Shown piece by piece: positions 1 to 39,549 of a DNA stretch of 39,549 bases (positions within the stretch are counted from its first letter, which is position 1; every line of letters begins with the position of its first letter). The stretch comes from a virus. The notes beneath the pieces were generated by a model. The model made no database searches and was not told the origin of the DNA. It was given only the letters and a program-made list of their open reading frames with translations. The stretch lies in the IMG/VR virus record IMGVR_UViG_3300044697_000063, positions 1 to 39,549 of that record. The stretch is one strand, 5' to 3'. The position numbers and the translations under genes were made by a program.

Positions 1-1
1 G

Positions 2-118
2 ATAAAGCCTGACCACACTGTTCCGAAGCACACCAAATGGCGCTGGATGAGCATCCACATCGAGGTGGCGCATAAGACCGGTACTCGCTTTGGGCCGCAA
101 AAAATCTACAGTGCTTAG
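2..118 (+). CDS. C-terminal fragment of an unidentified gene (5' end outside the window)
   Basis: An open frame enters from the left edge and ends at TAG 116-118, giving about 38 residues with no start codon in view. The visible tail is basic and aromatic (TKWRWMSIHIEVAHKTG, then ending PQKIYSA). I do not recognise it. Its stop overlaps the 3' end of the convergent minus-strand LuxR-like gene by 4 bases. The fragment is short, so it could be a chance frame, but it stays open to the edge and is close-packed against its neighbour, as in the rest of this genome. Confidence 0.4.
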   Translation: MKPDHTVPKHTKWRWMSIHIEVAHKTGTRFGPQKIYSA

Positions 119-513
119 ATGACATTGGTGAGATGCCAGACAACGAACCCCAACCGGCTCGACACGTCAATCTTGGAGTAGATCGCGTTCAGATGCTTGG
201 CCACGGTCGCTGTCTTTATGCCCAATAGGGCAGCGACTTCTTTATTCGAATGGTTGGCCACCACCAGCGTTGCTACCTCTCTCTCGCGGTTTGTCAACGT
301 CATCCACAGTGTCAGCCTGCTCGTTTTGGTCCGGCGCAACGATCTCAGAACGAGCGCGATGCGGACGTGATCAGCGGAGCCCCGCAAACCAGCGTGGCGT
401 GCCATATACCAGATTCGCTTTTTGACAGCGGTGTGGCTGATTCCTAACCGAGCGCCGATTTGTTCGTTACTACAGCCCTCTTCGAGCAGCGCCAGGACTT
501 TTTCACGGATCAC
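115..513 (-). CDS. Double helix-turn-helix LuxR/GerE-like DNA-binding protein
   Basis: A 132-residue protein with two DNA-binding segments and no obvious ligand or receiver domain. Residues about 4-35 (REKVLALLEEGCSNEQIG then ARLGISHTAVKKRI) form a sigma-70 region 4-like HTH. Residues about 70-125 (LTNREREVATLVV, then NKEVAALLGIKTATVAKHL) are a typical LuxR/GerE HTH. It should act as a transcription factor in the cytoplasm; its target is unknown. The start is GTG at 513-511, because an in-frame TAA lies directly upstream. The strong Shine-Dalgarno GGAGGAG lies in front of an ATG in another frame (see the 510-530 entry), so translation may be coupled or the start may be misread. It is transcribed away from the gene at 688. 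Confidence 0.8.
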   Translation of the reverse strand: MIREKVLALLEEGCSNEQIGARLGISHTAVKKRIWYMARHAGLRGSADHVRIALVLRSLRRTKTSRLTLWMTLTNREREVATLVVANHSNKEVAALLGIKTATVAKHLNAIYSKIDVSSRLGFVVWHLTNVI

Positions 514-530
514 TTACCCGCCGCAAACAT
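510..530 (-). CDS. Possible six-codon leader ORF coupled to the LuxR-like gene
   Basis: On the minus strand an ATG at 530-528 follows GGAGGAG at a good distance. It encodes only MFAAGK before TGA at 512-510. That TGA overlaps the GTG start (513-511) of the LuxR-like gene in the GTGA arrangement used elsewhere in this genome. The strong ribosome site therefore serves the leader, and the regulator would be translated by re-initiation. A single-base sequencing error or a true frameshift joining the two frames would give the same picture. Confidence 0.3.
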   Translation of the reverse strand: MFAAGK

Positions 531-617
531 TTTGATCTCCTCCGGTGTTTCTGCTAGTGCTGATAAATTTATGGCGTCCAAGGGAAACAAGAGATTTGTT
601 GACTCCCCTGGAAATGT

Positions 618-647
618 TTGACATTGTGGGGTGCGGTGATTTATAAA
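618..647 (+). promoter_or_regulatory. Putative sigma-70-type promoter
   Basis: A perfect -35 TTGACA at 618-623 is followed after 18 bases by TATAAA at 642-647. It points at the small gene that starts at 688 or 718. It lies in the 174-base divergent space between that gene and the LuxR-like regulator, which could bind here. The spacing is one base longer than in the other strong promoters of this window. Confidence 0.5.
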
Positions 648-687
648 CGAGCGGTTCAAATCCCCTTAGTAAGAAAGAACCAATCCC

Positions 688-924
688 TTGGCCCCTAAGA
701 GAACGGTCGGCGTCACCATGAAGATGTCCAAAGAGGATTTCACGAAACTTCAGACCGCCGCTGACATCCAGTGGCCGCGCTCGGCTGCATCCGGTCTGAT
801 GACGAACTCATCGGTTGCCTTGGGTCTAGCAATCATCGGCGCTGACTACGTTCTTAGCAATGGCGCCGTTATCGTTAACCCCGGCACGGTTAACCATGAG
901 AAAAACGACAAGAAAAAGGGCTAA
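688..924 (+). CDS. Small protein with a ribbon-helix-helix-like pattern
   Basis: A 78-residue product if the TTG at 688 is the start; an ATG at 718 would give 68 residues. The TTG start is preferred because it keeps a short beta-strand-like segment (RTVGVTMKMS) before two predicted helices (KEDFTKLQTAADI and SVALGLAIIGADYVL). That strand-helix-helix order is the layout of CopG/Arc-type DNA-binding proteins. The C-terminus is polar and basic (NHEKNDKKKG). Neither start has a clear Shine-Dalgarno. The fold is inferred from pattern only and no specific family is recognised. It lies downstream of the promoter at 618-647. Confidence 0.5.
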   Translation: MAPKRTVGVTMKMSKEDFTKLQTAADIQWPRSAASGLMTNSSVALGLAIIGADYVLSNGAVIVNPGTVNHEKNDKKKG

Positions 925-972
925 GGCTCCTTTCTCAAGCCCTAGCCCTCCGCTTGCGCCCTCCGGTGAAAC

Positions 973-1269
973 TTATGCCGCTACGTGCGACTCGCGATTG
1001 GCGATGAGGCTTGGAGTGTCGAAACCAACCGGCAATGTCTGACGATAGATCCAACCACATGGCTCTTTGCCGCCCAGGATCGACGGGTGGAATATTTCTG
1101 TGAGCCGGTCATCGTTGGCATTTTCCTTGAACGTCGGCTTCGTCTCTTGCGGCAACAGTTGCCGGACGTGCTCTTTGATAAGTTCCATTGTGGGTGCGTT
1201 GACTGCGGCCCTTACATTTTCTGAGAGGGTCAATGCGGTGCGGTACTCCTGCTTGCTGCTATCTTTCAT
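973..1269 (-). CDS. Hypothetical protein, 98 residues
   Basis: The open frame extends to 1368, but the start chosen is ATG at 1269-1267, which has GGAG about seven bases upstream. The protein starts MKDSSKQEYRTALTLSENV, continues with a predicted helix (TMELIKEHVRQLL) and ends in a polar segment containing GGKEPCGWIYRQTLPVGF. No family is recognised. It is transcribed away from the gene at 1434; the 164 bases between them are AT-rich and probably hold both promoters, but I could not pick convincing boxes. Confidence 0.6.
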   Translation of the reverse strand: MKDSSKQEYRTALTLSENVRAAVNAPTMELIKEHVRQLLPQETKPTFKENANDDRLTEIFHPSILGGKEPCGWIYRQTLPVGFDTPSLIANRESHVAA

Positions 1270-1433
1270 GTGAATCTCCACTGCTAAGTTGAGAAGACTC
1301 TCTTTGTAACTCCAATGCAAGACAATAAAGGTATATGTTAGAAGCGAGATATGCCTCGTTGCTAACATAGATATGATAATCGATAACTACAAAAGAAATC
1401 TGTGATACTGTGCTCCAATCAGCGGAGGTACCT

Positions 1434-2108
1434 ATGCTAGCCGAACTGCAACAGCAGGCCACATCGTGGTTGCAAGAGCACTCACCTATTCACCCCAAGA
1501 CAACGCTCCCTCTTTTAGCTGCTCTAGAGCAGTTGGACATCGAGCCATTCAGTATCAGCAGTGTGGAAGCCTACAAAAATGAAACCCTTCACCGTGTAAT
1601 GAATAACGAAGTCCGGCGCTACCTTGCCGACGGTTATTCTTTCTCGCCGCAACAGCACATGATCGATTACCCCGTCGAAGCTCACCTTCCCCGCGAGTGG
1701 TTTGATGGCGCACGATTCCTGGTCCAGTATTTCTGCAAGGAAGCAACTCATCTAACTCAGCCGAATACTTATTTTGGTGCTCAGTTCGGCAACAACAGAA
1801 TGGTAAAGGTGGGCATCGGTGCTGGGGGGAGAACGGGATCGGTCGTAATCCTGTTCATCTTTGCAATGAAATGGTTCCGCAGACCGTTCCCGCTTTCTAA
1901 CTTCGAAGAAATGGGCAATGAGGTGCCGCCCAACTTTGTTTGGCAGAAGATGCAGCAGATCACAGCTACTGTGCCCGGCGTCACGTTTGAAACCGATTGG
2001 CTTCGAGGAACGGAGCGAGGCTACGATCCGTTTATGATCGCGAAGTTTGGCACCGAGGAATACTACTTTGAAGTATGGGGGGATGATGACCACAAATTCC
2101 CGCGCTGA
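1434..2108 (+). CDS. Hypothetical protein, 224 residues
   Basis: The start is ATG at 1434, because GGAGG lies five bases upstream; a GTG at 1410 has no ribosome site. The N-terminus is helical (MLAELQQQATSWLQEHS). The middle contains FDGARFLVQYFCKEATHL and a Gly-rich turn (VGIGAGGRTGSVVI) followed by hydrophobic FIFAMKWF. The C-terminus is acidic and aromatic (EEYYFEVWGDDDHK). I do not recognise a family or catalytic motif. A strong terminator directly follows at 2155-2192, so it is probably a single-gene transcript. Confidence 0.7.
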   Translation: MLAELQQQATSWLQEHSPIHPKTTLPLLAALEQLDIEPFSISSVEAYKNETLHRVMNNEVRRYLADGYSFSPQQHMIDYPVEAHLPREWFDGARFLVQYFCKEATHLTQPNTYFGAQFGNNRMVKVGIGAGGRTGSVVILFIFAMKWFRRPFPLSNFEEMGNEVPPNFVWQKMQQITATVPGVTFETDWLRGTERGYDPFMIAKFGTEEYYFEVWGDDDHKFPR

Positions 2109-2154
2109 CACTTGCTGAAATTTGAAGAGACGCTCCAGCAAGCAAGGTAGGGAT

Positions 2155-2192
2155 CAACGGCTAGTGGCTCGAATCACTAGCCGTTGTTTTTT
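2155..2192 (+). terminator. Rho-independent terminator after the 1434 gene
   Basis: A perfect 12-base-pair stem (CAACGGCTAGTG at 2155-2166, CACTAGCCGTTG at 2175-2186) has an eight-base loop and is followed by six T residues (2187-2192) on the plus strand. The minus-strand gene 2161-2334 ends inside it: its TAG (2163-2161) is part of the stem. The reverse direction lacks a T-run. Confidence 0.9.
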
Positions 2193-2334
2193 GTCTGCTG
2201 ATGTCGTATGCGTCGTTGAGGGTGTAGAACGCCGCTGGCATCCGTGGATCGAACCAGCGCCAGGGCGAGAGGCAATCCTTCTGCCGCCAGCCCTTCCGTG
2301 CAAGCTGCTTCTCTTTCTCTTCCAGCTCCGTCAT
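2161..2334 (-). CDS. Small hypothetical protein, 57 residues
   Basis: The start is ATG at 2334-2332, overlapping the upstream gene's TGA by the ATGA arrangement. A longer in-frame extension to 2454 exists but would run deep into the upstream gene. The product begins MTELEEKEKQLARKGWRQK and contains WRWFDPRMPAAF. It is charged, with no membrane segment and no recognised family. It is the last gene of a three-gene overlapping minus-strand operon (2878 to 2161). Confidence 0.6.
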   Translation of the reverse strand: MTELEEKEKQLARKGWRQKDCLSPWRWFDPRMPAAFYTLNDAYDISRQKTTASDSSH

Positions 2335-2519
2335 CGTTTCGTTTCCTTGCGCTTCGGTTGTGGTTTGACCGTTTCCGACGTGCGCGAGTCCGGCTGTGGT
2401 TTGAACATTGCCAATGTGCGCGGGTCCGTCCAAGGCGCTCCATAGCTGTGGCAAACCGCCCGCGCCACATCGTAGAGATTACGGGCAGGCCGCTTGCAAA
2501 GATCACAAATACACTTCAT
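2331..2519 (-). CDS. Small protein with an N-terminal CxxC zinc-ribbon-like half-site
   Basis: A 62-residue product starting MKCICDLCKRPARNLYDVA. The early C-I-C-D-L-C cluster plus a later Cys (AVCHSYG) could bind zinc. The second half is polar and basic (KPQPKRKETKR). The start overlaps the stop of the upstream gene by ATGA and its stop overlaps the next gene in the same way. Small zinc-ribbon-like proteins recur in the larger minus-strand operon (5496, 8340, 9979, 10836). Confidence 0.6.
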   Translation of the reverse strand: MKCICDLCKRPARNLYDVARAVCHSYGAPWTDPRTLAMFKPQPDSRTSETVKPQPKRKETKR

Positions 2520-2878
2520 ACAGCACCTCCTTTCTTGATCCGCATGAATCCCGGCAGGATGCCCTTCTCTTTATCAGCTTTGGCTCGCGCCTTGCCTGCG
2601 ATCCTACGCCGCTTGGTAGTGAGGCTCCCGGACTGCGAAGCAATCACACTGGCAACCTTGGGTGGCAGGATCATGCGAATGTTACCATCCACGTCCATGC
2701 GCTTGACTGAGATGTGATCCCCATCTTCATCACGGATTGTTTGTATCACAAACGTCTCCGTCTTCCCAGTGAAGTTATCGACGTGCTCAATGGTGCTTGG
2801 CTTGGTAGACAGCGATTGCCCACCTAACAGACCGCCATACTGCCGGTCATACTTACTAATGGTTTCAAACTCTGGCAT
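2516..2878 (-). CDS. Hypothetical basic protein, first gene of a small minus-strand operon
   Basis: A 120-residue protein with a good ribosome site (AAGGAG, about nine bases before the ATG). The N-terminus is MPEFETISKYDRQYGGLLGG, the middle is mixed beta-type (TETFVIQTIRDEDGDHISV), and the C-terminal third is strongly basic (TTKRRRIAGKARAKADKEKG), which suggests nucleic-acid contact. No named family is recognised. It heads the operon containing 2331-2519 and 2161-2334. The upstream leader contains three copies of a 10-base repeat (2965-3082). Confidence 0.65.
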   Translation of the reverse strand: MPEFETISKYDRQYGGLLGGQSLSTKPSTIEHVDNFTGKTETFVIQTIRDEDGDHISVKRMDVDGNIRMILPPKVASVIASQSGSLTTKRRRIAGKARAKADKEKGILPGFMRIKKGGAV

Positions 2879-2964
2879 AGTTAGTCGCTCCTTTTCGACT
2901 TACTCTATTTTAACAAACGTGATTTCTCGATTTGAGCAAAGTTAATGCCTGAGTGAACTGAGGT

Positions 2965-3082
2965 CTACGCCAATGATAGGTTGACTTACTCAATATCGCG
3001 ACTTGACATTCCAGATACTCACCAAAACGAAAGGCCATCCCTACGCCAATTTGTAGGAACAGCCTTCTTACCCTACGCCAAT
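2965..3082. repeat. Three direct copies of CTACGCCAAT
   Basis: Identical 10-mers occur at 2965-2974, 3041-3050 and 3073-3082, in the same orientation, in a region with no well-supported gene. Copies two and three share an extra upstream CC. In the minus-strand reading the unit is ATTGGCGTAG. It lies between the operon starting at 2878 and the end of the 3101 gene, so it could be a cluster of protein-binding sites upstream of 2878. A weak minus-strand open frame crosses it (up to 3164) but has no ribosome site. Confidence 0.55.
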
Positions 3083-3100
3083 CATGCTTTTGCCGCATAT

Positions 3101-3211
3101 CTAGTTGGGCAACACTGACACTATAAACCACACGAGGATAAACGCCGCTACTACGGTAGCCCATATCAGTAGCATTTTATCCGTATCGTTAGTGCTTGGC
3201 GTGAATGACAT
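3101..3211 (-). CDS. Single-span membrane micropeptide, 36 residues
   Basis: A short frame on the minus strand: ATG at 3211-3209, TAG at 3103-3101. GAGGT lies about seven bases upstream of the ATG. The product has a polar N-terminus (MSFTPSTNDTDK) followed by one hydrophobic segment of about 20 residues (LLIWATVVAAFILVWFIVSV) and ends LPN. That is a complete single-pass membrane protein. It follows the 3230 gene by 18 bases, which places it last in the operon starting at 3760. A holin-like or membrane-modulating role is possible but not shown. Confidence 0.65.
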   Translation of the reverse strand: MSFTPSTNDTDKMLLIWATVVAAFILVWFIVSVLPN

Positions 3212-3229
3212 CAATTTACCTCATCATTG

Positions 3230-3457
3230 CTATACGATCTCTGGCTTCATCATCGTATATCTTGCTGGCTTCGTGGCAATCAGCTCGATCTCCGACGGTC
3301 GGTGATTATGAGGTCCTCTTTTGAATCCGCATGAATCCGCATGAATCCATGCTTTGAACCGATTCCGCCACCTTTTGTGACGTTGGATACTGTCCGCATA
3401 GTAGTCGTCGCGTTCTCGCTTCTTGGCATCATTTTCGCTTTCTTTCAAAACGGGCAC
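3230..3457 (-). CDS. Small basic hypothetical protein
   Basis: A 75-residue frame with a GTG start at 3457-3455 that overlaps the end of the upstream gene by 13 bases. It has no clear Shine-Dalgarno, so translation would need coupling. The product is rich in Lys, Arg, Asp and aromatic residues (KKRERDDYYADSIQRHKRW) and later contains DSCGFKRGPHNHRPSEIE. No family is recognised. It is kept because it fills the space between two supported genes in the operon and is charged in a protein-like way. Confidence 0.45.
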   Translation of the reverse strand: MPVLKESENDAKKRERDDYYADSIQRHKRWRNRFKAWIHADSCGFKRGPHNHRPSEIELIATKPARYTMMKPEIV

Positions 3458-3705
3458 CCGTTTGTTGTAGCGTCATGTTCTGAGAACGGCCTATCGCAAC
3501 GATTGCAAATGCGATCTTTGATGACGACTTTGCGGGGAGAGCAGTGACTATCTACGTGCCCAGCAACGTAGCGTATTTTGACTCTAGCCCTTGTCAATCC
3601 TTGGAAGGTTGCCTTGAGGTCGTGCGTGTGTCCGCGTTCATCCGTCGCCATGATTACCAAAGGGTGACCGATTTTCAACTTCTGCAACTCACTTCTGAGT
3701 GCCAT
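3445..3705 (-). CDS. Small protein with a C-terminal zinc-ribbon-like motif
   Basis: An 86-residue product with ATG at 3705 and GAAGG upstream. The N-terminal half looks like a small beta-rich fold (IGHPLVIMATDERGHTH, then LKATFQGLTRARVKIRYV). The C-terminus carries C-N-R-C-D-R-P-F and a later Cys (NGCPF), plus an earlier Cys/His set (HVDSHCSP), consistent with metal binding. It is overlapped at its start by the 23-codon ORF 3689-3760. Confidence 0.6.
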   Translation of the reverse strand: MALRSELQKLKIGHPLVIMATDERGHTHDLKATFQGLTRARVKIRYVAGHVDSHCSPRKVVIKDRICNRCDRPFSEHDATTNGCPF

Positions 3706-3760
3706 GTTTGGCCTTCTTTCGTTTGCGTGGTTTTGGTTGTTTGGACTTCTCGGTGATCAT
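3689..3760 (-). CDS. Tiny basic ORF with a very strong ribosome site
   Basis: ATG at 3760-3758 is preceded by AGGAGGAGG. The frame encodes 23 residues, almost all polar or basic (MITEKSKQPKPRKRKKAKHG), and its TGA (3691-3689) lies 17 bases inside the next gene. It could be a real micropeptide binding nucleic acid or a leader that drives translation of 3445-3705. It is the first ORF after the minus promoter at 3787-3815. Confidence 0.5.
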   Translation of the reverse strand: MITEKSKQPKPRKRKKAKHGTQK

Positions 3761-3786
3761 GGTTCCTCCTCCTACTGCTTTTATAC

Positions 3787-3815
3787 ATCCTAACATTGAC
3801 AGAGAGTAGTGTCAA
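3787..3815 (-). promoter_or_regulatory. Minus-strand promoter sharing a palindrome with the plus promoter
   Basis: Reading the minus strand, TTGACA (3815-3810) is followed after 17 bases by TAGGAT (3792-3787). The -35 box is one arm of the 7-bp inverted repeat ATTGACA (3795-3801) / TGTCAAT (3810-3816). Transcription would begin near 3780 and enter the ORF at 3760. The -10 is weaker than consensus. Confidence 0.45.
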
Positions 3816-3824
3816 TGGTATAAT
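3796..3824 (+). promoter_or_regulatory. Consensus sigma-70 promoter, predicted leaderless transcript
   Basis: TTGACA at 3796-3801, exactly 17 bases, TATAAT at 3819-3824: a full-consensus promoter. The ATG of the next gene is at 3831, only six bases beyond the -10, so the expected +1 falls on or within a base or two of the start codon. The -35 box is the left arm of the inverted repeat whose right arm is the -35 of the divergent promoter. A protein bound to the palindrome would shut both directions. Confidence 0.85.
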
Positions 3825-3830
3825 GGATTC

Positions 3831-4118
3831 ATGTTTAATGACGCTGAAATCGCAACCAGTTTTAGGGAACTCACAGGCACTCCGTTCGGCTGCTATCCAC
3901 TGGCCAGTAAACTAACCGAGGCTCGCGAATCCCGACCGACCTGGGCAATAAATATCGATTTGCTCACGCGACATATCGTGGGCGATCTCAAGTATCGAAA
4001 ACTGTGTATAGCTCATCGCTATTGGCTGCTTAATCAGACCGCCCGCGAGATTGCAAACGATATTGGCATCAGCCTCGAAGCGGTGCAAAACATCATATAC
4101 CGGCTGCAAAAAACGTGA
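3831..4118 (+). CDS. Helix-turn-helix protein with a sigma-region-4-like C-terminus
   Basis: A 95-residue protein. The C-terminal part (YRKLCIAHRYWLLNQ, then TAREIANDIGISLEAVQNIIYRL) is a clear HTH of the sigma-70 region 4 type. The first 55 residues have no recognised domain. It probably binds DNA as a small regulator; it is too short for a full sigma factor. No Shine-Dalgarno is present because the promoter places +1 at the ATG. It is a candidate regulator of its own palindromic promoter (inference). Confidence 0.75.
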   Translation: MFNDAEIATSFRELTGTPFGCYPLASKLTEARESRPTWAINIDLLTRHIVGDLKYRKLCIAHRYWLLNQTAREIANDIGISLEAVQNIIYRLQKT

Positions 4119-4156
4119 GTATTACCAACATATAGTAGAGGGGATTATATCCGTAC

Positions 4157-4384
4157 TTGGCGCATAAGAAGCTAACACCAGTTCGACCGGAGTCCATTGA
4201 TACCACTAACACCGATCCTAAGTATTGGGAAGACATTCTCAAACGCGAGGGGCTGAGCATGAATCGCGGTATGTTTCCGCACGCCTATGTCGGTGGTTCC
4301 GAAGAGATCGACCAGATCGCAGGATCATCCTCACAAGTTTCCCAGTCGCGGTTGCTGGCTATTGCTGACGCCAAAGACAAGTAA
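4157..4384 (+). CDS. Small conserved-looking phage protein, TTG start
   Basis: A 75-residue product from TTG at 4157. The motif DPKYWEDILKREGLSMNRG followed by a YVGG segment and an acidic EEIDQIAGSS resembles short phage proteins I have seen annotated as hypothetical; no function is known to me. An internal ATG at 4260 has a better ribosome site (GAGGGG) but would delete the conserved-looking part. It is co-directional with the HTH gene, 38 bases downstream, and followed by a terminator. Confidence 0.55.
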   Translation: MAHKKLTPVRPESIDTTNTDPKYWEDILKREGLSMNRGMFPHAYVGGSEEIDQIAGSSSQVSQSRLLAIADAKDK

Positions 4385-4395
4385 CAATCGCCAAC

Positions 4396-4420
4396 AAGCA
4401 CGCCTAAAAACGTGCTTTTG
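4396..4420 (+). terminator. Probable rho-independent terminator
   Basis: AAGCACG (4396-4402) and CGTGCTT (4411-4417) form a 7-bp stem with an eight-base loop, ending in a run of T residues broken by G. It lies 12 bases after the stop of the 4157 gene and should end the 3831-4384 transcript. Confidence 0.7.
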
Positions 4421-4421
4421 T

Positions 4422-4507
4422 TGTCCGCATACCGGACAGATTTTGATCTTGCAGGGTGAGCGATACGTGGCCCCCGCTTGCCAACTCACCCTGCACAGCT
4501 TTTTTTT
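4422..4507 (+). ncRNA. Structured non-coding segment, possible small RNA with terminator
   Basis: Right after the first terminator there is a second set of structures in a gap of about 180 bases. TGTCCG (4422-4427) pairs with CGGACA (4433-4438). Then GCAGGGTGAG (4451-4460) pairs perfectly with CTCACCCTGC (4485-4494) around a 24-base loop, and eight T residues follow at 4500-4507. A second intrinsic terminator with no gene in between suggests a short RNA, but I see no convincing promoter for it. A minus-strand frame crossing it (4331-4564) is probably a by-product. Confidence 0.4.
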
Positions 4508-4567
4508 GCTAGGTGAAACTCCTTCGCAGGACCAAACTTTCCCACGTGAACGCGAGCACCGCAAAAC

Positions 4568-4756
4568 ATGCCAATTAACACACGCCAGAAGGTCAAAGCG
4601 ATCCTCTTAGGCATCGCGAGCACCTCAAAAGATGAGACCAATATCTTGGAAGCAACCAAGCAATTGGCCTACCTTTTGGATGGCGATAAGCCGGTACGCC
4701 GCAGGCGCAAACGGACTGATGATTCTAAGGAAACTCTATTCGGCCCTAAGACTTAG
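4568..4756 (+). CDS. Small basic hypothetical protein
   Basis: A 62-residue protein beginning MPINTRQKVKAILLGIAST and ending in a strongly basic tail (KPVRRRRKRTDDSKET). A short helical core (NILEATKQLAYLLDG) precedes it. No Shine-Dalgarno is visible. The composition suggests nucleic-acid or partner binding; the family is not recognised. It converges on the long minus-strand operon, whose last stop is 32 bases away, without a visible terminator between them. Confidence 0.55.
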   Translation: MPINTRQKVKAILLGIASTSKDETNILEATKQLAYLLDGDKPVRRRRKRTDDSKETLFGPKT

Positions 4757-4787
4757 CCGCTTCTGATACAGACCAAAGTTACGGGGA

Positions 4788-5210
4788 TTAAATTAGCACC
4801 GACTCGGCCATCGCTCGCTTGTAGTTGATCACCCGTTTCCACGGGAATTCGACTCCAAAGTAGGCTAGACCGACGTTCTTCCAAGTGACCTCGACCACCT
4901 TCCCGGCATCATCAACGCACCATGCGTGGTGGACAGGGATAATGGAGAGAGCGTAGCCCTCTACATAACGCAAGCCGTGATCGATTGCCGCCATAGCCGC
5001 ATTGTAGAAGCACTGTTTCATTTGGCCCCGGCGAATACCTTGAGGTAATGGCGCTGGTTCGTACCATTTGCCATGCTGCAATAACAGATCAGCAGAACCG
5101 CCCTTGTAATACCAATCATTGGTCCCACCGTTGTGGCGAGCGCAATCGCTCAAGAACGAGAGCATGGTAGTGATCCCGGATTGTTCTTCGATCATTGTCA
5201 TTTCTTTCAT
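4788..5210 (-). CDS. Conserved phage protein with a Cys...His...Asp pattern
   Basis: A 140-residue protein, last gene of the minus-strand operon, with a GGGGGA ribosome site and an ATGA overlap with the gene before it. The core (KQCFYNAAMAAIDHG, YVEGYALSIIPVHHAWCVDD, then VEVTWKNVGLAYFGVEF) matches a family I recall from phage genomes as uncharacterised. The ordered Cys (QCFYNA), His (HHAW) and Asp (VDD) would fit a small papain/transglutaminase-like catalytic triad, but that is inference from the pattern. The N-terminus contains a further WYYKGGSADLLL segment. Confidence 0.7.
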   Translation of the reverse strand: MKEMTMIEEQSGITTMLSFLSDCARHNGGTNDWYYKGGSADLLLQHGKWYEPAPLPQGIRRGQMKQCFYNAAMAAIDHGLRYVEGYALSIIPVHHAWCVDDAGKVVEVTWKNVGLAYFGVEFPWKRVINYKRAMAESVLI

Positions 5211-5503
5211 TTGTTCCCCCTGTTCTCATCCATCCTGTATTCCGGCCAATCTTCCGGCCCACTGTTTTCATCATGGCCCCACGGTACAGAGCAATGACAT
5301 GCTTTGATCTCGCAATACTCAGCCCCATCGATCGGTTTCATCGTTAGGATGCGATCTCGTTTCAGCCGGGCTTTGCGCGTGCGCCCCAGGTCAAAGTTTG
5401 CCGCCAGCGCCTCGACCGCCTCATCCAACGTCTCACTGGCACCACAGAAATCATACAGGCATCCCAACATCCCCGAACCATAGATGTAATGAGTTTTATT
5501 CAT
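5207..5503 (-). CDS. Hypothetical protein, 98 residues, Cys-rich
   Basis: The product starts MNKTHYIYGSGMLGCLYDFC and has a helical acidic segment (ASETLDEAVEALAANFDL), a basic stretch (TRKARLKRDRI) and a Cys/His region (YCEIKACHCSVPWGHDE). No family is recognised. The ATG overlaps the upstream stop by 8 bases and its TGA overlaps the downstream ATG by ATGA, which shows tight translational coupling. Confidence 0.65.
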   Translation of the reverse strand: MNKTHYIYGSGMLGCLYDFCGASETLDEAVEALAANFDLGRTRKARLKRDRILTMKPIDGAEYCEIKACHCSVPWGHDENSGPEDWPEYRMDENRGNK

Positions 5504-5816
5504 CGCTCACCTCGACCGGAGTGAACTGGTTGAAGATGTAATTCACAGTGCTGGTCAGTAGGGCATCCGACACCGGCCCCCCAGTTTCTGCCAACCTCAA
5601 TGCCAGCATCCGTTTGATGCGTGCCTTGAGCAGCTTCCATCGGTGATTGTCTACCAGCTCCTCGCACACGGCGCACGCGCACCATCGCCAGCACTGCACC
5701 TCGGCACCCATACTGGTATGAGTGGACGCATAGATACATACCGGCTTGCGATCTCCGCAGAAGTCGCACACGCGGTTGAGTTCCGCATACGCTTCAATCG
5801 TCCCCTTTAGATACAT
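5496..5816 (-). CDS. Small two-CxxC zinc-binding-type protein (paralogue of 8340-8708)
   Basis: A 106-residue protein from ATG 5816, preceded by AGGAGGT at ideal spacing; a longer frame to 5870 is ignored. It has VCDFCGDRKPVCIY near the N-terminus and ACAVCEELVDNHRWKLLKARI about 30 residues later, the C-x2-C...C-x2-C layout of a common small bacterial and phage family of unknown function (CDFC, W or Y residues, then ACxxCxxLI). The helix after the second pair contains basic residues. The gene at 8340-8708 has the same layout, so the operon carries two paralogues. Confidence 0.75.
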   Translation of the reverse strand: MYLKGTIEAYAELNRVCDFCGDRKPVCIYASTHTSMGAEVQCWRWCACAVCEELVDNHRWKLLKARIKRMLALRLAETGGPVSDALLTSTVNYIFNQFTPVEVSDE

Positions 5817-5882
5817 AGTGACCTCCTGAGTTATATCAATCAATGGGAACAGTATCAATTCTATTCCCACTCAATGCCATAA

Positions 5883-6323
5883 CTAGGCAATCTTAGTAGC
5901 CTCAAACGCCTTCATCAACGACCGCTGCAATTCCTTTGGCGGTTTTGCATTGCGGCACCAAGGCAAGCCACAAGTGCAGTGATCCTGAGTGTAAGTATTG
6001 AGCGCACTCTGTTCCAGCTCTTTGTCCAGATCAGGCATTATTTGGTGAGCAACCGCCCACGCTTCGCGTTCGCCAGGTTCCTTCCACGGACATCTTTGCC
6101 AAGGGCTCTGGAGCACTTGAGATACAAAGTGTCCCAGCTCATGTGCCAAAATCGTAGCAAAGCTACGCTTGGAGTCGTGGCGAACTATTGCTTGCTCTTC
6201 AGCATCGGCTTTGGGATTCATCACGACCTTGTATTCCCCTATTGCGGGGATGCTCTCAAGTCGGGACACCCCATCCGAATTCTCATCCACCCACACTTCG
6301 AGGGTGGCAATTTTCTTTTTCAT
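5883..6323 (-). CDS. Small HExxH zinc metallopeptidase-like protein
   Basis: A 146-residue protein. Residues 61-65 are HELGH, within SFATILAHELGHFVSQVL, the zinc-peptidase signature. Glu85 or Glu87 in the following GEREAWAVAH helix is a good third ligand, as in gluzincin/IrrE-like enzymes. The C-terminal DHCTCGLPWC contains extra cysteines. There is no signal peptide, so it should act in the cytoplasm. The ATG overlaps the TGA of 6320-7480 by ATGA. In phages such enzymes may cleave host regulators or process virion proteins; neither can be decided here. Confidence 0.75.
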   Translation of the reverse strand: MKKKIATLEVWVDENSDGVSRLESIPAIGEYKVVMNPKADAEEQAIVRHDSKRSFATILAHELGHFVSQVLQSPWQRCPWKEPGEREAWAVAHQIMPDLDKELEQSALNTYTQDHCTCGLPWCRNAKPPKELQRSLMKAFEATKIA

Positions 6324-7480
6324 TCGGTATCCCCTTCCACCACCGGTATTGGAACCTGAACAGCATCCAATACCGGCGCGAATTTGTCGATCTCTTCACT
6401 GCTAATGACGTGGCATCCAGCAGTAAGCGTGCCATCCGCCGCGACCTTGCTAATGCGGTAATGCCCAACGTGGAACGTGTGACCATTGCTCTCCCACGCC
6501 TTGCCGCGCTTGCGTATCGTGCGGATGAACTGCAATGCCCGCTTGGCATGAGCAACCGGCACTCTGGCACCACGGCTAGTTTCAACCTCTTCACCATTGA
6601 GCCTCAGCATCACCGGTACGCCATACAAATAACCGACTCGCGGATTGCCAGCGCGGAATTGTGCGATAGTCTCTTTCGCGGCCTCAATCGCTTCCAGCTC
6701 TCGTTGTTTGGCCGCTTCCCGCTCGGTCTTAGCTTCCGCCGCACGTTTCTTCGCCAGCTCAGAGCGTAGCGAATCAAGGTCTACGAGATTATGAACCTTG
6801 ACCTTGGGAACCTTGACACCGAAAAACTTGCCATAGGCTTTCATCTCATCCAAGGTTTTTACAGCGTAGCTTAGATTCCACTCACGGCTATGCGGTAACC
6901 GCGCTCTTGCCGCTTTCTCCACATACTCCGTAATCTTAGCCTGATACCATTTCAGGTTATCCCGATGTGTGCTATCTGATACTCCGTACCGAGTACCAAG
7001 GTGCGCCACTGTAAACACGGGCACGCTATCAGGGATTGCAGACCTCACCATGTGTTGGTGTTGGCTTGTAGTGACTGAATGACTGCCCGAGTTATAGAGC
7101 ACCGCCGCTTTGCCCTTGGCATTAGTGACGTGCATAGCGATCGGAAAGTGCGTGCCATACGAATAGATGGCAAGCCCTTCAAAGAACAGCGTACCCTGTT
7201 GGTTGCGAGCACTGCTCTGTATCTTGTGCATCCACAGATGCGGAATCTCTCCATTAGAGAATACAGTTTTGCCCCGCTTGCTCTTGGTTGCCTCAGCTTT
7301 CAACTGCTTTAGCTCAACTGCAGCAAGCGCATCCTTAGCCGCCTTGTAATTGGCATAAGGCTCACCAATGACGGTATCCGAGTAAGTACGCCTACCGTTA
7401 GCGTGCTCTATCTTGTTGATTGTGTAATTCTCCGTTTCTGGAACGGAGCAAACGTAATACTGCGATCGTCGCCTTTGCAT
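6320..7480 (-). CDS. Conserved phage protein of unknown function, 386 residues
   Basis: The largest gene of the minus operon, with GGGAGATCACA before the ATG. Residues about 72-125 (VFSNGEIPHLWMHKIQSSARN, then LFFEGLAIYSYGTHFPIA) are a signature I recall from many phage hypothetical proteins. The middle has a Lys/Glu/Ala-rich coiled-coil-like stretch (residues about 245-275). The C-terminal half (GNPRVGYLYGVPVMLRLNG, VPVAHAKRALQFI, WESNGHTFHVGHYRISKV, AGCHVISSEEIDKFA) looks like a second conserved domain. The biochemical role is not known to me. Confidence 0.7.
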   Translation of the reverse strand: MQRRRSQYYVCSVPETENYTINKIEHANGRRTYSDTVIGEPYANYKAAKDALAAVELKQLKAEATKSKRGKTVFSNGEIPHLWMHKIQSSARNQQGTLFFEGLAIYSYGTHFPIAMHVTNAKGKAAVLYNSGSHSVTTSQHQHMVRSAIPDSVPVFTVAHLGTRYGVSDSTHRDNLKWYQAKITEYVEKAARARLPHSREWNLSYAVKTLDEMKAYGKFFGVKVPKVKVHNLVDLDSLRSELAKKRAAEAKTEREAAKQRELEAIEAAKETIAQFRAGNPRVGYLYGVPVMLRLNGEEVETSRGARVPVAHAKRALQFIRTIRKRGKAWESNGHTFHVGHYRISKVAADGTLTAGCHVISSEEIDKFAPVLDAVQVPIPVVEGDTE

Positions 7481-7586
7481 TGTGATCTCCCTTCAGGATA
7501 AAGGGAGTAACGCTGATCTCACCTGAGTGTCGTAAGCGTTACCCTCAGTTCAAAACGGTTATACCAGTGACGTTACTCAATGCCGA
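7481..7586. repeat. Intercistronic segment with inverted repeat and a copy of the 24-base start cassette
   Basis: GTAACGCT (7507-7514) and AGCGTTAC (7535-7542) are perfect inverted repeats. The right arm lies inside a 24-base sequence (7525-7548) that recurs at 10796-10819 and 11453-11476. At the other two places the repeat covers the ribosome site and ATG of a membrane micropeptide. Here the corresponding codon on the minus strand is ACG and the frame ends after four codons, so this looks like a decayed copy. Confidence 0.5.
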
Positions 7587-7949
7587 TTAGTATTCGCTCG
7601 GCAGTAAGATCACCTTATCGGTGTACCACAGTTCAACGGTAGGCAATGGAAAGTCGGTAAACTCGATCTTCTTTGTCATTACGACATTCCCATTACCATC
7701 CTCGCATGTCAGGGTGGCGCTGGAGTCTTTGACTGCCAGCTTCCACACCTGAAACGCTTCGGCATTGACTTTCACATCGTACACCTGTGCCAGTGCGATC
7801 TCATCCAAGAGCCAATACGCCCCGGCATGATCGGCAACATGCTTCGCACCATCGGTGCATGTGATATTGGTTAGCCCGAACTTGTACCACTGCTCTGTAC
7901 CAGTGAACTGGCCAAGGTCAGACAGTTTCAAATCCATTAGTTTTGGCAT
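7587..7949 (-). CDS. Conserved protein of the LPSEY-ending type (DUF6876-like)
   Basis: A 120-residue protein. The features DLGQFTGTEQWYKFGLTN, YTDG-like CTDGAKHVADHAGAYWLLDEI, FQVWKL and the final VELWYTDKVILLPSEY match a small family I remember as DUF6876; the name is from memory and was not checked. The function is unknown. It has GAAGGAGGT upstream and is overlapped at its start by the 36-residue ORF 7918-8028. Confidence 0.75.
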   Translation of the reverse strand: MPKLMDLKLSDLGQFTGTEQWYKFGLTNITCTDGAKHVADHAGAYWLLDEIALAQVYDVKVNAEAFQVWKLAVKDSSATLTCEDGNGNVVMTKKIEFTDFPLPTVELWYTDKVILLPSEY

Positions 7950-8028
7950 CTTGTTTGTACCTCCTTCTCTTTGCCATAGAGATTGTCAGTTCGTTGTGAA
8001 CCTCGAAGTCTGGTTCGTTCTCACTCAT
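7918..8028 (-). CDS. Small ORF, 36 residues, first gene after an internal promoter
   Basis: ATG at 8028-8026 has GCAGGAG directly upstream at good spacing. The product has an acidic start (MSENEPDFEVHNELTIS) and a basic middle (MAKRRRYKQDAK), ending NGFETV. Its TGA lies 32 bases inside the next gene. It could be a real small protein or a leader coupling translation of 7587-7949. The family is not recognised. Confidence 0.5.
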   Translation of the reverse strand: MSENEPDFEVHNELTISMAKRRRYKQDAKTNGFETV

Positions 8029-8057
8029 AGCTCCTGCTTTCTGTCCGGCAACCGGAC

Positions 8058-8087
8058 GTTATACCAATATGGATGCAGCACTGTCAA
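8058..8087 (-). promoter_or_regulatory. Internal minus-strand promoter with a palindrome at +1
   Basis: On the minus strand TTGACA (8087-8082), 18 bases, TATAAC (8063-8058). Immediately downstream GTCCGG (8043-8048) and CCGGAC (8052-8057) form a perfect palindrome around the expected start site. A similar palindrome, TGTCCG-N5-CGGACA, lies at 4422-4438. It should drive 8028 and downstream genes separately from the promoter at 11498-11525. Confidence 0.6.
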
Positions 8088-8094
8088 CTTGGAT

Positions 8095-8343
8095 TCATTC
8101 GTCATTGTCAGCATGGTATAATGACTCTTCACCCGCCATGCTCTCACCAATGCCGCCCTCCTGCAAACATTGCTTCAATAAATCAAAAGCAGAGTCATAC
8201 TCAACCGTGACTTTGTGCAACGTGCCAAAGCTCGCATGAGGTTGACCCACCATTGCATTCTTCGCCGCCTTGCGCGTGCGCTCACGAATCGAATAGGCGG
8301 GTGAGTCATCCAATCGCTCGGCAACCCAATAAGTTAGTTTCAT
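8095..8343 (-). CDS. Small conserved-looking phage protein, 82 residues
   Basis: It starts MKLTYWVAERLDDSPAYSIR and continues RTRKAAKNAMVG, then a short beta-type stretch (SFGTLHKVTVEYDSAFDLLKQC) and an acidic tail ending YHADNDE. I recall similar short proteins in phage genomes without function. It overlaps the previous stop by ATGA and ends just before the internal promoter at 8058-8087. Confidence 0.65.
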   Translation of the reverse strand: MKLTYWVAERLDDSPAYSIRERTRKAAKNAMVGQPHASFGTLHKVTVEYDSAFDLLKQCLQEGGIGESMAGEESLYHADNDE

Positions 8344-8708
8344 AAATCACCGCGTGCTTTCTCTGTCAATTTGGATTCTTTAAACTTGTACCCATCGGCA
8401 TTAGGGTACAGTTTGTCGTACTCCTCGGTGGACAGCGCAACCTCACGAACACGCGATACTTTGGTATAGATACCTCGAAACATATCGCGCAAACGTGCAT
8501 CGCCTGAGAATTCAGGTTGGTTGGCATCAAGCGCACGGGTAATGAGTGCTTCGATCTCACCCGCCACTAACAGCTCACTGCATATCTCGCAAGCGGCCAT
8601 ATAACCAGCATTCATTTGAATATGCAATGCTGGCACATCGATCTCCGGTTGTTTGAACATCCAGACCGGATTCGGTCGCGTGCAAAAATCACAAACCAAG
8701 CTCTTCAT
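8340..8708 (-). CDS. Two-CxxC zinc-binding-type protein (paralogue of 5496-5816)
   Basis: A 122-residue product with GAGGTGAACT before the ATG. The N-terminus MKSLVCDFCTRPNPVWMF gives the first C-x2-C, and MAACEICSELLVAGEIEALI about 30 residues later gives the second, followed by a helix. This is the common CDFC...ACxxC family of unknown function, probably a small zinc ribbon. The C-terminal extension (VSRVREVALSTEEYDKLYPN) is not present in the paralogue at 5496. Confidence 0.75.
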   Translation of the reverse strand: MKSLVCDFCTRPNPVWMFKQPEIDVPALHIQMNAGYMAACEICSELLVAGEIEALITRALDANQPEFSGDARLRDMFRGIYTKVSRVREVALSTEEYDKLYPNADGYKFKESKLTEKARGDL

Positions 8709-8711
8709 AGT

Positions 8712-8984
8712 TCACCTCTTAGGAATTTGCTGGCCTAACACGTATTCCACGCAATAGGCCATATACATTGGATCATTTTCTTGACCCAAGGTTTCATTGA
8801 TTCGTGCAATCACTGGCCGAATGATCTCTTCGGCAACAATGTCCGCATAGCTACGGTGTTGATTGCTCGGGTCGCCTGTCATCCTGTAACGCTTGTACAG
8901 GTTGACCGCCTTGGCAATCTCCGCTGGCAATAGAAAATCCGGCAACGTGATGTAACGGCGCTCAGTTGTGTTATCAGTGTTCAT
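8712..8984 (-). CDS. Hypothetical protein, 90 residues, helical
   Basis: The ribosome site GAAGGGAGATCACA precedes the ATG. The product has a polar start ([19 protein letters not shown]), then predicted helices (PAEIAKAVNLYKRYRMTG, YADIVAEEIIRPVIARI) and ends AYCVEYVLGQQIPKR. No family or motif is recognised. The 22-codon ORF 8974-9042 ends just inside it. Confidence 0.65.
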   Translation of the reverse strand: MNTDNTTERRYITLPDFLLPAEIAKAVNLYKRYRMTGDPSNQHRSYADIVAEEIIRPVIARINETLGQENDPMYMAYCVEYVLGQQIPKR

Positions 8985-9042
8985 TGTGATCTCCCTTCAG
9001 ATCATCTCCGAATCGCCGTTCTGCAATTAGTTTCGGCGTCAC
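8974..9042 (-). CDS. Tiny ORF, 22 residues, GTG start
   Basis: GTG at 9042-9040 overlaps the previous gene's TGA (9041-9039) as GTGA and sits four bases after a perfect AAGGAGGT. The frame encodes a short charged peptide beginning [17 protein letters not shown] and ends 11 bases inside the next gene. It may be a micropeptide or a coupling device. Its existence rests on the ribosome site and the overlap only. Confidence 0.45.
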
Positions 9043-9239
9043 TGTGACCTCCTTCCGAGTTTGTTGTGAGTGTCTTTGACAAGTCCGGCCTTAATCAACG
9101 CCGCCGCTTGCCTGCCGTACATGCCTTGCAACGTCCAAGCCATGCCATTATCTACCAGCTCTTGAAATAGGGCAATGGTTTGTGCCTCATCCAATTGCCC
9201 ATCTTCCCAAGCCATTAACTGCCCTACCATGTCTGGCAT
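9039..9239 (-). CDS. Conserved small phage protein (GxLDExxTxxLFQ type)
   Basis: A 66-residue product from ATG 9239, which has GGGGAG at good spacing; the ATG at 9245 would be too close to it. The pattern [44 protein letters not shown] is widespread in phages. From memory this may be the family called DUF7417, which was not verified. It is all-helical with no catalytic motif, and its function is unknown. Confidence 0.75.
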
Positions 9240-9241
9240 TG

Positions 9242-9541
9242 TCATCTCCCCGCGATAGGCTGCATCGCGTTTAGGTATTGATTCGGCTCATAACCTTCCA
9301 TCCTGTACCACTTGGTTGGCAACTGCCGGTTATAGTGCTCGCATAGGCTCACACTTCGCAAGTGTGGATTGCCCATGCCGTACCGTTTCATTAGTTCAGC
9401 CGCACCTCGCGTGCGAAATGGCCCGATGACGTATTGATAGGCGTCTGGGTCGATCTTCGCTACAAGACTATCGGTTGTCGGTGTCACTGCCGAACGAAAT
9501 ACAATCCTGCTAGTGGACGATACTCCCACATAGAAACTCAT
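9242..9541 (-). CDS. Hypothetical protein, 99 residues
   Basis: The start chosen is ATG 9541 ([15 protein letters not shown]) with GAGG upstream; an in-frame start at 9595 exists but falls inside the separate small ORF 9538-9615. The middle ([21 protein letters not shown]) resembles short single-domain phage proteins that present a GPFxT motif. The C-terminus is polar with [13 protein letters not shown]. No function is known. Confidence 0.65.
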
Positions 9542-9615
9542 CTTCGATACCTCGCTTTGGCCCGTGCATTTTGCTCGAACCATGCGCGTAGCCATTCTCT
9601 AAATGTTATCGTCAT
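9538..9615 (-). CDS. Micropeptide, 25 residues, basic amphipathic
   Basis: ATG at 9615-9613 follows GAGGTAATCAAG. The peptide (MTITFREWLRAWFEQN followed by ARAKARYRR) forms a basic amphipathic helix. Its TGA overlaps the ATG of the next gene by ATGA. The ribosome site and the overlap support translation. No family is known. Confidence 0.55.
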   Translation of the reverse strand: MTITFREWLRAWFEQNARAKARYRR

Positions 9616-9636
9616 CTTGATTACCTCAACCGCATC

Positions 9637-9939
9637 TTACGCATGAGCATAAGATGCCGTTGCGCCAATCAAAGGCGCAATACCTGTTACTAACTCGCTG
9701 TTGCTCGGGATAGCCTCAACCAACACTGCCTGTTGATGATTCGCTTCCCGTATCAGCTCGGCGCATTGGTGGACGCCTGCCGCATCATCGGTCTCAATCT
9801 CAATGACTAGCGATGGTTCAGGGATGCCTTCCCAGCGTCCGGTGGCCTTGACAATGGTGTACCCTTGAAAGTGCGCATCAAGAATAGCCGTGATATTGTC
9901 CCGGCCTGTATCTTCGGTCATAATCTGATAGAGCATCAT
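9637..9939 (-). CDS. Conserved hypothetical protein, ferredoxin-like pattern
   Basis: A 100-residue product with AAAGGGAGATCA before ATGATG. The order of elements (MLYQIMTED, ILDAHFQGYTIVKATGRWEG, EPSLVIEIETDD, HQCAELIREANHQQAVLVEA) gives a beta-alpha-beta-beta-alpha-beta layout. The G-x-W-x-G, E-P-S and QQAVL motifs recur in phage and prophage proteins that I know only as unknown. The C-terminus is Ala-rich. Confidence 0.65.
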   Translation of the reverse strand: MMLYQIMTEDTGRDNITAILDAHFQGYTIVKATGRWEGIPEPSLVIEIETDDAAGVHQCAELIREANHQQAVLVEAIPSNSELVTGIAPLIGATASYAHA

Positions 9940-9973
9940 TGATCTCCCTTTTGGTCGAATATGGCGAGCTGTT

Positions 9974-10153
9974 CTACCTTAATTGTCCTGCCAGTCGAGG
10001 ACCTGACCACATCGGACACAGATGTAATAGCAGTTTCCACGGTCCGCCTGATTTGCTAGTGTCGCCATATTTCCGCTCTGCCACGTTTTCTGCCGGATAG
10101 CAGTCTTTACAGAAGTCGAGTGGATCGTTGCTGGAATCGTAGATGCGCGGCAT
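9974..10153 (-). CDS. Small protein with CKDC motif, overlapped by a second zinc-ribbon ORF
   Basis: ATG at 10153-10151 overlaps the previous TAA (TAATG). The start MPRIYDSSNDPLDFCKDCYP is protein-like, with one C-x2-C. The last third (KLLLHLCPMWSGP) looks less natural. In the +1 frame the same DNA encodes the second half of a zinc ribbon (9979-10068). Either these are two nested genes or one zinc-ribbon gene whose reading is broken by a single-base shift near 10040. Confidence 0.5.
   Translation of the reverse strand: MPRIYDSSNDPLDFCKDCYPAENVAERKYGDTSKSGGPWKLLLHLCPMWSGPRLAGQLR
9979..10068 (-). CDS. Nested zinc-ribbon micropeptide, 29 residues
   Basis: ATG at 10068-10066 lies after GAGCGGAAAT, within the 9974-10153 frame but shifted by one base. 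The peptide reads MATLANQADRGNCYYICVRC then GQVLDWQDN: a perfect ribbon half (YICVRCGQVLDW). Together with the upstream CKDC this would complete a four-cysteine zinc ribbon. Confidence 0.5.
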   Translation of the reverse strand: MATLANQADRGNCYYICVRCGQVLDWQDN

Positions 10154-10356
10154 TAGATTCTCTCCTCCATGGCTTGCACGGCTACCAGCATATTCTTGAC
10201 CATCTTATCCACGGCATAGAACAGCTCACCATAAGACAGGCCGGACTCCTTAAAATCTTCGCCGCTAGAATGCACGGTCAGGTTGTATTTGTTGACTATA
10301 TTGTTATCCGACGCTTCGACTTCGAATTGCAGTTTGTAGGGTTGGCGCGTGATCAT
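10153..10356 (-). CDS. Hypothetical protein, 67 residues
   Basis: The start is ATG 10356, overlapping the upstream micropeptide stop by ATGA, with GGAGG nine bases before it. It begins with a beta-type stretch (MITRQPYKLQFEVEASDN, VNKYNLTVHSSG) and ends in a helix (SYGELFYAVDKMVKNMLVAVQAMEE, split here as two parts). Small, soluble, with no known family. Confidence 0.6.
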   Translation of the reverse strand: MITRQPYKLQFEVEASDNNIVNKYNLTVHSSGEDFKESGLSYGELFYAVDKMVKNMLVAVQAMEERI

Positions 10357-10523
10357 TGGATAAGACCTCCGATGATGCTGCACACTTCAGCAGCGGCTAA
10401 CAGTGTGACGCCGATAACCGCGATTGCCCAAGCCGTGTAACGCATGGCCGTCTTGAGCGATTGCCAGATGCTAGGCATGACTGGCACAATTGACAGGGTA
10501 ATAAACTCCATCAATGCTTCCAT
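10353..10523 (-). CDS. Membrane micropeptide, 56 residues
   Basis: ATG at 10523-10521 follows CAGGAGATCACG and the TGA overlaps the next gene by ATGA. The N-terminus (MEALMEFITLSIVPVMPSIW) is amphipathic to hydrophobic, followed by a linker (QSLKTAMRY) and one clear membrane span (TAWAIAVIGVTLLAAAEVC), ending IIGGLIQ. Two-part hydrophobicity would also fit a small holin. No family is assigned. Confidence 0.65.
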   Translation of the reverse strand: MEALMEFITLSIVPVMPSIWQSLKTAMRYTAWAIAVIGVTLLAAAEVCSIIGGLIQ

Positions 10524-10552
10524 CGTGATCTCCTGATGCTAGATGCATCCAC

Positions 10553-10577
10553 GGCTAGCTACTCATAATAGCTAGCC
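10553..10577. repeat. Perfect 9-bp intercistronic hairpin
   Basis: GGCTAGCTA (10553-10561) and TAGCTAGCC (10569-10577) are separated by seven bases, in the 65-base gap between the 10589 and 10353 genes. It lacks a T-run on either strand, so it could be an RNA processing or stability element, or a protein-binding palindrome. Confidence 0.6.
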
Positions 10578-10588
10578 TAAGTCACACC

Positions 10589-10804
10589 TTACATTTCCTG
10601 ATTAAACCCTCTATCCATGAACACATCACCCAATGCATCTAGGATGCGGTCCCGGAGAGAGATTGCTATCACTGCCGCACTACCGTGTTGGCCGTGCAAC
10701 CATAGGCCGACGCCAAAGAACATAGCGGCCACTAGTAGCCATTTGTGGTTGCTGTGAGCTAATGCGACTGCCTTGTTGCGAAGCTTTACAGCTTGGAGTG
10801 TCAT
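10589..10804 (-). CDS. Small membrane-anchored protein, 71 residues
   Basis: ATG at 10804, inside a 24-base sequence shared with the start of 11363-11461 (GAGG, spacer, ATG ACA CTC). After a basic N-terminus (MTLQAVKLRNKAVALAHSNH) comes a membrane span (WLLVAAMFFGVGLWLHG) and a cytoplasmic or periplasmic helix (AAVIAISLRDRILDALGDVF). The longer frame to 10981 overlaps the previous gene and is rejected. Function unknown. Confidence 0.65.
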   Translation of the reverse strand: MTLQAVKLRNKAVALAHSNHKWLLVAAMFFGVGLWLHGQHGSAAVIAISLRDRILDALGDVFMDRGFNQEM

Positions 10805-10835
10805 AAGCGTTAACCTCAGAGGTGAGTTTGCCTTG

Positions 10836-11021
10836 CTACACAGACTGATACTCATGGCCCGGAACTGATTCCAATCCCTTGAGTGCTTCCCGTTCGTAAT
10901 CGGGACAATCACAGTGGCCTTTGCCGTGACAATGCACGCATTGGATGCTGGGATTGTTCGAGGGTTGCAGTTTGCTAGCAACCCAATTAGTTTGCGCGTG
11001 ATACTGCTTGAATTTGTTCAT
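10836..11021 (-). CDS. Small protein with a CxxCxGxGxCxC zinc motif
   Basis: A 61-residue product with GGAGG five bases before the ATG. Residues about 28-39 (CVHCHGKGHCDC) match the CxxCxGxG repeat of the DnaJ zinc-finger type. The rest is polar (DYEREALKGLESVPGHEY). It probably binds one zinc. It is not a chaperone by itself; partner and role are unknown. Confidence 0.65.
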   Translation of the reverse strand: MNKFKQYHAQTNWVASKLQPSNNPSIQCVHCHGKGHCDCPDYEREALKGLESVPGHEYQSV

Positions 11022-11047
11022 GTTATCCTCCGTTGATTACTTCCACG

Positions 11048-11269
11048 CTAGCGCTCAAATTCTGGAAGATCATTCGATTCGAGCACGACTTGGTGATTGT
11101 CCACTTTGGTATCCGTAACAGGGGCGATCACTAATTCCTCGTCATAGTTACGGAAACAACAGGCAATGTTGCCTTCTATCTTGCGTATCGCCTGTAAGTG
11201 GGCTATCATCTCATCGATGGTTAGCGGTTTGCCCATCCCGTAGTTGGCTTCCCAGCGGTTAGCTAACAT
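11048..11269 (-). CDS. Hypothetical protein, 73 residues
   Basis: ATG at 11269 has GGAGG five bases upstream and lies within the end of the 11259 micropeptide gene. The product begins MLANRWEANYGMGKPLTIDE, has a helix (MIAHLQAIRKIEGNIACCF) and ends in beta-type segments (EELVIAPVTDTKVDNHQVVL). The longer frame to 11305 is not used. No family is known. Confidence 0.6.
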   Translation of the reverse strand: MLANRWEANYGMGKPLTIDEMIAHLQAIRKIEGNIACCFRNYDEELVIAPVTDTKVDNHQVVLESNDLPEFER

Positions 11270-11366
11270 GAGACCTCCGCTTGGCTTCCGTTGAATACAG
11301 GGCATAGCCGATAGCGACTATGATGCTATCGATCGAAGCCGCTAGGATTAGAGTTAGGACCATCAT
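11259..11366 (-). CDS. Membrane micropeptide, 35 residues
   Basis: ATGATG at 11366-11361 overlaps the previous TGA (ATGA). GGGAG is seven bases upstream. The sequence is one membrane span (MMVLTLILAASIDSIIVAIG), then YALYSTEAKRRSHVS, a positively charged end that would favour an outside-in orientation. It is adjacent to another span-only gene (11363-11461). Confidence 0.6.
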   Translation of the reverse strand: MMVLTLILAASIDSIIVAIGYALYSTEAKRRSHVS

Positions 11367-11461
11367 AGCGTCACTCCCAGCGAGCGGAGAATTGACGCCA
11401 GAATGATTAGCAGGGCTATGGCGTAGTAGCTGAACGATTCGGCTTTGAGATTGAGTGTCAT
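11363..11461 (-). CDS. Membrane micropeptide, 32 residues, first gene of the minus operon
   Basis: ATG at 11461-11459 with GAGG upstream, about 30 bases after the expected transcription start of the promoter at 11498-11525. The peptide is MTLNLKAESFSYYAIALLII followed by LASILRSLGVTL: a short amphipathic start then one membrane span. Its first codons and ribosome site belong to the repeated 24-base cassette (11453-11476). Confidence 0.6.
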   Translation of the reverse strand: MTLNLKAESFSYYAIALLIILASILRSLGVTL

Positions 11462-11497
11462 TAGCGTTAGCCTCAATTGGATTGTTAAAGCATGGCC

Positions 11498-11525
11498 ATC
11501 ATAGCACATGGTTGACAGTAGTCAA
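11498..11525 (-). promoter_or_regulatory. Main promoter of the long minus-strand operon
   Basis: Minus strand: TTGACT (11525-11520), 16 bases, TATGAT (11503-11498). Its -35 is one arm of the palindrome TTGAC-AGTA-GTCAA (11512-11525), whose other arm is the -35 of a plus-strand promoter. Transcription should start near 11490 and enter 11461. Confidence 0.7.
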
Positions 11526-11540
11526 GCGCTATAGTATATT
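11512..11540 (+). promoter_or_regulatory. Plus-strand promoter reading into the non-coding region
   Basis: TTGACA (11512-11517), exactly 17 bases, TATATT (11535-11540). It overlaps the divergent minus promoter through a shared palindrome, as at 3795-3816. No gene with a ribosome site follows for about 360 bases, so the RNA would be non-coding or a long leader. Confidence 0.6.
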
Positions 11541-11869
11541 TTCTTTTCAATAACTTACGATTTCCACAATTGTGCGCTATCGCACGTATTACCTAGCAGA
11601 GGGAAAAAAGTTGAGGTTGCGGACCTCGAAACAAAAAACCTCAAATCGCAAACTCTGAAAACCCTCCGGATGGTATCAATTCGGTATCACTGAGCTGATA
11701 TCACGTGTAGAATGTTAGTGTTAGGTAGTATGCTGTATTCTATTTAATCGTTTTTGTTGATGCCGATAGGGTCCCCTATTCTTGGGGATGCTAAGGGGAT
11801 GCCGCCAGGCCCCCTTGCGGCCCGCGAGCCGGTGCAAGTTGCCTGGTGATACCCCGGGAAAGTACGTCC
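11541..11869. other. Structured non-coding divergent control region
   Basis: No supported gene. Elements seen: TTGAGGTT (from 11610) paired with AACCTCAA about 24 bases later; two GGTATCA copies followed by TGATATCA around 11670-11702; CCCC/GGGG hairpin and two GGGGATGC copies around 11773-11802; and a long nested hairpin with CCAGGC (11805-11810)/GCCTGG (11841-11846), CTTGC (11814-11818)/GCAAG (11834-11838), CGGC/GCCG inside. A 29-codon frame from an ATG near 11759 lacks a ribosome site. It may be an RNA gene, operators, or a replication origin. Confidence 0.5.
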
Positions 11870-11898
11870 TTGACAAACACGACGCTGGTTAGTATAAT
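11870..11898 (+). promoter_or_regulatory. Consensus sigma-70 promoter, predicted leaderless transcript
   Basis: TTGACA (11870-11875), 17 bases, TATAAT (11893-11898), with the ATG of the next gene at 11905, six bases beyond the -10. The layout is identical to the promoters at 3796 and 16028. Confidence 0.85.
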
Positions 11899-11904
11899 GT
11901 CTGT

Positions 11905-12432
11905 ATGGTTAATGCAGGTATGGCTCTAGGATCTATCTCTTCCAATATCACGAAACCGGTTTACCGGTATTTCGTATTCGAATACGACCATTCCTATCCC
12001 ATAAATGAAGAAATCCTGAATCGATTTGGTTCCGGAGGGTGGGAAGCGGTATGTTCTCTCACAAATTTAGGTCGTCCGGCACTACTTTTCAAACGCTTCG
12101 AAGGCTGGCACCCGGCCATCCCCTTGCCGCCGTCTTCCCAGGAGCCCTTACCGGCGTCCTCTAACAGACCGGAGCAGATCAGCCAAGCTGAAGAACAGAC
12201 TGCCGAGCAAGCATTCGGTGAACTCAACCGCATCGTTGAAGAGATCGTCACTCCGAACACTACGGCAACCTGCAACATCTGCAATCAGCCGATGCCGGAA
12301 GGCGAAGAGATGTTCAACTATCACGGCTACAGCGGCCCCTGCCCGCCCCCGCCACCGAAGTTCAGTCATTATGACTGTGGTGAATTCATCCATACTGACG
12401 AGAATGGATACGTGATTGGACCGGTGATCTAA
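11905..12432 (+). CDS. DUF4177-like N-terminus with C-terminal zinc-ribbon-like segment
   Basis: A 175-residue protein. Residues about 18-65 (PVYRYFVFEYDHSYPINEEI, LNRFGSGGWEAVCSL, ALLFKR) have the tyrosine-rich strand, G-x-GW-E-AV and FKR features of small DUF4177-type domains (assignment from memory). A Pro/Ser/Gln-rich linker follows. The C-terminus has CNICNQPMPEGEEMFNYHG and SHYDCGEF, giving C-x2-C plus Cys/His for metal. It heads the methyltransferase operon and is expected to be translated from a leaderless mRNA. Function unknown. Confidence 0.7.
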   Translation: MVNAGMALGSISSNITKPVYRYFVFEYDHSYPINEEILNRFGSGGWEAVCSLTNLGRPALLFKRFEGWHPAIPLPPSSQEPLPASSNRPEQISQAEEQTAEQAFGELNRIVEEIVTPNTTATCNICNQPMPEGEEMFNYHGYSGPCPPPPPKFSHYDCGEFIHTDENGYVIGPVI

Positions 12433-12665
12433 TGACTGAAACAAAGGCACCAGTTCAGTTACACCCAGTTGGTAACTCGTTGCAGTGCGCCACCCAGGGA
12501 TTCACCACCGAGGACTGCTCGTCCGCTCTCGTTAGTGATGGTTTCTACTGGCGCTGTCCTTATAACCACATTCAAGGCTTTGATCAAGCAGGAAAGCCGA
12601 TCCGCAAGATTGCCGATCGGCGCCCCTCAGTGCGCAAGGGCCATCTGAATCGAGATGTCCTATGA
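12432..12665 (+). CDS. Small Cys-containing hypothetical protein
   Basis: A 77-residue product whose ATG overlaps the previous stop (TAATG). It has QCATQGFTTEDCSSALVSDG and FYWRCPYNHIQGFDQAGKPI, three spaced cysteines with aromatic context that may form a small zinc-binding or treble-clef-like unit. The tail is basic (RKIADRRPSVRKG). The stop overlaps the next micropeptide by ATGA. Confidence 0.65.
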   Translation: MTETKAPVQLHPVGNSLQCATQGFTTEDCSSALVSDGFYWRCPYNHIQGFDQAGKPIRKIADRRPSVRKGHLNRDVL

Positions 12666-12736
12666 ATTGGCCCGAGGCTGCAGTTTGTATCGCTTGCTTT
12701 GTTTTAATGTCAGTCATCGCATGGAAGCTGCTGTGA
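12662..12736 (+). CDS. Single-span membrane micropeptide, 24 residues
   Basis: ATG at 12662 overlaps the previous TGA (ATGA) and its own TGA (12734-12736) overlaps a GTG at 12733. The peptide starts MNWPEAAVCIACFVLMSVIA and ends WKLL: one short membrane span. Peptides beginning MNWPEA with one span occur in other phage genomes (memory), which supports it as a gene. The double overlap also fixes the start of the methyltransferase. Confidence 0.6.
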   Translation: MNWPEAAVCIACFVLMSVIAWKLL

Positions 12737-13629
12737 GCCACGCTTACTACAACGAAAACGATAAGTTTGCCGCAGCTTGGCTGAAAGAATTGATTAAAGC
12801 CGGGCATATAGCAGCAGGAGATGTAGATGATCGATCAATTGAGGACGTAACTCCTAATGATCTTAGAACATACACACAGTGTCACTTCTTCGCAGGCATC
12901 GGTGGTTGGAGTTATGCCCTCCGACTTGCAGGATGGCCGGACGATAAACGGGTCTGGACCGGATCATGTCCTTGCCAGCCTTTCAGCGCGGCAGGCCAAA
13001 GAAAAGGGATTGCTGACGAGCGGCACTTATGGCCGTCCTGGTTTCATCTTATCGAGCAGTGCGGCGCTTCAGTCGTTTTTGGGGAACAAGTTACGGCAAG
13101 CCTTAAACACGGCTGGCTCGACCTTGTTCAAGATGACTTGGAAGGAGCAGGTTACACCGTCGCAGCGCACGGTATCGCTGCCTGTAATCTCGGCGCTCCG
13201 CATCAACGGAAACGATTGTACTTCGTGGCGGACACCCGATCACACACCTCGTGGAGCACGGTTAGATCAGACCAAGGGACATCAAATCAACTTGCAGGAT
13301 CAAGCGATCCTGAGTGGTTGGTCAAGCCCACGAGCGAGCAAATGGGGATTTCCCGACTCTCATGGGAGCCACGAAGCTCCGACAGCCGGTTGGCCTGCGG
13401 ACGGAAGCATCAGAGAGAGAGTGGATCAGCTACCACGTCAAGCGGCACTTTCTGGTCAACCGTTGATTGGATCTATTGCCGGGACGAAAAGTATAGGCCA
13501 GTTGAACCCGGCACATTCCCGCTGGCTCATGGGGTTTCCAACAGAATGGGAAAGTTGCGCGGATATGGTAACGCTATCGTCCCACAAGTCGCCCAAGCGT
13601 TCATCGAAAGCTACTTAGGGACTTTATGA
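12733..13629 (+). CDS. DNA cytosine-C5 methyltransferase
   Basis: 298 residues from GTG 12733, chosen because it overlaps the micropeptide stop as GTGA and starts the family-typical AYYNENDKFAAAWLK. It transfers methyl from S-adenosylmethionine to cytosine C5. Motif I is FFAGIGG (residues 52-58), motif IV is PCQPFS with catalytic Cys81, motif VI is GEQV (117-120; EQV where ENV is usual), motif VIII is QRKRLYFVA (158-166), and motif X is GYGNAIVPQV near the C-terminus (277-286). The target-recognition part (about 170-265) is short and polar. No restriction enzyme is adjacent, so it is probably for self-protection. Start alternatives are 12655 and 12721. A second long frame overlaps it. Confidence 0.9.
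   Translation: MSHAYYNENDKFAAAWLKELIKAGHIAAGDVDDRSIEDVTPNDLRTYTQCHFFAGIGGWSYALRLAGWPDDKRVWTGSCPCQPFSAAGQRKGIADERHLWPSWFHLIEQCGASVVFGEQVTASLKHGWLDLVQDDLEGAGYTVAAHGIAACNLGAPHQRKRLYFVADTRSHTSWSTVRSDQGTSNQLAGSSDPEWLVKPTSEQMGISRLSWEPRSSDSRLACGRKHQRESGSATTSSGTFWSTVDWIYCRDEKYRPVEPGTFPLAHGVSNRMGKLRGYGNAIVPQVAQAFIESYLGTL
12857..13618 (+). CDS. Long alternative-frame ORF inside the methyltransferase gene
   Basis: A 253-codon open frame covers most of the methyltransferase in a different frame. It is not a typical shadow: segments such as LASLSARQAKEKGLLTSGTY, AALQSFLGNKLRQ, GSTLFKMTWKEQVTPS and QLNPAHSRWLMGFPTEWESC recall proteins annotated in other phages and prophages. The last resembles the LNPxFxxWLMGxP segment that precedes motif X in C5 methyltransferases. 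The start is uncertain: ATG 12857, or ATG 12914 with GGAG close by. It may be a truly overlapping gene, or the trace of frame-switched methyltransferase versions. Codon-level conservation would decide. Confidence 0.45.
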   Translation: MILEHTHSVTSSQASVVGVMPSDLQDGRTINGSGPDHVLASLSARQAKEKGLLTSGTYGRPGFILSSSAALQSFLGNKLRQALNTAGSTLFKMTWKEQVTPSQRTVSLPVISALRINGNDCTSWRTPDHTPRGARLDQTKGHQINLQDQAILSGWSSPRASKWGFPDSHGSHEAPTAGWPADGSIRERVDQLPRQAALSGQPLIGSIAGTKSIGQLNPAHSRWLMGFPTEWESCADMVTLSSHKSPKRSSKAT

Positions 13630-13823
13630 ACATCCCTCAGATCGCCGTACAGACCGCCAAGGACTTCGCCGGTAAGTGGCAATACAAAGGAGTGCTCTTC
13701 GTTAACCTCGATGACGCGCACCTAGCGTTTGCTACTGACCTTACCAACATGGTGCTCCAGCAAGTATTTCAACAGATGGCGGCTCAACAAGCAGCGCCAA
13801 GGATTGTGAGCACCGAATGCTAG
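13626..13823 (+). CDS. Small hypothetical protein, 65 residues
   Basis: ATGA overlap with the methyltransferase stop. The product has MNIPQIAVQTAKDFAGKW, a strand YKGVLFVNLDD and a helix (AFATDLTNMVLQQVFQQMAA). It is soluble, with no motif. Its place suggests co-expression with the methyltransferase. Confidence 0.6.
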   Translation: MNIPQIAVQTAKDFAGKWQYKGVLFVNLDDAHLAFATDLTNMVLQQVFQQMAAQQAAPRIVSTEC

Positions 13824-13987
13824 ATGATCTCAAAGTAGACCGTATCGCTACGTGGTTGACTGTGGCGCACCAGGCGACGGAGCTTCGAGCGATGCTTGAT
13901 GATCGCTTGAAGAATGGAGCGGAGTCATTAACCATTTCTAGCATTGTCTCTTATTGCCTGAACAAAGCGCTGGAGGCTGCGATATGA
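13817..13987 (+). CDS. Small helical protein, 56 residues
   Basis: ATG at 13817 lies 7 bases before the end of the previous gene's TAG. The frame (MLDDLKVDRIATWLTVAHQA, TELRAMLDDRLKN, LTISSIVSYCLNKALEA) is entirely helical apart from a short SLTIS stretch, which could fit a ribbon-helix-helix C-terminal half. It ends in TGA overlapping the next ATG. Confidence 0.6.
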   Translation: MLDDLKVDRIATWLTVAHQATELRAMLDDRLKNGAESLTISSIVSYCLNKALEAAI

Positions 13988-14217
13988 ACCAGACACCAAC
14001 CTCACATCTCGTGGGTGCCACCAAACGATTTCGCAAACGCAACCACGGCAGCAGCACTGCAGGATCGAATCGCGGGCGTTCCGCAAGGTTCGTCACTTAC
14101 TGTCCGGAATGTCCGAACTCAAACATGGCGAATCCGGAACAGGCCGAACATCTTACAGTATCCGCCTACACAAAGACAGCGACCTGTAGAGCAGGGCATA
14201 GGTGGAAGATTCAATGA
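13984..14217 (+). CDS. Basic zinc-ribbon-like protein, 77 residues
   Basis: Start ATG 13984, overlapping the previous TGA by ATGA. The N-terminal half is Arg/Lys/Ser-rich (TKRFRKRNHGSS, SNRGRSARFV). The second half has YCPECPNSNM and TCRAGHRWK, so C-x2-C plus Cys and His, a zinc-ribbon-like arrangement. It is likely a nucleic-acid-binding small protein. Confidence 0.6.
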   Translation: MNQTPTSHLVGATKRFRKRNHGSSTAGSNRGRSARFVTYCPECPNSNMANPEQAEHLTVSAYTKTATCRAGHRWKIQ

Positions 14218-14438
14218 CAACGACTTTTGGGCTCCCGCCAGGAGTTACGACTCACCTGCCGGATGACAGGGATGAAGCAATCGCGGCTCTAATCAATGTT
14301 TTGGATCTCTGTATGATCCCGATCGACATCCTGGTCGGCTCAGGGCAGTGCGATCCTCGGGCCGATTATCTGCCAGCGGATCTCAAACGGGCAATTCTCG
14401 ACGCGCATGAAGCTATCACCCAGGTGATGGCCGAGTAA
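14214..14438 (+). CDS. Small hypothetical protein, 74 residues
   Basis: ATG 14214 overlaps the previous TGA by ATGA with GGTGGAAG upstream; a GTG at 14202 is less likely. Product: MTTTFGLPPGVTTHLPDDRD, then helices (EAIAALINVLDLCMIPIDIL, DLKRAILDAHEAITQVMAE). No family is recognised. It is the last gene of the methyltransferase operon. Confidence 0.6.
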   Translation: MTTTFGLPPGVTTHLPDDRDEAIAALINVLDLCMIPIDILVGSGQCDPRADYLPADLKRAILDAHEAITQVMAE

Positions 14439-14447
14439 ACCCTCACC

Positions 14448-14612
14448 ATGCGCCACTGGAAATGGAAGCAGGACAAAGTTCTTTCAGTGCTCCAGGACAT
14501 CGATGCCACCGAGCATAAGATTCTGGATCAGCTTCAACCACGGCTCTCGTTTATCAAGATCAAGTTTTCAGCGGTATGCAGGCATTATGGCTGTAACTGC
14601 TGTGGAGGAATT
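14448..14612 (+). CDS. N-terminal in-frame extension or separate small ORF before the Ig-like protein
   Basis: An ATG at 14448 opens a frame that runs without a stop into the next entry. The 55 residues (MRHWKWKQDKVLSVLQDIDA, ILDQLQPRLSFIKIKF, CRHYGCNCCGGI) look like a separate helical and Cys-rich domain. There is no ribosome site at 14448, while a strong one precedes 14613. It may be an ancestral separate gene fused by loss of its stop, or may not be translated. Confidence 0.4.
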
Positions 14613-14942
14613 ATGGCAGAAGGACCGGTAACACTTACACTAGGACAGACCACGGTAGCGAGCATCGACGGCTACGATCAGAATGGCGCGGCATGGACGG
14701 GGCCGATCCCGACTCCGACTTGGAGCATCGACCAGCCGTCGCTCGATACCATCACTCCGGACGCGACTACACCGGCCAACGAGGATGTCCTCTCGGTTGC
14801 CGTTGGTGTTGCGAACCTCACTGTGACCGTAACTAACGCCCAGGGAACTGTGCTCACTGATACCGAGGCTGTCACTAACGTTGCGCAGGCTCTGGTTCTA
14901 TCGAGCATCAAGATCAGCTTTGCCACCCCGACCGGTGTCTAA
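14613..14942 (+). CDS. Ig-like (Big_2-type) small structural protein
   Basis: 109 residues from ATG 14613, preceded by GGAGG at ideal distance. The pattern MAEGPVTLTLGQTTVASIDG, TWSIDQPSLDTITPDATTP, LSVAVGVANLTVTVTNAQG is typical of bacterial Ig-like folds (Big_2-like), as used in phage head decoration or tail proteins. It has no signal peptide. It may be a decoration protein on the virion. The frame is open to 14448. Confidence 0.7.
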   Translation: MAEGPVTLTLGQTTVASIDGYDQNGAAWTGPIPTPTWSIDQPSLDTITPDATTPANEDVLSVAVGVANLTVTVTNAQGTVLTDTEAVTNVAQALVLSSIKISFATPTGV

Positions 14943-14949
14943 CTATGAT

Positions 14950-14964
14950 CCAGCCTTCGGCTGG
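14950..14964 (+). repeat. Short GC hairpin after the Ig-like gene
   Basis: CCAGCC (14950-14955), TTC loop, GGCTGG (14959-14964), eight bases after the stop. There is no T-run, so it is either a weak terminator, an mRNA 3' end stabiliser or a chance palindrome. Confidence 0.4.
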
Positions 14965-15071
14965 TGGCGCAGTTGGATTAGTATTTCACGACGTTTAACG
15001 GAAGCCCCACTGCTACCGAAAAAACCCGAAGAACTCGCAAGTTAAAGTAGGATGCGGTGGGGTTAAGATTT

Positions 15072-15144
15072 GGCGGGGAAGTGAAATGGCATCACGAGAC
15101 CCTCATAAGGTCTAGATCCGGTTCGAATCCGGCGACCGCCCCCA
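15072..15144 (+). tRNA. tRNA-like gene, anticodon CAT (Met or Ile2), imperfect acceptor
   Basis: D-arm GTGA...TCAC, anticodon arm AGACC-CTCATAA-GGTCT with anticodon CAT, T-loop TTCGAAT and an encoded CCA end are all present. The acceptor pairs only at its outer five positions (GGCGG with CCGCC); positions 6 and 7 and the outer T-stem pair are mismatched, and the variable region is short (73 bases in total). It is either a degenerating or an unusual phage tRNA. Confidence 0.6.
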
Positions 15145-15242
15145 ACATGAGCACCTACGCTGCCCGTAGGGAGGGAGTGGAAGTCTCCCATTTATACCCT
15201 ATGTAAGAAAGGTTGCCTGCAAAGCAACCTATTGAGCACACA

Positions 15243-15455
15243 ATGTTAGTCCTCATCCTATTCGCGGCAATGCTCCAACCTACCCCCGATTGGACGTGCC
15301 GCGCCTTGGATGAGGCGCACATGGTCTGTGAGGCGCCGGACACCTTCGATGTAACCGACGAGGAGATCCGAGCGTGGCGCCTGGAGTATCTGGATAATCA
15401 CAACAACGACGACTTCTGTGTAGAGTGTGAACCACTAAGACTGATCAAATTATGA
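15243..15455 (+). CDS. Small hypothetical protein with hydrophobic N-terminus
   Basis: A 70-residue product from ATG 15243 (a TTG at 15213 is possible). MLVLILFAAMLQPTPDWTCR could be a signal peptide; the mature part is acidic and Cys-containing (DEEIRAWRLEYLDNHNNDD, FCVECEPL). A hairpin AGGTTGC/GCAACCT lies just upstream (about 15207-15230). Its stop overlaps the next start by ATGA. No family is known. Confidence 0.55.
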   Translation: MLVLILFAAMLQPTPDWTCRALDEAHMVCEAPDTFDVTDEEIRAWRLEYLDNHNNDDFCVECEPLRLIKL

Positions 15456-15778
15456 AAATCATAGCAACCGTAGTCCTGTTTCTATCGTTGGCTACCGCAT
15501 CCTTCAGCCAGACCCTGCAAGATGTCGCACGCCTCAATCAATGTGAACTTCAAGCTATCGCCAACGCGCAGCTCGCGGTTGACCAGGCGAACTGGAATCT
15601 GGAGCGAGTGAAGGCCACGATCGCCAGCAATCACGGTCACAGCGGCGTCTTGTACAACCCCTCCTATAAGTTCGAGGGTGATTTCATCCTGTTTTACTCT
15701 AATACGGTAATTTGGTCCGGCTCTACTATCGTCACGCCAGTTGACCGCAACAGTACCCTCATAGCGGTGCCGCAATGA
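15452..15778 (+). CDS. Secreted hypothetical protein, 108 residues
   Basis: A clear signal peptide (MKIIATVVLFLSLATASFSQ) with likely cleavage after SFS or FSQ. The mature part has a helix (LQDVARLNQCELQAIANAQL, AVDQANWNLERVKAT) and a beta-type C-terminus (GDFILFYSNTVIWSGSTIVT). Exported small proteins near a phage lysis gene could be spanin-like or act in the periplasm, but no spanin motif is visible. Confidence 0.6.
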   Translation: MKIIATVVLFLSLATASFSQTLQDVARLNQCELQAIANAQLAVDQANWNLERVKATIASNHGHSGVLYNPSYKFEGDFILFYSNTVIWSGSTIVTPVDRNSTLIAVPQ

Positions 15779-16050
15779 ACGCAACCGACGTAATTGACGC
15801 CTGGCGCTGCGACTACTGCAACATCTACGTCTATAACCTCGAAGTGAAGGGTGGGGTTCTCGGCCCGACACACGGCGCCCCGACCCCCAAGTACCTCTCG
15901 AAGCTGTATCCCAAGGTCTGCACCCTGTGCTTTGACATGCACAACGTGATTAAAGACAACGACTACTTCATGTGTGAGCAGACGAAGTGGGAAGATGCAG
16001 GCCACACACAGCAGCCGATGAATGCAATTGACAGAGGACGTATCTTGTAG
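15775..16050 (+). CDS. Two-CxxC zinc-ribbon-like protein
   Basis: 91 residues, ATGA overlap. It contains WRCDYCNIYVYNLEVKGG and, 25 residues later, VCTLCFDMHNVIKDND, a C-x2-C...C-x2-C pair, plus a later Cys (YFMCEQ). It is a small zinc-binding protein of unknown role. The next gene's promoter (16028) lies inside its last codons. Confidence 0.6.
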   Translation: MNATDVIDAWRCDYCNIYVYNLEVKGGVLGPTHGAPTPKYLSKLYPKVCTLCFDMHNVIKDNDYFMCEQTKWEDAGHTQQPMNAIDRGRIL

Positions 16051-16056
16051 TATAAT
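16028..16056 (+). promoter_or_regulatory. Consensus sigma-70 promoter, predicted leaderless transcript
   Basis: TTGACA (16028-16033), 17 bases, TATAAT (16051-16056), ATG of the next gene at 16063, six bases later. This is the third case of the same geometry. It sits at the end of the 15775 gene, so it is an internal promoter giving the lysis and membrane genes their own transcript. Confidence 0.85.
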
Positions 16057-16062
16057 GCCAGC

Positions 16063-16287
16063 ATGTATTATTACATCATGCCGGTTGTTACGTTAGTATG
16101 TGTCCTCACTCTCCTCCTTATGCTCGAAGAGTTCACCAAGCGCTGGGTACGGCGCAGGCAGTACAAAAAGTTCTACTGGGAGCTACTCGATATCCAGGAC
16201 GTGCTCAACGCTGCGCTCGACAGCTCTGAGGCGGATAGGAAGCTCAAGATCAAATATTCCGTGAATGAACTGCGGAAACTAGTCTGA
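16063..16287 (+). CDS. Small membrane protein with basic-helix tail, 74 residues
   Basis: One N-terminal membrane span (YIMPVVTLVCVLTLLLMLEE) followed by a strongly basic stretch (TKRWVRRRQYKKFYWELL) and a helix (VLNAALDSSEADRKLKIKY). It is translated from a leaderless promoter. The single span with a cytoplasmic charged tail next to a secreted protein and the hydrolase makes a lysis-timing or holin-like role possible (inference). Confidence 0.6.
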   Translation: MYYYIMPVVTLVCVLTLLLMLEEFTKRWVRRRQYKKFYWELLDIQDVLNAALDSSEADRKLKIKYSVNELRKLV

Positions 16288-16293
16288 GGTCCT

Positions 16294-16773
16294 ATGCGCT
16301 ATTGCCTTCTTTTCTTGATGTTCTTGTTTTTGATCTTTCCGGTTAAAGCTAAGTCACAGGTTCCAACCTCGGCCCGAGGGTGGGTCACCTTCGTGATGCC
16401 GAGTCCGGAAGGCCCCGGCATCGGTTATAATTTTGGCCTCTTCGGTGGGGATGGATCGACTGAAACCAACGTCTTCAGTTACAGCAAGGGCGCCTTCAGT
16501 CTTTCGACGCACTTCCCGCTGGTTGATCCTCATCTTCTGGTTCTCTTCACCGGAACCACTGGCGAGCCCACGATTGTTGCCGCAGATACTTTGGGCTGCT
16601 ATTACGTCTACTTTGACGTTACCAATGGCCTGCTTACCGTCGAAGAGTTGAATGGAACCATTCTCAAACAGTTTGTGCCGAGTGACAGCACTTACTGGCA
16701 AGAATTCTGCTCCCTCGATGGAGGCGGAAACAACTTCTGGAGTGCGGGCGGTCTCAACGTCCTGCATCCTTAA
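16294..16773 (+). CDS. Secreted beta-rich protein, 159 residues
   Basis: GAGGT ribosome site before the ATG. Signal peptide MRYCLLFLMFLFLIFPVKAK. The mature part is Gly/Ser/Thr-rich and beta-type (RGWVTFVMPSPEGPG, YVYFDVTNGLLTVEEL, GGGNNFWSAGGLNVL). Two cysteines are possibly disulfide-bonded. Its resemblance to the long secreted fibre-like proteins further on is only in style. Confidence 0.6.
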   Translation: MRYCLLFLMFLFLIFPVKAKSQVPTSARGWVTFVMPSPEGPGIGYNFGLFGGDGSTETNVFSYSKGAFSLSTHFPLVDPHLLVLFTGTTGEPTIVAADTLGCYYVYFDVTNGLLTVEELNGTILKQFVPSDSTYWQEFCSLDGGGNNFWSAGGLNVLHP

Positions 16774-16820
16774 AGTCTGGCGTGGTCGCCCCCGCAGTGA
16801 AGGGTAGGAGCGCAGAGCCA

Positions 16821-16841
16821 GGCCCGTGCAGCCCACGGGCC
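16821..16841 (+). repeat. 8-bp GC hairpin before the hydrolase gene
   Basis: GGCCCGTG (16821-16828) and CACGGGCC (16834-16841) with a five-base loop, 28 bases before ATG 16869. There is no T-run. It makes the upstream GTG start of the hydrolase (16782) unlikely and could attenuate or protect the transcript. Confidence 0.5.
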
Positions 16842-16868
16842 TCCTTCACCACACATATCCTCTTATGG

Positions 16869-17366
16869 ATGCTGCTGCTCGTTCTACTTGCACCCCAACC
16901 ACGATTCACTCCTCTCCCTCCCGTAGAAAGACCCCCAATGACCGTAGCAGATTTAGAAAAAGGGCTCGCGTGTATTCTGGCCTGGCGCGAAGAACGTTCC
17001 AACAAGATCAATGGCATGCTCGCCGTTCTGTTCGTGGTGCGTAACCGCTCCAAGGCAGGATGGAGCCAGGGTAGTTGGACACAAATCATCGAGTCCCACA
17101 ACCAGTTCAGCAGCATCTCGGTGGTGGGGAACAGCCAGACCGTCCTATATCCTGATCCCCGCGATCCCGACTTCATCTCAGTGATGCAGTTAGTCGATTC
17201 CGTGTACGACGGCACCCGCGCCGACAACCTCACGGATGGCGCCCTCTACTACGCCGACATCGGCAGGGGCATCACTCTAGGCGGATGGTTCGAGAAGAAC
17301 ATCATCAATGACCCCACCAATCACCCCCGCACCGCCCAAGTCGGCACCACAACCTTCTTCAAATAG
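16869..17366 (+). CDS. Cell-wall hydrolase of the SleB type (phage endolysin candidate)
   Basis: The core (residues about 24-165: MTVADLEKGLACILAWREE, NKINGMLAVLFVVRNRSKAG, HNQFSSISVV, YPDPRDPDFISVMQLVDSVY, DGTRADNLTDGALYYADIG, HPRTAQVGTTTFF) matches SleB-like peptidoglycan hydrolases (lytic transglycosylase class). The first 10 residues of the 16869 form are hydrophobic (MLLLVLLAP), maybe a signal-anchor that lets it leave the cell without a holin. The frame is open back to GTG 16782; ATG 16938 is the shortest option. No start has a good ribosome site. The role should be lysis at the end of infection. Confidence 0.8.
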   Translation: MLLLVLLAPQPRFTPLPPVERPPMTVADLEKGLACILAWREERSNKINGMLAVLFVVRNRSKAGWSQGSWTQIIESHNQFSSISVVGNSQTVLYPDPRDPDFISVMQLVDSVYDGTRADNLTDGALYYADIGRGITLGGWFEKNIINDPTNHPRTAQVGTTTFFK

Positions 17367-17436
17367 TGATTTATAGGTCACTTATTACCGATTAACAGCA
17401 TAAATGTGACATATAAAGTCGCATTGTGCCGGTTAT

Positions 17437-17511
17437 TGGCATGTAGCTCAACGGCAGAGCTGTTGACTGTTACTCAACCGGTTGGAGGTTCGAATCCTCC
17501 CGTGCCAGCCA
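17437..17511 (+). tRNA. tRNA-Asn (GTT)
   Basis: All arms pair: acceptor TGGCATG/CGTGCCA (one G-T), D-stem GCTC/GAGC, anticodon stem GTTGA/TCAAC with loop CTGTTAC (anticodon GTT), T-stem GGAGG/CCTCC with loop TTCGAAT. The CCA end is encoded. Length 75 bases. It lies alone between the hydrolase and the 17635 gene. Confidence 0.93.
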
Positions 17512-17634
17512 CCTTGTTATGAAAACACCAATCACCATCTTTCGAACACATAGCAATCGAAAACTTACAAGGGTATGAAACTCACTGTCAGTGAATGACC
17601 CCGAGCAACTAACTCCGTATCAAAGGAAAACATA

Positions 17635-18237
17635 ATGGCAAATGCAAATACGTTCGCTGGCTTTCAGAACCTGACAGCCGTAACCTGGACCAATGGCTCC
17701 ACCGAAACTGGGTACGTAATCCCTGCGGCTGGTGTCTATCCGTCCCTCCCTTCTCCCACTCAGGTGGCCGGTAACTGGCTGTGCATCCCTGCTCTCGCTG
17801 GCGATGTCACAGGTGGTGTGCTTGACTACGCACGCCCGTTCCGTGTGCGCGTGAACATGGAGATCAACTCGGCGCAGTCCGAGAACATTACGATCGCGAT
17901 CTACCAGGCGACCGCTGCCAAGTTCGCCGCTGGCATCACCGCTACTGGCAATGGCACAAAGATCGCCACCACTGGCGCGTTGGCGACTGGCGCTGCACTC
18001 AAAGGCAAGGTGTTCCTCGATGCCGTTTGCATCTGGGATAGCCAGTCAAAGTCTTTGAACGGCTATTACTCTGGTTACAACGCTCTCGGCACCCCCGCCG
18101 TGATCGCTGCTACCACCTTCAGTGCTGCGGTTGCGTCCCTGAACGAGAGCGATTTGAACTTCTTCTTCACGGTCCTGACGGCCACCGGCACGTCTGATGT
18201 CATCGGCCCGATCGATTTCACCATCGACCGTTACTAA
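17635..18237 (+). CDS. Putative virion protein, 200 residues
   Basis: AAAGGAAAACATA ribosome site. The sequence is Ala/Thr/Gly-rich and beta-type (LTAVTWTNGSTETGYVIPAA, RVRVNMEINSAQSENITIAI, LNFFFTVLTATGTSDVIGPI). No signal peptide, in contrast to many neighbours. The length and composition suit a tail or capsid decoration protein, but no specific family is recognised. It is flanked on both sides by tRNA genes. Confidence 0.6.
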   Translation: MANANTFAGFQNLTAVTWTNGSTETGYVIPAAGVYPSLPSPTQVAGNWLCIPALAGDVTGGVLDYARPFRVRVNMEINSAQSENITIAIYQATAAKFAAGITATGNGTKIATTGALATGAALKGKVFLDAVCIWDSQSKSLNGYYSGYNALGTPAVIAATTFSAAVASLNESDLNFFFTVLTATGTSDVIGPIDFTIDRY

Positions 18238-18279
18238 ACAAGATGTCCTGGGCATGACTAGAAACTGCCCAAATTCTAA

Positions 18280-18355
18280 GCCAGCGTAGCTCAAGCGGAA
18301 GAGCAACCGCACTGTAAGCGGAAGCGTGGGGTTTCGACTATCTCCGCTGGCTCCA
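18280..18355 (+). tRNA. tRNA-Thr (TGT) with C at position 33
   Basis: Acceptor GCCAGCG/CGCTGGC, D-stem GCTC/GAGC, anticodon stem with four good pairs around loop ACTGTAA (anticodon TGT), T-stem GGGGT/ATCTC with two G-T pairs and loop TTCGACT, CCA encoded; 76 bases. Position 33, almost always T, is C here, and the outermost anticodon-stem pair is A-A. Reading the anticodon as GTA (Tyr) would break the stem. Confidence 0.85.
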
Positions 18356-18357
18356 AT

Positions 18358-18432
18358 GGGCCTGTAGTGCTAGTGCGAACACGCCCCGCTTGCACCGGGG
18401 AATCAGAGGTTGAACTCCTCTCAGGTCCACCA
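18358..18432 (+). tRNA. tRNA-Ala (TGC)
   Basis: It begins two bases after the previous tRNA. Acceptor GGGCCTG/CAGGTCC (one G-T), D-arm GTG/CAC, anticodon stem CCCCG/CGGGG with loop CTTGCAC (anticodon TGC), T-stem AGAGG/CCTCT with loop TTGAACT (G where C56 is usual), CCA encoded; 75 bases. The next gene's ATG is four bases after the CCA end. Confidence 0.88.
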
Positions 18433-18436
18433 AATT

Positions 18437-18691
18437 ATGGCAGCTAAAGACGTACTCGCGGGTCAAGCAAGAGGGCAGGGAACCAAGGTCGCGGAGTATT
18501 CCGAGGCTGGGCCTTTCCATTGTAAAGACTGCACGTATCTGAAGACGCCAGGCCCCGATGCGGCCCACGGCCTCTGCAACCAGAAAGTCATGCTGAAAGA
18601 TCCTCAGGTCAAGACGGATGCGAAAAGTAAGTTAAAAATCGTCAACATCGAGCATGGCTGCTGCCGGTTCGTGAAGGTAAAAAATGGCTAA
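18437..18691 (+). CDS. Small Cys-rich protein (HiPIP-like or zinc)
   Basis: 84 residues from ATG 18437. Cysteines: HCKDCTYLKTPGPDAAHGLC, then GCCRF near the C-terminus. The arrangement C-x2-C...C...CC is that of a small metal or iron-sulfur-binding protein; similar short proteins occur in phage structural regions (memory). The ATG is only four bases after the tRNA-Ala CCA, and there is no ribosome site, so translation probably depends on tRNA processing or on coupling. Confidence 0.65.
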   Translation: MAAKDVLAGQARGQGTKVAEYSEAGPFHCKDCTYLKTPGPDAAHGLCNQKVMLKDPQVKTDAKSKLKIVNIEHGCCRFVKVKNG

Positions 18692-19049
18692 CGTATTCAG
18701 CTCCAACCCTGTGTATATCGACACTGATACGACAGTGGGAGGCAACACCAACTGGAAGGGATCGAGCGGAGGGTCCAAGTACACCGGGGGTATCGGCATC
18801 CGTCCGATTCAAATCATCCTCACGCCCCTCGGCGCGACCACGGCCACTGAGATCGTTATCAATGAGGTCAAGTCTGTTGGTGGTGCCACAGGTGCTGTGC
18901 TCTTCGCCGTTCAATTTCCTACTGCTACCGCTACTGCCGCCGTCTCACTGCAGTTCAACCTGGAACAGACAGCTTCAGGATGGCATGACTTCATCGTTAC
19001 CGGCGTAACAGCGGCGGGCATCGCGATGACGATTTACTACAGGGTTTAA
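18684..19049 (+). CDS. Putative virion protein, 121 residues
   Basis: It overlaps the preceding gene by 8 bases. Beta-rich with many Thr/Ala/Val (MANVFSSNPVYIDTDTTVGG, IRPIQIILTPLGATTATE, VLFAVQFPTATATAAVSLQF). No signal peptide. It is similar in size and style to phage head-decoration or tail-completion proteins; the family is not recognised. Confidence 0.6.
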   Translation: MANVFSSNPVYIDTDTTVGGNTNWKGSSGGSKYTGGIGIRPIQIILTPLGATTATEIVINEVKSVGGATGAVLFAVQFPTATATAAVSLQFNLEQTASGWHDFIVTGVTAAGIAMTIYYRV

Positions 19050-19057
19050 GGAGATCT

Positions 19058-19357
19058 ATGGCAGACCGTACTCGTAGTGCAATGGGTGGTTCAAAACCCA
19101 AAAAGAAATCCAGCAAGTCTCGCTCGAAGAAGAAATCGAGCAAACGTTTCAAGTCCATGAACATTCGGCGCATGAGCGGGGCGGATAATCCCCAGTTCTC
19201 GATCTCGCACGAACAGCATCCCGGCGAAGACGGCACCACCGCAGCTCCAGAAGAGCACGGCGCGGCTGACGAACAGGATTTGATGAGCCATGTTCAACAG
19301 CATGCTCCGAACCTCGGCCCGCCCGAGCCCCAGGAACCGATGCCGCAGATGGCGTAA
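19058..19357 (+). CDS. Lys/Ser-rich basic protein, 99 residues
   Basis: AAGGAG ribosome site. Residues about 12-33 are almost only Lys, Ser and Arg (SKPKKKSSKSRSKKKSSKRF), then MNIRRMSGADNPQFSISHEQ and an acidic, Pro-rich C-terminus (PPEPQEPMPQ). The basic region suggests DNA binding, perhaps inside the virion. It is directly followed by the next ATG with no gap. Confidence 0.6.
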   Translation: MADRTRSAMGGSKPKKKSSKSRSKKKSSKRFKSMNIRRMSGADNPQFSISHEQHPGEDGTTAAPEEHGAADEQDLMSHVQQHAPNLGPPEPQEPMPQMA

Positions 19358-19894
19358 ATGGCTTACACCGCATCGTCTTCACCACCGCACCCAGCCTTTG
19401 ATCCCTCCTTCGATCCCTCCTGGTACACCATCCGCCTTACTGATGGCCGCAGGTTTGAAATCGCCCACGATGATGACACCTGGTACGTCATCATCGATGG
19501 CCGTTTCTATTGTGCGGCCAAGCGGGAAGATCTCTTGCGCGGTGTGGAGGAGCACTTCCACGTTCGGCATCCGCAGCCCCCACCGGCTCCAGACAAACAT
19601 CCCCTGCAAATTGCCGCCGAAACATTGAAAAGCTCAACCTCCTCTTTAATCGATCGCCAAGCGGCCCGCAACGACTTGAAACGCTTCGCCTCGGCGGGAG
19701 ATGTTGCTGCGAAGGTCTTGCTGCAGGATCTTTCCAACAAACCGGCTCTCTCTCCTCGCGCCCAAACTATCACGGCCCGCCTGAAGAAGGACAGCTTTGA
19801 GGATGTGACTCACGAGGAGCTTGTTCAACACGTAAACGATCTAGTGCTGCGTTCGGTCCTAATACTCGAACTATCCGACAGGCTGAGGTTCTAA
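19358..19894 (+). CDS. Hypothetical virion-region protein, 178 residues
   Basis: The start abuts the previous stop. The N-terminal domain (WYTIRLTDGRRFEIAHDDDT, WYVIIDGRFYCAAKREDLL) is a compact beta-type unit; the C-terminal half is helical (LIDRQAARNDLKRFASAGDV, THEELVQHVNDLVLRSVLIL). No family is recognised. The TAATG junction couples it to the next gene. Confidence 0.6.
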   Translation: MAYTASSSPPHPAFDPSFDPSWYTIRLTDGRRFEIAHDDDTWYVIIDGRFYCAAKREDLLRGVEEHFHVRHPQPPPAPDKHPLQIAAETLKSSTSSLIDRQAARNDLKRFASAGDVAAKVLLQDLSNKPALSPRAQTITARLKKDSFEDVTHEELVQHVNDLVLRSVLILELSDRLRF

Positions 19895-20466
19895 TGATAG
19901 GTCTGAGCAATGCACTTACTCCGAGCATCGATACGATCGGACTGCAGGTTGCGATTGGCCCCGCGACCTTGTGGTTGAACGGTACCGTCATTATCTCGCC
20001 CTTCAGCTACGTATATTTGTCCAATAACTCGACCACCTACATCTATCTGAACACGACTAGCGGCCAGATCGGTGCTAATAATTCTGGTTATGCATCCGGT
20101 AACATCCCCATCGCCACGGTTATAACCAATCTCACGCGAGTTACAAGCCTGATCGACACACGGCCTGATTTTACCAACATCGGCAGCGCAACTGGAAGCG
20201 GTGGCACGGTGTGGGCTGATGTAAGCAGCAGCGGAACGTTCGTTCCGACCTCGCTCAACCAATCTATCAATGCTTCAGGAACTATATCGATCGCGCTCAC
20301 TGCAGTCGCCGGTCAGATCTACAACGTCGTGAACACAGGAAATGGGGTCATAACCCTGACCACCACCGCTTCAGCGACCATTTACGAGTTAGTCAATCAA
20401 AACCAGGCCGTACAAATTAGTTACGACATCACCAGTACGACGTTCCGAGTCCTGGGGGGAAATTAA
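19894..20466 (+). CDS. Virion attachment module protein, paralogue of 36943-37557
   Basis: A 190-residue protein with a hallmark segment at residues 40-95 (YVYLSNNSTTYIYLNTTSGQ, SGNIPIATVITNLTRVTS, LIDTRPDF) that is also present in 36943-37557 (TSYIYLNTSTGAIQSNTSGF, YSIATVLTS, LTDNRPDV). This unit occurs in baseplate or fibre-attachment proteins (from memory). The C-terminal half is beta-rich (AGQIYNVVNTGNGVITLTTT). There is no signal peptide, unlike the following gene. Confidence 0.65.
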   Translation: MIGLSNALTPSIDTIGLQVAIGPATLWLNGTVIISPFSYVYLSNNSTTYIYLNTTSGQIGANNSGYASGNIPIATVITNLTRVTSLIDTRPDFTNIGSATGSGGTVWADVSSSGTFVPTSLNQSINASGTISIALTAVAGQIYNVVNTGNGVITLTTTASATIYELVNQNQAVQISYDITSTTFRVLGGN

Positions 20467-22350
20467 ATGAAGCGTCTTCTAGGACTGCTCCTGCTTTTCT
20501 GTTCACTTGCGGCCTGGTGTCAAACACCAGGAGTGGCGACGACCATACGCTACGGCGCATCACTACCTTCGGGCGCGGCGGAATGGAGCATCTTCATTCT
20601 CACCGGAGCAAGTTCGGGTCTCTATATCTGCGAAAACAGCCCCTCCTGCACCAGCAGCGGCCAATGGGTTAACGTCTCTAGTTGTCTTGCGAACCCCAAT
20701 GACGGCGGCTGCGCTCTTATCGGTAGCCCCAGCGTCGATACGTTCATTGGTAGCGTCGGTAGCGGTCTTGGTTGGGTCGTACAGGTGCTGGCCACCGTTA
20801 TTAACACCACCCAACCGATCAACGTTCAAGGGACAGGTGCGGGCACGGTCACATTGGGTTGCAGCACGCAACCAGGCACGGGATCTGGTATCTCGCTCGT
20901 GGCGCCCGCAAGTTGCACTCCTTATATTTTGATTCTTCCGAGTGCCGCAGGGTCCGGCTACTTCCAGTGTGCGAACGTCGGGTCGGTAGTCACTTGCGAT
21001 TATGAAGCCGCTATTAACATCGGTTCTTCTGATGTCACCGGCACGTTACCGATTACGTCTGGCGGGACTGGAAACACTACCCAGCAGAGCGCCCTCAACG
21101 CATTGGTGGGCGCGGGCACGGGTGGAAGCCTAGTCATCTATGCCGGTACAAACTGGACCAACACGATTGGTTGCACCCTTAGCACATGTTTCGGCGCTGA
21201 GAATGGGAACGGCGCTTGGGAGTGGATACAATCCCCCCTCCCGGTTATCGATGGAGGCTTCGGCTTAGTAACTCTGGCCTCAAACGCCATCTACAAAGGC
21301 AACGGGACCAGCGCCCCGCAGGTATCTTCTATCAGCGACAACGGTTCTAACGTGGCAATCTCAGAAACAATTACCTGCACAGTGTGTGTAAGTGTTCCTG
21401 ATGGTGGCACAGGATTAGGCACGCTGACAACCGGAACGATTTACAAAGGCAACGGCACGTCGGCTATGCAGGCCAGCAGCATTACAGAAGGTGTTTCTGG
21501 CGTTAGCAGCACGGACGCCATCAATACCAGCGTTGGATTTAAGGTGGGCGCGAGTTTCGGCACTAGTGGTTACTGCTTGACCTCGACCGGCACTGGATCG
21601 GCCTTCAACCCCTGCGGTTCGAGCAGCGCGACGATCAATAACGCCGCGAGCACCGGCACGGTCGCCTTCGATCTCGTGAAACTTACTGGTGTGCCCTCTA
21701 CTGCAGTCAAGACGGCCACCACCGATATCGGTGGCATCATTGGCATCTGCATCTCTTCCTGCGGCACCACCGGAGCTGCGGTAATTCAGCTCATGGGTGT
21801 CAGCACCTGCAACTTCGACAACGTTACTACAGCGGGTGACTATTTCACAATCAGCTCGTCAACCGCTGGACAATGTCACGATCCTTCTGTTGGTGGATTT
21901 CCTCCTCAATACTATATCGGCGCTCAGAATTTGGGTCGTATTCTCGCGAGCGGTTCAGGCGGCGCTACCTCAGTGCTTCTGTTTCCGCCCGAATTTTCTT
22001 CCGCAGGCGCACCCGTAGCAACCTTTAGTTTAGGGTCGGGCGCAGGGTCAGGTTCCCCAACTGTGTCTTGTGCCGTTACCTCCGGAGTGTGTACCGATAG
22101 TGCCGGGCAGATCGAGGTTCATACAGGCACCTCACCATCGACCAACAATATCATTGTCACCATCAATTTTGGCGGCAATCACAACGAAGGTTCTTGTATC
22201 TTCCAGGGACTGGCTGCAAATACCTCCCTCCTTGGCAACGACGTTTACTCATCTCTCGGTGGTTTCGGAACACTTTCTGTCGGTGCTACTGCCCTTAGTG
22301 CAAGCACAACTTATTTCTGGGGGTATGTATGCAATTTTATCGGCAACTAA
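20467..22350 (+). CDS. Fibre-like protein with signal peptide, 627 residues
   Basis: Signal peptide MKRLLGLLLLFCSLAAWCQ. The N-terminal domain ends GLYICENSPSCTSSGQWVNV, like 37523. Tail-fibre-type Gly-rich repeats follow: LPITSGGTGNTTQQSALNAL near residue 195, IDGGFGLVTLASNAIYKGNG near 261 and VPDGGTGLGTLTTGTIYKGN near 312, both continuing with GTSA-Q-SSI. SGGTG-type repeats are common in phage fibres. The C-terminal region is beta-rich. The protein has many cysteines. A secreted fibre is unexpected for a virion part, which assembles in the cytoplasm. Confidence 0.7.
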   Translation: MKRLLGLLLLFCSLAAWCQTPGVATTIRYGASLPSGAAEWSIFILTGASSGLYICENSPSCTSSGQWVNVSSCLANPNDGGCALIGSPSVDTFIGSVGSGLGWVVQVLATVINTTQPINVQGTGAGTVTLGCSTQPGTGSGISLVAPASCTPYILILPSAAGSGYFQCANVGSVVTCDYEAAINIGSSDVTGTLPITSGGTGNTTQQSALNALVGAGTGGSLVIYAGTNWTNTIGCTLSTCFGAENGNGAWEWIQSPLPVIDGGFGLVTLASNAIYKGNGTSAPQVSSISDNGSNVAISETITCTVCVSVPDGGTGLGTLTTGTIYKGNGTSAMQASSITEGVSGVSSTDAINTSVGFKVGASFGTSGYCLTSTGTGSAFNPCGSSSATINNAASTGTVAFDLVKLTGVPSTAVKTATTDIGGIIGICISSCGTTGAAVIQLMGVSTCNFDNVTTAGDYFTISSSTAGQCHDPSVGGFPPQYYIGAQNLGRILASGSGGATSVLLFPPEFSSAGAPVATFSLGSGAGSGSPTVSCAVTSGVCTDSAGQIEVHTGTSPSTNNIIVTINFGGNHNEGSCIFQGLAANTSLLGNDVYSSLGGFGTLSVGATALSASTTYFWGYVCNFIGN

Positions 22351-25300
22351 TCCTCTGGCTCCTGCTTTGCGCGTGTGCGTTCGGTCAAACTACTGTCTCG
22401 GGAGTCGAGAGCAATAGCGGCCTAATCACGATTGGTGGCGTTGGCACCGCTGTAGTCCCGGTTTCCATCACGATTGCCCCTTCGAATCCGACCGTTTGTT
22501 ACTCTTGTGCGCAACTGTTTAGCGCGACCATGACGTTTTCCAATGGCTCAACACAGCCAATAACCACATTGGCCACATGGTCCTCTAGCAATCCATCTGT
22601 AGCGACCACGAGTCAAAGCGGAAACTATCTTTGCGTTGCTCGCGGAACAGTAACCGTGAGCGCTGTCTATCTCGCAGTCACCGGCACTACAACTCTCAAC
22701 TGTCAATCACCCACTTTTACTCCACAGGGTATTCAAAACGTTACGCAAAGCAGCAGCTCGCAGACCTTGGTCCAATACACCGGAGCTGACGGAATAGCCC
22801 CGTTTACCTTCACCGCTGCCAACCTGCCTGCCGGATGGTCCTTATCGTCCGCTGGATGTCCTAGTAGCCAGATCAATTGCTCCTTGATTGGAACGCCCTC
22901 AGCGATCGGCACTTATAACTTCTACATTCAGGCGACCGACAACCTGGGAAATACCGCATGTTCGTCGCCTGGATGCCAGGTTGGTGTGGCTGTGGCCGCA
23001 GGCGGCTCCGAGGGGCTTGAGAATCAATATTGCACTCCGACTTATACTGTAACCGGCCTCTCACAGGACGGCCCGGCGCAGCCGCTTCTGAATTGCAATT
23101 ACACCACAGTCGCGAGCACTTCTCTTAGCTCCCCCTCAGGAATTGGCACTGGGATTATCATCAACGTGTGCTCGCCAGGGGGCACCAGTCCATCCCTCAA
23201 CTGCTTAAATTCACAGCTCCCGACGAAGCCCTCGCTCGCGATGGTCTCCTGCGGAGTAACGTACGGTTATGCGGTTTACGGAACCGGAACCTGCACCTCG
23301 CTTGCTGACGGCCCTTTCTACTCTCGTACTTTTCAAGGCGCTGTTAACTTCACCGCATGGGGTGGCGCGTCACTTGCCGGGGGTGCCGGTAACCTGTGCG
23401 GAGCATGGATACAAGCTCAACCAGCCTTCACTGTCACATTCCACACCGTACAAGCCGTCTATATCGAGCCCAATGTTCAGGCGCCTGTCAACATAAATTG
23501 CGGTCCCGCCTACACCCAACCGTGGGTCTGGGTCACCACATCAGCTTACGACGCCTCCACAAACGCCATAGGTGGTCTACTTCCAGGAAACCGCATAACT
23601 CCTGGATGGGTAGGTCAATCGTCTATTGTAGGGCGCCCTGCCTACGCTCAACCCACCACTGCCGGAATTTACTCACCGATGTGGGAGGGTGAGGAGCTTC
23701 TAGGAGGCCAATGTCCGATATTCACAACACCCAGCGGATCAGCCTTCAATGGCCTACGAATCATGGGCATCGAGTTTGCCTGCGCTCATGGAAGAGACAC
23801 TACGGTCGATCTGTACGGAAATAATGTATGTCCAGCGAATAAGGCCGGTACGCCTCAATGCGATCCCGGCTTTATTGGCGGTTTGGTTGACGTAGGCTGC
23901 TACGTATCCGGACAGGTACAATGCACATCCTCGAACGTTGGCGGCACGGTAGCCACCACCAACTCATCTGTCACTCAAGGTTCGATCACCTGTCCATATT
24001 ATTGCGCGACGTTCACAGGGACATCCGGCACGAATTTTCAGTTCCTAGCGGGCTCAGGATTCAACGGTCTCGTTGACACACAAAACGCTGCAACAGGCGG
24101 ATGTCCGGCCTATTGCGTTCTTCTGCAAAGCGGGCAAAACTTCGGCAATCTTCAGCAGGGTCAGGCAATCAGCATCAACGGCGTGCTTTACTACGTCGGA
24201 GTCAATACAAACCCACAGGGTAGTCTTGGCGTGTACAGCAACACCCTGATGTCGGTGTACAGCGGTATTGTAAGCACAACTGCCGCAGCCACCTTGCCTT
24301 GCACCGGCAATTGTGTAGTGTGGGTATCCGGTGACAACTTCTCCAACCTCACCAGCAGTGAAACCATCGATCTTAATGGTACGTTGTACACGATCGGAAC
24401 CGTATATAGCTCGACCCTGTTTTCCGTTACCTCTTCGGTCACCAAACAAAACTCAATACCATTTACCCTGCCGCTAGGAACGCAAACCAATGCCGTCTAT
24501 CTGTGGGATAGCAGCAATCAGATCAACATCAATGGCGTCGTCTACGGCGTGGCACAGCAGTACACAAACACCCTGATTGGTTTAGTAACAGCCCCCGGAA
24601 CGCAAAGCGGAGTGTCCTATAATTGGCAAACCGGCTCACAATACATCATCCTCGACAGAAACATCTTCTCGGAAACAACTGACATAACACAGCTCAGCAA
24701 CTTCACTACCGGCGAATCCGGCCTCGTAATGCAGGGAGGTCAACATTTGGCCGCGATCAATAACTATTTCGTGGGCTTCACTTGCCTGTACGGTATCGGT
24801 CCCTGCGTAGACGCTCACGCTATCCTCGGTGGTGTTAATGAGCTGACCTCGGATGTTGCGATCACGATCATCAATAACTATATCGAATCTGCCGGTGAGA
24901 CCTGGTTCTTCGGCGGCGGTGCTTCTAACGCCACTCCGATGGATCTGGAAATTCGCGGAAACCATAAGTTCAAGCCTCTGACATGGAAAATTGACAATGC
25001 TCTCTACACCACCACATTCGGAACTGTGGGTGGAGCTTACGTACACACACAAAACAATATCCCATATCAAAGTGCGCCGACTTGTACGGTAAATGCTCCT
25101 CAAACACTGCCGGGGGTATCGTGCAGCTCTCCTCAGTGTGTTCAAGCATCCTGCACTGCACTTTCTAGCGGCGGCAACGGTACTGCGGACACAACCAACT
25201 CTAGCGTTACCCAAGGAACCATTACCTGCCCTGCTGATTGCGTTAGCTGGGATTCCGGCAGCACAAATTTCTCCGTACTAAACGCGAACGAGCAGATCTG

Positions 25301-27440
25301 GCTGAATGGCAGCATCTATGACATCAATGTCATATACAGTCCCACGTTGTTGTCAACGAACGAGGCTCCGGGATCTAATTCCGGCATCGCGTACAGCAGT
25401 TACTACATCACGGACACCATGATCACTGCTGGTGGCAAAGGATATGGCATCTGTTACAAGGGCGGCAGCAGTACCAACAGTTACGGTTGCGGTACCGGCT
25501 TCACATTCACTGACAGTGTAGCTACCTACACCAGTTGCAACACGCAGCTTGCTGGCGATGTGTATGTCACAGGCACGGCGGGCGCGAATAATGACGTGTT
25601 CTGGGTTGACGGTGATAAGTTCACCGCCAAGTTGACTAGTATTCAGGTCAATGGCGTTACCTATGCGATCCTGAACCCCGGTGGTTTTATCAACACTAAA
25701 GAAGTCATCATTGTCAACGGCCCTGGCACTCTGGGAAGTTCCTCTTCACCTGTGCCGTGGTCTACAGTTTTTCAGACCAAAGGCGACTGCGTTGAGCCTC
25801 TGGTAGGCTACTACGATATCAAGAATCTGGGTGAATTAAAAAGCGGTATCCGTGCTCTCATGGAAGGTGAAATTGCGGAGAACTGCTGGACCGGTCAATC
25901 GGATCAATTCGGTTTCTGCTTTCTGATAACCCCCAAGAACCCCAACAATCTTTGCCCTAATTGCTCGGTAACTGATGTCACTTACCGCTATAATTTCTGT
26001 CGTAACACGCTACAAGGAGCCCAGATTGCCGTCGCAGCCGCCACCCAAGGTGGTGAGATGCCTTCTTACTTATCTCGAATTTCCATCCATGACGATGTGT
26101 TCGACGCGATGATTGGGCAGTATCTCACAGCAGGGACGGCGCCTATTTATGCGCAATCTGGAACAGCGATCTCGGTTGAAAACGCTTCACAGTACCCGTT
26201 CGCTACCAACAACGTTACCATCAACCACATCACTGCGATCTTTTCTTCTGTGTACGGTCTTCAGGGGTATTTGGCTTACACTGGAAGCTCTGCCTTGGAG
26301 TTGTTCTACAACCCTTCCTATACGAAGAATTCCACTGTGCCGACCCTCCTTCAAAACATCGCCTACTACAACAACATCGCGGGTGGGGGCGTAAAATCAT
26401 TCGCATCGCATTCAATCGGGACTGTACCAAACATGTTTGGCGCTGCCAACTGCACTACTGATAACGCTTGTATAAATCCGAGCGATCCGCGCCAAGCTCT
26501 TGGGCAGTTAGGCCCAAGTGAAGTTACTATGCGCCAGAATCTCCCGTCCGATTACATGGACCCAGTGTCTGGCGGTCTCTATCAAGGCAACATCGTTACC
26601 GCAATCCAACTAACCGCCCAAGGCACGGGCGGCAACGCTCCAACGTCCTGCACCATGTCCGCGCCGAGTTGCTGGGGTTCAGGTCCGAACACACATACGT
26701 GTGCGGTTGCCCAGTGCCAAATGAACACCTCTGGCGCCAATATTACGAAAATCTGGCCGAGCGCCACCGGAGCTGGCTACACTTCAGCACCAACCGTCTC
26801 CTTTTCTGGCGGCAACACTCCAACCGCAGTTGCATGGATTGGTGGATCAGGTCAATTGAGCACGGGTTCAGGGTGTTTCGACCACAACGTTCTTCCCGTA
26901 CAGGCTTGGGTGAAGGAAGTCGAGATGGGGCCGTACCCTACCGCGCAACTCGACGCCATTAACAATACCTGTTTCTGCCCCACAGGTGGGTATAACAACA
27001 CCGCACCTGGTAGCAGTAACTGCAGCGGAACCCCAGGAACACCGATAACTTCGGCGGATTGTCAGAACGGCGCAAACGGTCCTTGCTCATGGAACGATGT
27101 CGGCTTTGTGAGTTATACGACAGAACTGAACACCGGATGCCTTCCTCCAGGCTGCACTGGTAATTACACGATCGGTGCAGAGTGTTCCACTTTCGCGAGT
27201 GCCTGCACCAACGGTCAAATTCCTGGCACTCCGGATCTTCATCTATGCGTGGCCGGTCAACTTGGCTGCGCGACTAACTCACCGCTTCTCAATGGCGGTA
27301 ATGACGGAAATGATCCTGGCGCAAATATTGACTTAGTAATGGGGTGTGACGGTAGATATCCACTCGTATGCACCGCAGGTACACCCAGCGCTTACACCGG
27401 TATCTCAATCACCAACGGAGTGGCTAACCTGCCTCAATAA
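22329..27440 (+). CDS. Giant secreted repeat protein, 1703 residues
   Basis: GGGGG ribosome site before ATG; overlaps the previous gene by 22 bases. Signal peptide [20 protein letters not shown]. Residues about 35-125 look like a Big_2-type Ig domain ([20 protein letters not shown]) and about 130-220 like a He_PIG-type domain ([20 protein letters not shown]). From about 540 to 1110 six related units recur (V-x-W-x-SG-x-x-F...I-x-LNG-x-x-Y...YS-TL), with right-handed-helix-like N-rich segments between ([18 protein letters not shown]). It could be a tail spike or host-surface adhesin. No catalytic residue set is recognised. Confidence 0.7.
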
Positions 27441-27871
27441 TGAAAAACTTTCTTGCTGTCGCAATTCTATTCCTGGCATCGTTTGTCTCGGCCCAGGTGA
27501 TCTATCTCGGGCCGCTCAATGGCCCGGCAATTGACCCATCGCAGTGCGTGGTGAGTCCGAACGGCCAGACCGGTATCTGTGGCGCCAGCGACGGTGTTCA
27601 TATATCGATCGCGGGCGCTCCTTTCGGCCCGCCATTGCCAGTAAGTGGTCCTCAAGGTCCTGCGGGTGCACAAGGCCCGCCTGGGCCTAGCGGATCGACC
27701 GGCGCAGCGGGACCAGCAGGCCCAGCGGGTGCGCAAGGACCAACCGGTCAAGCGGGTGCGCAAGGCCCTCCGGGTGTGGCAGCAGGTTATACCATCACTG
27801 GAACTTGCACAGTGCCCGGTCACTTCAGCCTACAGCCCTGCACAATCACAATCATTTCCGTAACTCCATAA
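27440..27871 (+). CDS. Collagen-like protein with signal peptide, 143 residues
   Basis: TAATG junction with the giant gene. Signal peptide [19 protein letters not shown]. Residues about 70-112 are 14 uninterrupted Gly-x-y triplets ([36 protein letters not shown]), which form trimeric collagen-like helices in other phage fibres. A Cys-containing C-terminal domain follows ([20 protein letters not shown]). It is likely a trimeric fibre or linker partner of the giant protein. Confidence 0.8.
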
Positions 27872-27880
27872 AAAGGATTC

Positions 27881-28282
27881 ATGCCAGGAATTTTGTCACC
27901 CGTAGGTGGTCCAGTAGCGCGAACGCCGATGGAGCCGATCGCCCGCATGCCTATGCGACCGTACGGCGGCATGCCTGACGGTCCTCGTGCTATGCCGCTC
28001 GCCCGACCGATGATGTACAAGAAGGGCGGCAAGGTTAAGAAGACTGGGTGGGCGATCGTTCACAAGGGCGAGAAGATTAAGCCCGCTGGAGCTGCAGCGA
28101 ACGCGATGGGTGGGAAGAAAAAGAAAGCTCCCAAAACGAAGCGAGCGAAAGCCAAGATCAAAAAGACGATGGGGGAGTGGAGGAGCGGAACCCTTCACAG
28201 CGGATCGAAGACCGGCCCCAAAGTCACCAGTCAGAAGCAGGCCGTCGCGATCGCGATCTCACAGGCGAAAAGAAAAGCATAA
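27881..28282 (+). CDS. Basic protein with DUF6496-like C-terminus
   Basis: AAGGA ribosome site. The N-terminal half is Met/Pro/Gly-rich (RMPMRPYGGMPDGPRAMPLA), then a basic run (KKGGKVKKTGWAIVHKGEK, GGKKKKAPKTKRAKAKIKK). The last 40 residues (MGEWRSGTLHSGSKTGPKV, KQAVAIAISQAKRK) match the motif I remember as DUF6496, common in phages next to structural genes; not verified. It probably binds DNA or RNA. Confidence 0.65.
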   Translation: MPGILSPVGGPVARTPMEPIARMPMRPYGGMPDGPRAMPLARPMMYKKGGKVKKTGWAIVHKGEKIKPAGAAANAMGGKKKKAPKTKRAKAKIKKTMGEWRSGTLHSGSKTGPKVTSQKQAVAIAISQAKRKA

Positions 28283-28522
28283 ATGGAAGCTTCCGTAACC
28301 ACCACAGGTGGGATGCCGAACCTTACTGCTACATATTACGGTGCAAAGAGGAAAAAGATGGCCGGATCACATCCAGGTTTCAAAGCAGTGCAGGGAAAAA
28401 TTGCCGGGAAATATGGTATGCGTGCAGCGGGCGCAATTCTCGCATCCGCCACGCGCAAGGCCAGCAAGAAAGCGAAGAAGAAAAATCCTCGCCTCAAGCG
28501 CGTAAAAATGGCCAAGAAATAA
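28283..28522 (+). CDS. Small basic protein adjacent to the terminase
   Basis: It abuts the previous stop. MEASVTTTGGMPNLTATYYG, then SHPGFKAVQGKIAGKYGMRA, AGAILASATRKASKKAKKKN. The PGFKAVQ...A-ILA...R-AS-KAK--NP pattern is a recurring small phage protein near terminases (memory), of unknown function. The strongly basic C-terminus suggests DNA binding. Confidence 0.65.
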   Translation: MEASVTTTGGMPNLTATYYGAKRKKMAGSHPGFKAVQGKIAGKYGMRAAGAILASATRKASKKAKKKNPRLKRVKMAKK

Positions 28523-28532
28523 TGGAGGCTCG

Positions 28533-28718
28533 ATGGAAAACACGTCGCTCGTCGCGGATCTCCCCGAAGATGTGGAACTCCATTTCACCCTCAATAGCGA
28601 TCGCCACTTTGGTGGTGTATTCACCTTCAAAATGATCAAAGGCTCTCCAATGCGGCGTCTTCTGGAGCTGCAGGAAGTGTTCGAGATTGCATACGGCATA
28701 AAGCATGGCAGCAGTTAG
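28533..28718 (+). CDS. Small acidic protein before the terminase
   Basis: 61 residues; ribosome site GGAGG. MENTSLVADLPEDVELHFTL, then RHFGGVFTFKMIKGSPMRRL and a helix (LELQEVFEIAYGIKHG). It overlaps the terminase start by 14 bases. It is too short to be an ordinary small terminase (no HTH seen). Its position suggests a packaging or structural helper. Confidence 0.55.
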   Translation: MENTSLVADLPEDVELHFTLNSDRHFGGVFTFKMIKGSPMRRLLELQEVFEIAYGIKHGSS

Positions 28719-30663
28719 TTGGCAGGAGTTAAAAGACGTATACGTAGAAGCCGCCCGCATACCGGACAATGTTTTCTACGACTTCATCAACCACGCTAAG
28801 TTCCGCGAAGATGCGCGGAATAAGATGGAGCTGGGTTTAGATAAATACCTCGAAGAGATGTTGCAGTACGAAGTCTTTCGGGAGGGCAGACGGAGAGCCC
28901 GCCAAGACCTGTATTTCCTCACCCGCTACTTCTGCTGGGAGACAAATGCTGAATGCTCAGGAAAAACTTTCGCAGAGAACATGATTTGCGAACATGTTCA
29001 TCGCCGCCTGTGCGATCTCTTCGTCCGCAAAGATAACAACAAAGGAATCGCGGATCAAGACACATTCAAAGAGCGTCTGATCCTTTATCCCCGAGGCACG
29101 CAGAAGAGCACGATCGACGTAGTGGATGCCGCGCAGTGGATCATTAACATCCCCGAAATCAGAATCCTGTTCCTCACTGCGGTTGATGATCGTGCCGTAT
29201 CTTTCGTAAACGAACTCAAGGGTCACTTCGTAGAGAAACTTTACGAGCCCAGCCTAATGAATATTTTCTTCCCGGAATTCTGCGCACCGGAAAGCGAGAT
29301 CGGTAAAGAGAGCGCCTTCCAGTTCACTTCACCGATGTGGAAGAGACAGAATCTACGACGCCGGGAACCAACTGTAATTGCTTCCTCGATCACATCTGAC
29401 CTTGCAGGCATGCACTTTGATGTTGTGAAGGGTGATGACATCGTTTCGAACCGAAATTCTGAGAACGAAGACATGTGTAAGCGCATTACTGCGCGAATCA
29501 ACATTTCCGTACGTAAAATGCTCATGTCTTACGGTTATTTCGACATTGTAGGTACCAGATACGCCGATGAAGACTATTACGGCGACTTACTGGCTAAAAA
29601 CGTTGGAACTCTGGAAAAACAGAGTGGCCCATGCTGGGACATCACTGAGAACGCGCAAATGAAGTGGAAAACACTCATTGGCCGCGCCATCGTGATCAAA
29701 CCCGAGGTAGCTGCGCAGTTAGAGAAGGAAAAACGCCCAATTACTTATAAAGAGGCCGGTGAAGAAGGTTGTTACCTGCTCTTTCCTGAGGTCTTATCGT
29801 ACGCCTATCTCATGAAGGATTTTGCCCTCGATGAGATCAGCTTCGAAGGGCAGCGAAACAACAACGCCCGGCCCGTTAGCCTCACCCCATTCACGCGCCC
29901 GATGCTTCTGAAAGCGACGGTCCACTTCGAAAAGATGCCGTTCCGTGGTCCCACCTCGCAGACTTGGGACTTTGCTTTCAGCCAGAAGAAAGGCCGCGAT
30001 TATTCGACCGGCTGCTGTGCGTTGTGGGATGACAAAGGCACGGCCTACATCAACGATTTGATCCGTGATCGCTTCCAGCCGAACGACCTGGCGCAAGCCG
30101 TTGTGGACTTCGCCCGCCGCTGGCACCCGTTCATTATAGGCATCGAGGACGCTGGGGGCTCTAGGGCCTTTGAATCCGCGATTCAGATGGCCGCGCAGCG
30201 AACCGGGGATCAGCAAGTGATCGCGGTATGCAATGCGATCGATTGGGTGACGCCCACCAATAATAAGGATGCAAAACGAACCCGCATGGGATCGTTACAT
30301 CCTTGGATCGTCAATGACCAACTGAAATTCTCCGCTCACCTGCCTCATCTCGAAGCACTCTACAGCGAGTTCGAGCGCTGCATGTCCAGCCATCACCACG
30401 ACGATATCCCGGACGTGATCTCACGACAGACAAAATACGGCCCACGCATGCTGCAGGTGATCGAGAAGAACGATATCTCGACTTGGACGAAATCGAACGC
30501 TGCATACAACCTGCTGTTCGAAGAGAACTGTGATGCGTTTGGAAGAATCGGAATGGGTTGGGTGCCTACGATCAATCCAGAGCCCGAGGTTGATAACAGT
30601 CCGAAGATCGAGACGCCCTCAACCGCCTTCGACCCTATCCTCGGTGCCGGGATCTACGGTTAG
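28705..30663 (+). CDS. terL: Terminase large subunit
   Basis: 652 residues. The N-terminal ATPase drives DNA packaging into the prohead: Walker-A-like segment YPRGTQKST at residues 128-136, Walker B DVVKGDDIV at 239-247 (Asp244/Asp245). The C-terminal nuclease (RNase H-like) that cuts concatemers shows WDFAFSQKKGRDYS (Asp422), IIGIEDAGGSRAFE (Glu481/Asp482) and a late HHDDIPDVIS. The segment YFLTRYFCWETN is typical of the N-terminal region. No small terminase was identified. Its 3' end is overlapped by a minus-strand gene for 45 bases. Confidence 0.92.
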   Translation: MAAVSWQELKDVYVEAARIPDNVFYDFINHAKFREDARNKMELGLDKYLEEMLQYEVFREGRRRARQDLYFLTRYFCWETNAECSGKTFAENMICEHVHRRLCDLFVRKDNNKGIADQDTFKERLILYPRGTQKSTIDVVDAAQWIINIPEIRILFLTAVDDRAVSFVNELKGHFVEKLYEPSLMNIFFPEFCAPESEIGKESAFQFTSPMWKRQNLRRREPTVIASSITSDLAGMHFDVVKGDDIVSNRNSENEDMCKRITARINISVRKMLMSYGYFDIVGTRYADEDYYGDLLAKNVGTLEKQSGPCWDITENAQMKWKTLIGRAIVIKPEVAAQLEKEKRPITYKEAGEEGCYLLFPEVLSYAYLMKDFALDEISFEGQRNNNARPVSLTPFTRPMLLKATVHFEKMPFRGPTSQTWDFAFSQKKGRDYSTGCCALWDDKGTAYINDLIRDRFQPNDLAQAVVDFARRWHPFIIGIEDAGGSRAFESAIQMAAQRTGDQQVIAVCNAIDWVTPTNNKDAKRTRMGSLHPWIVNDQLKFSAHLPHLEALYSEFERCMSSHHHDDIPDVISRQTKYGPRMLQVIEKNDISTWTKSNAAYNLLFEENCDAFGRIGMGWVPTINPEPEVDNSPKIETPSTAFDPILGAGIYG

Positions 30664-30969
30664 AACACCAGGATTTTTCCTCATCTTTCCCCAGAAGGAC
30701 TCGAACTGCTCTTTGGTAAGAAGGCGGTTGTGATATTCCTTCGGTGGAATATGCTCCTCCGGTATCACGCACCCTTGTACCTCTCCACCCGGATTGATCT
30801 TCATTGCGTGGCTTTTAATCATCGCTTCCGTAAACCCATGAGCTTTGATTATTATCCCGCCTAAAAAACCTCTCTCATCTGCGAAGGATAAATACCACAT
30901 CCTTTCAGGCTGATCCTGCTCTTCCTTCACCAGTTTTCTGATCCGCGCTTTCCAGATGCGTTCTCTCAT
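30619..30969 (-). CDS. Conserved phage protein in antisense orientation, 116 residues
   Basis: A minus-strand gene convergent with the terminase, with 45 bases of overlap. The core RMWYLSFADERGFLGGIIIK, AHGFTEAMIKSHAMKINPGG and EVQGCVIPEEHIPPKEYHNR resembles a small phage family of unknown function (memory). The C-terminus (FWGKMRKNPGVLTVDPGTED) lies over the terminase 3' end. Start ATG 30969 overlaps the upstream minus gene by ATGA. An antisense transcript would cover the end of terL. Confidence 0.65.
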   Translation of the reverse strand: MRERIWKARIRKLVKEEQDQPERMWYLSFADERGFLGGIIIKAHGFTEAMIKSHAMKINPGGEVQGCVIPEEHIPPKEYHNRLLTKEQFESFWGKMRKNPGVLTVDPGTEDRVEGG

Positions 30970-31121
30970 TTCTTTTCTTCATCCTTTTTCTTCTCTTCCG
31001 GTTTGTCACGAGTGACGTGATCGTGATCGCATATAGCCAGATTGCACTTCAGATTTTCCTTCGATTGCTCCCAGTCTTTACCGGTTACCAGCCAAAACAA
31101 AGAATCGATGAACCCCGTCAT
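30966..31121 (-). CDS. Small hypothetical protein, 51 residues, minus strand
   Basis: ATG at 31121, with GGGGG upstream, and ATGA overlap with 30619-30969. Product MTGFIDSLFWLVTGKDWEQS, then ENLKCNLAICDHDHVTRDK and a Lys/Glu-rich tail (EEKKKDEEKK). The FWLVTGKDW start is hydrophobic-aromatic and may be membrane-associated; the C/H/D cluster could bind metal. It begins the minus-strand pair between terminase and portal. Confidence 0.55.
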   Translation of the reverse strand: MTGFIDSLFWLVTGKDWEQSKENLKCNLAICDHDHVTRDKPEEKKKDEEKK

Positions 31122-31157
31122 AAAAACCCCCAACACATTTTACACCAGGAGTCAACA

Positions 31158-31514
31158 ATGTCTGCAAAAGATACCTTGATTTCACAGAGCCCTACCCAGG
31201 TCGATAACTACGAAGTAAAACCCTCCTCGTTCCCCTCCAGCGGCAGCGCTCAGAGCGCCAGCGGCAAGGACGAACTCTGCCGCCTGTCCGAAAACCAGTG
31301 CAGCCCCCGCCATACTCAGGACGACGGCGATCTCACACCCTCAAACTGGGCGAAGAACGTCTTCACGGTAGGCCGTAGCACCGCCGAGGAAGGGAAGAAC
31401 CTTTCCGATCCGAACAGCGTCGATCTCGCTACCGGAAAAATCACTGTCGGTGGCTACAGTGCCACTCGCGTTGGCGAGGTTGGCGATCGCAACGCCCGAA
31501 TCCCATCACGGTAG
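31158..31514 (+). CDS. Hypothetical protein, 118 residues, Ser-rich
   Basis: CAGGAGTCAACA ribosome site before ATG 31158. The N-terminus is Ser/Pro-rich and flexible (MSAKDTLISQSPTQVDNYEV, SSFPSSGSAQSASG); the middle has CRLSENQCSPRHTQDDGD and the end is Gly-rich (KITVGGYSATRVGEVGD). The frame extends upstream to 31017 only as the antisense of the minus gene. It could be a small virion protein; no family is recognised. Confidence 0.6.
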   Translation: MSAKDTLISQSPTQVDNYEVKPSSFPSSGSAQSASGKDELCRLSENQCSPRHTQDDGDLTPSNWAKNVFTVGRSTAEEGKNLSDPNSVDLATGKITVGGYSATRVGEVGDRNARIPSR

Positions 31515-31578
31515 TTCCCGCACGGGAACATTTACCCATTCACGCGTTTAATCGGGCCGAATGTTCCCGCTCGGTAAC
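31514..31578. repeat. Paired GTTCCCG palindromes between head genes
   Basis: GTTCCCG-CA-CGGGAAC (31514-31529) is a perfect 7-bp palindrome; GTTCCCG-CT-CGGTAAC (31563-31578) is an imperfect copy. CGGGAACATT (31523-31532) also pairs perfectly with AATGTTCCCG (31560-31569), so two alternative folds exist: two small hairpins or one long stem. It ends 12 bases before the portal ATG. It may control portal expression or be an RNA-processing site. Confidence 0.6.
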
Positions 31579-31590
31579 ACAGGATAACTG

Positions 31591-33684
31591 ATGGCGATTC
31601 TTGACAAACCGGTTGTAGCTGTACAGGCTCCGCTCGAATTCGATGCAGCGGTGCGTGCGCTACGCACTGGACAATGGGACGATGATTCTGCACTGCAGAT
31701 GATCGTGCAGGATTCGATCAGGGCAGAGAACTACGAAGCCACCAAGCAATGGGTAATGAGTTGGCCGGTAGCTACTGCGCTGTATCAAAGTCCTTTCACT
31801 TCGCGCTACTGGGAAGGCACTCAGGTAGAACGCGCCAACGTTCCCATGTACACCGTGGCTACGTGCGTGAACTCCCTGGTGCCGCAAATCCTCAGCGGAT
31901 TGTTCTCGGACAACCCGCCATTTATGGTGCAAGAACGACCGGGTACTGACTCCCAAGCGGCCCGAGCGATCGGTGCCTTGCTCGCTTACCAGCTCGATGA
32001 GATTAACTTTCGTGAAGAGCTGCGCTTAGGCGTTCACAATGCCATTCTGTTCGGAACCGGCATCTGGAAATGGGGATGGGAAAGCTTCACTCGTCAACGC
32101 ACACGGTATGAAAGACAGAGCGCAGCTAAACCCATCGCCAGTCCGATCGAAGGCCAACCGGCTATCCCCGTTTACAACGATGACGAAATACAGTTTGTAG
32201 AAGATGAGGAGTATGTTGATCGCCCGGTATTCGATCACATCGTTAACCTCAGGCATGTATTAGTCGATCCTGGATTGAATGTACCAGACATTCGTAAGGC
32301 GAAGTACGTGATTCATCGCATGTACGTAACGTGGAACGACCTCGACAAATTGCGGGAGCGTCCGGGTTTCGACATTCCCTCACGCCAAAAGTTACTTGAG
32401 CTTTTCTTCCCCCCTAAGGAAGAAGCAATACCTGCGACCTCAGAGAATACAGCTAAGAATCCTCTGTGGGATGCACGATCAGAAGCTCGCTATGAAGCTA
32501 CCACGGTAGATCCTTTCAACGAACCACTTGAAATGCTGGAACGTTGGGATGGTGAAAAATACATGGTTGCTTTGCAGAAAAAGCTGGTCATCTGCAACAC
32601 CAGAAATCCCTACGGCGAAATCCCCTTCGTTTCTATCGGATGGTGGGACGTTGCAGAAGCGTTCTGGTCGATGGGTTTGGCTAAGACGATCGGTGCAGAG
32701 CAAAGGCTCCAATCGGGCATCACCAATATGTGGTTGGATCAGGCGGCAATGAATTTGAACGGTATCTACGTTCGAGTCAAAGGCAGAAGCATACCCACGC
32801 AAAACATTCGCATGGCGCCCGGTCGCATTGTGGAGGTCGATAACAAAGATGATTTCACCCCTCTCGATCGAATCCCTGCAGTGCCTGAGGCACAGATTCA
32901 CCTCCAGATGTCGCAAGCACGAGCCGAACAAGTTTCCGGTGCCAACGAAATTGGTACCCAAGGACTCGCTGGTTCTAGCGGGCATTCCAACCTCGCTCGT
33001 TCCGCTGCTGGTGCCAACGCTCTTGTCGCGGGTGGAGCAAATAAGAGCGGCGATTTTGTGGAAAAAATAACCAACCAGGTCATGCTGCCGTTCCTTTATG
33101 CGGCTCATGAGTTGAATCGATCCCTTCTACCGATTCCCACCATGACCTACATCCTTGGTGAAGAGTTACAGCACGAATTCATGAAATCGAAGGGTGACAA
33201 GACTTTGGAACTGCTTAATGCCAAAGTCAAGTTCTCCGTCCTCGCTGCTTCAAAAATGCAGGCCCGCCGCAACATGGCGCAAGCGCTACCGATCTTGGTT
33301 CAGTTCCTCACCAACCAGCAGACCACAGAACAGCTCGCAGTCGCAGGGTATCGCGTCGATGTAGTGGAGATCATGCGTATGTTCTTCGAAGTCTCGGATT
33401 GGAAAAACTTCAAAGATGTAGTGGTTCCCATGTCTCCGCAAGACCAACAACGTCATGCGGCCATGAATCCCGCTGCTCAAATGGTTGCCAAACAGCAAGC
33501 CGATCTGCAAGGAAAAATGCAGTTGGGTGATCAGGCGAAAAATAACAAACTAGAGATCGTGGACGCTGAGAACATCGCGAGAGCTGGCCGTGAAGTATTG
33601 CGACATTCTCTCGAAGCGGCGTCAACTCCAGAAGAGATAGAAGGTGCTCCAGGCGGGGTCGGATTCGGCTCTAACGCTGGCTAA
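31591..33684 (+). CDS. Portal protein
   Basis: 697 residues with AGGATAACTG before the ATG. It sits in the standard order terminase, portal, scaffold, capsid. The stretches MSWPVATALYQSPFTSRYWE, CVNSLVPQILSGLF, IGALLAYQLDEINFREELRL and KTIGAEQRLQSGITNMWLDQ are portal-like and resemble phage portal proteins I remember; it forms the dodecameric ring at one vertex through which DNA passes. The C-terminal 150 residues are helical and Gln-rich (MSPQDQQRHAAMNPAAQMVA). Confidence 0.82.
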   Translation: MAILDKPVVAVQAPLEFDAAVRALRTGQWDDDSALQMIVQDSIRAENYEATKQWVMSWPVATALYQSPFTSRYWEGTQVERANVPMYTVATCVNSLVPQILSGLFSDNPPFMVQERPGTDSQAARAIGALLAYQLDEINFREELRLGVHNAILFGTGIWKWGWESFTRQRTRYERQSAAKPIASPIEGQPAIPVYNDDEIQFVEDEEYVDRPVFDHIVNLRHVLVDPGLNVPDIRKAKYVIHRMYVTWNDLDKLRERPGFDIPSRQKLLELFFPPKEEAIPATSENTAKNPLWDARSEARYEATTVDPFNEPLEMLERWDGEKYMVALQKKLVICNTRNPYGEIPFVSIGWWDVAEAFWSMGLAKTIGAEQRLQSGITNMWLDQAAMNLNGIYVRVKGRSIPTQNIRMAPGRIVEVDNKDDFTPLDRIPAVPEAQIHLQMSQARAEQVSGANEIGTQGLAGSSGHSNLARSAAGANALVAGGANKSGDFVEKITNQVMLPFLYAAHELNRSLLPIPTMTYILGEELQHEFMKSKGDKTLELLNAKVKFSVLAASKMQARRNMAQALPILVQFLTNQQTTEQLAVAGYRVDVVEIMRMFFEVSDWKNFKDVVVPMSPQDQQRHAAMNPAAQMVAKQQADLQGKMQLGDQAKNNKLEIVDAENIARAGREVLRHSLEAASTPEEIEGAPGGVGFGSNAG

Positions 33685-33687
33685 GTT

Positions 33688-34050
33688 ATGGATATCTCGG
33701 AACAGTTAGAAAACATAAACGGAAAAGCTCTTGAGCCTGATGAGCGGGCTGATATCGATCTTTGGAATAAAGGTCGTCAGCTCGCTCACCAGGTCAATAG
33801 TCCAGGTTGGGATGTAGTGCTCGAAATGCTTCAGAGCTACGTCACCAGTAATGTGAACACTCTGATGAACATCGATCCCAAGCATCATGAAGAAGTGTTA
33901 GCAACGCACGCAGTAATGTTTGCGGCGGGGCGAATTTTCAGACTGTTCCAGGAAGATGTAGCCAGCGCGATCGAAGCCTCACGAAAAACCCCCGAGGTCT
34001 TGAAACAAGGAATACGCCGGGCCAGCCCGGTACCACCCGAAAGCTTGTAA
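33688..34050 (+). CDS. Hypothetical head-region protein, 120 residues
   Basis: It starts three bases after the portal stop. Mainly helical (MDISEQLENINGKALEPDER, DVVLEMLQSYVTSNVNTLMN, EEVLATHAVMFAAGRIFRLF). The size and place between portal and scaffold suit a small head-assembly or connector helper. No family is recognised. Confidence 0.6.
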   Translation: MDISEQLENINGKALEPDERADIDLWNKGRQLAHQVNSPGWDVVLEMLQSYVTSNVNTLMNIDPKHHEEVLATHAVMFAAGRIFRLFQEDVASAIEASRKTPEVLKQGIRRASPVPPESL

Positions 34051-34092
34051 CAAATACCCGTAAAAAGGTCGGATTACCTTTAAGGAGAACGA

Positions 34093-35271
34093 ATGCCACC
34101 CACCATTGTAGATCCGTTCGCAGACGAACAGTTTGCTCAGCTCGACTTGTCAACCAGCCCGAAACATTTGAAGGACTCGCTGAATACGCTTGTCGATGAG
34201 AATCCTGAGTTCGCCCCAACGCAAGAGGAGGTGATCGCCGCTGACGGTCCCGCTCCAGAACCGGTAGTTCCCCCGGCAGCTCCCATAGCTCCCGTTGTTA
34301 CTCCTGCCCAACCCGAAACGTACGAATATCCTGACGGCTCGACCGTCACTCTGGAAAAAACAAACAGAGGATGGGAAGCCACCCTCAACTCCGGTGGTAA
34401 GGCGCCCGAGATATTTCGTGGCAAAACCAAAGACGAGCTGCTCACCAATGTACTCGCTGCAAAGTTACACGCCACTCAGCACATTCGCGAACTGAATAAG
34501 AAGATTAAGCTGACTGCGAAACCGGAAACACCTGTCGCGGTTCCGCAAGCTAAGCTTCGCTCACTCACACCGGATGAAGTGTTCGAGATTAAGAATCAGT
34601 TGGTAGACAACCCCGATCTGGCTTTTGATTCATGGTTTCAGAAGAAGACTGGCCTCAAAGTCGAAGAGCTGGTCGGTCTTGTAGAAGAAGGCCGCTTCGC
34701 CAAGGATGAGTTGGACTCCGAAGCCGTGGCGAAATCTTTCATGCAGGGCAATCCGGAATACTATGCCGATCCGGAGTTCAACAACTATCTCACCTTGGTT
34801 GGATTTCTCTCTAAAGAGAAGCTCCACCGAACCATGACGAACGATCAGCCTGGTGTCAACGAAGCCATGCGTGATCTGATTCGCGGCGGTCATTGGACCG
34901 TACAGAATTTAGAAGAGGCGTTTGAGGAACTATCTGAGGCTGGATTGCTTGAGATGGCTCCGAACGTGGAAGAGGAAGAGGAGGAGATCCCTTCTCCAGC
35001 CGTCCCGCCTGTTGCACCTGTTGCAATTGTGGCGCCAGTTGTACCAGTCCCCGTACCACCTGTACCACCGGCACCTCCTGCTGATCCGCGCATTGCGAAC
35101 ACCAGAAGGGGCCTGAGAGCGGGTCTAGGTATCCGAGAAAGCCAAGTGTCAACGGCTCTTCCTGATACAGCCAGACCGTCCTCTGATGACGAGTTGGACA
35201 ACCTCACCGATGCGGAAATCCAGGAGCTATTCTCCGGAGTCCGTCGCGTGGCTGCTACTCGGGGTAAATAA
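34093..35271 (+). CDS. Capsid scaffold-like protein, 392 residues
   Basis: AAGGAG before the ATG. The N-terminal half has a Pro/Ala/Val-rich linker (PEPVVPPAAPIAPVVTPAQP), a beta-type patch (YEYPDGSTVTLEKTNRGWEA) and helices (ELLTNVLAAKLHATQHIREL). It is acidic in the middle (VEEEEEEIPSP) with a second Pro-rich linker, and the C-terminus is DELDNLTDAEIQELFSGVRR. Acidic, linker-rich helical proteins right before the capsid gene are typical scaffolds that guide capsid assembly and then leave. Identity rests on place and composition. Confidence 0.65.
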   Translation: MPPTIVDPFADEQFAQLDLSTSPKHLKDSLNTLVDENPEFAPTQEEVIAADGPAPEPVVPPAAPIAPVVTPAQPETYEYPDGSTVTLEKTNRGWEATLNSGGKAPEIFRGKTKDELLTNVLAAKLHATQHIRELNKKIKLTAKPETPVAVPQAKLRSLTPDEVFEIKNQLVDNPDLAFDSWFQKKTGLKVEELVGLVEEGRFAKDELDSEAVAKSFMQGNPEYYADPEFNNYLTLVGFLSKEKLHRTMTNDQPGVNEAMRDLIRGGHWTVQNLEEAFEELSEAGLLEMAPNVEEEEEEIPSPAVPPVAPVAIVAPVVPVPVPPVPPAPPADPRIANTRRGLRAGLGIRESQVSTALPDTARPSSDDELDNLTDAEIQELFSGVRRVAATRGK

Positions 35272-35291
35272 GAAATACCAGAGGTAAGAAG

Positions 35292-36278
35292 ATGGCATAC
35301 TCGCCAGCTTCAATTCTTACTTCAGGTGCGTTGCCTAACCTCGTTGCTATTTACTACGAGCGGCAGGCGATTCCCAACCTGAAAGCACAAACACCATTCC
35401 TGAGCATGACGAAGCAGAAGCCGCTTCCGATGCACTCGGGCAACCAGATCCAGTTCTTCACCTACGCACTCTTGGCTGGCAACACCAACCAGGCTGCGGA
35501 AGGTACGGTTGGATCTCCCATCTCTGAGTCGTCCACGAAGATTGTGGCAACGATCGGACAGTACGCAGACTTTATCAACTCGTCTGATCTGGCGATGGAT
35601 GTAGCGATTGACGACCCGTCGTTGCTCCAGAACCTGAGTACCGAGTTGAACTACCGTCTTGCTCTGACGCTGAATTCGCTCGTCCAGTTTACTTCGGACG
35701 CCGCGACCGGCGTGGACAGTTCGGTGAACATCCAGTTGGCCAACGGTTCTTACCTGACCGCCAACAATATCCGTACCGCCTGCCAGCAGTTGGCCGGTGT
35801 CAACGCTCGACCGTTGACGAAGGACGGGTACTTCGGTGGAATCATCCACCCCAACGTGGTTCACGATGTCTTCAACGATACCAGCTTCAACGGCATCACC
35901 GACATCATGAAGCGCAATCCCGAGATGGCGCAGAAGCTCTTTGCTCCTCTCGCGAATGATGACACCTTCGAGTTTGCGGGTGTTCGCTTCAAACAAACCA
36001 CCACCGCTCCTTCGGTGACCATCAGCTCGAATACGTACTACAACACGTATTTGTACGCTGATGACGCCCTCTTCTCCGTGTTCCTCGGAAAGAACCCCGA
36101 GAGCGGGGAGAAGAACTACCGGTTGATGGTGCAGGAAGCTCCCGCGCAAGGCAGCGTGAGTGATCCGGCACGACAGATCGGTGGCTGGGTTAGCTACAAC
36201 GTGCGCTACACCAACACGTTGCGTCCGGGTTCAACCATGACGATCCGGCGTTTCCAGTCAGAAACCAGCTCCAGCTAA
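35292..36278 (+). CDS. Major capsid protein, N4-gp56 family type
   Basis: 328 residues, strong ribosome site. Features: MAYSPASILTSGALPNLVAI, YYERQAIPNLKAQTPFLSM, TKIVATIGQYADFINSSDLA, LNYRLALTLNSLVQFTSDAA, YFGGIIHPNVVHDVFNDTSF, RYTNTLRPGSTMTIRRF. This is the pattern of N4-gp56-type HK97-fold capsid proteins. It builds the icosahedral head with the portal at one vertex. A strong hairpin follows the gene. Confidence 0.9.
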   Translation: MAYSPASILTSGALPNLVAIYYERQAIPNLKAQTPFLSMTKQKPLPMHSGNQIQFFTYALLAGNTNQAAEGTVGSPISESSTKIVATIGQYADFINSSDLAMDVAIDDPSLLQNLSTELNYRLALTLNSLVQFTSDAATGVDSSVNIQLANGSYLTANNIRTACQQLAGVNARPLTKDGYFGGIIHPNVVHDVFNDTSFNGITDIMKRNPEMAQKLFAPLANDDTFEFAGVRFKQTTTAPSVTISSNTYYNTYLYADDALFSVFLGKNPESGEKNYRLMVQEAPAQGSVSDPARQIGGWVSYNVRYTNTLRPGSTMTIRRFQSETSSS

Positions 36279-36342
36279 AGCAACACGCTGGTTAAAACCA
36301 GCCGTTCCCTGGTCCCAGGGTATGCAAAGGGGCAAACGGTTT

Positions 36343-36371
36343 TGCGGAGATTAGCGATCCTAATCTCCGCA
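36343..36371 (+). terminator. Strong 12-bp hairpin after the capsid gene
   Basis: TGCGGAGATTAG (36343-36354), five-base loop, CTAATCTCCGCA (36360-36371), all paired. No T-run follows on the plus strand, so it is not a classic intrinsic terminator; it may act as a 3' stabiliser for the abundant capsid mRNA. Upstream CCCTGG/CCAGGG (36307-36320) forms a second small palindrome. The 248 bases 36279-36526 hold no gene that I can support. Confidence 0.5.
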
Positions 36372-36526
36372 TAACCTGCGTCAAATAGCCGTCGCAACCC
36401 ATCGGAAGCGCGGTGATCACGAAAGAGTAAGACTGGTCCTCTTATTCCCGACTGACGAGATACAAGGGATCGGATTGACCATCTTATCCCTTGTTATCTT
36501 TCCCACACTCTGACACCGAGGCTGCA

Positions 36527-36925
36527 ATGGAAGAATCACTTAGTAGAGAAGCGCACGCGAAGCTAATGTTCGAACAACGTGATGCGCAGATCGGGCATCT
36601 GCCCGTACAAATTCTGTTAGACCTGGCCCGCAATGAAGCGGCCAGTAAAGAGTGGCGTAAAGCTGCAGTCCAATTTCTCATGGATAAACACGCGACTCAA
36701 GCGAACCACCCCGATCTCGCTACTCTCAGGCTCGAAATCGCTACCGAACACACCGCGAAACAAGACGTTCAAGACATGGTGGAGACTGCCATCGAAGGGG
36801 AGTTATTCCCAGAACCAACGCCCTTCGCTGCTGGAGTAACCACGGCCAACCTTCAGCGCGACGAGGCGGTCAACAACATTGTCCGCAATCCGGACGCCTT
36901 AGGTGATGACGCCCTTAATGACTAA
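36527..36925 (+). CDS. Hypothetical structural-region protein, 132 residues
   Basis: Start ATG 36527 with CCGAGG upstream. The N-terminal half is helical (MEESLSREAHAKLMFEQRDA, LLDLARNEAASKEWRKAAVQ, FLMDKHATQANHPDLATLRL) and resembles small phage proteins near the capsid. The C-terminus is acidic (VRNPDALGDDALND). It might be a head-completion protein. Confidence 0.6.
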   Translation: MEESLSREAHAKLMFEQRDAQIGHLPVQILLDLARNEAASKEWRKAAVQFLMDKHATQANHPDLATLRLEIATEHTAKQDVQDMVETAIEGELFPEPTPFAAGVTTANLQRDEAVNNIVRNPDALGDDALND

Positions 36926-36942
36926 CGTACAAAGGAGCAAGC

Positions 36943-37557
36943 GTGCTCGATCAACGTAACTACTTTGCTCCATACGTAGGTCCACCGGGACTTCAAGTAT
37001 CTGTAAATGGCGGCATCCTGCTCCTCAATGGGGTCGGAATGATTGTGTCCGCGACAGCAGTAACTCTGCCTGCGGTGACCACCAGCTATATTTATCTCAA
37101 TACCTCGACCGGCGCGATTCAAAGTAACACCTCAGGATTTCCAAACACTAACTGCTACTCAATCGCCACCGTACTCACCAGCCACTCTGGAATCATTATC
37201 CTCACTGACAACCGCCCCGATGTTACGTCTGGTGGCGGTGGTGGAGGCGGTGGGACCGCTGAGTACGTACAAACAATATCTGCCACACCTGGATCGGTCA
37301 TTGGCTTTGGCGGTGCCTTCAACACGTTAGTCAAAGTAACGGGCGGTGCTGTCACCATCCCTCTCCCCACTGCGGTTGGCATAAGTGGTCAGATCATCAG
37401 AACCATTATGACTGTATCTGGCACTACTTCATTCACTACGCAATCCGGCCAAACAATCAACGGTTCCGCTACTTTGCCGCAATTGACTAACCAATGGCAA
37501 ACCATTTCTATGGAGTCTGATAATGCCAACTGGATTATCGTTTCTACGGCGAATTAG
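36943..37557 (+). CDS. Virion attachment module protein, paralogue of 19894-20466
   Basis: 204 residues from GTG 36943 with AAAGGAG upstream. Contains TSYIYLNTSTGAIQSNTSGF, YSIATVLTSHSGIIILTDNR, PDV followed by a poly-Gly linker (GGGGGGGG) and a beta-rich C-terminus (GQIIRTIMTVSGTTSFTT). The C-terminal sequence resembles phage fibre-tip folds of the PI-T-S type only loosely. As at 19894, the next gene starts with a signal peptide and overlaps it (35 bases here). Confidence 0.65.
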   Translation: MLDQRNYFAPYVGPPGLQVSVNGGILLLNGVGMIVSATAVTLPAVTTSYIYLNTSTGAIQSNTSGFPNTNCYSIATVLTSHSGIIILTDNRPDVTSGGGGGGGGTAEYVQTISATPGSVIGFGGAFNTLVKVTGGAVTIPLPTAVGISGQIIRTIMTVSGTTSFTTQSGQTINGSATLPQLTNQWQTISMESDNANWIIVSTAN

Positions 37558-38905
37558 TCTCATCCTTTTATTGTGGTGTGGATGCGCCTTAGCGCAGGTA
37601 CCCACACCAATTCGTTCGGTCTCAAGCCTGCCCGCAACCTGTAATGGTGGGAGCGGAAGCAAAGCCTCTGATGTGGTGATTCTCATCAGCGGTGGTACCG
37701 GCACACTTTATATCTGCTCAGCGAGCAATACGTGGTCCGTTCTCGTCATCGGTCCTCTGAACAACATTGCGTACGGTTCAAACTCGATTGCGACTACGGA
37801 CTTAGTGACCGTAGATACGAACGGTTACGCCGCCGACACAGGCATCGCTCAATCATCGGTGAATACATCCGGCGCTAATGTGATCTCGGATACACAGACG
37901 CAATATACCTTGCCGATGTGGAACCTGAGCAACCATCTCACTAACTCAATGTTCTCGCAGAACTCCGGAGCGAGTGTCGGAACTGTTACCGGCAACCTCA
38001 GCGTTACTGGTACCATCACCAGCTCGGCCAGCGGAGCACCACTCAACGCCACGGCGGTATCCTCTACAACAACCCCATCGTCCGGCGTCAATCTTCAACC
38101 CATCACGGGACTAGGCTGGGTGTCTACCGATACATCGACTGGACAAAACTACGCTCCGGATAAATACGTCACCTCCGCACCTTCCGGTTCCTGCTCCTCT
38201 ACTTTCGCAGCACCACTACCCGCGCAAATCGTAGTCAGTACGGGTGCGCTCTGGACTTGCCAAAGCGGTACCTGGGCACAAGTAACCGGTGGTGGAGGCG
38301 GCGGAACGGTCACCGGACTCAGCGGATTAACCTCGGGGAATGCCTATGCGAACGTTGGCGGAACATGGGTGCCTGCGGATGCGTGGGGTTTCCCGACAGC
38401 AGGAAAAACGGCGACATTCACCAATTCCAGTGCGGTCATCACGGTCACGAATTCTGCCGCGCTTTGTACTCCCGTTCAGTTTTCGACGACGAGTGCGCTG
38501 CCTACGAACTTTGCGGTCAACACGACTTACTACGTTAGTTCAACCGGGCTCTCCGGTTCGCAGATCGAAGTCTCCGCGACATGCGGCGGATCGGTCATTA
38601 CGGCAGGCTCGGCGGGGTCGGGAACACAAACGGCTATTAACACGAACAACGGCCTAGTCGTTCCCCCGCCGCTTGCGGTTGGCATTGCGACCTCTTCGTC
38701 GGTAATTCAGTTGAACGGCGTATACACAACGACTGGATTGACGGCTGGCTCCATCTACTGCATTTCGACCACGAGCGCGGGAGCGATTACGACAACGTGT
38801 CCGAATGGCTCATCGTACAGTGGCTCGGCCTTGCAACAATTCGGACAGGCAATCTCAACCACGCAATTGATCTTCCCGTTGCCGAAACAGGGAGTCATCA
38901 ACTGA
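37523..38905 (+). CDS. Fibre-like protein with signal peptide, 460 residues
   Basis: GGAG before the ATG. Signal peptide (RRISLILLLWCGCALAQ). The N-terminal domain (VSSLPATCNGGSGSKASDVV, GGTGTLYICSASNTWSVLVI) corresponds to that of 20467 (LPSG..., GLYICENS...W). Ser/Thr/Gly-rich beta repeats follow with a poly-Gly linker (TGGGGGGTVTGLSGL) and an ISTTQLIFPLPKQG end. It is the second fibre-like protein of a duplicated cassette. Confidence 0.65.
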   Translation: MPTGLSFLRRISLILLLWCGCALAQVPTPIRSVSSLPATCNGGSGSKASDVVILISGGTGTLYICSASNTWSVLVIGPLNNIAYGSNSIATTDLVTVDTNGYAADTGIAQSSVNTSGANVISDTQTQYTLPMWNLSNHLTNSMFSQNSGASVGTVTGNLSVTGTITSSASGAPLNATAVSSTTTPSSGVNLQPITGLGWVSTDTSTGQNYAPDKYVTSAPSGSCSSTFAAPLPAQIVVSTGALWTCQSGTWAQVTGGGGGGTVTGLSGLTSGNAYANVGGTWVPADAWGFPTAGKTATFTNSSAVITVTNSAALCTPVQFSTTSALPTNFAVNTTYYVSSTGLSGSQIEVSATCGGSVITAGSAGSGTQTAINTNNGLVVPPPLAVGIATSSSVIQLNGVYTTTGLTAGSIYCISTTSAGAITTTCPNGSSYSGSALQQFGQAISTTQLIFPLPKQGVIN

Positions 38906-39549
38906 TGAAGCGCGGACTGATTTTCATTATCGTTGTGCTTGTGATTGCAGTTTGTATACCAAGCGCCAATGCCCAGAGCGCATCGCAGGGAGGCTCGTGC
39001 AGTAATTTTGCTTCAACTCCGTCATGTTCGGTGACCCCCACGAGCACAAGCGATTATCTTGTCGCATGGATCGGCAATGAAGCTGGAACCAACACGTCTC
39101 CTACGGCCTCGGGGTGCGTGACGTGGACGCAATTGTATACAAGTACGACTGGATATACTTGGAACATTGGTCAGGTCACCTCTACTTCCCCATGCACGAT
39201 TACAGTTGCGGGAAGTGGCACAGAGACAAGTTATGTATTGATTAACTGGTTTGAAGTGTCAAGTGTTTCTGCAACGGCGGACGGGGCGTCTTCTCCGGGG
39301 AGTTGCACCGGCGGTTGTAACACAAACCCGATGAACGGACCAGCCGTCACCACGGGGACTAGCGGCGATCTGATTCTCATCGCTGGACAAAATCAAACCA
39401 AGACTGATGCCTTCTCCGCGCACACTCCATTCACAAGTGTGTTTGCGGCGGCGAATGCCAACTACTACGGTGCTAGTGGTTATTACGTCCAACTCAGTTC
39501 TGGATCCATCACGCCGACCTGGACCACCACTGGGAATTTTGACGGCTAC
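38905..39549 (+). CDS. Secreted fibre-region protein, 3' end outside the window
   Basis: ATGA overlap with the 37523 stop. 215 codons, open to the right edge. Signal peptide MKRGLIFIIVVLVIAVCIPS followed by ANAQ. The mature part is Ser/Thr/Gly/Cys-rich (SGCVTWTQLYTSTTGYTWNI, SGDLILIAGQNQTKTDAFSA, WTTTGNFDGY) with a WTTTGNF segment. The fold suggests a beta-sandwich virion or surface protein. If the sequence were circular, position 1 would continue it in frame for DKA and a stop; no evidence shows circularity. Confidence 0.65.
   Translation, partial: MKRGLIFIIVVLVIAVCIPSANAQSASQGGSCSNFASTPSCSVTPTSTSDYLVAWIGNEAGTNTSPTASGCVTWTQLYTSTTGYTWNIGQVTSTSPCTITVAGSGTETSYVLINWFEVSSVSATADGASSPGSCTGGCNTNPMNGPAVTTGTSGDLILIAGQNQTKTDAFSAHTPFTSVFAAANANYYGASGYYVQLSSGSITPTWTTTGNFDGY

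Follow-up and report, generated by a model that had tools for sequence, protein, structure and literature searches.

A candidate structured RNA on the leftward strand of the junction between divergent gene blocks in a soil phage

The window analysed here is a phage record of 39,549 bases, taken at its full length. Genes to the left of position 11305 mostly run leftward and genes to the right of 11905 run rightward, and positions 11541–11869 form the gap between these divergent blocks in what is a soil phage. The gap was confirmed to be free of genes. Inside it the plus strand contains no open reading frame of at least 50 amino acids, and the longest frame in the gap, 51 amino acids with a TTG start, lies on the minus strand at 11721–11876. 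Coding on either strand was rejected, as a one-base indel falls inside the best-conserved block when the window is aligned with a related phage, G001. The features that surround or mark the gap are as follows.

11512–11540, plus strand: promoter-like site (11/12), with a leftward promoter-like site in back-to-back orientation at 11525–11498
11604–11627, minus strand: hairpin GAGGTCCGCAACCTC resembling an intrinsic terminator, with AAC and six T after it, in the window phage
11822–11855, strand not assigned: most conserved block, 34 nt, 91% identical to G001
11870–11898, plus strand: promoter P2, TTGACA-17-TATAAT (12/12), directly before gene 11905
11905–12432, plus strand: gene for a 175-amino acid protein, probably with a leaderless mRNA; the next gene, at 12432, is syntenic in G001

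The promoter at 11870 shares its perfect 12/12 sigma70-like score with those at 3796 and 16028, the only two others in the window, and in all three the ATG lies exactly six bases past TATAAT, giving promoter-to-ATG spans of 3796–3831, 11870–11905 and 16028–16063. Taking the window together with positions 20001–80000 of a second relative, G010, there are 13 promoters scoring at least 11/12, and only these three have the six-base spacing. A −10 hexamer whose first T lies 12 bases before the start codon has been published as a sign of leaderless genes, which that study puts at 13.3% of genes on average in three of three Acidobacteria genomes (PMC3160421). Since the spacing at 11905 matches this signature, the gene needs no leader and is probably translated from a leaderless mRNA. 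The promoter is conserved in G001 as TTGACA-17-TATACT, likewise six nucleotides before the ATG.

A preliminary description of the gap had pointed to a plus-strand promoter firing into DNA with inverted and direct repeats, and had offered a structured RNA, a long leader for gene 11905 or a replication origin as readings. Its observations hold. The promoter TTGACA-17-TATATT, an 11/12 sigma70-like match, is present at 11512–11540, the hairpin at 11805–11846 is exact, and so are the repeats GGGGATGC at 11784 and 11795 and GGTATCA at 11672 and 11683. The repeats alone mean little, because GGTATCA occurs seven times in the window against 3.8 expected, a count that 9 of 100 shuffled sequences reach.

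Folding of the window sequence by itself favours the plus strand. RNA from 11547–11869 on that strand folds to −107 kcal/mol (z −3.2), with none of 100 shuffles as low; a second independent run gave z −2.98, and 2 of 50 background strand-windows from the same phage were lower. By thermodynamics alone the plus-strand fold is therefore moderately unusual but not extreme. Single-sequence folds across the gap in the window gave z values of −2.8 to −3.8 on the plus strand versus −1.8 on the minus strand, while those of G001 were weak on both strands. The lowest single-sequence z among the 50 background strand-windows belongs to the stretch starting at 9601 on the plus strand.

G001 (57 kb) is the one diverged relative with the same locus. 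Its terminase is 83% identical over the best segment, its major capsid protein is 96% identical, and its gene order matches, with leftward genes, a gap, an 11905-like gene and a 12432-like gene. Over the part it shares with the window, the second relative, G010 (82 kb), has nearly the same sequence, and for that reason it is silent on constraint. The comparative evidence thus comes from two lineages only, the window with G010 and G001, a sample that cannot give real covariation statistics. G010 differs from the otherwise near-identical window in lacking about 700 bases present at 9234–9932 and a further 37 bases within 7865–9233. Insertions ranging from a few hundred bases to about 1000 split the terminase of G001 (L105) and the major capsid genes of many relatives (for example L168, L182, L186–L191 and L193); self-splicing introns or inteins would fit these insertions.

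Aligned gap against gap by gapped pairwise comparison, the window and G001 are 61% identical over 251 nt (E 6e-13), a span that runs from the GGTATCA at 11672 to the promoter before 11905. Conservation is concentrated in islands at about 11864–11816, 11785–11756 and 11685–11666. The 34-nt block in the first of these is 91% identical, whereas the neighbouring protein is only 23% identical in G001. GGTATC in one of the outermost islands is complementary to GATACC in the other, and the GGTATC doublet with its 11-nt spacing is present in G001 too. The phages next in capsid similarity, G011 and G012, are without the element; they keep the 12432-type gene and have a short divergent gap. The nearest cultured relative found was the Tunturiibacter phage Tunturi_3 (terminase 29% identical), whose host is an Acidobacteriota bacterium, which makes a host of that phylum plausible for the window phage also. 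The divergent gap of Tunturi_3 is comparable, being about 650 nt long, and two promoter-like sequences were picked out in it by eye; the folds of that gap are unremarkable.

Consensus folding of the pairwise alignment with RNAalifold gave an answer different from that of the single sequences. On the minus strand the consensus reaches −36.95 kcal/mol (z −6.6), with 0 of 300 column shuffles as low, while on the plus strand it reaches −24.6 kcal/mol (z −1.4), with 25 of 300 as low. We also used a mutational null, in which substitutions are redrawn at the same columns and the conserved columns and starting sequence are retained; this reached the minus-strand fold in 1 of 500 and 0 of 500 trials and the plus-strand fold in 220 of 500 and 130 of 500. 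Two further alignments, a second MAFFT alignment and one from BLAST, gave minus-strand z values of −5.4 and −4.6 against shuffles and −3.35 and −3.16 against mutation, compared with −1.2 and −1.7, and −0.2 and +0.65, on the plus strand. Over all three alignments the minus strand lies at −4.6 to −6.6 (column shuffles) and −3.2 to −3.7 (mutational null), and the plus strand at −1.7 to +0.65. Single-sequence folding had indicated one strand, and one diverged relative sufficed to indicate the other.

The details of the minus-strand consensus are consistent with this result. All 34 consensus pairs are standard in both sequences, five are changed on both sides and none is broken; shifting the partner by one column lowers the paired cells to at most 57%. 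A weaker outcome came from shuffling partners between just the two sequences, which gave 11 of 500. The minus strand outperforms the plus because several pairs that are G·U on the former would be A·C on the latter. As a control, 39 other 200-column alignments from the same phages were scored on both strands, giving a mean z of 0.0 (standard deviation 1.05), with 1 of 78 strand-windows at or below −3.25. One coding window of the 78 was more extreme than the finding itself, and on account of these controls the chance odds were set at about 1–3% rather than at the figure implied by the shuffle z; the empirical p for the minus-strand signal is about 0.01–0.03. The control window in question (9686–9885, plus strand, z −3.98) is antisense to gene 9637–9939 and falls inside the stretch from 9601 with the lowest single-sequence z noted above, and its signal is possibly that of another structured RNA or a codon effect.

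The absence of conserved base pairing had been named in advance as something that would count against a structured RNA. Pairing appears to be kept through compensatory changes beyond chance in these two sequences on the minus strand, and on the plus strand it is no better than chance. It is this comparative conservation, which lay beyond the reach of the preliminary description, that makes the stretch of interest. The proposed minus-strand RNA has the following parts.

11660–11868 (core 11666–11862), minus strand: proposed structured RNA body, from conservation and the minus-strand consensus fold
11848–11856, minus strand: 5′ arm of closing helix P1 (CGGGGUAUC in the RNA), pairing with 11667–11677
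11667–11677, minus strand: 3′ arm of closing helix P1 (GAUACC..CCG in the RNA), inside the island 11685–11666
11805–11846, minus strand: stem P2 with an inner stem, the hairpin seen at the outset; two helices totalling 13 pairs, each of them standard in both phages
11769–11803, minus strand: stem P3 (GG..UCCC with GGGG..CC and a 2-pair extension); 8 pairs, one changed on both sides
11681–11766, minus strand: stem P4 (UCGG at 11766–11763 with CCGA at 11684–11681); 4 pairs, U-A to C-G once

Helix P1 encloses the three stems P2, P3 and P4. Its nine pairs are all standard in both sequences, with one changed on both sides, and its GGUAUC/GAUACC core has a pair probability of 0.97 in the window sequence, where the helix can be extended outward to about 11863–11866. 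In both phages GAUACC recurs 11 nt away (at 11683–11688 in the window), and because of this doubling P1 has two possible registers. Stem P2 changes from CCAGGC/GCCUGG in the window to CCCGGC/GUUGGG, that is, one A-U to C-G and two G-C to G-U replacements, the latter of which would be C·A mismatches on the plus strand. P4 encloses a long, open and weakly conserved loop. The 5′ third of the RNA, made up of the closing arm, the 5′ strand of P2 and its apical loop, shows almost no variation even though its pairing partners drift, suggesting that it is probably also read as sequence, by a protein or another RNA.

An alternative fold is formable in both phages, an extended local hairpin that pairs GGGGU with AUCCCC (ACCCUC in G001). 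This hairpin and P1 are mutually exclusive, since both use GGGGUAUC. In a 237-nt transcript of G001 the closing helix lies 8 kcal/mol above the best fold, in a 218-nt version the extended local hairpin is preferred, and only the 192-nt domain folds alone to the consensus.

Our preferred reading, which we hold to be moderately probable, is that the locus encodes an unclassified structured phage RNA on the minus strand, a small standalone regulatory RNA directed leftward at the gene-block junction. The RNA would be about 210 nt long, running from 11868 to about 11660 toward the leftward gene block, with its ends paired through P1 around P2, P3 and P4. In the window phage transcription would stop at the intrinsic terminator at 11627–11604, giving a standalone RNA of about 250–280 nt, and it is most likely a small regulatory RNA made where the leftward and rightward blocks meet. 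We infer its transcription, exact ends and standalone form. The scan for a minus-strand promoter returned none that is convincing, only a −10-like hexamer (TATACT/TATAGT) with a poor −35 at the matching place about 30–36 nt before the RNA in both phages, and a counterpart of the terminator was not found in G001. Of the readings first offered, a structured RNA was the best, but its assignment to the plus strand did not survive; an RNA is likely, and most likely a leftward one. If it is transcribed, the phages would carry at this junction an RNA, regulatory or structural, that is under stricter conservation than the protein next to it. We regard it as doubtful that the element goes further and forms a new RNA class that acts as a switch at the divergent junction, with two mutually exclusive folds (a closing helix spanning 170 nt with a doubled GAUACC arm, or the extended local hairpin) whose balance would be set by the protein or RNA reading the 5′ third.

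The same minus-strand RNA could instead be a cis-acting leader, which we consider unlikely. Here a transcript starting at about 11870–11900 would control whether transcription passes the terminator at 11604 and enters the leftward genes, as an attenuator, a riboswitch or a put-like antiterminator RNA, with the local hairpin as its second state. The orientation fits the leftward block, the terminator separates the RNA from the leftward promoter-like site, and each of the two exclusive folds can form in both sequences. Read-through would not be needed, however, because the leftward block has a promoter-like site of its own, lying downstream of the RNA (11525–11498 in the window; a 10/12 site at L079 1865–1893 in G001). 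The lack of a detectable terminator in G001 also counts against a leader, as does the lack of any Rfam match at E values up to 10.

Slightly less probable again is that the conserved stretch works as DNA, with GGTATCA sites binding a regulator of the promoter at 11870 and the conservation reflecting protein binding. The geometry fits this reading: two direct GGTATCA sites lie 11 bp apart and an inverted one lies 16 bp before the −35 of that promoter, the doublet (whose second copy reads GGTATCC in G001) and the inverted site occur in both phages, the promoter of G001 lies 12 bp further away, about one helical turn, and the most conserved block is directly upstream of the promoter. Protein binding leaves unexplained why substitutions preserve pairing on one strand only and why P2–P4 exist, and the window shows no clear enrichment of GGTATCA.

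A plus-strand RNA from the promoter at 11512, either standalone or a structured leader of gene 11905 as initially proposed, is very unlikely in spite of the good promoter match and the strongest single-sequence fold being on that strand. The promoter is not conserved: a scan of the G001 locus found no site of at least 10/12 on that strand besides the 11870-type promoter. A plus-strand RNA was rejected on its consensus fold, which is no better than chance in three alignments, and gene 11905 has a perfect promoter of its own set for a leaderless mRNA. A replication origin with iteron-like repeats is the least probable reading of all; there are divergent promoters, a few repeats and sequences that presumably resemble a DnaA box (TTTCCACA at 11561–11568 and two TTTTCCACA in G001), but two direct 7-mers 11 nt apart are not an array, the cumulative GC skew falls on both sides of the locus with only a plateau at about 10–14 kb and no turning point, and no adjoining replication protein was seen among the proteins scanned.

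Searches for further members returned the two known loci. At the gathering threshold, Rfam 15 (4227 families) matched only three tRNAs in the window, and at E up to 10 no family matched 11300–12000 on either strand. The tRNA genes of the window are those for Met (15072–15144), Asn (17437–17511), Thr (18280–18355) and Ala (18358–18432). We built two models, R1 for the plus strand, made before the strand was settled, and R2, which encodes the local-hairpin structure and not the closing helix and so may overlook members in which only that helix is kept. Among 55 records R2 matched only G001 and G010, with no match in G004, G005 or G008; it gave no match in 50 further viral records, in Tunturi_3 or, with stricter filters, in 396 genomes from the phylum of a Bryobacterales metagenome-assembled genome. 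An exact pattern scan of viral contigs had given one stretch, and relaxed DNA patterns gave 16 and 22, of which only the two known loci were real by context; six stretches from genome contigs included none that was real by context, and blastn against phage and plasmid records found nothing.

Several known phage systems offer comparisons. The put elements of phage HK022 lie just downstream of early promoters and suppress termination. The present element is similar in being near early promoters and in that it could modify terminator read-through; compared by position, it differs in lying upstream of the leftward promoter-like site. Candidate structured RNAs from comparative genomics, and the large phage RNAs GOLLD and ROOL, are likewise intergenic, with compensatory changes and a function not known at discovery (PMC12286853, PMC2864571). 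Compared with these, the present RNA is much smaller (about 210 nt), has no Rfam match on either strand and is found in two lineages only. Phage-encoded small RNAs likewise are small, lie between gene blocks and have a terminator-like end (PMC12197685), whereas the present candidate is known from sequence alone and showed no shared 11-nt target complement in the parts scanned, there being none at corresponding places in the window, G010 20001–80000 and the G001 pieces. Little work has been done on phages of soil Acidobacteriota, and a text search of the publication describing the nearest cultured relative found no mention of such RNAs (PMC11924767).

Some smaller observations concern the surroundings of the element. 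At 18546–18579 on the plus strand, 34 bases are 83% identical to the plus strand of 11803–11837 and hence complementary to the proposed RNA; a counterpart was not seen in G001. The GGTATC doublet of G001 comes after a 21-amino acid reading frame (L079 1690–1752, minus strand) that is rich in lysine and glutamine and has a good ribosome site, and its counterpart in the window is only a 15-codon TTG frame of similar composition. A small protein encoded at 115–513 on the minus strand has two helix-turn-helix stretches (LuxR/GerE-like and sigma-70 region 4-like) and is a candidate regulator. Pairs of promoter-like sites arranged back to back around a common palindromic −35 region occur at 3796–3824/3815 as well as at 11512–11540/11525, and the same divergent arrangement is seen twice more, about 910 bases apart, at L119 17990 and 18900 (G010 77990 and 78900).

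What the first reader, a model, noticed from the sequence alone, without database searches (positions are those of the whole stretch)
20467..39549. Phage fibre-like proteins with Sec-type signal peptides
Products at 20467, 22329, 27440, 37523 and 38905 all start with clear signal peptides and are rich in Cys, although they sit among virion genes and two contain fibre-type repeats or collagen-like triplets. Ordinary tail fibres fold in the cytoplasm. These may be displayed on or secreted from the infected cell, for example to coat it or to bind rival phages, or be added to virions outside the cytoplasm.
Basis: partly seen in the sequence, partly recalled or inferred. Interest (0 to 1): 0.65.

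Follow-up and report, generated by a model that had tools for sequence, protein, structure and literature searches.

The report
Phage tail-fibre-like proteins with export signals
A group of phages that probably infect soil Acidobacteriota carries large, fast-changing, cysteine-rich fibre-like proteins with bacterial export signals, so the phage probably sends them out through the host membrane to mature instead of folding them in the cytoplasm as phages normally do.

Summary
All five proteins begin with Sec/SPI signal peptides, each with Gln at the first position after the likely cut, and sit in two translationally coupled runs in the structural region of a tailed phage. In 12 near-complete relatives, 29 of 115 genes of at least 300 aa in the structural stretch carry signal peptides, against 0 of 170 elsewhere. 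One recurring fibre N-terminal domain exists in both forms: all 23 distinct signal-bearing copies have a cysteine pair at the ends of one predicted hairpin; all 11 signal-less copies lack it (one split on the tree). The domain resembles the virion-docking domain of podophage tailspikes. The signal-less gene heading each run in the window resembles tail-fibre/receptor-binding base domains. In the closest relative this partner is conserved over its N-terminus, while the signal-bearing proteins are replaced by unrelated ones that mostly keep the signal and Cys-richness. Best reading: receptor-binding fibre or tailspike parts exported by Sec, oxidised in the periplasm, and joined to virions at or after lysis. 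A role on the infected-cell surface, with no virion role, is the main rival. Export is well supported; virion attachment is inferred. No description was found in the papers searched.

The parts
19894..20466 (+). partner gene 1: signal-less, Cys-free fibre-base protein (190 aa), directly upstream of the signal-bearing run
   Evidence: AlphaFold2 of residues ~10-92 confident; top 12 PDB matches are phage or archaeal-virus tail proteins, led by cyanophage A-1(L) tail fibre E 2.9e-4, then lactophage p2 RBP and Mtd; 64% identity over the N-terminal 107 aa in closest relative
20467..22350 (+). signal-peptide fibre-like protein 1, 627 aa, 24 Cys, MKRLLGLLLLFCSLAAWC|Q
   Evidence: no homolog in closest relative
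22329..27440 (+). signal-peptide protein 2, 1703 aa, 67 Cys, Big_2 domain, [20 protein letters not shown]
27440..27871 (+). signal-peptide collagen-like protein, 143 aa, [19 protein letters not shown]
   Evidence: Pfam Collagen 3.3e-8; PHROG tail fibre matches, which rest on the collagen repeats
28705..30663 (+). terminase large subunit (context)
   Evidence: phrog_38 9.3e-45
31591..33684 (+). SU10-type portal (context)
   Evidence: PF23899 7.4e-27
35292..36278 (+). major capsid protein (context)
   Evidence: phrog_1357 4.4e-21
36943..37557 (+). partner gene 2: signal-less fibre-base protein (204 aa, 1 Cys), homologous to 19894
   Evidence: alignment A3, profile search
37523..38905 (+). signal-peptide fibre-like protein 4, 460 aa, MPTGLSFLRRISLILLLWCGCALA|Q
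38905..39549 (+). signal-peptide protein 5 (946 aa, 27 Cys on G001), MKRGLIFIIVVLVIAVCIPSANA|Q, continues beyond the window
   Evidence: relative L236 (67% best segment) also has a signal, of different sequence

Best explanation
These are receptor-binding fibre or tailspike components that the phage exports. A cytoplasmic, Cys-poor fibre-base protein (19894, 36943) is translated just ahead of one or more signal-bearing proteins. These are carried by Sec into the host periplasm, cut by signal peptidase I to leave N-terminal Gln, and stapled by disulfides with the host's own oxidation machinery. They wait there and join the virions (on the base protein or by their own docking domain) when the cell lyses. 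SHOWN: genes, signals, Cys pattern, clustering, fold similarity of one recurring N-terminal domain and of the partner, hypervariability. INFERRED: actual export and cleavage, disulfides, post-lysis docking, receptor binding.
For: Signals on all five. Relatives: 29/115 vs 0/170 genes of at least 300 aa. Signal-bearing proteins of at least 250 aa have 1.83% Cys vs 0.39% in labelled core genes. Gln after a small residue near the cut in 27/33; in one Acidobacteriota MAG Gln is the commonest +1 residue, 30/82. Head-protein relatives turn up in Acidobacteriota MAGs. VKOR disulfide enzyme in 17/21 relatives of that MAG. Family-1 domain: 23/23 with signal have the Cys pair, 11/11 without lack it; the two Cys (by residue count 74 and 93) fall at the ends of adjacent strands of one hairpin; best solved matches are Pan3 and Pam1 podophage tail proteins and P22/Sf6 tailspike head-binding domains, and predicted viral pectate-lyase-type proteins. 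Signal-bearing tail cassettes sit in the tail-gene region where isolate Tunturi_3 has signal-less tail fibres. The window's partner resembles tail-fibre/RBP domains. Closest relative: partner conserved, signal-bearing genes unrelated, most with signal and high Cys kept.
Against: No proteomics was found for any of these phages; the Tunturi paper mentions no mass spectrometry and that phage has no such signals on its fibres. The window's own five proteins share no detectable docking domain with family 1. The TTR-like fold also matches pilins and carboxypeptidase domains at nearly the same Z. The Cys/signal association is one split on the tree. Some relatives' proteins upstream of TerL carry exoprotein-type domains (ASH-type Ig, chitobiase C-terminal, weak GH39). 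At least one relative (G012) has no large signal-bearing fibre and keeps signal-less ones.
Confidence: 0.5

Rival explanations
1. The proteins are exported but never enter virions: they act on or around the infected cell, masking receptors against superinfection, degrading or binding exopolysaccharide, or acting as decoys.
For: Export evidence is the same. Several signal-bearing genes upstream of TerL carry exoprotein-type Ig, chitobiase C-terminal and weak glycosidase matches. Ordinary signal-less fibre-like genes coexist in some genomes. Lambda lom is an exported outer-membrane protein gene among tail genes (PMC12309495), and Porphyromonas phages encode Q-rule secreted proteins of unknown function (PMC10367356).
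Against: Family-1 members keep a tailspike-docking-like fold right after the signal; signal-bearing genes sit in the tail region beside fibre-base genes and turn over like receptor-binding genes.
Confidence: 0.3
2. Mixed set: the proteins in the tail-gene spot are exported tailspikes, while those upstream of TerL are cargo exoproteins acquired from hosts.
For: Domain content differs between the two spots; an Acidobacteriota chromosome carries a lone signal-bearing relative near recombinase-like genes.
Against: In the window and its closest relative the TerL-upstream run is headed by a fibre-base protein, and both kinds share Cys-richness.
Confidence: 0.12
3. The hydrophobic N-termini are not export signals but buried virion or membrane anchors that are never cleaved.
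For: No cleavage data; the home-made scorer also fires on some true membrane segments (LacY scored 3.01).
Against: Small residue-Gln at the cut in 27/33, Cys pairs only on signal-bearing copies, sequence-divergent but position-conserved signals between homologs, and paralogs that start directly with the mature domain.
Confidence: 0.05

Closest known systems
P22/Sf6/Pam1/Pan3 podophage tailspikes
   Same: Family-1 mature N-terminus is predicted to have the docking-domain fold (Z about 7-9); long variable C-terminal part follows; located among tail genes
   Different: Known tailspikes carry no signal peptide and fold in the cytoplasm (own knowledge); here a Sec signal and a Cys pair precede or lie in the domain
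Lactophage p2 RBP, Mtd and cyanophage A-1(L) tail fibre
   Same: The window's partner gene 19894 has a predicted base domain of this kind
   Different: The partner is short and followed by separate exported proteins
Q-rule secreted proteins of Porphyromonas gingivalis phages (PMC10367356)
   Same: Phage genes with signal peptides cut before Gln
   Different: Those have unknown function and a Bacteroidota host; here the genes are fibre-like, Cys-rich and in the structural region
Phage lambda Lom
   Same: Exported protein encoded among tail genes
   Different: Lom is an outer-membrane beta-barrel, not a fibre-like, Cys-rich protein
Tunturiibacter phage Tunturi_3 (PP885686)
   Same: Acidobacteriota phage with similar structural gene order and tail fibre genes in the comparable region
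   Different: Fibres have no signal peptide and few Cys

Membership tests
Sec/SPI-exported proteins | n-h-c signal peptide with -3/-1 small residues | tested here: met
   Home-made scorer and shuffles; SignalP not available
Sec/SPI-exported proteins | cleavage and translocation in cells | not testable with these tools
   needs N-terminal proteomics
Tailed-phage tail fibre/tailspike | location in the structural operon near tail genes | tested here: met
Tailed-phage tail fibre/tailspike | virion-docking N-terminal domain | tested here: inconclusive
   Fold similarity for family-1 relatives, close to generic TTR-like matches; not found in the window's own five proteins
Tailed-phage tail fibre/tailspike | sequence match to fibre families | tested here: inconclusive
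   27440 via collagen repeats only; four others have no PHROG match
Tailed-phage tail fibre/tailspike | presence in virions | not testable with these tools
   no isolate
Bacteroidetes Q-rule substrates | Gln at +1 after SPI cut | tested here: met
   5/5 in the window by eye; 27/33 in relatives
Bacteroidetes Q-rule substrates | Bacteroidetes host | tested here: not met
   Two head-protein hits in genomes, both Acidobacteriota MAGs

The most novel reading that the evidence does not exclude
Tailed phages of Acidobacteriota build their receptor-binding tips outside the cytoplasm: fibre tips are Sec-exported, disulfide-stapled in the periplasm and attached to cytoplasm-made virions only at lysis, a split-compartment assembly route not described for Caudoviricetes in the papers searched.
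Probability: 0.4. Interest if true: 0.85.

Novelty: new variant of a known kind. Interest (0 to 1): 0.68.

Why it matters
Tail fibres and tailspikes decide host range and, as generally understood, are made and attached in the cytoplasm. If some phages export them, virion maturation includes a periplasmic, disulfide-forming step and a post-lysis joining step, and infected cells would display or release phage adhesins before lysis. It would also change how structural genes are annotated in soil viromes, where signal-bearing genes may be dismissed as host cargo.

Tried and rejected
Homolog searches for 20467 and 22329 found only the same phage in IMG/VR and nothing in isolate phages. tblastn of the family-1 domain and of partner 19894 found no isolate phage. 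Profile searches with segments of the window's signal-bearing proteins gave self matches, the L236 relative, and a stretch shared between 37523 and 38905. A third module (YYV...GG) was too rare to compare. Pfam and PHROGs gave nothing for most large signal-bearing proteins. Literature searches for exported tail fibres found no description of the phenomenon. Chance was rejected by shuffles and by the 0/170 control. Independent gains of signal plus Cys could not be claimed: one change on the tree. Structure of the partner beyond residue ~94 failed. AlphaFold on the window's own signal-bearing proteins was not attempted: too few relatives.

Full report
WHAT THE WINDOW IS. The window is a linear IMG/VR virus fragment. 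A second contig, G001 (82,397 bp), matches 21,881 bases of it at 99.98% and runs about 51 kb further right. Some 0.7 kb differ in arrangement near 8.6-9.6 kb. It is a tailed phage with terminase (phrog_38), a portal of the SU10 family (PF23899) and a major head protein (phrog_1357). The host is probably Acidobacteriota: a scan of genome contigs with the head protein found two loci, a Candidatus Sulfotelmatobacter MAG and an 'Acidobacteria bacterium' MAG, and the best isolate phage match of the terminase is Tunturiibacter phage Tunturi_3 (29% identity). MAG contigs can be contaminated, so this is likely, not proven.

THE OBSERVATION. They form two runs joined by overlapping or abutting stop and start codons: 19894/20467/22329/27440 and 36943/37523/38905. 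SignalP was not available; a home-made scorer calls all five. Shuffling the first 45 residues reaches the observed score in 76, 19, 0, 8 and 0 of 5000 trials, so two of the five are individually less extreme than the rest. At the most plausible cut each leaves Gln (AWC|Q, AFG|Q, VSA|Q, ALA|Q, ANA|Q). The first two cuts are my reading; the scorer placed them three residues earlier. Cys counts are 24/627, 67/1703, 4/143, 10/460 and 27/946. Two more signal-bearing genes, 15452 and 16294, lie next to an endolysin-like ORF.

RELATIVES. The terminase found 10 viral loci and the head protein 80. Signal-bearing, fibre-like genes recur in them. Twelve large contigs were taken whole. Of genes of at least 300 aa, 29 of 115 carry a called signal between 20 kb before the terminase and the conserved gene p48069, against 0 of 170 elsewhere. 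The scorer missed some clear cases by eye (for example in G002, G004 and G008), so 29 is a low count. Signal-bearing proteins of at least 250 aa have a median 1.83% Cys, other genes 1.04%, labelled core genes 0.39%. Gln follows a small residue near the cut in 27 of 33. Not every relative has them: G012 has no large signal-bearing fibre and carries signal-less ones.

HOST MATCH. In 611 kb of the Sulfotelmatobacter MAG, 82 proteins passed a stricter signal threshold and Gln was the commonest +1 residue (30/82). The Q-rule papers describe this as exclusive to Bacteroidetes (PMC5837995, PMC10653852), so the Acidobacteriota preference is itself a lead. Host signal-bearing proteins are Cys-poor (0.31%), so the phage proteins do not simply look like host exoproteins. 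The disulfide-forming enzyme VKOR is found in 17 of 21 genomes around this MAG.

A NATURAL COMPARISON. One recurring N-terminal domain (consensus TTGYHR...IYSDP...GNYxYY) occurs in two forms, in several relatives in tandem: a short copy without a signal, then a long copy with one. Of distinct copies, 23 of 23 with a signal have the Cys pair and 11 of 11 without lack it. On a tree the two forms are separated by a single change (support 87/76), so this is one evolutionary event kept over long divergence, not many independent ones. AlphaFold2 gives a confident beta sandwich (mean pLDDT 84.6). By residue count the two Cys, 74 and 93, lie at the start and end of adjacent strands 74-81 and 85-93 of one hairpin, where a cross-strand disulfide is possible; distances could not be measured. 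Best solved matches are chains of the Pan3 (Z 9.3) and Pam1 (Z 9.0) podophage tails, with P22/Sf6 tailspike head-binding domains at Z about 7. Transthyretin-like domains of carboxypeptidases and pilins score 7.5-8.5, so the fold alone does not prove docking. Predicted viral matches include pectate-lyase-superfamily proteins. These copies lie between tail genes p45524 and p46774 in several relatives; Tunturi_3 has signal-less tail fibres in the comparable region, though its gene order there differs slightly.

THE WINDOW'S CASSETTES. The window's proteins do not carry the family-1 domain (G000 and G001 have no match). Instead both runs begin with signal-less proteins of one family (19894, 36943). 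Residues of about 10-92 of 19894 are modelled confidently, and the 12 best PDB rows are all phage or archaeal-virus tail proteins: cyanophage A-1(L) tail fibre (E 2.9e-4), lactophage p2 RBP, Mtd, and a haloarchaeal virus baseplate. Two other relatives, G008 and G011, show the same order, partner then signal-bearing gene (the G008 signal is by eye). In the closest relative, G334 (terminase 83%), the order partner, then large Cys-rich proteins, then terminase is kept. The partner is 64% identical over its first 107 residues. The window phage's six signal-bearing genes in this stretch (the five plus 41779 on G001) have no match there, while its structural neighbours mostly match at 30-97%. The replacements are 824 aa (13 Cys, signal called), 361 aa (13 Cys, no call) and 2683 aa (93 Cys, signal called). 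Rapid replacement behind a conserved base is what receptor-binding genes do; that step is inference. A relative of 38905 in another contig, L236, keeps a signal of different sequence.

MECHANISM AND RIVALS. I think the most likely function is exported, disulfide-stapled receptor-binding parts that join virions at lysis (0.5). Action at the cell surface without a virion role is the main rival (0.3), favoured by exoprotein-type domains in some relatives' proteins upstream of the terminase. A mixed set gets 0.12, uncleaved anchors 0.05. Late addition is plausible because P22 tailspikes can be added to finished heads in vitro (own knowledge; one search did not yield a paper stating it). No proteomics was found to decide; the Tunturi paper reports none.

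KNOWN OR NEW. Phage genes obeying the Q-rule are reported in Porphyromonas phages, with unknown function (PMC10367356), and lambda Lom is an exported protein among tail genes (PMC12309495). Searches found no report of exported tail fibres, within an open-access library only. I call it a new variant of a known kind (tail fibre/tailspike system), with the novel reading at 0.4.

Noticed in passing
L189-L228 (Sulfotelmatobacter MAG): Gln is the commonest residue after the predicted signal-peptide cut (30/82), although the Q-rule is described as exclusive to Bacteroidetes.
   Followed up: partly
window 15452-15778 and 16294-16773: Two more signal-peptide genes near an endolysin-like ORF (16782-17366), possibly lysis-related.
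   Followed up: no
L005 13179-13562 (about 41779-42162 in window numbering, beyond its end): A small Ig-like gene begins with a near-copy of the signal-peptide DNA of 38905 carrying a one-base insertion, suggesting recent duplication of the signal; could be an assembly error.
   Followed up: partly
window about 8600-9600: Window and G001 differ by roughly 0.7 kb in arrangement.
   Followed up: no
L232 3809-7255 (G242:C1:713809-717255): A lone signal-bearing family-1-like gene in an Acidobacteriota chromosome near recombinase-like genes and without obvious phage structural genes nearby.
   Followed up: partly
L063 15767-16696: A signal-bearing, protease-like protein (by eye) near the head gene in some relatives.
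   Followed up: no
relatives such as L055, L066, L090: The head-protein match is spread over 1.2-1.5 kb, which suggests introns or inserts in the gene.
   Followed up: no
window 15072, 17437, 18280, 18358: Four tRNA genes (Met, Asn, Thr, Ala) near the lysis and fibre region.
   Followed up: no
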